Below, piece after piece: positions 1-42,218 of a stretch of DNA of 42,218 nucleotides. The notes below the pieces were generated by a model, which saw only the letters and a program-made list of their open reading frames with translations, was not told where the DNA came from and did no database searches. The DNA comes from Colwellia sp. (lineage in GTDB: Bacteria; Pseudomonadota; Gammaproteobacteria; Enterobacterales; Alteromonadaceae). Positions within the stretch are counted from its first letter, which is position 1; each line of letters starts with the position of its first letter. Location of the stretch: assembly GCA_013215655.1 (NCBI GenBank), contig JABSOX010000018.1, forward strand, positions 66,832 to 109,049, read 5' to 3'. Made by a program: the position numbers and the translations under genes.

Positions 1-76
<76 letters not shown>

Positions 77-182
77 ATCATGAATATTACTTTAAATAAA
101 ATAGTTGGAAATGAGGGATATTACCAGCAGATCAATAAATTCTGATCACACACCCTCTTTATTTTATCTTTATTTTTGAAAG

Positions 183-257
183 TGGCTGGGGTAAGAGGAT
201 TTGAACCTCTGAATGACGGGATCAAAACCCGCTGCCTTACCGCTTGGCTATACCCCA
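183..257 (-). tRNA. tRNA-Gln(UUG)
   Basis: A 75-nt cloverleaf on the minus strand with acceptor strand TGGGGTA at its 5' end and an encoded CCA at its 3' end. The anticodon loop TTTTGAT gives anticodon UUG. It sits between the two tRNA-Leu copies. The Met-Leu-Gln order is that of the E. coli metT-leuW-glnU operon. Confidence 0.96.
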
Positions 258-298
258 GCAATGTACTTACTTTTTTTGCAACAGAAGCTGCATTGAAA

Positions 299-383
<85 letters not shown>

Positions 384-403
384 ACTTTACTTTCAAATGG
401 TAA

Positions 404-480
404 TGGTGGCTACACCGGGATTTGAACCTGGGACCCCATCATTATGAGTGATGTGCTCTAACCAGCTGAGCTATGTAGCC
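404..480 (-). tRNA. tRNA-Met(CAU), elongator type
   Basis: A 77-nt minus-strand cloverleaf starting GGCTACATAGCTCAG and ending in encoded CCA. The anticodon loop CTCATAA gives CAU. It closely resembles the E. coli metT/metU elongator tRNA, and position 1-72 is a G-C pair, unlike initiator tRNA. It is the first gene of the operon, about 30 bp behind the promoter -10 box. Confidence 0.95.
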
Positions 481-511
481 TTACCAACCTGCCTCTCAGC
501 AAGTGGCGCGT

Positions 512-540
512 ATTATGCAAATCTGATGCTCTTACGTCAA
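512..540 (-). promoter_or_regulatory. tRNA operon promoter with GC-rich discriminator
   Basis: On the minus strand TTGACG (535-540) and CATAAT (512-517) are spaced by exactly 17 bp, a near-consensus sigma-70 promoter pointing into tRNA-Met. The bases after the -10 box read ACGCGCC. A GC-rich discriminator like this is the known hallmark of stringently controlled stable-RNA promoters, so ppGpp/DksA control is inferred. Confidence 0.8.
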
Positions 541-670
541 CCGTTTTTTTATAAAAAATTGTACTTTTTAACTGTTTGAGCAAACAGTGTGCAATTTGTG
601 CGCTAACTGGGCTGATAATAGGACAATATCTAGTTAATTGTTGAAAATATTACTATGGCTTCATTATATG

Positions 671-1147
671 TCATTGTTTAAGCATTGCGATGTGTGGAAT
701 ATCATCCTCTAAGTACATTGCTGAGATCTTAATAAATCCATATTGATTGTAATATTTTTCTAAGTGCTCTTGGGCTGAAATTTTAATTTCTTGCTGTGGG
801 AAATACTTTTGGCAAGCTTGTAACGCCTGCTGCATAAGTTGATGACCTAATCCTTGCCCGCGTTTATTTGCTGTCGTGGCAACTCTTCCTATGCTTATGT
901 AGTTTTCATAAGTTTGCCCTTTTGGGAGAATTCTTAAATAACCGACAAGTTGTTTGGTTTGCTCTTTAGAGTGAGTGTAACCAAGAAGGTGACGTGTATC
1001 AGGATGGCGATCGGCATTATCTAAGTCGGGATAGAAGCAGGTTTGTTCAACAACAAAAACGTCAATACGTAACTTTAAAAAGTCATAGAGTTCATCAAGC
1101 GATAATTCTTTAAATGATTTAATTTGCCATTGAATAGTATTAGTCAT
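671..1147 (-). CDS. elaA: ElaA-type GNAT N-acetyltransferase
   Basis: This 158-residue protein matches E. coli ElaA (about 153 aa) in length and along most of its sequence. Shared parts include the N-terminal WQ...LSLDELYDFLKLRIDVFVVEQ block, a central IGRVATTANKRGQGLGHQLM block carrying the RGxGxG/A acetyl-CoA-binding loop of GNAT proteins, and a C-terminal AQEHLEKYYNQYGF segment. It should use acetyl-CoA to acetylate an amine. The physiological substrate of ElaA is not established. It stands alone, 190 bp upstream of the divergently placed tRNA promoter region and 103 bp from the next minus-strand gene. No signal peptide or membrane segment is visible, so it is cytosolic. Family assignment is secure; substrate is unknown. 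Confidence 0.88.
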   Translation of the reverse strand: MTNTIQWQIKSFKELSLDELYDFLKLRIDVFVVEQTCFYPDLDNADRHPDTRHLLGYTHSKEQTKQLVGYLRILPKGQTYENYISIGRVATTANKRGQGLGHQLMQQALQACQKYFPQQEIKISAQEHLEKYYNQYGFIKISAMYLEDDIPHIAMLKQ

Positions 1148-1250
1148 TGGAAGTAGACATCTGAGTGCTCAAAAATATAAATTAAAACTAAATATACTGG
1201 AAGCTATATTCTTGAGCAAACTTTATCTTTAAAGAAAAGTAATAGGGATA

Positions 1251-1544
1251 TTAAGCTAAAACCTGTAAATAACCTTGGTAACTTTTTTTGTTGAGGATAT
1301 TTAGTATTTCTTTTTTATAATCTGTAATAGAAAGTAGTGGAAACTCATTTTTCATTACGATTAATAGCTCACTGCTTTCTAAAAACAAAATATAGGCTAA
1401 AGGAAGGTATTTAGGGTTAAAGCTCTTTCTGTATACAAGAGTGCGAATTTCATTTGTCGTATAGTGCTTTTTTACACCATAACGCTTCTCTAATAAAGGG
1501 AGAAGTTTTGAACCGTATTTTTTAATAGACCAGTATTTAAACAT
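1251..1544 (-). CDS. Small conserved protein, DUF6559-like
   Basis: A 97-residue basic protein with a distinctive N-terminus (KKYGSKLLPLLEKRYGVKKHYT) that I associate with the DUF6559 family of marine gammaproteobacteria; no function is known for that family. There is no signal peptide and no clear membrane helix, although the middle (about residues 45-63) is hydrophobic. The ATG at 1544 has AAGGAA about 9 bases upstream. A TATAAT box on the minus strand (1591-1596), followed by GCGCGCC, lies about 50 bp upstream and could be its promoter. Beyond that is a triple 11-bp direct repeat at 1650-1682. The family name is from memory and moderately sure. Confidence 0.65.
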   Translation of the reverse strand: MFKYWSIKKYGSKLLPLLEKRYGVKKHYTTNEIRTLVYRKSFNPKYLPLAYILFLESSELLIVMKNEFPLLSITDYKKEILNILNKKSYQGYLQVLA

Positions 1545-1649
1545 GAAAATTCCTTAGCGTGTTTCTGTTCTTCCATAAATTATGGCGCGCATTATATATG
1601 ATTTTAAGACGTTATAATAGAGTTAAGTATTAAATTAACGTAATTTCAT

Positions 1650-1682
1650 AACAGTTTTATAACGATTTTATAACAGTTTTAT
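1650..1682. repeat. Three tandem 11-bp repeats (AACAGTTTTAT)
   Basis: AACAGTTTTAT occurs at 1650-1660 and 1672-1682, with the variant AACGATTTTAT between them at 1661-1671. The 11-bp period puts all copies on nearly the same face of the helix. The array lies about 106 bp upstream of the 97-aa gene (minus strand) and about 55 bp upstream of its candidate -10 box. A protein-binding array is an inference. Confidence 0.7.
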
Positions 1683-1744
1683 GGCAGAAATAAGGCAATG
1701 TGATGTCAGTTAACTGGGGTTTTTGAAGTACTTTCATTGATTCT

Positions 1745-2617
1745 TTAGTTGATGATTCTAATTCTATCTTCTTCAAGGAAGAAACCTGCCTGTTTATAAG
1801 CAGAGAAAATCGCTTTTTGCTCTCTTAATATGTTTAATCCGGTGTTAATTGCTTTTATAGCTTCAGCACCTTTAGGGTGTTTGGTACTGATGACAAAATG
1901 TCGACTGTCGTTAAGTTTAATCCCTATTCCTTTAACGGGAACCAGCGTGATTTTTTCCATAACAAATGATTGATCTACTGTTGAATTAAATGGCATTAAT
2001 AAAAAGTCTATCCATTGCAAATTTACCATACGTGCCATGCTTAGCCATTCATCCTCTCGAATTAATTCCTTTAAAGGTAATGCTTGTAAGGTTTGCCAAT
2101 CTGTTCGCCATTTAGGGGTAGATACTGCGGTAAGTTTTTTTAGATCGATTAGCTCTTTAACCGCAAGAGCATTTTTGTTATTTGGGCTGGTATATATGCC
2201 TGCAACATATTCTCCTTTGCGTATCACCGGGTGCGAAATATAAACATCACCATTTAATGCTTGGGCATCTTGTAGCCAATAAGAGTCGAAGCTTATCAAT
2301 AAGCGTCCTTGTTGTAGCATCTTGGTATTTCTAAAGTTTAACTTGCCTGGCGCATAGGTAAATGAATGATTAAACCCTCCTAGCTTTAAAGCTTGTTGGG
2401 CAATAATCATATCGACAACATCGCGTCGAACTTGTTTACCTGAAAAATTAGTTATGGTAGAGACATCGCGACCGCCAACAAAGGCGAGGTAGTCTACATA
2501 GACATCATCTCGAATATAAATAAGAATATCATCGGCTAAAGCAGTTGGGACATAAAACAACCACTGAAGAACGCTCAGAAAAAGGATGCATAGTTTTTTA
2601 GCAAAGCTATTTGGCAT
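1745..2617 (-). CDS. Periplasmic solute-binding-like protein (SBP family 3 fold, probable)
   Basis: A 290-residue protein with a clear signal peptide: KK, then a hydrophobic stretch at about residues 8-26, then ALA|DD, placing the mature protein in the periplasm. The body resembles the PBP2/family-3 extracellular solute-binding fold that is common in Alteromonadales as stand-alone proteins: an ILIYIRDDVYVDYLAF opening strand and a C-terminal ISTKHPKGAEAIKAINTGLNILRE segment typical of the last domain crossing. No transporter gene is adjacent, so it may be an orphan receptor-type or degenerate binding protein instead of part of an ABC importer. The ligand cannot be read from the sequence. Neighbouring genes do not help. 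Confidence 0.6.
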   Translation of the reverse strand: MPNSFAKKLCILFLSVLQWLFYVPTALADDILIYIRDDVYVDYLAFVGGRDVSTITNFSGKQVRRDVVDMIIAQQALKLGGFNHSFTYAPGKLNFRNTKMLQQGRLLISFDSYWLQDAQALNGDVYISHPVIRKGEYVAGIYTSPNNKNALAVKELIDLKKLTAVSTPKWRTDWQTLQALPLKELIREDEWLSMARMVNLQWIDFLLMPFNSTVDQSFVMEKITLVPVKGIGIKLNDSRHFVISTKHPKGAEAIKAINTGLNILREQKAIFSAYKQAGFFLEEDRIRIIN

Positions 2618-2713
2618 TTAACCTCTACTATGACGCTTGTGATTATTTCTATGATTTTAGTATATGTCACAATGTGACTTTGTGTAGAGAGTCAGAATTT
2701 TTAGTATTCTCTT

Positions 2714-2744
2714 AGGTACCAAGCAAAATTATTACTTGATACCT
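2714..2744. repeat. Inverted repeat downstream of the his operon
   Basis: AGGTACCAAG (2714-2723) and CTTGATACCT (2735-2744) can form a 10-bp stem, with one G-T type pair, around an 11-base loop. It lies 40-70 bp beyond the hisIE stop codon. There is no T-run on either side in either direction, so it is not a canonical Rho-independent terminator. It could be a 3'-end stabilising or processing hairpin of the his mRNA. Confidence 0.4.
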
Positions 2745-2783
2745 GACTTGTATCGATATGGTTTGCCAATGGACTTATTTTAG

Positions 2784-3404
2784 CTACTTATCATGACGTT
2801 GCTGTAAAATGCTCATAACTTCTGACATGGCAATGTTTTTATTTTGTAGTAAAACTAAGGTGTGATAAAACAAGTCTGCACATTCACCGAGTAAGTCTTC
2901 TTTGGTTTCAGCAACGGCGGCAAGGGCAACTTCAACGCCTTCTTCTCCGACTTTTTGCGCGATTTTAGTGGTGCCTTTTGCCAATAAAAAAGCTGTATAG
3001 CTATCTTTTGGATCGTCGTCTTTTCGGCTTTCGATTACTTGTTCAAGTTGACTTAAAAAATTTTGTTGAGTCAATTTCTGCTCAGGAAAACAAGACTCTG
3101 TACCTAAGTGACAGGTTGGCCCAACGGGGCGACAAGCAATCAATAAGCTGTCGTTATCACAATCGGTAAGTACTTGACTAACATTTAGGAAATAACCCGA
3201 GGTTTCACCTTTCACCCATAATGCTTGTTTCGAACGACTGAAAAAAGTGGCTTTGCCCGAGGTTAGCGTTTGCTTTAATGACTCAGCATTCATATAACCT
3301 TGCATTAATACGGCGCCAGTATCTTGATGTTGAATAATAGCGGGGATCAAATTTTCCATTTTATCCCAAGCTAACTCACTGATGTTTTCTAAGGTCACTA
3401 ACAT
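2784..3404 (-). CDS. hisI: Bifunctional phosphoribosyl-AMP cyclohydrolase / phosphoribosyl-ATP pyrophosphatase
   Basis: This catalyses steps 2 and 3 of histidine synthesis in the cytosol. The 206-residue length fits the fused HisIE of enterobacteria (203 aa). The N-terminal cyclohydrolase half (about 1-115) has [10 protein letters not shown], the metal-binding CDNDSL, and the C...C pattern [15 protein letters not shown]. The C-terminal pyrophosphohydrolase half (about 118-206) has the KVGEEGVEV and ECADLFYH helices of the MazG-like fold. It is the last gene of the his operon and overlaps hisF by 7 bp, indicating translational coupling. Also called hisIE. The assignment is secure. Confidence 0.97.
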
Positions 3405-4174
3405 AGTCTGATCTCTATTTGTTGATTCTTTAAAGTTTGCTTTAATTGGTTTATAGCGATGATGTCTTTATGAAATACGCTGGCAGCTAGTGCGCCATCA
3501 ACATCAGCTTGTTGGAATACATCAGTGAAATGTGAAATTTCACCGGCGCCGCCAGAAGCAATTAATGGCACATTACAAACGGCGCGTGCTTTTTTTAGTT
3601 GTTCAAGATCGTAGCCCTGGCGAACACCATCTTGGTTCATACAGTTCAAAACTACTTCACCTGCGCCGCGTTGTTGTACCTCTTGTATCCAATCAAAAGT
3701 TGTCCATTTAGTTTGCTGGGTGCGAGTTTCATTGCCAGTAAATTGATATACCTGATATTGATTGCTTTCACTGTCATAAAAACTATCAATGCCTACGACG
3801 ATACATTGCTGACCAAATACCTCGGCTAAGCGTGTGATCAGTGTCGGATCATGTAACGCTGGAGAGTTAATGGATATTTTATCCGCTCCCATCATCAATA
3901 TTTGTTTAGCATCAGCTTCACTTTTTATGCCGCCAGCGACGCAAAAAGGAATATCTATCACTTCGGCAATGCGACTGACCCAACTTTTATCTACTACTCG
4001 ATCATCAGCGCTGGCGGTAATATCATAAAAAACCAATTCGTCAGCGCCAGCCTCGGCATATTTTTGCGCTAAGGGAACGATATCGCCAATAATTTCATGG
4101 TTACGAAACTGAATGCCTTTTACAACTTTGCCATCGCGAACATCTAAGCAAGGAATAATTCTCTTAGCGAGCAT
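3398..4174 (-). CDS. hisF: Imidazole glycerol phosphate synthase, cyclase subunit
   Basis: HisF is a TIM barrel of 258 residues. It uses ammonia from HisH to turn PRFAR into imidazole glycerol phosphate and AICAR. Visible family marks are the start [20 protein letters not shown] with the catalytic Asp in [13 protein letters not shown], and the second catalytic Asp in [14 protein letters not shown]. The phosphate-binding loops are the two half-barrel Gly motifs, GGIKS and ASGGAGE. It overlaps hisA by 11 bp upstream and hisIE by 7 bp downstream. The start ATG at 4174 has GAGAAGG just ahead of it inside the hisA end. Confidence 0.98.
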
Positions 4175-4928
4175 AGCCTTCTCCTTCGTTATTCTCTTTT
4201 GGCCAACAGGCTATTGCTTGTTGGAGGGTAAATTTCCCTTCAAGTAATGAACGTCCTAAAATCACACCGCTAACCCCTGTAGGAATAAGCGCTTTTATGT
4301 CATCTAAGCTGCCAATACCGCCTGATGCTTGCCAATTTATCTCGGGATATTTAGCACAAAGTTCGGTGTATAAATCAACGTTTGTACCTGTTAACGTACC
4401 GTCTTTGCTGATATCGGTACATAAAACATGCTTGATGCCAGCATTTTGATATTGTGCGAGTAAGTCTTCTAGGTTCACGCCGCTGTCTTTAATCCAACCG
4501 TGAGTAGGCAAAGTCTTATTGCCATCAGCATCAATTTTTATATCAAGGGCTAAAACGATTTTTTCACAGCCATATTTTTTTAACCACTGAGTGACTTGTT
4601 CAGGTTGTTTAATGGCTAAACTGCCGATAACAACGCGGTCTGCACCAAGTGCTAGTAACTGTTCTACATCCTCTTCACAGCGGACACCTCCACCTACTTG
4701 AATAGTCATACTTGGATGCTTTACCACGGTTTTTAAGGTTTCAAGTTGGCGTTTTGTTGAATCTTTTGCACCATCTAAGTCAACAAAATGCATGACGGTG
4801 GCGCCTGCTTTAGCATACGCTTGTTGGCGTTCTTGTACGGTATATTGGTAATTAGTTTTTTGCGCGTAGTCACCTTGAAAAAGGCGTACTACTTGACCGC
4901 CGATCAGATCGATTGCAGGGATCATCAT
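4164..4928 (-). CDS. hisA: ProFAR isomerase (phosphoribosylformimino-AICAR ribotide isomerase)
   Basis: This 254-residue TIM barrel carries out the Amadori rearrangement of ProFAR to PRFAR, step 4 of histidine synthesis. The start [21 protein letters not shown] contains the catalytic Asp of PAIDL. Further marks are QVGGGVR, the second catalytic Asp in [12 protein letters not shown], and the phosphate-binding ASGGIGS and GVILGRSL. It overlaps hisH by 4 bp and hisF by 11 bp. The sequence begins MM, so translation may start at either Met. Length and motifs are normal. Confidence 0.98.
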
Positions 4929-5578
4929 GATATTTCAGGCTCCTTTGATTTTGAATTTAATATGGGCAACTCTAAAAAATTCATAATAATTTTACTGCCC
5001 AATTCACTTGAACGTTCAGGGTGAAACTGACAGCCGATAAAATTATCTTTAGCCACCGCGGCGGAAAATTCACTACCATATTGGCAAGTTGCTATGGTGT
5101 GCTCACTTAACGGTGCTGCAAAACTATGGACAAAATAAAAGTAATCACCGACGTTAATATCTTTGAAAACAGGGTGTTCAGTTATAGACGTCAGTGTATT
5201 CCAGCCCATATGGGGTAGTCGTTGGTTTTTAGCCTCTAATGCTTTTATTTCGATTGGAATAATATCGAGGCATTCGACAATTTCCCCATCGCTACTTTCT
5301 ACCGATGAGCGACACATGAGCTGCATACCTAAACAAAAACCTAAAACAGGTTGTGTTAAGTTCTGTAATGTTTCAACCAAGCCTTTGGCGCGAATGTTTT
5401 TCATCGCATGTTTAGCGCTACCGACACCGGGCAGGATCACCTTGTCAGCCATTTTTATTATTGCAATGTCGTCAGTGATGGTGACTTGAAAACCTAAACG
5501 CTCTACCGCAAACTTAACCGATGATAAATTTGCACAGCCAGTATCAACAATAACGTTTAGCTGATTTTTAGAATTCAT
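4925..5578 (-). CDS. hisH: Imidazole glycerol phosphate synthase, glutaminase subunit
   Basis: HisH is the class I glutamine amidotransferase that feeds ammonia to HisF. The 217-residue protein has the oxyanion strand VILPGVGSA, the nucleophile elbow GFCLGMQ with the catalytic Cys, and the His-Glu pair in [10 protein letters not shown] near residue 190. E. coli HisH is about 196 aa. The extra length here is a C-terminal tail of roughly 15 residues ([11 protein letters not shown]), which overlaps the hisA start by 4 bp. The start ATG overlaps the hisB stop by 4 bp. Confidence 0.97.
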
Positions 5579-6648
5579 AGCGTACCTTTTGAGCTCGGTA
5601 ATACATCGCCACTGACGGTAATGGCTTGGCGCAATGCGCGACCAAAGACTTTAAATAAGCTTTCAACTTGGTGATGACAATTACCTTTTGTTGTTGAAAG
5701 GTGCAACGTTATTGCCATTGAATCAGCTAAAGAGCGAAAGAAGTGTGAAACCATTTGTGTCGACATTTTACCGACATTGGCATCGGTAAATTCAGCATCA
5801 AACTTTAACCAAGGACGACCTGATAAATCAATAGAGCACTCTGCGCGACATTCATCCATCGGCAGAACAAAACCAAAGCGGCCAATACCACGTTTATCAC
5901 CTAATGCTTGTTTAAGTGCTTGGCCTAACGCCAGCGCGGTATCTTCAACACTGTGATGTTCGTCAATGTGATAATCGCCAGCAACGCTGCATTGTAGATT
6001 AAATCCGCCATGAGTCGCTATTTGATCTAACATGTGATCAAAAAATCCAAGGCCGGTATCTATTTTACTGCCGCCAACTTTATCCAAATTAACACTGACC
6101 TTAATGTCGGTTTCTTTGGTGGTGCGAATAACCGTTGCGGTACGTTTTTTATTGGTTAAAAGTTGCTCGCTAATATCATCCCAATTTAAGGTGTCGCGAT
6201 TATACTTTATGCCAATAATGCCCATGTTAGCGGCAAGCTGCATGTCGGTTTCACGATCGCCAATTACATAAGAATTAGTAAAATTAACCTTGCCTTGCTG
6301 TAAATAGTCGCTGACCAAACCAAGTTTTGGTTTACGGCAACTGCAGTTATCTTGTTCAAAATGAGGGCAGAGTAAAACCTCATCAAAAATAACGCCTTGT
6401 GATGCAAATAAAGCCATCATTTTATTGTGCGGTAAATCAAAATCAGCTTGTGGATAGCTTGTTGTACCTAAACCGTCTTGGTTTGAAACCATCACTAAGC
6501 GAAAACCTTTCTTTTGCAGTGCTAATAAGACGGGTAGTACATTGGGTTCAAAAACCAGTTTGTCTAAGCTATCCACTTGTTTATCTGTTATTGGTTCCTC
6601 AATTAAGGTGCCATCTCGGTCAATGAATAATATGTTTTGCTTTTTCAT
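5575..6648 (-). CDS. hisB: Bifunctional histidinol-phosphatase / imidazoleglycerol-phosphate dehydratase
   Basis: This 357-residue fusion performs steps 6 and 8 of the pathway, as in E. coli HisB (355 aa). The N-terminal HAD phosphatase domain (about 1-165) starts with FIDRDGTLI carrying the nucleophile Asp10 and Asp12, followed by VSNQDGLG and a zinc-binding [17 protein letters not shown] loop. The C-terminal dehydratase domain (about 168-357) has the metal-binding [33 protein letters not shown] and [16 protein letters not shown]. The fused form is typical of gammaproteobacteria. It lies 3 bp after hisC and overlaps hisH by 4 bp. Confidence 0.98.
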
Positions 6649-6651
6649 ATG

Positions 6652-7788
6652 CTACTTCTCTTCTACGGATAATGGCTCATTAAGACTTTGATAAGCATTA
6701 ATGATAGTTTGTTTTAATAAGGACAATTCGCGTTCACTGCCAATACTGATACGTAAACAATTAGCTAACTGGAGCTGTTTAGACTGATCACGAATTAAAA
6801 TACCTTGTTGCTCAAGGCTGTTAAAAATAAAGTTCTTCGTGGTTAAATTCGTTGTTTGAAATAATACAAAGTTGGCATCACTGGAAAATACTTTTTTACA
6901 CCATTTTTGCTCTGTTAGCCAAGTGGATAATTGCTGACGTAAAATGATGGTTTCTTGTACGCGAATGCTGACTTGCTCAAGTCCTGCTGTTGCCAAAGCC
7001 TTACTGGCAATTTCTGCGACTGGCGCTGAAATAGGGTAGGGAGCAATTACTTTGCTAAGCATAGTAATAATATCGCTATTCGCTAGCGTAAAACCGCAAC
7101 GTAATCCTGCCAATGCAAAGGCTTTTGATAAGGTTCTAAGTACCACCAATTGTGGATAATCTTTTAACCAACTTGCTGTACTATTTTTTGTTGAAAACTC
7201 AATGTAAGCTTCATCAACGACAATAATAGCGTTGTCACCAAACATCGCGAGTGTTGATTTAATTGACTCTGCAGTTAATAAATTTCCTGTTGGATTACCC
7301 GGTGAACATAAAAACACCACTTTAACTTTGCCGACTTGTGTTTTTAACGTATTGAGATCAAGTTGATTATTAATTAGCGGTACTTTGATAATACCTGCGC
7401 CGTGGTTTTCAGCACTGATCGCATACATGCCGTAAGTTGGTGGGCAAATTAATATGCTGTCTTGATAAGCTTTACAAAAAGTTCGAATAATTAATTCAAT
7501 ACCTTCATCAGCGCCGCGTGTCGCAAGAATTTTCTCATTGCTTAGCCCTGAATAATTAGCATAAGCGTTGATTAAATGTTCAGGTTGAAAATCAGGATAA
7601 CGATTAATGCAGTCGCTATTGAGTTGATAGATTCCGGAACCTGAAGCTTCGTTGGCATTGAGCCATATTTTGCTCTTAAATTTCGAATCTGCTTCGCCAT
7701 CAGCCATGGAGAAGAGGCGTCTTGCAGATTGGTACGGCACCATATCAATCAGTTCTTCACGAGCAAGTTTATCCGCTATTGTTGTCAT
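6652..7788 (-). CDS. hisC: Histidinol-phosphate aminotransferase
   Basis: This is a fold-type I PLP enzyme of 378 residues that transfers an amino group from glutamate to imidazole acetol phosphate (step 7). Marks are NASPG-like ANEASGSG near the N-terminus, RGADEGIELIIRTF, CSPGNPTGN, the cofactor-contacting VVDEAYIEF, and the PLP lysine in RTLSKAFALAGLRCG. Length is slightly more than E. coli HisC (356 aa), with extra residues at both ends. It is 2 bp after hisD and 3 bp before hisB, so it is read on the same message. Confidence 0.97.
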   Translation of the reverse strand: MTTIADKLAREELIDMVPYQSARRLFSMADGEADSKFKSKIWLNANEASGSGIYQLNSDCINRYPDFQPEHLINAYANYSGLSNEKILATRGADEGIELIIRTFCKAYQDSILICPPTYGMYAISAENHGAGIIKVPLINNQLDLNTLKTQVGKVKVVFLCSPGNPTGNLLTAESIKSTLAMFGDNAIIVVDEAYIEFSTKNSTASWLKDYPQLVVLRTLSKAFALAGLRCGFTLANSDIITMLSKVIAPYPISAPVAEIASKALATAGLEQVSIRVQETIILRQQLSTWLTEQKWCKKVFSSDANFVLFQTTNLTTKNFIFNSLEQQGILIRDQSKQLQLANCLRISIGSERELSLLKQTIINAYQSLNEPLSVEEK

Positions 7789-7790
7789 GG

Positions 7791-9104
7791 CTATTCCTCC
7801 TGCGTGCTTTCTTCTAAACGAATAGTCACTGCACGTTTGTGACCGTCTAAACCTTCAGCATCAGTCAACTCAGTTATACATTCGGCGATATTGGCTAAAC
7901 CTTGTTTAGTAATTTCTTGCACGGTAAAACGTCTTGAGAAATCAGCCAATGATAAACTGGAAATGACTTTTGAATAGCCATAAGTCGGTAAAACGTGATT
8001 AGTGCCACTGGCATAATCACCAGCGGACTCTGGTGTATAAGCGCCGACAAAAATTGAACCTACATTACGTAATGATTTTAGTAAATTTTGTGCGTTATCG
8101 GTTTGAATAATTAAATGTTCAGGTGCATAAGTATTTGAAACTTCAACGGCTTGGTTTAAATTTTTAACTAAAATCAATCGGCTTTGTAGCAATGCTTGTT
8201 CAGCTATTTTCTGGCGAGAAAGCAGTGCAACTTGGCTAAGTAACTCAATTTGTACCTTTTCAATCAATTGAGTACTGTCTGATAATAAAATCACTTGGCT
8301 ATCGGAGCCGTGCTCTGCTTGTGAAAGTAAATCGGCAGCAACAAAACTTGCGTTAGCGTTTTTATCCGCAATCACTAATACTTCTGAAGGGCCGGCAGGC
8401 ATATCAATAGCAAAAGCGTTCACTTGCTGAGAAAGTTGTTTTTTTGCTTCCGTAACGTATTTATTGCCGGGGCCAAAAATTTTATTTACTGCGGGTATGG
8501 TTGTTGTACCAAAAGCTAAAGCGGCACAAGCTTGTGCGCCACCGACGGTATAAATTTCATCTATTTCACATAAACTTGCCGCGACAAGAATTTCATCAGC
8601 GAGCTTGCCGTTTTTATCGGGAGGACAAACTAATACCGTGCGCGGACATTGTGCTAATTGTGAAGGTACACCAAGCATTAATACTGTCGAAGGTAAGGGG
8701 GCAGAGCCCGCTGGAATATATAAACCAACACTTTCAATGGCTTCTGTTTTTAACGTACAGCGCACACCAGGAGTTGTTTCTACGGTAATATCATCAGTAA
8801 TTTGTGCTTGGTGAAAGCGCTTTATCTGCCCGTAAGCGGTTTCAATGGCTTTTAGACGTTTAGTGGATAACGCTTTTTTAGCCGCTGAAATTATTTCGTC
8901 AGTTACGTTAAGTGTTGAAAGCTTCACGCCATCAAACTTTTCAGTTAATTCAAAAAGCGCTTGGTCACCATTTTCTTTTACATTAGCTAAAATGTTGGCA
9001 ACTTGTTGTGACAATAAACCACTCTCGCTAATCGCCGGACGAGCCAGCACCGCTTGTTGATCTCGATCCGATAAATTTTGCCATGTAATTATTTCGTTTT
9101 TCAT
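7791..9104 (-). CDS. hisD: Histidinol dehydrogenase
   Basis: HisD oxidises histidinol to histidine in two NAD-dependent steps and needs zinc. The 437-residue length is normal (E. coli 434). Visible blocks are YIPAGSAPLPSTVLMLGVP, IDEIYTVGGAQACAALAFGT, KIFGPGNKYVTEAK, DMPAGPSEVLVIAD, LSQAEHGSDSQ (zinc and substrate ligands) and GTNHVLPTYGYSK. The ATG at 9104 has AGGAA about 11 bases upstream. Unlike the other his genes it is not tightly packed against its upstream neighbour: 164 bp separates it from hisG. Confidence 0.98.
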   Translation of the reverse strand: MKNEIITWQNLSDRDQQAVLARPAISESGLLSQQVANILANVKENGDQALFELTEKFDGVKLSTLNVTDEIISAAKKALSTKRLKAIETAYGQIKRFHQAQITDDITVETTPGVRCTLKTEAIESVGLYIPAGSAPLPSTVLMLGVPSQLAQCPRTVLVCPPDKNGKLADEILVAASLCEIDEIYTVGGAQACAALAFGTTTIPAVNKIFGPGNKYVTEAKKQLSQQVNAFAIDMPAGPSEVLVIADKNANASFVAADLLSQAEHGSDSQVILLSDSTQLIEKVQIELLSQVALLSRQKIAEQALLQSRLILVKNLNQAVEVSNTYAPEHLIIQTDNAQNLLKSLRNVGSIFVGAYTPESAGDYASGTNHVLPTYGYSKVISSLSLADFSRRFTVQEITKQGLANIAECITELTDAEGLDGHKRAVTIRLEESTQEE

Positions 9105-9268
9105 CGTTCTATCATTCCTAAAAATAGATACAGATACGCTAAATAATTAGTGTTTATACAAAACTGTCATTTTATGAGTTGCCTGAGCTTAGCTTTTTTA
9201 CTTCGATAACTAAGTGATGGGGACGAATAAAATCGACAATGCAGTAGAAACGATAATTATGACGCGTA
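9105..9268 (-). other. hisG-hisD spacer, unusually long for this operon
   Basis: Every other junction in this his operon is between an 11-bp overlap and a 3-bp gap, but here 164 bp carries no reading frame. On the minus strand it contains a possible weak stem CTTAG...CTAAG and an AT-rich TTGTATAAACACTAATTATTT segment that might act as an internal promoter. Nothing in it is strong enough to name. Confidence 0.5.
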
Positions 9269-10168
9269 TTAGCCCATCATTTTTTCTATTGGCATAACCA
9301 ATATCGAATTACAACCAAGAGCGTTTAACTGCTCCATTGTTTCCCAAAAAAAAGTTTCAGTTGCTACTACATGTACAGCCACTAAATCGTCACGACCAGC
9401 AAGAGGTAAAATCGTTGGCGTTTCTTTACCTGGCATTAATGCACTAACCTCGGCTATTTTGTCTTTTGGTGCATGTAACATAATGTATTTGCTTTCTTTG
9501 GCTTTCATTACGCCTTGAATACGGGGTAAAAGTGTATCGAGAATGTCTTGTTTCTCTGCACATAATCCTGTCGATGTTTGAATTAATGACGCTTTTGATT
9601 TGAAGATTTCTTCTACTTCCACCAAACCGTTGGCCTCAAGGGTTGCACCTGTGGAAACTAAATCACAAATTCCGTCAGATAAACCGACGCGCGGCGCCAC
9701 TTCAACTGAGCCTTTTAATAAACAAAATTCAACATTAATACCGTTAGCTTTAGCAAAGCGATTGAGTAATTGTGGGTAAGTGGTGGCAAAACGTAAACCA
9801 TCTAAACTTTGAATACCTTGGTAATCAAAACCTTCGGGCATGGCAATCGATAAACGACAACCACCAAAATTGAGCTGTGAAGTACGAATGTATGTTGATT
9901 TTTGCCCCATTAATTCACGTTCTAAAGCTGTTTCTTCTAACGTATTGTCACCAACAATACCCAAGTCGCAAACACCGTCCATCACCAGACCTGGAATATC
10001 TGAGCTACGAACACGCATAACATCAATAGGCATATTAGTAACATGTGCTAATAAGCGTCGGTCGGAAACATTAAGTTTTAAGCCGCAACGTTTTAGTAGG
10101 GCTTGAGTGTCGTCACTTAAACGACCTGACTTTTGCATCGCAATGCGTAAACGTGTTTCTGTGGTCAT
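9269..10168 (-). CDS. hisG: ATP phosphoribosyltransferase, long form
   Basis: HisG commits ATP and PRPP to histidine synthesis and is feedback-inhibited by histidine. At 299 residues it is the long form with its own C-terminal ACT-like regulatory domain (about 225-299), as in E. coli (299 aa). No HisZ partner is expected, and none is seen. Marks are [40 protein letters not shown], and the PRPP-binding [25 protein letters not shown] lies just ahead of the ATG at 10168. It is the first structural gene after the his leader and attenuator. Confidence 0.98.
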
Positions 10169-10250
10169 GTTACTTCTTCCTTTTAAACTAATTCTAATAA
10201 ATATGTGCCTAAAAATTCCTGTATATACAATTTCAAGGCCTATAAAATGC

Positions 10251-10287
10251 GAAAACCCCCGAGAGAGTTAGACTCTTTCGGGGGTTT
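10251..10287 (-). terminator. his attenuator terminator hairpin
   Basis: Bases 10253-10268 and 10272-10287 form a 16-bp stem with a 3-base loop (one G-T pair). On the minus transcript it is followed by UUUUCGCAUUUUA. It lies between the leader peptide and hisG. An upstream leader segment containing CTTTCGG on the minus strand can pair with CCGAAAG of this hairpin's 5' arm, which is the expected alternative antiterminator. A second stem, CTCAG/CTGAG at 10326-10344, lies next to the leader stop codon and would serve as the pause hairpin. Confidence 0.88.
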
Positions 10288-10347
10288 AGTAATTAAGTTG
10301 TTAACTCGCCGAAAGGTCATTGCCCCTCAGCGAATAAACCTGAGCAG

Positions 10348-10398
10348 CTAATCGATATGGTGATGATGGCGATGTAGTGTGCTTAGGTTAATATTCAT
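10348..10398 (-). CDS. hisL: his operon leader peptide
   Basis: A 16-residue open frame on the minus strand, MNINLSTLHRHHHHID followed by TAG. It has five His codons within six positions (His9, then His11-14). It lies 180 bp upstream of hisG, immediately ahead of a pause hairpin, an antiterminator segment and the terminator at 10251-10287. This is the classical arrangement for ribosome-mediated attenuation: lack of charged tRNA-His stalls the ribosome on the His run and frees the antiterminator. Regulation is inferred from this architecture. It is too short for ordinary gene calling. Confidence 0.93.
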   Translation of the reverse strand: MNINLSTLHRHHHHID

Positions 10399-10436
10399 AA
10401 TATGCTCATTGCTTGTTTGGTTTGTGACTAGCTGAT

Positions 10437-10466
10437 TATTCAACTTGTATAGTCAACTTGTATCAA
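10437..10466 (-). promoter_or_regulatory. Candidate his promoter with direct repeats
   Basis: On the minus strand TTGATA (10461-10466) and TGAATA (10437-10442) are spaced by 18 bp and would start a transcript about 30-40 bp ahead of the leader peptide. The same stretch holds two exact copies of ATACAAGTTGA on the minus strand (10453-10463 and 10440-10450) with a 13-bp period. The promoter match is moderate. Whether the repeats bind a regulator is unknown. Confidence 0.35.
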
Positions 10467-10659
10467 TAACTTGACGAAATATTGGTTTCGTTTTAAATTA
10501 TTTTATAATTGCTATTTACATTACTGTTTATTTTGATTTCTAGCAAGTTTTAAATGGTATATTTATATTACATTTAGTTATGACTCATACTTTTTTAAAG
10601 TTAACTGTCTAATGTCCGATAGATATAGGTATAAATCGGCTTTAGGTTTTGGAGGATAC

Positions 10660-10968
10660 ATGGATATATTTACCACTCAACTAACACGTGTTGTTCCTGT
10701 GCCTATTAAACCAGCCTCTTTAAAAGTTAAGGCGTTAGTCAAAGATTCGGCAACAGATAAACTAACGGATGATATTGATCATTTTGAAAACCATGATCAA
10801 TATTTTAAAAAGCAAGAAGATGAACATCATCAACAGGCGTCAAGTCATGAATATAAAAGTGGTCATGATGATAATGAAGCTGTATATGAAAAAGAAAAGC
10901 TAACAATAAATAAAAAATCTGATGAAAAAAATGATGACGAAATTCATCACCTTGATCTTTTTATCTAA
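10660..10968 (+). CDS. Small acidic/His-rich hypothetical protein ending HLDLFI
   Basis: I choose the ATG at 10660 because GGAGG (10651-10655) precedes it; an upstream in-frame ATG at 10612 has no ribosome site. The product is 102 residues. After a neutral start (MDIFTTQLTRVVPVPIKPAS) it is almost entirely polar: Asp, Glu, Lys and about ten His, with no hydrophobic core, so most of it is probably disordered. The extreme C-terminus HLDLFI resembles the QL(S/D)LF sliding-clamp-binding motif with His in place of Gln. It stands alone between the divergent his leader and yoaA. I know similar unnamed proteins in Alteromonadales but no function. Confidence 0.7.
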   Translation: MDIFTTQLTRVVPVPIKPASLKVKALVKDSATDKLTDDIDHFENHDQYFKKQEDEHHQQASSHEYKSGHDDNEAVYEKEKLTINKKSDEKNDDEIHHLDLFI

Positions 10969-11071
10969 ATGCTTCTAAGTAGACACCTCGTAAGTAAATG
11001 CCGATAAATATCTTCTATTTTTTTGAGTCGTGTTTATAATGGCCGCAATTAATTAATAACGGCTATATCTC

Positions 11072-13027
11072 TTGACCCCTGTTGAACAAGCTTTTTCTAA
11101 AAATGGTGTTCTAGCGCAAGCTATAGATGGCTTTTCGCCACGACAAGCTCAAATTGATATGGCGGTGGAAGTTGCCAAGGCTATAGAGCAAAAGTCTTCT
11201 TTGATTGTTGAAGCAGGAACGGGAACAGGGAAAACCTTTGCCTATTTAATTCCCGCACTACTTGCCAATAAAGTTGCTGCAGAAAATGATGAATTACAAA
11301 AGAAAATCATTGTTTCTACGGGAACCAAAAATCTGCAAGAGCAGCTCTTTCATAAAGATCTCCCGCTAATTAAGAAAATACTAGCAACCAATGCACAATT
11401 AGCTTTGCTAAAAGGGCGTGCTAATTATTTATGTATCTATCGTTTAGATCAATATCAGCAAACACGTGGACAACTCGATGCGGCGACATTAAGTGATTTT
11501 GTTAAAGTAAAAACTTGGGCAAATAGTACCTTAACAGGTGATATTGGTGAACTTGTCAATGTAACTGAAGGTTCCTTAGTATTCCCTTTTATTACCAGTA
11601 CTACCGATAATTGTTTAGCCAAAGACTGTCCTGATTTTGACGATTGTTATTTAATTAAAGCACGAAAAAAAGCTATTGACGCTGATCTTGTGGTGGTTAA
11701 TCACCACTTGTTTTTTGCCGATATGGCATTAAAAGATACGGGCTTTGGTGAGTTGATCCCAAAAGCTGATGTGATGATTTTTGATGAAGCCCATCAAATA
11801 GCCGATATTGCCAGTGAATATTTTGGTGATGCATTTTCAACTCGGCAATTACTTGACTTAAGTAGTGATGTTTTACAAATATTTCGCACCACCTTGACCG
11901 ATGTTAAGCAGCTAGGAAAAGCTGCTGAAAAATTATCAAAAAGATGTCAAGAATTTCGATTGTTATTTAATTTTGATCCCGAACGTGGCAATTGGCGAGA
12001 AAAATATCACCAACAACGCTTTAATCAATCATTTATTGGCTTAAAAACGGACCTAGATTTTCTATATCAAGTGATCAAGTTGTGCCTTTCTCGTAATGAA
12101 GCTATTGATAATTGCTTTGAACGAGCGATTAATCTCTTAGCTCAATATGAAATCATGATGGATGTAGACGTGTTCGGGATGAGTTTTTGGTATGAAACTA
12201 CGCCTCGCCATGTTGTTTTACATAAAACCCCGTTAACGGTTGCCGATAAATTCAGTGAATATGTAAAAAGCTCAGGAGCTGGGTGGATTTTTACCTCTGC
12301 TACGCTTGCCGTAGATGGCACTTTTTCACATTTTGCCAAACACTTAGGTTTGGAGTCAGCCAATAGTTTATTACTTGATAGCCCCTTTGATTATCAACAA
12401 CAGTCTCAGCTATTAGTGCCTCGATACTTACCTGAAGCTAATGACAAAAATAGAGCGTCGGCCCTAGCTGAATTGGCAATACCATTAATTGAAGCGAGTA
12501 ACGGTGCCTGCTTTATGTTATTTACTAGCTATAGGGTGATGCATCAGGTTGAGGAAATTTTAGCGAATAACATTGAAAATCGATTATTAGTACAAGGGCA
12601 AATGGGTAAAAGAAAGCTTTTAGAGGAATTTGTTGAACAACAAGATGCCATTTTGTTAGCGACAGCAAGTTTCTGGGAAGGTGTTGATGTTAGAGGTGAC
12701 AAGTTAACCTGTGTTATTATTGATAAGTTGCCTTTTGCATCGCCAGATGATCCTTTATTACAAGCAAGAAGCGAAGATGTGAAGCGCCAAGGTGGAGAGC
12801 CTTTTGCACAAATTCAATTACCTCAAGCTGTTATTGCCTTAAAACAAGGTGTTGGCCGACTTATTCGTGATATCAGTGATAGAGGTATTTTGGTGATTTG
12901 TGATAACCGAATTGTGAATAAAGCTTATGGTGAAGTATTTTTGAAAAGCCTACCTGCAATGAAACGTAGCCGTGATTTAGCGCAAGCGGCAACATTTTTA
13001 AAAGAAATTAATAGTGAGAAAAAATAA
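11072..13027 (+). CDS. yoaA: YoaA, DinG/XPD-family ATP-dependent DNA helicase
   Basis: This 651-residue superfamily 2 helicase has Walker A AGTGTGKT at 48-55, four cysteines suited to a 4Fe-4S cluster (C121, C181, C186, C192), NHHLFFAD at 210-217, the DEAH box at 238-241, and the late motif ALKQGVGRLIRD. E. coli YoaA (636 aa) has the same layout and lies next to tsaB, as here; DinG is longer. In E. coli YoaA works with the HolC (chi) subunit of DNA polymerase III in repair of replication gaps. The frame starts at TTG 11072. The next good start is an ATG at residue 30, which would remove conserved sequence, so TTG is preferred. The next gene, tsaB, begins within a few bases of the stop. Confidence 0.93.
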   Translation: MTPVEQAFSKNGVLAQAIDGFSPRQAQIDMAVEVAKAIEQKSSLIVEAGTGTGKTFAYLIPALLANKVAAENDELQKKIIVSTGTKNLQEQLFHKDLPLIKKILATNAQLALLKGRANYLCIYRLDQYQQTRGQLDAATLSDFVKVKTWANSTLTGDIGELVNVTEGSLVFPFITSTTDNCLAKDCPDFDDCYLIKARKKAIDADLVVVNHHLFFADMALKDTGFGELIPKADVMIFDEAHQIADIASEYFGDAFSTRQLLDLSSDVLQIFRTTLTDVKQLGKAAEKLSKRCQEFRLLFNFDPERGNWREKYHQQRFNQSFIGLKTDLDFLYQVIKLCLSRNEAIDNCFERAINLLAQYEIMMDVDVFGMSFWYETTPRHVVLHKTPLTVADKFSEYVKSSGAGWIFTSATLAVDGTFSHFAKHLGLESANSLLLDSPFDYQQQSQLLVPRYLPEANDKNRASALAELAIPLIEASNGACFMLFTSYRVMHQVEEILANNIENRLLVQGQMGKRKLLEEFVEQQDAILLATASFWEGVDVRGDKLTCVIIDKLPFASPDDPLLQARSEDVKRQGGEPFAQIQLPQAVIALKQGVGRLIRDISDRGILVICDNRIVNKAYGEVFLKSLPAMKRSRDLAQAATFLKEINSEKK

Positions 13028-13028
13028 C

Positions 13029-13724
13029 GTGAATTATTTGGTCATTGATGCCTCAACTGAAGCCTGTTCAGTCGCTTTACAATTTAACAATAAGATCATC
13101 AGTCGTTATGAACTTTGTCCACAATCTCATAGTTTACGTTTATTACCTATGGTTGATGAAGTCTTAAAAGAGGCTGATTGTAAGTTATCGCAACTAGATG
13201 GATTGATTTTTGGACGAGGTCCCGGCAGTTTTACCGGAGTACGTATTGGTGTAGGGGTTGCTCAAGGTTTAGCTTTTGCCGCAGACCTTCCTGTCGTTGG
13301 TATTTCAACATTGCAATGTATGGCACAACGAGCTTATCAATTACATCAACAAAGCCAAGTTATTGCGGTAATTGATGCACGAATGTCTGAAGTTTATATT
13401 GGCTATTTTGAGCTTGACGATCATGACATTATGCAAGCAAAATTACCTGAAGCTGTACTTAAACCTGAGCTGCTAAAATCACACCTTGAGGATTTTACTC
13501 AACAAGCTTATGGCGTAGGTAGTGGCTGGGATGCTTATAATAATGAGCTGTTAGCACTTAAAAATAACGAAGGCTCACCTGAGATATTATTTCCTCATGC
13601 AGAGGCAATGTTAGTTATAGGTCAAGCTGAGTTTGAAAAAGGTCATGGAGTGAGCGCTGAACATGCGCAGCCTGTTTATGTACGTGATACGGTTTCGTGG
13701 AAAAAATTGCCCGGTAAAGAATAA
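13029..13724 (+). CDS. tsaB: tRNA t6A modification protein TsaB (YeaZ)
   Basis: TsaB is the dimerising partner of TsaD in N6-threonylcarbamoyladenosine synthesis on ANN-decoding tRNAs. The ASKHA-fold signature is clear: VIDASTEACSVAL near the start, then GRGPGSFTGVRIGVGVAQGLAFA (about residues 65-87) and VIDARMSEVY. I prefer GTG at 13029, one base after the yoaA stop, giving MNYLVIDAS and 231 residues (E. coli 231). A GTG at 13014 would add five residues inside yoaA. The tight coupling to yoaA matches the E. coli arrangement. Cytosolic and probably essential. Confidence 0.95.
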   Translation: MNYLVIDASTEACSVALQFNNKIISRYELCPQSHSLRLLPMVDEVLKEADCKLSQLDGLIFGRGPGSFTGVRIGVGVAQGLAFAADLPVVGISTLQCMAQRAYQLHQQSQVIAVIDARMSEVYIGYFELDDHDIMQAKLPEAVLKPELLKSHLEDFTQQAYGVGSGWDAYNNELLALKNNEGSPEILFPHAEAMLVIGQAEFEKGHGVSAEHAQPVYVRDTVSWKKLPGKE

Positions 13725-13742
13725 CAAACAATAAGTTTTTAT

Positions 13743-14105
13743 TTAACCAGCTCTTTCCTTCGCTATTTCACCTAAACTTGCTGAGAGGCTGGATAACTCA
13801 TCAATAAATAGCCTTAACGTTTTTTTGGGAAGTTTTTTGATGATCATTTTTCCTACTTTCTCTGAGTTTCTTGCCGCTGCAAAGAGTAATAGGTTTTTTC
13901 CATTACAAGTAACATCACCAAAAATAGAACGTAGTTTGATATGTTGTGTTTTGAGAAAAGAACGTAAACGCTTTTTATTGTCAGCAGCAACATATTCACA
14001 AATGTTTGTAGCTATATTATTTGCTAACGATGCTGGTGAGTATAACTGCGTGACCAAGAGCAATAATATTAGTAATGGCGTAATACTCATTGTAATGTTT
14101 TTCAT
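13743..14105 (-). CDS. Small secreted protein, DUF3718-like
   Basis: A 120-residue protein with an N-terminal signal peptide (hydrophobic residues about 8-24, cleavage near SLA|NN), so probably periplasmic. The mature part, with CEYVAADNKKRLRSFLKTQHIKLR and a second Cys in DVTCNGKNLLLFA, matches my recollection of the DUF3718 family of Alteromonadales and Vibrionales. The two cysteines could form a disulfide. No function is known. The ATG at 14105 has GAGGGG about 6 bases upstream. It faces tsaB tail to tail with only 18 bp between, and no terminator is visible there. Confidence 0.7.
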   Translation of the reverse strand: MKNITMSITPLLILLLLVTQLYSPASLANNIATNICEYVAADNKKRLRSFLKTQHIKLRSIFGDVTCNGKNLLLFAAARNSEKVGKMIIKKLPKKTLRLFIDELSSLSASLGEIAKERAG

Positions 14106-14415
14106 AGCTAACCCCTCGTAAAAACAGATCTAGCTTCTCCTTCGTTCTTTAAGTGTAGCTGTTAATTTATCAATTACATGTTTATCGATCTTTTTAGCTA
14201 AATCAGTGTGGGGGGAGAATAAGGTTAAACTTAAGGGGGTTGTAAATACATCATTAAGTCTATATTACAAATCTTGTTCGAACCAAGAGTGTAACGGTTT
14301 AATCTGTTTAGGAGGCAAGGGTATTTCGTTTTAAATTGACAGGTTGGAGTGAGGTAAGTTGATAAAAAATGAATAAATATTTTGTACTTTTGAATTTTTT
14401 TGTTAAATTAAAGAT
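14106..14415. other. Intergenic region between divergent small genes
   Basis: This 310-bp stretch separates the DUF3718-like gene (minus) from the 127-aa gene (plus). It contains a consensus-like TTGACA at 14336-14341, without a convincing -10 partner at 17 bp. It also contains an inverted pair TTGTAA/TTACAA about 30 bp apart near 14240-14272. No RNA gene or complete protein frame is visible. Confidence 0.5.
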
Positions 14416-14799
14416 ATGCAAATTAACACTTCAGTATCGCAAAATACTCCTTTAGCAAAAACTCAGGGGAATAATGTACAAAAGCCTGCGCCGCAATCGC
14501 AGGCTAATTTACGTATTGAACCTGAAAAACCATCAACCTCGAAAAATATATCGCAACGCTTTGATATTGAGGCACTTGCATTAGTTAGCCAAGAACAGCA
14601 GTCTTCGGCAATTGAGTTATCAATAAATGATCAGGCACCTGATGGCTCGGGAAGTGCTAATGGAAGTAACAACGCAAAGGGTCGATACGATCAACCTTCT
14701 CAACAGAATAAAAGTGCAGTTGCGGCTTATCAGTCTATTGGTAATCAAGCAAAAAGAGATGATATTCAACAAGTATTTGGAGTAGACCTATTTGCCTGA
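14416..14799 (+). CDS. Small Gln/Ser-rich hypothetical protein ending GVDLFA
   Basis: A 127-residue protein dominated by Gln, Ser, Asn, Ala and Pro, with no signal peptide or membrane segment. The first 100 residues look disordered. The last 25 or so (YQSIGNQAKRDDIQQVFGVDLFA) look helical and more conserved in type. I do not recognise a family with a function. It overlaps the next gene by 8 bp, so the two are likely co-translated. Its C-terminus ends in a DLF tripeptide like that of the unrelated small protein at 10660-10968. Confidence 0.68.
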   Translation: MQINTSVSQNTPLAKTQGNNVQKPAPQSQANLRIEPEKPSTSKNISQRFDIEALALVSQEQQSSAIELSINDQAPDGSGSANGSNNAKGRYDQPSQQNKSAVAAYQSIGNQAKRDDIQQVFGVDLFA

Positions 14800-15469
14800 A
14801 TTGCAATCAACAAAAGCTATTAGCTTTCGTCAGAAGTATCATTTTTGGCTGTATCTATTAGCCGCCTTTTTTATTCTACAAATACCGATTATTTCCGTGC
14901 CATTTAAATGGCTAGAAAGTTACTTTCATGAAATTAGTCATGGCCTTTCTGCGTTATTAACGGGAGGAAGTATTGTACAGATTCAACTTTTCCCTAATGG
15001 TGCTGGTTTATGCACTACCCGTGGTGGTTTGAATTTTGTTATTAGCTTTATGGGCTATGCAGGTGCTATATTCTGGGGGATGATCATATATTCTATAGCA
15101 TCGGTTCATCATCGACTTGCGCAGCTCTTTTCGGGATTAGTGATTTGTTTATTTATAATTTCTCTATTATTTTGGGTACGTGATCTGCTGAGTTTTATTA
15201 TTGTCACTATCTTACTGGCTATATTTATTGCGCAATTCAAATTACCTAAATCCCATTATTTACAAATTGCTTTAAAACTTACTGGGGTTTTAGTCTTAGT
15301 GAATAGTTTATATAGTCCTTGGTACCTTATTGATGGTCGCTCTATTGGTGATGGTGCTGCACTGGCACAGTTAACACTTATCCCTGAATTCATTTGGGTA
15401 TTAGTTTGGTCTGTTTTAGGTATAGTGTCTTTAGTGGTATTAGCTAAAAAATCATCGTCTACTTATTAA
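14792..15469 (+). CDS. Membrane protein with HExxH motif, M50B-like
   Basis: A 225-residue integral membrane protein with about six hydrophobic segments. After the first segment (about 18-38) comes ESYFHEISHGLSALLTGGS, an HExxH metalloprotease motif (His46, Glu47, His50). This resembles the peptidase M50B-like family (PF13398), whose members are distant relatives of site-2 proteases. A third zinc ligand such as the LDG/NPDG motif of true M50 proteases is not evident; WYLIDGRSIGDG near residue 177 is the only candidate. Proteolysis is therefore unproven. The start is TTG at 14792 with GGAG 9 bases upstream, overlapping the preceding gene by 8 bp. Confidence 0.75.
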   Translation: MPELQSTKAISFRQKYHFWLYLLAAFFILQIPIISVPFKWLESYFHEISHGLSALLTGGSIVQIQLFPNGAGLCTTRGGLNFVISFMGYAGAIFWGMIIYSIASVHHRLAQLFSGLVICLFIISLLFWVRDLLSFIIVTILLAIFIAQFKLPKSHYLQIALKLTGVLVLVNSLYSPWYLIDGRSIGDGAALAQLTLIPEFIWVLVWSVLGIVSLVVLAKKSSSTY

Positions 15470-15567
15470 CTAAATATTTTAATTCAGTCTTGTTTATAAG
15501 GTCAAAAATAACTTAGGCTAAAATTATTAAGTCAAAAAAATTGTGGCTTAACTATTAGGAATTCATC

Positions 15568-16155
15568 ATGAAAATATTACTATCTTCGATAAGCGCTATT
15601 ATGCTTTGTGCTTGTTCGTCTATTCCTGAAAAATTACAATTACCCGAAACGACTAACTTAGTTGCATTTTCAGCTCAGCAAGGTCACCAAGGAGAAATAG
15701 CGCGTTGGGGAGGCATTATTGCTGAAGTCAAAAATAATGCTGATAATACCATGATTGAAGTGGTGAACTTTACGTTAACTTCATCAACACGGCCAAAACG
15801 TAGTACTGAAACTCAAGGTCGTTTTCGTTTATATTTTGATGGTTTACTTGATCCGGTCATATATCAAAAAGGATTAAGTCTTACTGCTGTAGGAGTGGTG
15901 CAAGAGGCGGAAGAGGGAAAGATTGGAGACCATCAATATAAGTTTCCAGTGCTTAACGCAAACCATGTACATTTATGGAAAAAAACACAACGTATTGATG
16001 TAAATGTTATAGCAGATCCCTTTATGTATTCTCCGTATTATTGGCGTTCCTCGTTACCTTATCGTTATAATCGAGCGATTATTATTCATGGTAAAAACAA
16101 TAAAAATCAAACCAGTACTGCTGGTCAAAGTACAAAAACCCAAAAACAAAAATAG
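15568..16155 (+). CDS. Slp family outer-membrane lipoprotein (YeaY-like)
   Basis: A 195-residue protein with a short lipoprotein signal (MKILLSSISAIMLCAC), the lipobox Cys at 16. The body has the Slp family blocks: RWGGIIAEVKNNADNTMIEVVNF, GRFRLYFDGLLDPVIYQKG and LTAVGVVQEAEEGKIGDHQYKFPVL. Slp/YeaY lipoproteins sit in the outer membrane and are linked to starvation or stress, but their mechanism is unknown. E. coli yeaY lies between tsaB and fadD, the same relative place as here, so it is probably the yeaY orthologue. The C-terminus is Lys/Gln/Asn-rich and polar. Confidence 0.9.
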   Translation: MKILLSSISAIMLCACSSIPEKLQLPETTNLVAFSAQQGHQGEIARWGGIIAEVKNNADNTMIEVVNFTLTSSTRPKRSTETQGRFRLYFDGLLDPVIYQKGLSLTAVGVVQEAEEGKIGDHQYKFPVLNANHVHLWKKTQRIDVNVIADPFMYSPYYWRSSLPYRYNRAIIIHGKNNKNQTSTAGQSTKTQKQK

Positions 16156-16186
16156 TCACCATATAAGCACTATAAATTGAGAAGTA

Positions 16187-17038
16187 ATGACAACTAACTT
16201 AAATATTGAAGAGATTCATTATACCCATAAAGACTTTACAATTCATGGCCTAGCATATGGAGATGAAGGTGACGATATAGTTTTATGTTTACACGGTTGG
16301 TTAGATAATGCTGCAAGCTTTTTACCACTGCTGCCTTTATTTACTCATAAGCGTGTTATTGCTATCGACTGGCCGGGACATGGTCATTCTTCTCACCGCA
16401 GCATGGATGCCCATTATCATTTTATCGATTGGGTTTACGATTTAGTACAACTCTTTGAATTCAATCAATGGCAAAATATTGATGTGGTTGCACATTCCAT
16501 GGGGGGCATGGTTGCATCAGCATTTACAGCCGCTTTCCCTGAAAAAATAAAGTCTTTAACATTACTTGATTCTATCGGTTTTATTAGCGCTGAAGCAGAG
16601 CAAACAACAGCGCAATTACGCCAAGGCATGCTGAGTCGTTTAAAAGGACTAAATAAACAAAAAAATAAACATCTGTCAGAAGAGTCGGCAATTAATGCCA
16701 GAGTGTCTGTTTCTGATCTAAACTATGAACAAGCAGCGTTTATTGTTCATCGAGGATTAGTAAAACAACAAGACCATTTTGTTTGGCGCGCAGATAGCCG
16801 CTTGCGAACAACATCGCCTTATCGGCTAACATTAGCGCAAGCAGAGCAGTTTATTCGTGATATAAAAGTACCTGTGCAGCTAATTTATGGCAGTCAAGGG
16901 CACGATATGGTATCAAAAGGGGTAAAACATTTTGGTCCCTTGTTTGACCATTTTTTAAGTTACCAATTAAACGGTGGTCATCATGTGCATATGGAGCAAC
17001 CTGAAGCTACTGTACAGTTAATTAACGATTTTATTTAA
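16187..17038 (+). CDS. Alpha/beta hydrolase
   Basis: A 283-residue cytosolic alpha/beta-hydrolase. The oxyanion region is LHGWLDN (35-41). The nucleophile elbow is AHSMGG with Ser104. The catalytic His is probably the one in NGGHHVHMEQPE near residue 265, and the acid is likely the Asp in LIYGSQGHD. Such proteins act on esters or related bonds; the substrate is not readable. It lies 31 bp after slp and 188 bp before fadD, and an esterase/thioesterase role next to fatty-acyl-CoA synthesis is plausible but only by context. The start ATG at 16187 has GAGAAG about 5 bases ahead. Confidence 0.88.
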   Translation: MTTNLNIEEIHYTHKDFTIHGLAYGDEGDDIVLCLHGWLDNAASFLPLLPLFTHKRVIAIDWPGHGHSSHRSMDAHYHFIDWVYDLVQLFEFNQWQNIDVVAHSMGGMVASAFTAAFPEKIKSLTLLDSIGFISAEAEQTTAQLRQGMLSRLKGLNKQKNKHLSEESAINARVSVSDLNYEQAAFIVHRGLVKQQDHFVWRADSRLRTTSPYRLTLAQAEQFIRDIKVPVQLIYGSQGHDMVSKGVKHFGPLFDHFLSYQLNGGHHVHMEQPEATVQLINDFI

Positions 17039-17140
17039 CTGTTTTTTAAGCTGCGATTAAATAAACATCGCTTTAAATTTAATTTACCATCTTAAATTGT
17101 TGTATAGAAATGTTTGATTTTCAAACAAGTGTTTAAATTT

Positions 17141-17157
17141 AACTGGATCGACCAGTT
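17141..17157. promoter_or_regulatory. FadR-like operator upstream of fadD
   Basis: A 17-bp palindrome, AACTGGATCGACCAGTT, resembles the known FadR operator pattern AACTGGTCNGACNNGTT. It ends 18 bp before a TATATA -10 candidate at 17176-17181, so it covers the -35 region. Binding there would block transcription of fadD, as FadR does in E. coli. No fadR gene is in the window. Confidence 0.7.
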
Positions 17158-17226
17158 AAAATTTGGTAAAACGGGTATATAACAATAATTATTAATAATA
17201 AATAAAAACTAGTAAGGAATTGCACC

Positions 17227-18882
17227 GTGGACAAAATTTGGCTTGAGAAGAGTTATCCCCCTAATGTTCCATTTGAAATAGACCCTGATAAATACTCATC
17301 TCTTGTTGATATGTTTACAAAATATTGCGGGATTTATGCACCACGTTCTGCGTTTATTAACATGGGCGCTGAAATAAGTTATCGAGACTTAGAAATCCAA
17401 GCAAAAGCATTTGCTGCATACCTTCAACATGATTTAGGGCTAGTAAAGGGCGATAAGTTTGCCATTATGGTGCCGAATACGTTGCAGTATCCTATTGCGC
17501 TATTTGGGGCATTAATGGCAGGATTAACGGTTGTTAATGTTAATCCTTTATACACGGCAAGAGAGTTAGAGCATCAATTAAAAGATTCTGGCACTAAAGC
17601 CATATTGATTATAGAAAATTTTGCTCATACACTTGAGCAGGTGATAGATAATACGCCTGTTGAACATGTTATTTTAACATCACTAGGAGATCGACTTGGC
17701 GGTTTTAAAGGACTGTTAGTTAATTGTGTTGTTAAATACATTAAAAAAATGGTTCCTGCGTTTAATTTAAAGAACACCATCAAATTTAATCATGTTATTT
17801 CTAAAGGTATGACCTTATCTTTTTCACCCGTACAACTTTGCGGTGAGGATTTAGCCTTTTTACAATATACCGGTGGTACTACAGGTGTCTCAAAAGGGGC
17901 GATGTTGACACACCGTAATATGATCGCCAATTTACAGCAGGCAAAGTCAGCGATAAAGCCGGTACTTGAGGAAGGAAAAGAGCTCGTTGTTACAGCTTTA
18001 CCGCTTTATCATATATTTGCTTTAACGGCGAATTGCCTAACTTTTATTACTTTAGGTGGTACAAATCTATTGATCACCAATCCTCGCGATATGCCAGGGT
18101 TTGTTAAAGAATTGGCAAAATATAAATTTACCGTAACGACCGGTGTTAATACCTTATTTAATGGTCTACTTAATACCCCGGGTTTTAGTGAATTAGATTT
18201 TAGTCATCTTAAAATATCACTAGGTGGGGGTATGGCAGTGCAACGACCTGTTGCTGAAAAATGGGAACAATTAACCAAGACCCGATTGATCGAAGGTTAT
18301 GGTTTAACCGAATGTTGTCCTTTAGTGACAATATGTCCTTATAATCAGAAGCAATATAGCGGTAGTATTGGTTTACCAGCCTCTTCAACTAATATTCGTA
18401 TAATTAGAGAAGACGGTAGTGAAGCGGATATTGGTGAGTCTGGAGAAATGTGGGTGCAAGGTCCACAGGTAATGAAAGGCTACTATAATCGCATTGAGGC
18501 AACAGAAGAAGTATTAAAAGATGGTTGGTTAGCCACTGGCGATATTGCAATAATGGACGAAAATGGCTTCTTCAAAATTGTCGATCGTAAAAAAGATATG
18601 ATCATTGTTTCTGGGTTTAATGTTTATCCTAACGAAATCGAAGAAGTTGTGATGATGCATGACGGTATACTTGAAGCCGCAGCGATTGGTGTGCCTCATG
18701 AGTCATGCGGTGAAACCGTGAAGATTTTCGTGGTATTAAAAGATAAAAATGTTACTGATAAAGAACTGATAGAACATTGTCGTGAAAACCTTACTAACTA
18801 TAAAGTGCCTAAACTTGTTGAATTTCGAGATGAGTTACCAAAAACAAATGTCGGTAAGATTTTAAGAAGAGAATTACGTTAA
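17227..18882 (+). CDS. fadD: Long-chain fatty acid-CoA ligase
   Basis: FadD activates long-chain fatty acids to acyl-CoA at the inner face of the membrane, feeding beta-oxidation. The 551-residue protein (E. coli 561) has the AMP-binding loop [11 protein letters not shown] at 214-224, [10 protein letters not shown] near 355, [23 protein letters not shown] with the hinge, [13 protein letters not shown], and the C-terminal catalytic Lys in GKILRRELR. The start is GTG at 17227 with AAGGAA 8-9 bases ahead. The FadR-like site upstream fits fatty-acid induction. A strong terminator follows at 18918. It is monocistronic, in the slp-fadD context known from E. coli. Confidence 0.96.
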
Positions 18883-18917
18883 CAAGTAAGCTCTTTAAAA
18901 TAAATTAAGGTGTATCT

Positions 18918-18946
18918 AAAGCCAGTAATCATTATTACTGGCTTTT
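18918..18946 (+). terminator. Intrinsic terminator of fadD
   Basis: GCCAGTAAT (18921-18929) pairs with ATTACTGGC (18934-18942) around a 4-base loop and is followed by TTTT. The A-run before the stem extends pairing with the T-run. A repeat element begins at the base after the T-run. Confidence 0.88.
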
Positions 18947-19030
18947 ATGTTCAGGATGAACGGTATGTCACAATCACATGGATGTGAAGGAGTGACGATG
19001 TTCAGGATGAACGGTATGTCACATTCATGT
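18947..19030 (+). repeat. Short-form repeat, 51-bp unit, 1.6 tandem copies
   Basis: A 51-bp unit at 18947-18997 starts ATGTTCAGGATGAACGGTAT and ends GATGTGAAGGAGTGACG. A second copy starts at 18998, matches for about 30 bp and then breaks off. It abuts the fadD terminator. Related units are at 25309 and 38577, and the same head and tail flank the long forms near 31139, 35549 and 38661. Confidence 0.85.
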
Positions 19031-19054
19031 AAAACCATTTGTAAGTGTTAACTG

Positions 19055-19792
19055 CTATTGCGCGTTAAGGGTTTTACCATTCACATCTTTACTGTCATCA
19101 CTCATTAAATATACGTATAACGGCATAATATCTTCAGCAGTAGCTAACTTCTCTTTATTTTCTGCTGGGAAAGCACTAGCGCGCATTTTTGTACGAGTTG
19201 CCCCTGGATTAATCGCATTGGTTCTTAATTTGCTATTTTCAAATTCGTCAGCAATAACTTGCATCATACCTTCGGTAGCAAACTTAGAAACACTATATGG
19301 ACCCCAATAGGCTTTTCCTTTGTGACCAACACCTGATGATGTAAATATTAAGGAAGCATTATCGGCAAGTTGCAGTGTAGGAATAAGTGCTTGGGCAATT
19401 AAAAATTGCGCATTTACATTTACCTGCATAACCTCGGTCCATATTTGCTCATGAATTTGAGTAAATGGCGTAAGTTCGCCTAACATCGACGCGTTAAGTA
19501 ATACACCATCAAGTTTACCAAATTGAGCGTTAATGGTAGCGCACATATCAATGTAATTTTGTTTGGTTGCACCTTTCATATCTAAAGGGATAATGGCAGG
19601 TTTTAGTGAACCTTGAGCAAGTATTTCATCATATACATCTTCGAGTTTCTTAACCGTTTTTCCTAATAAAATAACAGTAGCACCTAACTTTGCGTAGGTT
19701 AATGCGGCTTGTCGACCAATTCCGTCACCAGCACCGGTGATAAGAATGGTTTTATTTTGTAATGAATCTTCGATTATTTGATAGTTAAACAT
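19055..19792 (-). CDS. yciK: YciK-type short-chain dehydrogenase/reductase
   Basis: A 245-residue classical SDR that closely follows E. coli YciK (252 aa). The NAD(P)-binding motif is TGAGDGIG (about 20-27), with LNAS in place of NNAG (about 99-102). The catalytic residues are Ser in FTSSGVG, then YSVSK (Tyr/Lys) about 13 residues on. The family-specific ATEGMMQVIADEFE and INPGATRTKMRASAFP follow. The physiological substrate of YciK is unknown. It is cytosolic and transcribed alone, divergent from the VolA-like lipase gene. In E. coli yciK sits beside sohB, topA and cysB, all present in this window. Confidence 0.93.
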   Translation of the reverse strand: MFNYQIIEDSLQNKTILITGAGDGIGRQAALTYAKLGATVILLGKTVKKLEDVYDEILAQGSLKPAIIPLDMKGATKQNYIDMCATINAQFGKLDGVLLNASMLGELTPFTQIHEQIWTEVMQVNVNAQFLIAQALIPTLQLADNASLIFTSSGVGHKGKAYWGPYSVSKFATEGMMQVIADEFENSKLRTNAINPGATRTKMRASAFPAENKEKLATAEDIMPLYVYLMSDDSKDVNGKTLNAQ

Positions 19793-19943
19793 ATTAGAGA
19801 TTTAATGATTTTTATATGGCGGTGATTCTACTCTGAGCGAAGGTAACAAACGAGTAAAAAATTGTGTTCTTTAAATAAAATTTGACAAATTTGTTAATAA
19901 ATTAAAAAAGCGCTAGCACAATGACAAATCTTGGGTTAAGTTT

Positions 19944-19960
19944 AACTGGTCGAACAAGTT
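19944..19960. promoter_or_regulatory. FadR-like operator upstream of the VolA-type lipase
   Basis: AACTGGTCGAACAAGTT matches the FadR operator pattern AACTGGTCNGACNNGTT at nearly all defined positions. It lies 92 bp before the lipase ATG and about 50 bp before an AT-rich TTTATATATA segment (20011-20020) that could hold the -10 box. It is between divergent yciK and the lipase gene, so either could be controlled. Confidence 0.65.
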
Positions 19961-20051
19961 GTTTTAAAGCAAAACTGCGCTTAAAAGTTTTGTGGTCATT
20001 TGAAATCAGCTTTATATATAAAAATAAAAGACTAGTCTGTGGGGAGAAATA

Positions 20052-22478
20052 ATGAATAAGCTAGTACTAAGTCTCGCAATTTCCAGTGTTCTTGGTTTAA
20101 GTGCATGTGGTGGCGAATCCATCGAAGATGTACAAAAGAAAGTAATTGAAACCGGTGATGTAATTACGCCAACAGCACGTATAATATTTGATCCATCGAA
20201 TGGGATACTGTCGGCGCCAAACGATTTGTTATTTACAGGTACACTAGATGGTACTCTCAATATTCCTGTGCCAGATCCAACTGATATTGCAAATCCAAAG
20301 GTTGCTTTAAACGGTTTGGATGGTTGGTCTATTTCTCAACCATTTGTTCTTGCCATTGATTTTCCTGCAGGAACAACGTTAGATGCAGGCAGTGTTTTTA
20401 ACTCTTCAGCAGTGCGTATTTTTGAAACAATTATGGGCGGTGATACCAGTGACGCCGACTGTACAGCGGTAACTCGTGGCTCAGCCTGTAAAGTTGTTGG
20501 TGAATTAACTTTTGGTGTCGATTTTATAGCTCAAGCGAAAGGGAATAACGTCGTTGTTGTCCCAATGAAGCCACTAAAAGCTAAAACAAGTTATATTTTA
20601 GCGTTAACAAACACGTTGCAAGATAATAATGGCAAGTCTGTTGCCCCTTCATCAAGCTATGAATTGGTCCGTCAAAATATTGCTGAAAAACCATTGGGTA
20701 ACGAAGCTCAATTAGGTTTGCAAGGTGCAATAAATAGCTATGAAGCTGCTATTGTTGCTGCTGGTGCGGATAGTAATTCAATTATTTATACTATGGCGAT
20801 GACCACACAATCGACAACCGATGTTTTATTTACGGTTAAGTCAATGATGGCTGCAAATGCAGCACAAGGTATTGTTCCAACTATTGGTGTGGCTGATACC
20901 GGTCTAACGGTTGCTGACGCATTGGCAGGCTTAATTCCTCCATCATTAGTGCCTTTATATTCAAGCGCTAATTTAATGCAGGGTTCGATCACCCTACCAT
21001 ATTACTCAGGTGTGCCAACGGCAGAAAATCCAATGGCACCAGTGAATGAAAGATGGGAAGGGCTTTGTGACTCGGGCGCTATGTTAGCTGGTCTTGCCGC
21101 CGCTAACCCTGCAGCAATTCCAGAAGCACCATTGAGTGTCGCTGATGGTACCTGTATGGCAATTTCTCAAGCAGGTGGTTTACCAGCGCCGGGTCTGCGT
21201 GATTTAAGTAGTATTATGCCACTAGATACAGAGCGTAATTTAACGAAATATAGCCCTGTGCCAAAAACAAAAGCTATGATGCCCATTGATGTGCAAATGA
21301 CAACGCCTGATATTAATGTTGCTAATGCCGTACGTGCACAACTAGGGCTACCGGCGCTTGTTGAACCAGAAAATGGTTGGCCTGTCGTTATGCTAGTGCA
21401 TGGTATAACCCGTCAGAAAGAAATTATGTTACCCATTACTGGAATCTTGTCTTTATATGGTATGGCAACGGTTGCTATTGATCACCCGCTTCACGGTAGT
21501 CGTGGCTTTGACCTGAACATGGACGGAATTGATGACATAAACGCAACAACATTGTCTGCTACTCATTATGTTAATTTAGCAAGCATGTTAACAATGCGTG
21601 ATAATACCCGTCAAAGTGCTGCTGATCTTATAGGTTTACGTTTAGGACTGAACTTTTTAGGTGGAGTGGATAGTGATGGGAATCCTATAAAAATTGATTC
21701 TACTAAAGTTCATATGTTAGGACATTCTTTAGGGGCAATTTATGGCATGAATTTTCTAGCCATAACAAATACTCCTCTTAATCCTGCACTAGATGGCATG
21801 TTTAATGTTACGAGTTCTTCTCTTGCTATGCCAGGTTTGATGTTGGCTAATTTTGGTATTGAATCTCCGGCATTTGAGTCTTTAATAAAATCAAATTTAA
21901 CTTATGCTCAATCACCTGACTTTCAAGCATTTGTAGCGGCAATGTACCCATCAGGTCCTTCTGAAGCTGAGCTTAATGGTGCTTATGAAACATTCTATAA
22001 TGATATGTTAAATGATGTTCAGCGCGCTGAAATGGACGCCATATTTTCTGAATTTACTTTTGCTTCACAAACAGTGACGGACTCAGGTGACCCTATTGCT
22101 TATATTGACGTTTTAGCAGCCACTAATACACCAATACATTTAATTGAAGTTATTGGTAATGGTGGTGATAATTTATCAGACCAAACAGTTACCAATACTG
22201 CACCATTTACGCCAATGGGTGGAACTGAACCGATTATTCGATTATTAGGTTTACAAAGTATATCTGCAACAACTCAAGATGCTGAGCAGACTGTTTCTGG
22301 TGTCACTCGATTCTTATATGGTCATCATGGTTCTATTCTTGACCCTAGTGCAAATGACGATTCGCCAGATGCAGAACTAAGTGCGCGTGCTACTCAAGAA
22401 ATGCAAAGCCAGGTGGCAAATTTCTTTGGTAGTATGGGACATGTAATATCAGTGCAAGATGATGTTGTTGTTCAATAA
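20052..22478 (+). CDS. VolA/Pla-1/cef-family surface lipase lipoprotein
   Basis: An 808-residue lipoprotein: MNKLVLSLAISSVLGLSAC gives a lipobox with Cys19. The N-terminal domain, starting RIIFDPSNGILSAPNDLLFTG, is the bacterial virulence-factor lipase N-terminal domain type. The C-terminal half is an alpha/beta hydrolase with VHGITRQKE, DHPLHGSRGF and the nucleophile elbow GHSLG with Ser559. A late His in GHHGSILDP is a good candidate for the catalytic His. In Vibrio, VolA is a surface-exposed lysophospholipase that releases fatty acids for uptake. The FadR-like site and nearby fadD support that role here. GGGGAG lies 7 bases before the ATG. Confidence 0.88.
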   Translation: MNKLVLSLAISSVLGLSACGGESIEDVQKKVIETGDVITPTARIIFDPSNGILSAPNDLLFTGTLDGTLNIPVPDPTDIANPKVALNGLDGWSISQPFVLAIDFPAGTTLDAGSVFNSSAVRIFETIMGGDTSDADCTAVTRGSACKVVGELTFGVDFIAQAKGNNVVVVPMKPLKAKTSYILALTNTLQDNNGKSVAPSSSYELVRQNIAEKPLGNEAQLGLQGAINSYEAAIVAAGADSNSIIYTMAMTTQSTTDVLFTVKSMMAANAAQGIVPTIGVADTGLTVADALAGLIPPSLVPLYSSANLMQGSITLPYYSGVPTAENPMAPVNERWEGLCDSGAMLAGLAAANPAAIPEAPLSVADGTCMAISQAGGLPAPGLRDLSSIMPLDTERNLTKYSPVPKTKAMMPIDVQMTTPDINVANAVRAQLGLPALVEPENGWPVVMLVHGITRQKEIMLPITGILSLYGMATVAIDHPLHGSRGFDLNMDGIDDINATTLSATHYVNLASMLTMRDNTRQSAADLIGLRLGLNFLGGVDSDGNPIKIDSTKVHMLGHSLGAIYGMNFLAITNTPLNPALDGMFNVTSSSLAMPGLMLANFGIESPAFESLIKSNLTYAQSPDFQAFVAAMYPSGPSEAELNGAYETFYNDMLNDVQRAEMDAIFSEFTFASQTVTDSGDPIAYIDVLAATNTPIHLIEVIGNGGDNLSDQTVTNTAPFTPMGGTEPIIRLLGLQSISATTQDAEQTVSGVTRFLYGHHGSILDPSANDDSPDAELSARATQEMQSQVANFFGSMGHVISVQDDVVVQ

Positions 22479-22510
22479 TCTAATTTTATAGAGTACTATT
22501 TAGACTGATA

Positions 22511-22533
22511 AGCCCTCAATTGAGGGCTTTTTT
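22511..22533 (+). terminator. Intrinsic terminator of the lipase gene
   Basis: The 18-bp perfect palindrome AGCCCTCAATTGAGGGCT at 22511-22528 is followed by a run of T. The same 18 bp recurs exactly as the stem of the acylase terminator at 25287. No repeat element follows this one. Confidence 0.85.
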
Positions 22534-22658
22534 ATTATCTAAAAAAATGGATGGCTTCCTGGTCAACCAGAGTTATGTTAAATAGTAATTAAATCAATAG
22601 CTTTAATGCATTTTTAAACTCAATAAAACTATTGGTTTTGTTATTCTATAAGTCAACC

Positions 22659-22675
22659 AACTGGACGGATGACTT
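22659..22675. promoter_or_regulatory. Weak FadR-like site at the acylase start
   Basis: AACTGGACGGATGACTT matches the left half of the FadR pattern well and the right half partly. It ends 3 bp before the GTG start codon, so it overlaps the ribosome-binding region. This is an odd place for an operator. A second palindrome, CTGGTCAACCAG, lies at 22559-22570 with different half-site spacing. Support is moderate at best. Confidence 0.35.
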
Positions 22676-22678
22676 AAA

Positions 22679-25255
22679 GTGAATAATAAAAAAAATAGTT
22701 TATATAGCATGTTGCTAATTGTAGGACTGGCAGCATGTGGTAGTGATGATAAAAATGATACGCCTATTGCTGTAACTCCCCCCCCTGCTATTACACCAGA
22801 AGAACCTACACTTGTTGCCTTTGATCCTGATGGAGTGCTTGATGCAAATATAAAATGGACTTCATATGGGGTTCCTCATATAACAGCCGATAACTTACAG
22901 AGCTTAGGTTTTGGTTCTGGTTATGCTTATGCTCGAGATAATATATGTATCTTAGCGGATCAACTCGTTAAAATTCGCAGTGAACGTTCAAAGTATTTTG
23001 GTCCTGATAAAATAGTAGGATCAGGAGATTCTGCTAATATCATTTCTGACTTTGGTCATCATGCCTTAGGAGTGCTTAGTTCAGCTAAAAAACTTTACCC
23101 TAATGTCTCTGAAAATACTCGCGCTTTATTAGAAGGTTACAGTACTGGCTATAATAAATATTTGACTGATATTGGTATTGATAATTTAGCGCCAGAGTGT
23201 GCAGGTCAGCCTTGGGTTAAAAACATGACAGCTCAAGAATTACTTGCCTATATGTTTGCTACGTCACAAATAGCCAGTGGTGCAAACTTTCTGGATCTAG
23301 CTTTTTTTGCAAACCCAGGAGAAGGTATTGAGTATTTACCTTATGTTGGTGCAAGAGGAGAAACAACAAAGAATCAGCTAGAAGAGAATAAATCAATGGC
23401 TAGCTCTGTTTTGCACAACCTAGAGTTGGTAACTAAGACTTTTGTTAGCCCTGATGATAATTATGGGGATTTGGGCTCAAATGGCTGGGGTATAGGCAAA
23501 GATAAGACGGAAAATGGCAAAGGTATTCTGCTTGCTAATCCACATTTTCCTCATACAGGTAACCTTAGGTTTTGGCAGTCACATAATACTATTCCTGGAG
23601 TAATGGACGTTACTGGTTCTAGCTTGCAGGGAATACCCGGTGTTAACCTGATCGGTTTTAATAAAAACTTAGCTTGGACTCATACCGTTTCGAAATCACG
23701 TCGATTTGTTGTTTATCAGCTATCACTTGTTGATGGTAATCCAAATCAATATTTAGTTGATGGAGAAATTAAGGATATAGATAAACGTACCTACTATGTG
23801 GAAGTGAAAGCGGGTGCCAGTTCTGTTATTTTATCAAAAGATTTCTATTTTAGTCATCAGGGTTTAATGATTGAAACCCCTGCTCATATTTCTAATTTAA
23901 TGGCATGGTCAGATTCTAATGCTTTTACTTTACGTGATGCAGCTGCAGAGAATATTGATTTGGTTGACCAATGGTTAGCGATGAATCTGGCAACTAATCT
24001 CGAAGAATTTCAACAGGCATTTAAGGATTATGATGGTATTCCGTGGGTAAATACTATGTATGCTGATGATCAAGGTAATGCCTTTTATATTGATAAATCT
24101 CGGGTGCTTAATTTGAATGATACAGCGCTTGGTTTAATGCGTACGGATCCTATTTTAGTTGGTACAAGAAAATTGGCAGGTTTTGATATCTTGCCAGGGA
24201 ATACCTCTATTTTTGAGCCGGATGGATTAAATAATTATGAACAAGCACCTAAATTATTACGTGATGATTTTGTGCAAAACTCAAATGATAGCTACTGGGC
24301 AACGAACCCCGCAGAGCCATTATCTGCTTATTCTATTTTATATGGCGATGATTTAGTTTCGTTATCATTAAGAACTCGTATGGGATTACAGTTATTAAGT
24401 GATAGTGCTGGAGAAGATGGGAAGTTTTCTCCTAGCGAAGTAGAGACAGCTTTATTGAGCAATCGTACCTATTTAGGGGAAGCGGTACTTGATGATTTAT
24501 TAATTCAATGTAAGTTGCAGGGTAATACACCTGTTAGTTTAGATAATGGTATTAATGTTGATATTTCAGCTGGTTGTAGTGCTTTAGCAAGTTGGGATGG
24601 AAAAATGAATAAAAACAGTCAATCGGGCCATTTATTTAGAGAATTTGCTTTTAAATTTAGTCAAATAACTCATTTTAGTAGCCCTTTTGACGTGAATTTA
24701 CCCGCAAGTACCCCAAGCAAGTTAGTAGATGATGGTAGTGCTTTAAAAGCATTGGCAATAGCAATAAAAAATGTTGAAGCTTCAGGCTTTGCTTTAGATG
24801 CCATGATGGGCGATATTCAATTTACTGAAAAAACCATGGCAGATGGTAATGCTAGTGGCATTAAGTTTCCGTGGGCGGGTAGTAAACATACAGAAGGTGG
24901 ATTTAACGTATATGGTTCAGCAAAATCCAATGACACTATGTATAAAATTCATCAATATACGCCGATTATAGATGTGGAAACAGGGAAAAGCTTATCATCG
25001 GGATTAACCTCTGAGGGTTATCATATTAACTATGGTTCTAGTTGGATGTTTGTGGTGAATTTTACTGATGAGGGGCCAGTTGCTAATGGCTTATTAACAT
25101 TCTCACAATCATCTAATAGTAGTGAATCGTCTATGCATTTTGATGATCAAAACCGTTATTATTCAGAAAATACTATGCTAAGACCAATATTGTTTAATGA
25201 AACTGATATTTCAAATGATATAAAAGAAGAGATGAATATTAATTCAAATGACTAA
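22679..25255 (+). CDS. Penicillin acylase family Ntn-hydrolase, lipoprotein
   Basis: An 858-residue protein with a lipoprotein signal ending GLAAC (Cys20). It has the layout of penicillin/acyl-homoserine-lactone acylases: an alpha chain (about 50-265), then GSNGWGIG, where autocleavage before Ser267 would create the N-terminal nucleophile of the beta chain. After it come LLANPHFPHTGNLRFWQSH and GVNLIGFNKNLAWTHTVS, typical of the beta chain. It hydrolyses an amide bond, probably of an N-acyl compound. AHL lactones, acyl-peptides and lipoamino acids are all possible. Start is GTG at 22679. It follows the lipase gene but has its own terminator at both ends. Confidence 0.88.
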   Translation: MNNKKNSLYSMLLIVGLAACGSDDKNDTPIAVTPPPAITPEEPTLVAFDPDGVLDANIKWTSYGVPHITADNLQSLGFGSGYAYARDNICILADQLVKIRSERSKYFGPDKIVGSGDSANIISDFGHHALGVLSSAKKLYPNVSENTRALLEGYSTGYNKYLTDIGIDNLAPECAGQPWVKNMTAQELLAYMFATSQIASGANFLDLAFFANPGEGIEYLPYVGARGETTKNQLEENKSMASSVLHNLELVTKTFVSPDDNYGDLGSNGWGIGKDKTENGKGILLANPHFPHTGNLRFWQSHNTIPGVMDVTGSSLQGIPGVNLIGFNKNLAWTHTVSKSRRFVVYQLSLVDGNPNQYLVDGEIKDIDKRTYYVEVKAGASSVILSKDFYFSHQGLMIETPAHISNLMAWSDSNAFTLRDAAAENIDLVDQWLAMNLATNLEEFQQAFKDYDGIPWVNTMYADDQGNAFYIDKSRVLNLNDTALGLMRTDPILVGTRKLAGFDILPGNTSIFEPDGLNNYEQAPKLLRDDFVQNSNDSYWATNPAEPLSAYSILYGDDLVSLSLRTRMGLQLLSDSAGEDGKFSPSEVETALLSNRTYLGEAVLDDLLIQCKLQGNTPVSLDNGINVDISAGCSALASWDGKMNKNSQSGHLFREFAFKFSQITHFSSPFDVNLPASTPSKLVDDGSALKALAIAIKNVEASGFALDAMMGDIQFTEKTMADGNASGIKFPWAGSKHTEGGFNVYGSAKSNDTMYKIHQYTPIIDVETGKSLSSGLTSEGYHINYGSSWMFVVNFTDEGPVANGLLTFSQSSNSSESSMHFDDQNRYYSENTMLRPILFNETDISNDIKEEMNINSND

Positions 25256-25286
25256 AACTAAGTGAAGTATTTGTACATCATTATTT

Positions 25287-25308
25287 AGCCCTCAATTGAG
25301 GGCTTTTT
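25287..25308 (+). terminator. Intrinsic terminator of the acylase gene
   Basis: The stem AGCCCTCAATTGAGGGCT (25287-25304) runs into TTTTT. It is identical over 18 bp to the lipase terminator stem at 22511. A 51-bp repeat unit begins at the next base. Confidence 0.87.
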
Positions 25309-25359
25309 ATGTTCAGGACGAAAGGTATGTGAAGATCACATGGAAGTGAAGGCGTGACG
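25309..25359 (+). repeat. Short-form repeat, single 51-bp unit
   Basis: A unit of exactly 51 bp with the head ATGTTCAGGACGAAAGGTAT and tail GAAGTGAAGGCGTGACG. It directly abuts the T-run of the acylase terminator, as the units after fadD and the ABC permease do after theirs. Confidence 0.82.
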
Positions 25360-25447
25360 AAATATCACTTTATATTTTGGAGTTTGTCCCCATATATAGA
25401 TAAATTATTATTTATATCTATTTGTAAGAGCTTTAGGAGAGAATGAT

Positions 25448-26491
25448 TTGGATTTTTTATATGAGTATGGTTTGTTTTTTGCCAAAGCAATAACCATTGT
25501 ATTAGCCGTTATCGCTATAATTGTTACTATTGCTGCATCAGCTATTAAGCAGAGTCATAAAAAAGGTGAATTGGAAATTACCGACTTATCAGAGCATTTT
25601 GATGATGTTGAACAAGATGTAATTCATCACCTGTTATCTAAAGAACAGCTTAAACAAAAAGAAAAAGATGATAAAAAGCAGGCGAAAGAAAAAGCCAAAG
25701 CGGATAAAAAGTCAGTTAAAGAGGGTGAAGAAGAACAAGAGACTCGCGTTTTTGTTATAGACTTTAATGGCAGTATAGATGCTAAAGAGGTTACGTCACT
25801 ACGAGAAGAGATCAGTGCAATTTTAACCGTTGCTACACCACAAGACGAAGTTTTTGTTCGGTTAGAAAGTGGTGGCGGTATGGTGCATGGCTACGGTTTA
25901 GCATCATCTCAATTAGATCGTATCAGACAACATAATATTCCATTAACGGTATCTGTTGATAAAGTTGCTGCAAGTGGTGGTTATATGATGGCTTGTGTTG
26001 CTAATAAAATTATATCAGCACCTTTTGCTATTGTTGGCTCTATTGGTGTTATTGCGCAAGTTCCTAATTTTCATCGTCTACTTAAAAAGAATAATGTTGA
26101 TTTTGAACAATTTACCGCAGGTGAATTTAAGCGAACAGTGACTATGTTTGGCGAGAATACTGAAAAAGGTCGTGAGAAATTCAATGAAGAACTTGAAGAA
26201 ACTCATCAGCTATTTAAAGGCTTTGTTAGTGAGCACCGACCAAGTCTTGATATTGACAAAGTTGCAACAGGTGAACATTGGTTTGGTATAAAAGCAAAAG
26301 AACTTGGTTTGGTGGATGATATTCAAACCAGCGATGATTATCTGCAAAATGCAAATAAGTCGAATAAGGTTGTTGCGATTAAATATGCAACAAAGAAAAG
26401 TTTGGCTGAAAAATTCTCTAAAGCTGCGTCTTTATCCGTTGAAAGTATGTTCAGTAAAATGTGGCAGAAAAACCGCATTTTTCCTAGTTAA
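25448..26491 (+). CDS. sohB: SohB, membrane-anchored S49-family peptidase
   Basis: A 347-residue protein that tracks E. coli SohB (349 aa) from end to end. One N-terminal membrane helix (about 10-33) is followed by a highly charged Lys/Glu linker (about 65-98) and the S49 domain. The predicted Ser-Lys dyad is Ser176 in KVAASGGYMMAC and Lys228 in GEFKRTVTMFGENT, with the catalytic domain in the periplasm. SohB is a signal-peptide-peptidase-like protease; in E. coli extra copies suppress loss of DegP. The start is TTG at 25448 with AGGAGAG about 6 bases ahead; a nearby ATG is out of frame. It is followed after 19 bp by tpm. Confidence 0.95.
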   Translation: MDFLYEYGLFFAKAITIVLAVIAIIVTIAASAIKQSHKKGELEITDLSEHFDDVEQDVIHHLLSKEQLKQKEKDDKKQAKEKAKADKKSVKEGEEEQETRVFVIDFNGSIDAKEVTSLREEISAILTVATPQDEVFVRLESGGGMVHGYGLASSQLDRIRQHNIPLTVSVDKVAASGGYMMACVANKIISAPFAIVGSIGVIAQVPNFHRLLKKNNVDFEQFTAGEFKRTVTMFGENTEKGREKFNEELEETHQLFKGFVSEHRPSLDIDKVATGEHWFGIKAKELGLVDDIQTSDDYLQNANKSNKVVAIKYATKKSLAEKFSKAASLSVESMFSKMWQKNRIFPS

Positions 26492-26510
26492 ACATAAGGC
26501 TTAGGATGAT

Positions 26511-27167
26511 ATGAAACCTTCATTTTGGAATCGCTGTTGGGAGCGCAACTCTTTAGGGTTTCATCAAGAAACTGTTCATCCATTTTTGGAGCAGTTTCTT
26601 TTACCTCGCTTAACCGCAACGACTCAACATGTTTTTGTGCCCTTATGTGGTAAATCATTAGATATGGTGTGGTTTGCTCAGCGCATGAAGGTGAGCGGGG
26701 CAGAATTAAGTGAAATTGCTTGTCGTGACTTCTTTCAAGATAAAGAGCTTACATATCAGCAAGAGCAGCGTGATGGATTCAATGTATTTTCTTACCAAAA
26801 CATACAACTTTGGCAAGGTGACTTTTTTAAACTTCTACCAGCTACTATAGAAAATATTGATTGGGTATATGATCGGGCCGCAATTATTGCTTTGCCTGAA
26901 AGCATGCAGCAGCAGTATGTTGAACATTTATCGACGTTTATCTCTGATAAAACCTCATTGTTTTTAATCTCTATAGAATTTCCTCAAGAAGAGCTTGAAG
27001 GTCCTCCATTTTCTATTTCATCTTTAAAAATCACGAAATTATTTGCTGACTTTGATGTGAACTGTATTGCAGAGCATGAATTAGCAGATAAAAAATTTGC
27101 CCAACGTACTTTTAATGTGAGCCGATTAGTTGAACGTTTATATTTAATTAAGAAAAAACAGCAATAA
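26511..27167 (+). CDS. tpm: Thiopurine S-methyltransferase
   Basis: A 218-residue class I SAM-dependent methyltransferase of the bacterial TPMT family. MKPSFWNRCWERNSLGFHQ is the family start. VFVPLCGKSLDMVWFA (about 42-57) is the SAM-binding motif I, and YDRAAIIALPESMQQQYVEHL follows. Bacterial TPMT methylates thiopurines in vitro and has been linked to detoxification of selenite/tellurite species; the natural substrate is unsettled. It lies 19 bp after sohB and has AGGATG ahead of its ATG, so it may share the sohB message. No terminator is visible right after it. Confidence 0.94.
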   Translation: MKPSFWNRCWERNSLGFHQETVHPFLEQFLLPRLTATTQHVFVPLCGKSLDMVWFAQRMKVSGAELSEIACRDFFQDKELTYQQEQRDGFNVFSYQNIQLWQGDFFKLLPATIENIDWVYDRAAIIALPESMQQQYVEHLSTFISDKTSLFLISIEFPQEELEGPPFSISSLKITKLFADFDVNCIAEHELADKKFAQRTFNVSRLVERLYLIKKKQQ

Positions 27168-27336
27168 ATATCACCACGTTTTATCTTTTTATTAGCGCTA
27201 AATAATTCATTTTTATTATATTTGTACAATAAATATCTTGTTTTGTTTATTGATGTAATTGTTTGCGTTATTTTTACTATAAAACTTTTAGTTTTCTGTT
27301 AAGTTATCGGTAATTAAAATAATAGAGTTTCTATAA

Positions 27337-28755
27337 ATGCAAACCAAACTAATAAAAATGAATGTTTTTATAAAAATACTACTCGCTATCGCTTTGCTGG
27401 GAGCAAGTGTTTTCAGTTTTAACACCGAACTAGACTATGCTGGCTATATATTATTATTTAGCGCGTTATATGTAGTAAATGAAGGGTTTGGCTTTTCTCT
27501 TTTTGTCAAAATATTACTTGCGCTGGTCTTGGGAATCATTATTGCTTGGTCAGGCTTTTATGGAAGTGCTGATTTAGTCGCAATACGCCCAGTGGGTAGC
27601 AAGATATTTATGAACTGCCTTACTATGGCATTAGTTCCTTTAGTATTTTCTTCCATTGTTACCGGAGTTACTAGTTTAGGGGATATTAACAAATTAAATA
27701 AAATAGGCCTGAGAACTATTGCTTATTACATTGTTACAACAGCCATTGCCATTACCATAGGTTTAGTTTTAGCAAATACCTTTCAACCGGGTAAAAATTT
27801 AGATACAGAAACACGTGCCCAGTTTGAACAGTCTTTTAAAACATCTGCAGCAACACAAGTTGTAGCAGCTAAAGAAAATAAACAAACGTTGTTTGAAGGC
27901 CTACAAGCAATTTTTCCAACGAATATATTTGAATCAATCAGCAAAGCTAAACCTGATATGTTACAGCTGATATTTTTTGCTGTTATTTGTGGTGTCGCTT
28001 TACTGCAGATGGATCCTAAGTTATCTGAGCCCGTGATTAAACTCTTTACCGGTATTACGGAAATGACCATTAAAATTATTATGATGGTGATGCGCTTAGC
28101 TCCTTATGGCGTTTTTGCTTTAATTGCCTCAACGGTTGCTGGAACAGAAGGGGCAGGATTACTGCTCACCCTTATTCCTTTTTCTTTGATTGTTGTTGCC
28201 GCTCTACTTATTCATGGCATCGGCACTAATAGTTTATCATTGATATTTCTATCTAAAAAAAGTCCAAAGTGGTTTTTCTCTAAAGTTAAAGAAGTTGCAG
28301 TTACTGCTTTTTCAACGTCCTCTAGTGGTGCAACTATGCCATTGACCATGAAAGTTACAGAAGAAAAATTAAAAGTAAAAAAAGAAGTGTCGGGTTTTGT
28401 TGTACCTTTAGGGGCAACTATTAATATGGATGGCACGGCATTGTTCCAAGGTGTATCTGCAATATTTTTAGCCAATATTTATGGTATTGATTTAAGCCTT
28501 GCGGATCAATTAACGGTTGTTGGCTTAGCGGTTATGGCTTCAATTGGTACGGCAGCGGTACCGGGCGTTGGCATTGTTATTCTTACGATGATTTTGGTTG
28601 CAGTTGGTATTCCAGCTGAGGGGATTTTATTTATTCTTCCGGTAAATAATCTACTTGATATGTGTCGTACCGCGACAAACGTAATGGGTGATATGACCTG
28701 TGCTGTTTATATCGATTCTAAAATGGAAAGTTCAGAGCAAAATAAAATCGTGTAA
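27337..28755 (+). CDS. Dicarboxylate/amino acid:cation symporter (DAACS)
   Basis: A 472-residue inner-membrane protein with about eight to ten hydrophobic segments and the DAACS signatures. These are a serine-rich STSSSGATMPL loop (re-entrant hairpin 1), NMDGTALFQGVSAIFLA (around residue 363) that binds cation and substrate, ASIGTAAVPGVGIV (hairpin 2), and NNLLDMCRTATNVMGD with the Arg/Asp/Asn substrate residues. It uses Na+ or H+ to import glutamate, aspartate or C4-dicarboxylates. Arg in MCRTATN is where acidic amino-acid transporters place the side-chain-carboxylate binder. N-terminal residues 1-75 form an additional hydrophobic region beyond the minimal GltP length. A terminator follows at 28792. 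Confidence 0.9.
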   Translation: MQTKLIKMNVFIKILLAIALLGASVFSFNTELDYAGYILLFSALYVVNEGFGFSLFVKILLALVLGIIIAWSGFYGSADLVAIRPVGSKIFMNCLTMALVPLVFSSIVTGVTSLGDINKLNKIGLRTIAYYIVTTAIAITIGLVLANTFQPGKNLDTETRAQFEQSFKTSAATQVVAAKENKQTLFEGLQAIFPTNIFESISKAKPDMLQLIFFAVICGVALLQMDPKLSEPVIKLFTGITEMTIKIIMMVMRLAPYGVFALIASTVAGTEGAGLLLTLIPFSLIVVAALLIHGIGTNSLSLIFLSKKSPKWFFSKVKEVAVTAFSTSSSGATMPLTMKVTEEKLKVKKEVSGFVVPLGATINMDGTALFQGVSAIFLANIYGIDLSLADQLTVVGLAVMASIGTAAVPGVGIVILTMILVAVGIPAEGILFILPVNNLLDMCRTATNVMGDMTCAVYIDSKMESSEQNKIV

Positions 28756-28791
28756 CGATAATTATTTGGATTAACTATCGAAAATGACATT

Positions 28792-28817
28792 AAAAACCTG
28801 AGAAATCAGGTTTTTTT
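28792..28817 (+). terminator. Intrinsic terminator of the symporter gene
   Basis: AAAAACCTGA (28792-28801) and TCAGGTTTTT (28806-28815) pair around a GAAA loop, and the T-run continues to 28817. No repeat element follows. Confidence 0.88.
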
Positions 28818-28897
28818 CGTAAGTAACTGACCTTTTTTTTAATTATCGGTTAATATAATTAATGTTAATACAAAAAATTTACCAGGGAGATGCTTTT

Positions 28898-31096
28898 ATG
28901 GCGCTACTTCAACGCTTTAGTTTTATCATGCTACTTGTATCGTTAGTAGGTTGTGGAGGAGGCGGTGATGGGTTTTCTAGTAGTGGAACTTCTGTACCTG
29001 ATGATTCAACAGATACTATTGTTATATCGTTAACCATTTCAGACGAAAACATCACAGAGCAAAGTCCCGCGACCATTACAGCAACTGTAATGCAAGGCTC
29101 TACACCTGTTGTCGGTAGTCTTGTTACTTTTGTTATAGATAACCCCAGTCGTGGTGTTTTTGAATCTGAAACACCTGAAACAGATACTGGTGGAACTGAC
29201 ATTGAAGGCATAGCAACAATTGTTTTAAATGCAGGTGAAAGCGCGGGTTTTAGTAAAGTAACTGCAACAGTGGACTCGGCAGAGCCAGTATCAATTATAT
29301 TTAACAGTCAAGGCTCATCAGCTGTTGTCTTTAGGTTAGGCAGTGGTTCGCCATTTGTAGAAGGAGCAATTTCACTTTCTAGAGAACAAATTCCTGCGGG
29401 GGGGACATCAGAAATATCTGTTTCTCTCATTGCAGATTCAGGTGAATCTTTTAGAGAGTCTATAGAAATAAAATTTACTTCGGACTGCGCCTTAGAGACA
29501 GTTCCTTCTGCTGAAATATCAGCCCCTTTCTCTTTTGACGGTCAAGTGAATGCTACTTATTTAGCCAAAGGGTGTTCGGGGAATGATGAGATAAAGGTCA
29601 ATGTAACAATAAATGGGAAGAATCTTTCAGCTAGTGGCATCATAAATATTATCCCAGCAGATGTGAGAAGTATTGAATTTGTTTCGTCAACGCCACAACA
29701 TATTGCTTTACAAGGCGCTGGTAGTGCTGCACTTCCTGAAAAATCAACTATTGTCTTTCGAGTATTAGATACCGATGGGAACCCTGTAAAAGGGCGTGAT
29801 GTAAGTTTTTCATTGGTGAGTGATGGTGGAGATATCTTATTGACGCCGGTTGTCGCAACCTCAAATTTTGATGGATTAGTTCAAACAACGGTAAATGCAG
29901 GGACAGTATCTAGAGTAGTTAGTGTTAAAGCTACGGTTGAAGATACAAGTGCTCCAGTAGTAGAGACTATCTCCCATAAACTTTATATTTCTTCAGGGAT
30001 TTTAGACCAAGATAGTATATCTATTTCTGCAGACATTTTGAATCCAGAAGGTTGGAGTATAGATGGTACAGAAGTAATTATTACGGCACGTCTTGCAGAT
30101 TCTAATAATAACCCTCCGCCCCCAACGGCTGTATATTTTACAACCGAAGGAGGTTCAATTGAAAATCTAGGATCTTTATGTATTACGGGTGATGATGGTT
30201 CTTGTACAGTCACATGGAGAAGCCAAAATCCCAAACCAGAGGGTCATGTTTTGGGCGATTTAAATAACCTTAATCATGTTCCTGAAGAATCAAATACAAT
30301 GGGGCAAAAAATGGGAGGAAGAGCGACAGTTCTTGCGACAACTATCGGCGGAGAGTCTTTTCCAGATTTAAATGGTAACGGCAGATTTGATGTCTGTGAG
30401 GTGCCTGCATTTACCGGAGGAGTTGGTAAGCCATGTGGAGAAAATGGAAATTTTGACGAATCAGGTATAGATATAACTTATTCTGGGAATGATGTCGGTG
30501 GTAATTCATATGATTTACCAGAAGCATTTGTTGATCACAATGAAGATGGGGTTTTTAATCCAACTCAACCCGGAGGTCAAATGGGTGGGGAACTGGAAGA
30601 GCCAGTTGATTACAATAGTAGCTTAACTTATGACAGTAAAGATGGTAAATATAATGGGCTTAATTGCGCTATACCTGCTCATGAAGGTTGTTCAACGGAA
30701 ACAGCTATAGATGTTAGAGGGAGTGTTGTCTTAGTGATGTCAGGAAGTACAGCTAACTTTGTAACGACTCTTCCTGTTGGTGGCCAAGATATAAATATTG
30801 TAAGTGAAGGAACTGGTAATGCAACGGTCATTATATCTGATCTTCATAATCAACCTATGCCTGCAAATAGCGTAGTCACATTTTCTGTTGCTGGGTTTGG
30901 TAGTGTCGCTAGTGAAAGTACATTTACGTGGAATAATTGGAATCGTAATGGTGGTAGCGAATACTCAGTCACAATTAAAGGAGAAAAAGAAGATCTTCCT
31001 AAATATGGCACATTATGGGTCACAGTTGAGACACCTAGCGGTGCTAGCTCTGCATACCCAGTAGCGAATATTGTAATTAGTGACCCAATACCTTAA
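28898..31096 (+). CDS. Ig-like-domain lipoprotein with EF-hand-like loops
   Basis: I take the ATG at 28898, preceded by GGGAGA, instead of an upstream ATG at 28862. The product of 732 residues starts with a lipoprotein signal ending SLVGC (Cys19) and a Gly linker. It carries several bacterial Ig-like (Big_1/invasin type) repeats, recognisable by the ATVMQGSTPVVGSLVTF, VSLIADSGESF and VFRVLDTDGNPVKGRDVSF strands. Two Asp-rich loops fit calcium-binding EF-hand/dockerin patterns: DLNGNGRFDVCE (490-501) and DHNEDGVFNPTQ (546-557). A last Ig-like domain ends the protein. A surface or adhesin-type role is inferred; no enzyme motif is visible. Gene stands alone between two terminators. Confidence 0.8.
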   Translation: MALLQRFSFIMLLVSLVGCGGGGDGFSSSGTSVPDDSTDTIVISLTISDENITEQSPATITATVMQGSTPVVGSLVTFVIDNPSRGVFESETPETDTGGTDIEGIATIVLNAGESAGFSKVTATVDSAEPVSIIFNSQGSSAVVFRLGSGSPFVEGAISLSREQIPAGGTSEISVSLIADSGESFRESIEIKFTSDCALETVPSAEISAPFSFDGQVNATYLAKGCSGNDEIKVNVTINGKNLSASGIINIIPADVRSIEFVSSTPQHIALQGAGSAALPEKSTIVFRVLDTDGNPVKGRDVSFSLVSDGGDILLTPVVATSNFDGLVQTTVNAGTVSRVVSVKATVEDTSAPVVETISHKLYISSGILDQDSISISADILNPEGWSIDGTEVIITARLADSNNNPPPPTAVYFTTEGGSIENLGSLCITGDDGSCTVTWRSQNPKPEGHVLGDLNNLNHVPEESNTMGQKMGGRATVLATTIGGESFPDLNGNGRFDVCEVPAFTGGVGKPCGENGNFDESGIDITYSGNDVGGNSYDLPEAFVDHNEDGVFNPTQPGGQMGGELEEPVDYNSSLTYDSKDGKYNGLNCAIPAHEGCSTETAIDVRGSVVLVMSGSTANFVTTLPVGGQDINIVSEGTGNATVIISDLHNQPMPANSVVTFSVAGFGSVASESTFTWNNWNRNGGSEYSVTIKGEKEDLPKYGTLWVTVETPSGASSAYPVANIVISDPIP

Positions 31097-31110
31097 TGAT
31101 TAAAGTTAAT

Positions 31111-31138
31111 AAAAAGCCGCTCAATTGAGCGGCTTTTT
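31111..31138 (+). terminator. Intrinsic terminator of the Ig-like lipoprotein gene
   Basis: A 28-bp perfect palindrome centred on CTCAATTGAG with GCCG/CGGC and A5/T5 ends. It is strong in the plus direction and, being symmetric, could also work for minus-strand transcription. A repeat element begins at 31139. Confidence 0.88.
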
Positions 31139-31287
31139 ATGTTTAGAATGTAGGAAGATGTTTGCTTACATGGATGTAAGTACTTAGTTTATGTAGGGAA
31201 CTGATAAACTGCACTTCGATAAGAATTTAATACCAATATCTTTTTTGTCGAGCCTCGCTACGCTAGTGTCGACCTACAATAAACCTA
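31139..31287 (+). repeat. Long-form repeat copy
   Basis: It starts with a degenerate head (ATGTTTAGAATGTAGG) right at the terminator T-run. It then follows the copy at 35771-35945 with roughly 80% identity over about 140 bp by eye, including GATGTTTGCYTACATGGATG, GGGAACTGATAA and TTTTGTCGARCCTCRCTACG. The internal hairpin arms TTCGATAA / TTGTCGAG are partly preserved by G-T pairing. Confidence 0.8.
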
Positions 31288-31299
31288 ATGATTCGATAA

Positions 31300-32406
31300 C
31301 TACTTAGCCATTTCATTAAGTAAAAACGCTGAAATTTCTGCTCCTGCGTTTAATGTTTTAGTGCGGCTTTCAATACCTAAACCGGAACTGTCGGTGAATG
31401 GCGCTATTTCCATCATATCAGCCCCTGTAATCGGATAATTATCCGCAAGTGCAGTTAATATTTTCATCGTTTCGGCTAAAAACATGCCATCTGGCTCTGG
31501 TGTGCCTGTTGATGAGGCAATACTTTCATCTAGTGCATCAATATCAAAGCTGACATAAAGTTCATCTATGTTTTCATCTTTTAATTGAGTAAGAATGTTT
31601 TTAATAATTGCATCTACACCTTGTTCTCTAATTTCATGTGCCCAATGTTGTCGTACACCAAAGGTATTTTCCCAATGAGACTTTGGTCGGCCGCTTGAGC
31701 GAATACCTACTTGGATTAAATGATGTTTTTCGTGTAAGTCATCTAAAATATGTGTACACCATGAGCCAAAGCATAAATCGATACCTAAGCGTTCTACTAA
31801 TAAATCGGTATGAGCGTCAAAATGAATAATAGCCGCACGTTTACCTTGTTTCTTTTTCGCTTGCAAATAAGCTTTGGTTAACGGGTAACTTACTGAGTGA
31901 TCACCACCAATACCAAAAATGCCTTTTTCAGGAAACTGTGCATAAAAATCATGTAATACATCTTCAGTAATGGTTAGTGGGCTAACCGCATACGGACTGT
32001 TTTCATCTTGATAAAGGGCTTTTCTGCAATTTGATAACGTTGCTTCATTTAAGTATTTGTCATGTAACAAATGTGGAATTACACGAATATCTCCCATATC
32101 GAAGGCATTAAGATCAGGATATTGTTCTAATAGTGTTGAACGCACAAAAAGAGGCCCCCAATTGGCTCCTCGTAAAATGCCACCGCCACAGTCTGAAGCA
32201 ATACCCAAAATAACCGCCTTAGACGATTCTGAGAGCTTTTCTAGAGAAGATTGCCATATGGTATCAATGTTGTCTGATTGACCATATAAAGCCTTGTGTA
32301 GTTGCTCTTTTCGCTCTTTTGCAGTGTTCACTGTGAACACGCCATTACCCGGTGGACATAAACACTGTGTGAGTTTTGTTTGTAGGTTCGTCCAAGATGT
32401 TGTCAT
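31300..32406 (-). CDS. Ureohydrolase (arginase/agmatinase/formiminoglutamase family)
   Basis: A 368-residue cytosolic enzyme with the full set of binuclear manganese ligands of the family: GGDHS (167-171, His170), DAHTD (197-201, Asp197, His199, Asp201) and SFDIDALD (286-293, Asp288, Asp290). Such enzymes hydrolyse guanidino or formimino groups. At 368 residues it is longer than typical arginase or agmatinase (about 300-320), with about 60 extra residues at the N-terminus, and there is no hut, speA or arc gene nearby to fix the substrate. Formiminoglutamase, agmatinase or guanidinobase activity are all possible. The gene is monocistronic. Confidence 0.85.
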   Translation of the reverse strand: MTTSWTNLQTKLTQCLCPPGNGVFTVNTAKERKEQLHKALYGQSDNIDTIWQSSLEKLSESSKAVILGIASDCGGGILRGANWGPLFVRSTLLEQYPDLNAFDMGDIRVIPHLLHDKYLNEATLSNCRKALYQDENSPYAVSPLTITEDVLHDFYAQFPEKGIFGIGGDHSVSYPLTKAYLQAKKKQGKRAAIIHFDAHTDLLVERLGIDLCFGSWCTHILDDLHEKHHLIQVGIRSSGRPKSHWENTFGVRQHWAHEIREQGVDAIIKNILTQLKDENIDELYVSFDIDALDESIASSTGTPEPDGMFLAETMKILTALADNYPITGADMMEIAPFTDSSGLGIESRTKTLNAGAEISAFLLNEMAK

Positions 32407-32803
32407 ATGAGCTCTCTTAATGATAAGTCAATTATTGCTCTAACGGCATGAATATTGACTAGGTTCTATGTTTTAGGATGCTTGCTGGTTATAAAATTGA
32501 GCGCAGTATAACGTAATTCTATATTTAATTAGCATTCAGCCCTTAAATTCTGTTGAAAAATTTATTATGATGGCGCCAAATTTTAGACCTCTTTATAGCA
32601 AAAACGTCTAAATAAGCATAATTATTAAAAATAAACGCTTGTCAGCTTGCTTATTTGCGGATATATCTAATAGTAATTTTAGATTAACTCAAACTTTACG
32701 AATAATTGTTTTAAAAAATTGCTGCTCGCTTAATTTTAAACCAATTTTTATCAAAAATTTATCTGACAGCAAAATTGTTAGTTCAGTAGGAATGTAAACA
32801 CAT
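32407..32803. other. Intergenic region upstream of topA
   Basis: This 397-bp AT-rich region separates the divergent ureohydrolase and topA genes and must hold both promoters. A TTATGATGGCGCC segment at about 32563-32577 resembles a -10 box with GC-rich discriminator. AGGAATG lies about 10 bases before the topA ATG. TopA promoters are often supercoiling-sensitive, but nothing specific can be read here. No further gene is visible. Confidence 0.45.
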
Positions 32804-35500
32804 ATGGCAAAATCTCTAGTAATTGTCGAATCACCAGCTAAAGCGAAGACAATTAACAAATATCTGGGTAAAGACTTCATTGTAAAATCAAGTGTTGGCC
32901 ATGTTCGTGACTTACCGCACAGTAGTACAGGTAAAAAAGTAGCGGCGAAATCGCCTGCTGAAGTGCGAAAAATGGAACCAGAAGCAAAAGCAAAATATAA
33001 AGCTAAACGAGATAAGCAAGCACTTGTTAATCGTATGGGCATTAACCCTGATAAAGATTGGGAAGCGAATTACCAAATATTAGAAGGTAAAGAAAAAGTT
33101 GTTGCCGAATTAATTAAACTGGCAGGCAATGCCGACACTGTCTATCTCGCAACCGATTTGGATCGCGAGGGAGAGGCAATTGCATGGCACCTAAAAGAAA
33201 TTATTGGTGGCGATGACGATAAATTTAAGCGTGTTGTTTTTAATGAAATAACTGAAAATGCTATTCAACAAGCTTTTGCTACACCAGGTGAATTAAGCAT
33301 GCCCGGTGTTAACGCTCAACAAGCTCGTCGATTTTTAGATCGAGTTGTTGGTTTTATGGTTAGCCCGTTGCTTTGGAAAAAAGTGGCTAGAGGTTTATCT
33401 GCGGGACGTGTGCAATCCGTTGCTGTTAAATTAGTTGTTGATAAAGAACGTGAAATTAAAGCGTTTGATCCAAAAGAATTTTGGGAAATAACTGCCGATA
33501 CCAAAACTTCAACCAATGTAGACTTTACGCTCGATGTCACTCATGAAAATGGTAAAGCATTTAAACCAACCAACGAAACTGATACTAATAAAGCATTAGC
33601 AACAATAAAAAGCTCAACGTTTACCGTTAATAAACGTGATGATAAACCGTCAAAAAGTACCCCGTCGGCACCCTTTATTACTTCAACGTTGCAACAAGCT
33701 GCAAGTACTAAATTAGGTTTTGGTGTTAAACGTACCATGGGTTTAGCACAGCGTTTGTATGAAGCTGGGCATATAACTTATATGCGTACAGATTCAACTA
33801 ACTTAAGTAAAGATGCTGTTGAAATGTGCCGTGGTTATATTCGCGATAGTTTTGGTGAAAACTACTTACCTGAAAAAGCAAAAGTTTATAGTAGTAAATC
33901 AGGTGCCCAAGAGGCGCATGAAGCGATACGTCCTTCTAATGTGAAAATAGAATCTGCGTTTATGGAAGGCATTGATGCTGATGCTAAGAAACTTTATGAT
34001 TTAATTTGGCGTCAGTTTGTTGCTTGTCAAATGACCGCTGCTCGTTATACCGTGAGTACGATTACCGTTGGTGCAGCACACTTTGATTTAAAAGCAAAAG
34101 GTCGTGTAATGCAGTTTGATGGTTGGACAAAAGTTCATCCACAATTATCAAAAGGTGATGATAAACATTTACCAGACTTAGCTGTTGGTGAAGTATTAAC
34201 TTTAGAGCAATTGAATCCATCACAGCACTTTACAAAACCACCAGCACGTTTTGGTGAAGCATCGCTTGTTAAAGAGTTAGAAAAGCGTTCTATTGGTCGA
34301 CCATCAACATATGCATCTATCATTTCTACCATTCAAGATCGTGGTTATGTTCGTTTAGATAAAAAACGTTTTTATGCTGAAAAAATGGGCGAGATTGTCA
34401 CGGATAGTTTATCTGAAAGTTTTAAAGACTTAATGAGTTATGACTTTACTGCCAATATGGAACAAGAGCTTGATGAAGTTGCTGAAGGTAAAGCGAATTG
34501 GAAAGATGTTCTTAATAAGTTTTATAAAAACTTTACTAAACAATTAACTAACGCAAATAAGCCTAACGAAGAAGGTGGAATGCGCAATAACGAGCCAGTG
34601 TTAACGGATATTGATTGTCCTACATGTGCTCGTAAAATGGGTATTAGAACGGCATCCACAGGTGTCTTTATGGGCTGTTCTGGTTATGCCTTACCACCAA
34701 AAGAGCGTTGTACCACGACGATGAATTTAACTGCTGGTGAAGAAGCGGTAAGTGTTTTAGCAGAAGATCAAGAAACTGAAGCATTACGAGCGATGCATCG
34801 TTGCTCTAAATGTAGTACGGCGATGGACAGTTACCTTATTGACGAAACACGTAAGTTACATGTTTGTGGTAATAACCCTGTTTGTGATGGTATTGAAGTT
34901 GAAGTAGGTGAGTTTAAAATTAAAGGTTACGATGGTCCCATTTTGGAATGTGATCGTTGTGAAGCTGAAATGGAACTTAAATCAGGCCGCTTTGGTAAGT
35001 ATTTTGATTGTACTAACAGTGAATGTAAAAATACCCGTAAGTTATTAGCCAGCGGTGAAGCAGCTCCGCCAAAAGAAGATCCTGTGCAATTACCAGAATT
35101 ATCTTGTGAAAAGTCAGATGCTCACTTTGTTTTACGTGACGGTGCTGCAGGGATATTTTTAGCGGCAAGTACGTTTCCACGATCGAGAGAAACTCGAGCC
35201 CCTAAGGTTGAAGAATTACAACGTTTTCGCGATAGAATTTCGAGTAAATTCTATTACTTAGCTGATGCGCCGGCAAAAGATCCTGATGGTAACTTAGCAG
35301 TTATTCGTTATAGCCGTAAAACCAAAGAACAGTATGTCATGACGGAAATTGACGCGGGTGAAGCTAAAGCTAAAGCCACGGGCTGGACGGCTAAGTATAT
35401 TGATGGTAAATGGGTTGAAGAAGCGAAAAAGAAAGCAGTAAAAGCCAAGTCTAAAACTAAGCCAAAAGGGAAAGCAAAACCTAAGGCTAAAGCTGAGTAA
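32804..35500 (+). CDS. topA: DNA topoisomerase I
   Basis: Type IA topoisomerase that relaxes negative supercoils. The 898-residue protein (E. coli 865) opens with the TOPRIM domain, [20 protein letters not shown] and [14 protein letters not shown]. The active-site Tyr326 lies in [10 protein letters not shown]. Three four-Cys zinc motifs follow: CPTC (605-608) with [16 protein letters not shown]...CGNNPVC, and CDRC...CTNSEC. The C-terminal zinc-ribbon-like region ends in a Lys/Ala-rich tail of about 25 residues that E. coli TopA lacks; it would strengthen DNA or RNA polymerase contact, an inference. Terminator at 35522. topA and cysB are neighbours in E. coli as well, but here about 4.9 kb lies between them. 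Confidence 0.98.
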
Positions 35501-35521
35501 TTTAAAACTTTCCATTTGATC

Positions 35522-35548
35522 AAAAAGGCGCTTTAAAGCGCCTTTTTT
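35522..35548 (+). terminator. Intrinsic terminator of topA
   Basis: AAAAAGGCGCTTT (35522-35534) and AAAGCGCCTTTTT (35535-35547) form a near-perfect palindrome followed by T. Repeat sequence starts directly behind it. Confidence 0.88.
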
Positions 35549-35770
35549 CATACAGGATGTGCGGTATGTTATGGTGCCTGGGTTGTAAAAACAACGATGT
35601 TCAGGAAGTACATTCGGTAGTGTCGAGGTCTACCTCGACAAGTCACATCGATTATTTTTTGTCGAACCTCGTTGCACTCGTGTCGACGTACATTAAAGCA
35701 TCATATCTTCACTGCATTAGTTCTTCTATGTACGCCGATGTGAAAGAGTGACGATATACGAAGAATATTA
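35549..35770 (+). repeat. Composite repeat: degenerate short form plus deleted long form
   Basis: After the topA terminator comes a decayed 47-bp short unit (ACAGGATGTGCGGTATG...). A fresh head ATGTTCAGGA at 35597 follows, then at 35616 a long-form unit opening GGTAGTGTCGAGG. This unit lacks about 59 bp of the middle but keeps TTTTTTGTCGAACCTCGTTG and TCGACGTACATTAAAG. Its tail, GATGTGAAAGAGTGACGAT (35738-35756), leads straight into the next long unit at 35771, giving a tandem with a 155-bp step. Confidence 0.78.
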
Positions 35771-35960
35771 GGTAGTGTAGGTCGATGTTTGCCTACATGG
35801 ATGTAGGTACTTAGGTTATGTCGGGAACTGATAACCTGTACTTCGACAAAGAATTCAACACAAATATCTATTTTGTCGAACCTCACTACGTTTGTATACA
35901 ACCTACATTAAAGAACCATGACTTTACTACATTAGTACTTTCCTACATGTCGATGCAGCT
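35771..35960 (+). repeat. Long-form repeat, most complete copy
   Basis: It begins GGTAGTGTAGGTCGATG. Two potential hairpins are visible: TGTAGG (35776-35781) with CCTACA (35792-35797), and the longer TTCGACAAA (35842-35850) with TTTGTCGAA (35872-35880). After CAACCTACATTAAAG the copy continues through CATTAGTACTTTCC and CATGTCGATG before fading at about 35960. No protein-coding frame is convincing. Confidence 0.78.
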
Positions 35961-36183
35961 AAAATCACGGTCACATAGTTGTTCGTTTATTATCGCTAAT
36001 ATTTTGCCTTGCTCCTTATTTACATAGGTATCGACATTTATAGGTTATATCGAGGAATTAATTGTCAGTACTTCAAAAATATCCAATTTTTAATTGTCCA
36101 ATTAAGCTGAATATTGTTTAGCTATTATCGATCTTAAATATTTATGTCTACACAAACTAAGTGTCAGTCTGCTTTATATTTGT

Positions 36184-36201
36184 TAACAATATATATTGTT
36201 A
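36184..36201. promoter_or_regulatory. 18-bp perfect palindrome upstream of the GntR-ABC operon
   Basis: TAACAATATATATTGTTA is a perfect 18-bp palindrome about 200 bp before the regulator start. No T-run follows, so it is not a terminator. A dimeric regulator site is possible, though an AT-rich palindrome can also arise by chance. Confidence 0.4.
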
Positions 36202-36339
36202 CACTTTCAAAAATATGTATCTTCTATATTTGAATAAATAAATTTATATGTAATAATATCAATCAGTTGATAGTTGCTTTTTCATGGTTCTGGTGTTTTT
36301 TACATTAAACGTTGATTGATTTATACGCAAATAAACATT

Positions 36340-36369
36340 GTGTTATGGTGTGCTGGTGGTGTATAACAC
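36340..36369. promoter_or_regulatory. Candidate YtrA-type operator
   Basis: GTGTTAT (36340-36346) is inverted as ATAACAC (36363-36369), and the second half also forms GTGTATAACAC (36359-36369), a GTGT-N3-ACAC motif. It lies 36-65 bp before the chosen start of the GntR gene. YtrA-subfamily regulators commonly autoregulate through inverted repeats of this general kind, so this is the most likely site for the product of the next gene. Confidence 0.45.
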
Positions 36370-36404
36370 TGTTATCGATTTGTTTTACTGCACAGGAAAA
36401 ACTA

Positions 36405-36770
36405 ATGACACCACAATGGGATTCAGAAAAGCCGATATATCTCCAACTGTATCAGCAAGTCATTGCTCGTATTTTGGATGGATATATCAAAGAAGGAGAG
36501 GCTTTACCTTCTGTAAGAAAAGTAGCAGCAGAATATCAGCTTAACCCTATAACTATTTCAAAGGCGTATCAAATGTTGCAGGATGAACAAGTTGTTGAAA
36601 AACAAAGAGGAAAAGGTTTGTTTGTGATGCCAGGCGCACAACAATTGATGTTAGAGCGAGAACGAGGTGTATTTCTTTGTCAACAGTGGCCTGAAATATT
36701 AAAACAAATTACTCGGCTAAAGCTTTCAGCTGAGCAGTTACTATCTACTCCAATGGAGAACAACATATGA
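36405..36770 (+). CDS. GntR-family transcriptional regulator, YtrA subfamily
   Basis: I choose ATG 36405, with AGGAAAA 7 bases ahead, over an upstream TTG at 36312 whose extra 31 residues look non-coding. The 121-residue protein opens PIYLQLYQQVIARILDGYIKEGEALPSVRKVAAEYQLNP, the GntR winged-helix domain (about 8-75), with the wing RGKGLFV. The short C-terminal helix region (about 76-121) lacks a ligand-binding domain, the mark of the YtrA subfamily. These repress the ABC transporter genes they precede. The stop overlaps the ATPase start in ATGA (36767-36770). Confidence 0.9.
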   Translation: MTPQWDSEKPIYLQLYQQVIARILDGYIKEGEALPSVRKVAAEYQLNPITISKAYQMLQDEQVVEKQRGKGLFVMPGAQQLMLERERGVFLCQQWPEILKQITRLKLSAEQLLSTPMENNI

Positions 36771-37624
36771 GTCCATTAATTTCTATTCGCAAACTTAGTA
36801 AGTCTTACGGCACTAAAAATGTTGTTTCAAATGTCGACTTAACAATTAATGCGGGTCAAATTGTTGGTTTAGTGGGTCCAAATGGCGCAGGTAAAACAAC
36901 ATGTTTGCAAGCAATTCTTGGTTTAACTGATTTTGATGGTGATATTGATGTACTTGGTCATCATCCTCGAAAAGATCGGGTCGAAATGCTTAACGATGTC
37001 GCTTATATCGCTGATGTTGCTATTTTACCAAAATGGCTAAAAGTCTCACAAGCATTAACGTATATGCAAGATGTTCATCAAAATTTTGATATAGAAAAAG
37101 CAAAAATGTTTTTACAAAAAACGAATGTCTCATTGAGCGATAAGGTTAAAGTACTATCAAAAGGTATGGTCACGCAACTACATTTGGCGCTGATTTTAGC
37201 TATTGATGCCAAAGTATTGATACTTGATGAACCGACATTAGGATTAGATATTCTGACCCGTCGACAATTTTACAGTCATTTATTAGAAGAATTTTATAGT
37301 GAAGATAAGTGCATCATTATCACTACACATCAAATTGAAGAAATTGAACATATTTTAACGGATGTTGCCTTTATTCAAGAAGGTAAAATTGTTTTATCGG
37401 AAAGTGCAGAGGATATACGTGAACGCTTTAATTTATTGTCGGTAACAAACGAGCATATAGAGCAAGCTAAGGAGCTTAAACCTTTATTTTCAAATAGTAT
37501 GATGGGATTAACTACGATGCTTTTTGATAAGGCAGACACAGATGTATTACAATCACTAGGTAATGTTAGTGTGCCCAGTTTGGCTGATATTTTTGTAGGT
37601 GTGATGACGAAGGAGACATGCTAA
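36767..37624 (+). CDS. ABC transporter ATP-binding protein
   Basis: A 285-residue ATPase with Walker A GPNGAGKTT (37-45), Walker B VLILDEP (150-156) and the switch His in TTHQIEEIE (about 188). The signature motif is LSKGM (130-134) instead of LSGGQ; LSKGM and similar forms are seen in YtrB/EcsA-like exporters. The region after residue 215 is a C-terminal extension. It should energise export of an unknown substrate with the permease encoded next. It overlaps the regulator by 4 bp, and its TAA overlaps the permease ATG (TAATG). Confidence 0.9.
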   Translation: MSPLISIRKLSKSYGTKNVVSNVDLTINAGQIVGLVGPNGAGKTTCLQAILGLTDFDGDIDVLGHHPRKDRVEMLNDVAYIADVAILPKWLKVSQALTYMQDVHQNFDIEKAKMFLQKTNVSLSDKVKVLSKGMVTQLHLALILAIDAKVLILDEPTLGLDILTRRQFYSHLLEEFYSEDKCIIITTHQIEEIEHILTDVAFIQEGKIVLSESAEDIRERFNLLSVTNEHIEQAKELKPLFSNSMMGLTTMLFDKADTDVLQSLGNVSVPSLADIFVGVMTKETC

Positions 37625-38535
37625 TGAATACGTTAACAATGAAAGCATCAATTAGAAAAGAATTATGGGAATTTAAAAATATTTTAACGTGGGTTCCGGT
37701 GTCATTAGCGGTGTTGATTTTTGTTATTCCGGCGTTAAATTTTTTCCTTAATGGTGTTGATACTCATGCATTATTTATACGTTTGGAGCGATTAGTAGAT
37801 TTTCAATATTCACATTCGCCAGAGGTGGAAAAAATATTTTTTATCGGCTTAATATCACTATTTGCACCATTTTTGGTGTTAAGTACCATAGTGCAGCTGT
37901 ATTACTTTCTTACCTGTCTTTATGATGAAAGAAGAGACCAATCCGTGTTGTTTTGGCGCTCATTACCTGTATCAGATAGTTTAACGATAATGAGTAAACT
38001 TGTTACCGGGGCTTTGGTTATTCCAGCAATATTTTTCATGGTCGCAACCTTAGTACTAGTTACCATACTTATTATTGCTTTTATTGCCTGTATTGTTTTT
38101 TATGTTGGCTATGATATTTCTCTATGGGGTATGTGGATTAGTTCAAGCGTGATAAGTGCGGTCTCAATTATTTGGATAACATTATTGCCTCTGGCTGTTT
38201 GGTTTTTACCTTTGTTTGCTTGGTTAATGTTAGCGTCTATGTACGCAAAAAAGGCACCATTCTTATGGGCCGTACTACCAATAGTTGCTCTGATTTTAGT
38301 TGAGGCTTTAGCCGTACATTATTTAGACTTTTCACAACCTTTTATAGGTAAATTTTTGCTAGACTATTTTGTATTCATGCCAGAAAATGTTAGCACCGCT
38401 GACGTTGTTACTGGTATAAACCGCTTTGCTCCATTTCAAGCAATAGCTTCAAAAATTGACTTTAGTACAGCTTTTATATCGGCGATATTATTCTATGCAA
38501 CCTATTGGTTACGCGTGAATAAAAGCGAAAGTTAA
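37624..38535 (+). CDS. ABC-2-type permease
   Basis: I choose ATG 37624 (MNTLTMKASIRKELWEFKN) because the AGGAG box is 8 bases ahead; an ATG two codons earlier is only 2 bases from it. The 303-residue membrane protein has about six hydrophobic segments, starting near residue 22. After the first comes a soluble loop with LYDERRDQSVLFWRSLPVSD, a motif typical of ABC-2 type exporters that work with YtrB-like ATPases. The substrate is unknown; these systems often answer cell-envelope stress or peptide antibiotics. A terminator at 38555 closes the operon. Confidence 0.85.
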   Translation: MNTLTMKASIRKELWEFKNILTWVPVSLAVLIFVIPALNFFLNGVDTHALFIRLERLVDFQYSHSPEVEKIFFIGLISLFAPFLVLSTIVQLYYFLTCLYDERRDQSVLFWRSLPVSDSLTIMSKLVTGALVIPAIFFMVATLVLVTILIIAFIACIVFYVGYDISLWGMWISSSVISAVSIIWITLLPLAVWFLPLFAWLMLASMYAKKAPFLWAVLPIVALILVEALAVHYLDFSQPFIGKFLLDYFVFMPENVSTADVVTGINRFAPFQAIASKIDFSTAFISAILFYATYWLRVNKSES

Positions 38536-38554
38536 GTTTAGCGCTGTAACTATA

Positions 38555-38578
38555 ATAAACCTGCCTATGCAGGTTTAT
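38555..38578 (+). terminator. Terminator of the GntR-ABC operon
   Basis: ATAAACCTGC (38555-38564) pairs fully with GCAGGTTTAT (38569-38578) around loop CTAT. The T-run is short (TTTAT). A repeat element starts inside its last two bases. Confidence 0.75.
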
Positions 38579-38660
38579 GTTCAGGACGAACGGTATGTCG
38601 TGGTGACATGGATGGCAATGAACGACGATGTTCAGGACGAACGGTATGTCGTGGTGCCAT
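38577..38660 (+). repeat. Short-form repeat, 51-bp unit, 1.6 tandem copies
   Basis: A 51-bp unit (38577-38627) starts ATGTTCAGGACGAACGGTAT. A second copy starts at 38628 and matches for about 30 bp before diverging. The arrangement, including the truncated second copy, mirrors that after fadD at 18947. Confidence 0.85.
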
Positions 38661-38840
38661 GGTCGCTCCTAGGTATCTATGTTTGCGTGGCATTAGTGCA
38701 TCCTTGCACGTCGATGGGAAGGAACGATGTGCAAGGACGAATAATCGGTAGTGTAGGTAGAAGTTCACTTCGACAAAGAATTCAACACGAATATTTTTTT
38801 GTCGAACCTCATTGCGCTTGTGTCACCTTCATTGATTATA
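38661..38840 (+). repeat. Long-form repeat with internal deletion
   Basis: The tail part GCATTAGTGCATCC...GTCGATGGGAAGGAACGATG corresponds to 35714-35756. It is followed by a new head and GGTAGTGTAGG at 38748. The middle of the long form is missing, but the hairpin TTCGACAAA (38769-38777) / TTTGTCGAA (38798-38806) is retained exactly. The copy ends in CATTGCGCTTGTGTCACC. Confidence 0.75.
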
Positions 38841-38879
38841 TATATCCTAGGGGATTAATACTTCGATACAATAAGTGAT

Positions 38880-39248
38880 TTAATCCAGATCTTCTAGTTC
38901 ATCAATCACTAATCTTGCCTGCGCAATGGTGCAGTCTGTTTTAGCCATTAACTGATTAATACTAATACCTAAATTACGCTTAGCAATACGTAATAAATCA
39001 TTGTGGCTAAGATTTTTTTGTCGATTATTTAAATGTTTGGCTAACCATTGCCAACTGGGTTCATCTGAGTTTTCAATCGCTGAAATTATAACTTCGAGTT
39101 GTTCAAAAGTAGCTCTTAATTGCCAATTTCTTGAACGACCTATTCGATATAATTCGCCACCAGCAGTTCTAATTAGAGTCTTGAGTGCGTAGGCCTTCAT
39201 TGCTCTACGTAGAAATGACGGTAATGTAATAGTGAATGTGTTTAACAA
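38880..39248 (-). CDS. Small protein resembling RRF_GI family (ribosome recycling factor family protein)
   Basis: A 122-residue cytosolic protein starting with an ITLPSFLRR-type motif, then IRTAGGELYRIGRSRNWQLRATFEQLEVI and a C-terminal ISINQLMAKTDCTIAQARLVIDELE helix-turn-helix-like segment. This pattern matches proteins in Shewanella and relatives that databases call ribosome recycling factor family (RRF_GI, PF12614). Despite the name there is no evidence that they recycle ribosomes; the true RRF is about 185 aa. The GRSRNWQL block and basic N-terminus hint at nucleic-acid binding. Its start overlaps nothing. The family call is from memory. Confidence 0.65.
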   Translation of the reverse strand: MLNTFTITLPSFLRRAMKAYALKTLIRTAGGELYRIGRSRNWQLRATFEQLEVIISAIENSDEPSWQWLAKHLNNRQKNLSHNDLLRIAKRNLGISINQLMAKTDCTIAQARLVIDELEDLD

Positions 39249-39281
39249 AATAAGGCCATAGAAAACAGACTTGTTTAAATG

Positions 39282-39318
39282 AAAAAGCCAGCACTATTTG
39301 TTATAATAATACTGGCTT
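39282..39318 (-). terminator. Terminator downstream of the coiled-coil protein gene
   Basis: On the minus strand AAGCCAGTATT and AATAGTGCTGGCTT form an imperfect stem around an AT-rich loop, followed by TTTTTC. It lies 22 bp after the stop of the gene ending at 39340 and upstream of the 122-aa gene, separating the two transcripts. Confidence 0.75.
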
Positions 39319-39339
39319 GATAGTTGTTTTGGTTTTATT

Positions 39340-40113
39340 TTACCATTTTTTCTTCGGTTGAAATAACATGTCCAAATCATCTTCTTCGTCTTTCGCTTTT
39401 TTCGCGGCATCAGCAGCATTAGAACTTTTTAATGCGGTGGTAATTTCTTCTAATAACTGTTCCAACTCTGCGCGTTTACTCTGCGTATACTCTGATTGAG
39501 TACCATGGTCAGATAAGGTTTGTAATGCTTTTTCAAAATATTGCCTTGCTGAACCTAACATTTCATTTGAATAGGCCTTATTGCCTCTTTTGGCTAAACT
39601 CTCAACACCAATTTTTAATTGCATACTGTCAAAACGTTTATCTTGTTGAGTATATGTTTGTGGATCTAGTGCCCCTTTAGTTTGCTCGTTTTTTAGCATT
39701 AACCTAATTTTTTTAATGCATTGTAAAATAGCCACAATCTGTTGCTCATTATCAGGAAGAACAAATTTTTCTTCTGGTATTCCGTCTTGGCTTTTCAGCA
39801 TATCTGCAGAAGCTTCAACCCTAGCTTTCATTTCTTGTAAACGTTTTCTAATCGGTTTTGATTCAGGTAATATCTGTGACATTGCTTTAACGGCATTCAT
39901 GCTACGTTTATTTAATATATTATTAATGATGGGGTTTGGTGGTAAATTGGCTACCTGTAAAATTAACTCTTCGGTTTCGTCAACAATTGCTTTTTGTTTA
40001 GCGGCACGAGCACGCTTTTCCTGTTCTAATTTTTCTCTATGTTGCTGTATCCCATTAACCACCACAACGATGACGATTAAAGCGATAAATAAACCAATAA
40101 TTATTGTGATCAT
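39340..40113 (-). CDS. Membrane-anchored coiled-coil protein of unknown function
   Basis: A 257-residue protein with one N-terminal membrane helix (about 2-20). A long charged helix follows (about 22-50: QQHREKLEQEKRARAAKQK), then mainly helical sequence. Residues 180-225 (ANKAYSNEMLGSARQYFEKALQTL-like) resemble a single TPR-like hairpin. The C-terminus is acidic then basic (EEDDLDMLFQPKKKW). By charge the soluble part should face the cytoplasm. I recall similar unnamed proteins near cysB in other Alteromonadales, but know no function. It is divergent from cysB with 253 bp between. Confidence 0.72.
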   Translation of the reverse strand: MITIIIGLFIALIVIVVVVNGIQQHREKLEQEKRARAAKQKAIVDETEELILQVANLPPNPIINNILNKRSMNAVKAMSQILPESKPIRKRLQEMKARVEASADMLKSQDGIPEEKFVLPDNEQQIVAILQCIKKIRLMLKNEQTKGALDPQTYTQQDKRFDSMQLKIGVESLAKRGNKAYSNEMLGSARQYFEKALQTLSDHGTQSEYTQSKRAELEQLLEEITTALKSSNAADAAKKAKDEEDDLDMLFQPKKKW

Positions 40114-40307
40114 AGTTTTTACTCATAATATGAAAAAAATGCACTATCTATTACCAGTCTACAAAAAATGTTCGCCTTAGCATAGGGTTAACTTGGTCTT
40201 TTATTTATCAAAACTAAGAATGTTTACTTTTATTTTGTAAATATAATGTTACTTATTTAATTTTTAAGCGGATGTTGAAATAAATTTACACAATTTTTAA
40301 AAATCAT

Positions 40308-40324
40308 ATGGAATATATTTCCAT
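40308..40324. promoter_or_regulatory. Palindrome upstream of cysB
   Basis: ATGGAATATATTTCCAT has 6-bp inverted arms around TATAT, 43 bp before the cysB ATG. CysB of E. coli represses its own gene, so an autoregulatory site is possible, but the sequence does not match a defined CysB consensus that I know. Confidence 0.35.
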
Positions 40325-40357
40325 TTAAGTATATATTTTTGGAATAAGAAATCTTGA

Positions 40358-41341
<984 letters not shown>

Positions 41342-41364
41342 TTTACAATTTTAACGAAATTTTT

Positions 41365-41400
41365 AAGCCGAATGTCTAATGACCTTCGGCTTTTATTTTT
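41365..41400 (+). terminator. Intrinsic terminator of cysB
   Basis: AAGCCGAA (41365-41372) and TTCGGCTT (41385-41392) pair around a 12-base loop, followed by a T-rich run (TTATTTTTT). It points in the cysB direction and lies just outside the end of the convergent serine dehydratase gene. Confidence 0.78.
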
Positions 41401-41434
41401 TACGGTATACGGTTGATGAATATGTAGGTCAGTA

Positions 41435-42218
41435 TTAACACTCGATAATATTCACCGCTAAGCCACCTCGAGAGGTTTCTTTATATTTAGTTTTCATGTC
41501 ATTACCTGTTTCCCACATGGTTTTGATCACTTTATCTAGTGTTACTTTTTGGGTGCCTGTTCCACGTAAGGCAAGTCGAGAGGCATTAATGGCTTTTACA
41601 GAGCCCATAGCATTACGCTCAATACAAGGCACTTGCACTAAACCGCCTACAGGATCACAAGTTAAGCCTAAGTTGTGCTCCATACCAATTTCTGCAGCGT
41701 TTTCGACTTGTTGTGGTGTGCCACCCATTATTTCTGTTAAAGCACCTGCAGCCATAGAACAAGCCACTCCCACTTCACCTTGACAACCCACTTCAGCGCC
41801 AGAAATAGAAGCATTAGTTTTATATAAAATGCCAATGGCTGCGGCGGTTAATAGATAACGGACACAGTCGTCGTCAGAAACAGGCTTTACAAATTTATCG
41901 TAGTAACTTAACACTGCTGGAATAATACCAGCAGCACCATTTGTTGGTGCGGTAACAACACGGCTTCCTGCGGCATTTTCTTCATTAACGGCTAATGCAA
42001 ATAGATTTACCCAATCCATCGCGATAAGTGGGTCGTTACTTTTTTCGACTGATAATGTACGGTATAGCGCAGGCGCACGCCGAGTTACTTTTAAACCGCC
42101 GGGTAATATCCCTTCGGTTTTAATACCACGGTCAATGCAATCACGCATGGCTTGCCATATCTCTAAAAGCTTTGTTTTAATGGTTGCTTCATCGTTTAAG
42201 CATTTTTCATTATTCATC
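41435..42218 (-). CDS. sdaA: L-serine dehydratase (iron-sulfur type), C-terminal part
   Basis: The window holds the last 260 or so residues of an L-serine ammonia-lyase; the N-terminus lies beyond the right edge. The visible part aligns along its length with the end of E. coli SdaA/SdaB (about 455 aa): [73 protein letters not shown] and [19 protein letters not shown]. The cysteines in GCQGEVG, CDP and CIERN are the known ligands of the catalytic 4Fe-4S cluster. It converts serine to pyruvate and ammonia in the cytosol. sdaA versus sdaB cannot be decided from this part. Confidence 0.93.

Follow-up and report, generated by a model that had tools for sequence, protein, structure and literature searches.

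Placement of the repeat behind intrinsic terminators

Why does a short repeat follow one intrinsic terminator after another between fadD and an ABC permease gene of a Colwellia genome? The locus was analyzed within a window of 42,218 nucleotides, for which an original prediction had claimed five terminator-repeat junctions. All five exist. The terminators, all on the plus strand, are those of fadD (18918..18946, hairpin plus T4), topA (35520..35547), and the ABC permease gene (38558..38576) and two others at 25287..25308 and 31111..31138. The repeat heads begin at 18947, 35548, 38577, 25309, and 31139, respectively, with the T-run immediately 5' of each. The heads at 31139 (ATGTTTAGAATG) and 35548 (CATACAGGATGTGCGG) are decayed. 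The window contains 11 words that resemble ATGTTCAGGA with at most one mismatch, compared with 2.56 expected, and none of 100 shuffles contained as many.

The whole genome yielded 63 pattern matches to the repeat (37 + 26; at most two mismatches) and 50 BLAST matches. The suggestion that the placement was too regular for chance was borne out. Among the 26 arrays with enough flank in a set of 30 loci, 23 lay directly behind at least three T's (138 of 3,600 random positions at the same loci did so), and 21 lay behind such a T-run plus a hairpin (9 of 3,600). An exact 23-mer search of named genomes gave a similar picture: among the matches listed, 77 of 108 arrays passed the terminator rule versus 34 of 12,840 random positions (about 0.26%). 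Among those matches 31 arrays failed; in 27 of these, TT or a longer T-run is nevertheless found at the end, and in several the terminator has a loop that exceeds the length permitted by the rule. The window is locally rich in the repeat. At an equal threshold, a clear head followed 3 of 14 gene-end terminators in the window and 1 of 74 in 395,550 bp of other contigs, in which the unit model (R1) found three units.

Terminators are the main target of the unit, not its sole one. The element lies directly 3' of a T, mostly that of an intrinsic terminator's T-run, and at the terminators read its head faces the terminator. The arrays begin at the T-run that ends the upstream gene. Copies also occur within genes in either orientation, with uncertain in-frame calls for four of them (L064, L080, L103, and L111); the match at L088, which we take to be a native BioB stretch, was removed from this set. 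Its position past the T-run means that the unit is present only in RNA made by read-through. For the same reason, the earlier proposal of a 3'-untranslated-region processing or stabilizing module fits poorly, as the unit falls outside the normally terminated RNA. No match to the element was found in plasmid and phage collections at an E value of 0.01, and no description of this repeat was found among the open-licence papers listed.

Filled and empty sites

Comparison of orthologous sites, which had been proposed as a means of defining insertion boundaries, gave clean boundaries at two sites in one gene. At the first, a 51-nt unit lies between ..GCTTTT and ACRCGC in L135 and L086 and is missing from L076. 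At the second, a unit follows ..CTGCACT in L076 and L086 and is missing from L135. The two insertions, each about 51 bp, have opposite orientations, and neither is accompanied by a target duplication. This result demonstrates that the element can be present or absent at one site and that it inserts precisely. The opposite orientations within a single gene further indicate that the target is DNA, not transcription. The proposed terminator-targeting, nonautonomous element is therefore supported with regard to polymorphism, precise insertion without target duplication, and orientation of the head to the T-run; the copies within genes, in both orientations, do not conform to it.

The fadD terminator is filled in the Colwellia genome, and 28 of 29 relatives have no head within 330 bp downstream of theirs; the only head match of at least 14/18 was in L148. 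Orthologous terminators are also empty at L261, L263, and L269. A further candidate empty site (L111 versus L123) was set aside as weak, its 53-base match lying within a repeated cassette.

If the repeat were a vertically inherited addition to terminators, such as a fail-safe terminator or 3'-end module staying with certain genes, it would be expected to persist at orthologous positions. In part it does: 20 of 33 orthologous terminators retain a head, and in four relatives the topA terminator has a different version of the repeat or a remnant of it. The refuting condition set out with the prediction thus gives a mixed answer: enrichment at terminators is strong, but many sites are old and common to several species, and vertical persistence is also large. 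However, the empty orthologous terminators, the copies inside genes, and the occurrence of an identical 23-mer across scattered genera (Marinobacter, Amphritea, Reinekea, and Shewanella among them) all speak against vertical inheritance, and the reciprocal filled and empty sites contradict it as the sole explanation. We regard it as very improbable.

Structure of the unit and its nested modules

The short form of 51 bp was correctly recognized. The unit folds into two hairpins over 51 nt, and covariation in the stems is strong: 102 double-change cells were counted, compared with a shuffled mean of 26.7. Across 14 stem pairs in 85 units, G-T outnumbered A-C 47 to 18 (P = 0.0004), although pair 7-11 opposes this bias (13 A-C, 0 G-T). 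Nine units with a module in the loop (module B, below) were left out of both the per-pair table and the strand test; among 20 regions of genome G003, the rule detected no head in 2, and another 4 were excluded. These results support the conclusion that the folding strand is the sense strand, i.e., that of the upstream gene. Variable stem positions reach 1.5 bits, whereas the loop core is near 0 bits. This supports loops kept as CsrA/RsmA-type GGA loops, with much of the stems free to change by compensation. Against this, the pairs closing the loops are also nearly invariant. By eye, the unit ends do not appear inverted in the 51-nt alignment. A coding function for a 17-codon open frame is disfavored by the covariation and by the copies within genes on either strand.

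Within the window, the fadD array consists of a full unit (18947..18997, plus strand; R1, 76.3 bits) and a partial one (18998..19050, plus strand; 33.5 bits) in which hairpin 1 is intact and the remainder decayed. A lone unit is at 25309..25359 (plus strand; 40.0 bits). At 31139 the predicted junction is real, but only about 10 nt of the head are left (remnant 31139..31150, plus strand, 12/21 matches to the head) and the rest is module C (31147..31283, no strand assigned; repeat families D2, D3, and D5), delimited by eye as a pair of GTAG-type REPs enclosing an A-like double hairpin. A diverged unit follows topA (35548..35596, plus strand; R1 match 35550-35596, 18.2 bits), and next to it is a composite, delimited by eye and without assigned strand, of a second head, GTAG REPs, and remnants of modules B and C (35597..35955). 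The ABC permease array has one intact unit (38577..38627, plus strand; 70.1 bits) and a second interrupted by a nested module (38628..38729, plus strand; 52.9 bits across the insert). By eye, that insert is a module B, a relative of the 51-nt unit inverted in the hairpin-2 loop (38663..38713, minus strand); it has no separate R1 match, and at other places R1 detects B modules on the opposite strand. A decayed GTAG REP, also assigned to module C by eye and without strand, lies at 38754..38837.

The long form had been described as the same head and tail with a body of 90 to 150 bp. This body is not a part of its own; it consists of nested modules. Module B (51 nt) is an element of the same kind, placed within hairpin loops in inverted orientation, module A is another double hairpin, and module C is a GTAG-type REP. 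Among 34 distinct inserts examined, 9 were judged by eye not to be B-like, and in 22 of the other 25, GGA loop words are present on the insert's own strand. The second GGA loop of the 13 A modules is no independent test because these modules were picked by a TTCC word. A convergent gene downstream was more frequent for arrays with A or B (28:13) than for the others (19:28; P = 0.011), in a test devised after seeing the data and with orthologous arrays that are not independent.

The units are locally amplified in tandem, in arrays of up to about nine, and the copies show concerted change. Such behavior, together with the T-run common to donor and target, is what would be expected if the repeat spread without an enzyme, by replication template switching at terminator hairpins through T-run microhomology, with quasi-palindrome correction and not selection preserving the hairpins. 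Neither of the two enzyme families tested is consistently present. That route does not, however, account for exact insertions of about 51 nt, with the right end defined, into in-gene sites with little T-run, for the invariant A-N-GGA loop, or for the bias of G-T over A-C, and it appears improbable.

Conserved loops and CsrA

Among 81 distinct units of standard length, defined by their tandem arrangement and not chosen by the loop in question, 80 have A-N-GGA in hairpin 2 (8 units one base longer were left untallied). The hairpin-1 loop is CAGGANG, a word selected on in most counts; when regions were selected by hairpin 2 alone, CAGGANG was present in 22 of 32 pairing upstream regions (74 examined). 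By sequence, both loops match CsrA/CsrB motifs. The available text of PMC7652899 gives CAGGA(U/A/C)G for CsrB repeats, RUACARGGAUGU with a six-base loop for the CsrA SELEX motif, and 10 to 63 nt for CsrA bridging. The nesting and the CsrA motif, neither visible from the window alone, are the main additions to the first interpretation.

A search of 20 genomes with the Rfam CsrB model (RF00018) pointed in the same direction. Arrays were the only matches at E values of 0.001 or less in three relatives (G001, G002, and G003), at five places (2.9e-8 to 2.0e-4; 24.0 to 36.5 bits), all under the gathering score of 71. With at most 45 candidates scored per genome, no CsrB match was obtained in the element-bearing genomes G004, G005, G006, and G167, and the only one in the Colwellia genome was not an array. 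Rfam gave 24 matches in window positions 17000-39500, all below gathering, none of them to CsrB or a group II family. CsrA is encoded in all 20 genomes, barely above the cutoff in G005. The CsrB-like locus of the Colwellia genome (L335) contains CAGGANG four times and ATGGAT five times, the loops found in the unit, and 20 GGA words compared with 6.9 in shuffles. Descent of the unit from this gene was rejected; nothing but the loops is common to both, and the best R1 score there was 11.2 bits.

The reading that we favor, with a confidence slightly better than even, is that the unit is a mobile DNA element of small size, with sense read-through RNA that is a candidate CsrA ligand. RNA polymerase passing a terminator would make RNA with one CsrA-dimer site per unit, predicted to be the two GGA loops 26 nt apart. 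Because each unit would provide one such site, arrays may act as CsrB-like ligands tied to transcription of the upstream gene. Terminators might be preferred because their hairpin and T-run would expose single-stranded DNA as a target and because an insertion at that place would be harmless. The element also collects further elements of like kind, in inverted orientation, within its loops. Since it lies exactly behind gene-end terminators in Colwellia and related marine bacteria, can appear at new sites, and has loops matching the CsrA motif, the repeat may be an RNA decoy that is both mobile and scattered. More tentatively, it is possible that these loci form a dispersed mobile sponge network in which read-through at tens of loci buffers CsrA and inverted stacking serves the convergent gene. 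The GGA loops could instead be retained for a reason at the level of DNA. In the RNA of the upstream gene, no GGA loops can be displayed by A and B modules that are inverted or by in-gene copies that are antisense.

Search for a mobilizer

Y1 chemistry fits insertion without target duplication and dependence on hairpins. It is conceivable, therefore, that the unit is a REP/REPIN-like DNA element that a RAYT (Y1 HUH transposase) moves in single-stranded form, with hairpins as recognition sites and incidental GGA loops. The Colwellia genome has one REP-associated tyrosine transposase (NF047646, 136.4 bits), located between GTAG REPs and preceded by a head at the rpoS terminator, and the modules C nested in arrays are themselves GTAG REPs. 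However, Y1_Tnp was present in 9 of 16 genomes with at least three matches versus 80 of 181 others (P = 0.44), and it was not found in G004 (45 matches), G005 (26 matches), G063, G074, G116, G131, G167, or G213, of which G116 and G131 are less complete. Among 40 Y1 loci searched, 12 of them from genomes with several heads, a head was near L138 only, and at this one head-bearing locus of the 12 the gene is flanked by GTAG REPs instead of by the unit. The head itself has no GTAG tag. We consider this alternative unlikely, and the absent association and the Y1-free, element-bearing genomes led us to reject RAYT as an obligatory mobilizer. A reverse transcriptase was rejected in the same role, as RVT_1 was not found in the Colwellia genome and 9 others among 18 element-bearing genomes. 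In the genomes tested, the favored mobile element would thus appear to require neither a dedicated Y1 transposase nor a reverse transcriptase.

If the CsrA reading is true, it would connect the Csr/Rsm RNA regulator with small palindromic mobile DNA, two fields so far separate. The conserved part of the mobile element would then be the RNA-binding site of a regulator, and intrinsic terminators would be its safe harbors. Should the CsrA part fail, the repeat would still offer a clean system for studying how about 50 nt of DNA with no evident enzyme find T-runs behind hairpins and insert there with no target duplication.

Comparison with known systems

Group IIC introns insert directly behind terminator hairpins in a fixed orientation. 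Unlike them, the unit is 51 nt long, with no ribozyme or reverse transcriptase (0 RVT_1 matches in the Colwellia genome). Rickettsia palindromic elements and mitochondrial double-hairpin elements are also small hairpins, found in frame in genes or nested; we know of no terminator targeting or CsrA-type loops in either. MITEs produce a target site duplication, in contrast to the unit at its two clean filled and empty sites.

Like REP, BIME, and REPIN sequences as described in the available text of PMC3733652, the unit is a short intergenic palindrome, often between convergent genes and sometimes within genes. It differs from those sequences and their RAYTs, as far as that text covers them, in its position exactly behind the T-run, its GGA loops, and the absence of a consistent RAYT. 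GTAG at the hairpin foot is absent from the 51-nt alignment and present in module C. A CGTC-REP has, in the same text, an unpaired CGTC tag and a single stem of 8 to 9 bp; the unit has neither, with three of the four bases of its terminal GACG paired in the model and two hairpins. The Escherichia coli RrA/RrB/RrF small RNAs, in the available text of PMC8144298, are three rRNA-operon copies without a tandem 51-nt unit, unlike this dispersed mobile one. In its loops the unit resembles the CsrB, CsrC, RsmY, and RsmZ small RNAs, which also repeat short hairpins with GGA, CAGGANG, and ANGGA in the loops, whereas the unit is mobile and occurs at tens of loci behind the terminators of ordinary genes.

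Placement behind terminators

Repeat heads in the window start at 18947, 25309, 31139, 35548, and 38577, and reading of the junctions placed every start, including the decayed heads at 31139 and 35548, at the first base past the T-run of an intrinsic terminator, as originally predicted. ATGTTCAGGA-like words were more numerous in the window than in any of 100 shuffles. A 103-amino-acid open frame runs through the array at 38567-38878; such frames may get annotated as spurious proteins. The repeat-family comparison also revealed identical 77-bp stretches at 1-77 and 308-384 that resemble a duplicated tRNA gene.

The 5.56-Mb draft genome holding the window gave 50 matches by BLAST (query, 1.5 units) and 63 with an IUPAC pattern, and matches in relatives were mostly in Colwellia records. 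The expected enrichment at terminators extended beyond the window. A fixed rule (three or more T's together with a stem of 5 or more pairs, including 3 G-C) was passed by 21 of 26 arrays among 30 loci of this genome versus 9 of 3,600 positions drawn at random from those loci and, among the matches listed in an exact-23-mer scan of other genomes, by 77 of 108 arrays versus 34 of 12,840 random positions (Fisher P below 1e-40 for either set). Among the matches listed, 27 of the 31 arrays failing the rule nonetheless ended in at least TT, and some were long-loop terminators. The single orientation relative to the upstream gene also largely held, with 119 of 125 arrays on its strand and 6 opposite, a count that excludes 26 arrays without an upstream gene call and 8 within open frames. 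The data as a whole show a dispersed element that is structured, lies behind terminators, and can be either there or missing at one and the same site. Copies per terminator are far fewer in this genome than the window implies: of 74 gene-end terminators sampled in 395,550 bp outside the window, one had a clear head, versus 3 of 14 within it, and R1, a covariance model trained on heads, found three units in that sample.

Fold and loops of the unit

The 51-nt unit, approximately ATGTTCAGGAYGAACGGT plus ATGTCRYGRTNNCATGGATGNNAARGARYGACG, folds as ..(((((...))))).....(((((..(((((....)))))....))))). In 40 diverse units, 93.7% of cells were paired, 102 cells had changed on both sides (shuffled mean, 26.7; none of 500 shuffles reached 102), the covariation score was 0.468 versus 0.150, and sliding the partners by 1 to 3 columns left pairing at only 20-43%. 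With 85 units there were 181 double-change cells versus a shuffled maximum of 80. The excess of G-T (47) over A-C (18) in 14 stem pairs (P = 0.0004, related copies being non-independent) suggests that the RNA-like fold forms on the strand that carries the upstream gene; the triloop-closing pair 7-11, excluded from this count, runs the opposite way (13 A-C, 0 G-T).

When units were picked solely by two neighboring hairpin-1 sequences (89 distinct regions, 81 of standard length), the hairpin-2 loop was A-N-GGA in 80 of the 81 (N was T in 73, G in 4, C in 3, and A in 1); variable stem positions reached 1.5 bits, and the two loop-adjacent pairs were nearly constant. The hairpin-1 loop, CAGGANG, was found in 22 of 32 pairing regions when picked by hairpin 2 alone (74 examined). 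Published ligands of the global RNA regulator CsrA are CAGGA(U/A/C)G in CsrB loops, the SELEX sequence RUACARGGAUGU, whose six-base loop is closed by AC and GU, and ANGGAN hexaloops; a single CsrA dimer bridges sites separated by 10-63 nt, with spacings above 18 working best (PMC7652899; PMC3856055). The unit's UCAC[AUGGAU]GUGA form and 26-nt loop spacing fit these published ligands. The data strongly suggest that the sense strand of the unit conserves its loops as GGA loops of the CsrA type. Read-through unit RNA might bind, and perhaps titrate, CsrA.

Filled and empty sites

One gene common to a Paraglaciecola MAG, Reinekea forsetii, and an uncultured Marinomonas, with 85-93% DNA identity over longer matches, has two independent insertion sites. 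The site between GCTTTT and ACRCGC is filled in Reinekea and Marinomonas and empty in Paraglaciecola; the site following CTGCACT is filled in Paraglaciecola and Reinekea and empty in Marinomonas. The inserts, of about 51 bp with ends uncertain by one base, keep the reading frame and lie in opposite orientations. The target duplication for which the original prediction proposed a search was absent at both sites. Inverted and antisense in-gene copies show that insertion does not need target transcription in that direction.

The fadD terminator is filled in the genome holding the window; among 29 relatives only one, of another genus, has a head there (16/18 matches), and none of the others has one exceeding 12/18 within 330 bp. 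For 14 sites of comparison genome G003, a head (at least 14/18) stood at 20 of 33 orthologous terminators of three relatives, 2 were weak, and 11 had none, although some of these retain a short ATGTTC-like remnant or a head split by module B. The 20 occupied terminators count against fresh mobility everywhere. Two loci, L200 and L242, differ by exactly three units, by either gain or loss. At two others (L051 and L067) the unit lies within an apparent IS91-type transposase gene, a possible vehicle between species.

Nested modules

The predicted long form does contain extra sequence, but as nested modules A, B, and C rather than a single body. Module B (51 nt) occupies a hairpin loop of the unit, either that of hairpin 1 or that of hairpin 2, at the GG/ATG junction, and its reverse complement has a topology identical to the unit fold. 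In a search covering 16 of 21 planned loci, R1 matched full-length B on the opposite strand (for example, L115:5072-5122, 39.3 bits, E = 2.9e-9) and also matched B in L092, L032, L093, L251, L248, and L052 (31.9-38.7 bits); a second B type scored only 9.8-15.6 bits. By its opposite-strand matches and shared topology, B is an element of the unit's own kind in inverted insertion. A further double hairpin, module A (about 49 nt), lies at GGT/ATGTC. Module C, judged by eye, consists of paired GTAG-type REPs whose loop often holds a pair of A-like hairpins. GGA loop words occurred on the insert's own strand in 22 of 25 B-like inserts and in both loops of 13 A modules, the second partly from selection; the one C hairpin folded had no GGA loop.

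The largest tandem arrays have about nine units (L209), and copy number and content vary between orthologous sites. A convergent gene faces 28 of 41 arrays with A or B versus 19 of 47 without (P = 0.011; a weak, post hoc test), as expected if RNA of each strand matters. Behind some arrays of relatives (L220, L264, and others) lie CGTC-type REP-like pairs (CGTCATGCTGAATTTATTTCAG ... CTGAAACAAGTTCAGGATGACG), whose TTCAGGATGACG end resembles the unit head.

Search for a mobilizer

A single Y1 transposase is encoded in the genome holding the window, and NCBIfam classes it as a REP-associated tyrosine transposase (RAYT; 136.4 bits). Its gene lies behind rpoS (L138, contig C128, 1100-2420) between GTAG-type REP pairs of the module C kind, and a unit head stands some 340 bp upstream of it, at the terminator of rpoS; the locus has the look of a REPtron, here in a genome resembling Colwellia. 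The repeat pattern occurs in 22 of 197 genomes of the order. Y1_Tnp was present in 9 of 16 genomes with at least 3 pattern matches versus 80 of 181 others (P = 0.44) and absent from G004 (45 matches) and G005 (26 matches). Of 18 element-bearing genomes, 8 contain RVT_1; the genome holding the window does not. Neither of these two families explains the spread.

Possible relation to CsrA ligands

CsrA is encoded in all 20 genomes searched, barely over the cutoff in G005. The Rfam CsrB model (at most 45 candidates scored per genome) matched 15 of them at E ≤ 0.001. In G001, G002, and G003, head arrays at five places accounted for every match (E = 2.9e-8 to 2.0e-4), none of which reached the Rfam gathering score. 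G004, G005, G006, G010, and G167 had no match, although all of these except G010 carry the element. The match in the genome holding the window is a separate locus (L335, contig C110, about 270-605; 33.9 bits, below the Rfam threshold) with 20 GGA in 350 bases versus 6.9 in shuffles and an intrinsic terminator at its end. Its loops, CAGGATG and ATGGAT, are the same as those of the unit, and it looks like a true CsrB-like sRNA, albeit a candidate. Elsewhere, G031:C1:4533806-4536939 (L331, L348) has five tandem matches about 700 bp apart, all above the gathering score, and L336 (G118) has a tandem pair of near-identical CsrB-like stretches at about 450-740 and 950-1230.

On balance, we lean narrowly toward a mobile DNA element whose read-through sense RNA is a candidate CsrA ligand, with confidence slightly lowered because CsrB matches were missing in element-bearing relatives and a third empty-site pair was set aside. 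No description of this repeat, or of any mobile CsrA-site repeat, was found in open-licence literature. There is a precedent for read-through CsrA-binding RNA behind terminators in Escherichia coli, where RrA, RrB, and RrF are CsrA-binding post-terminator RNAs made by read-through (PMC8144298).
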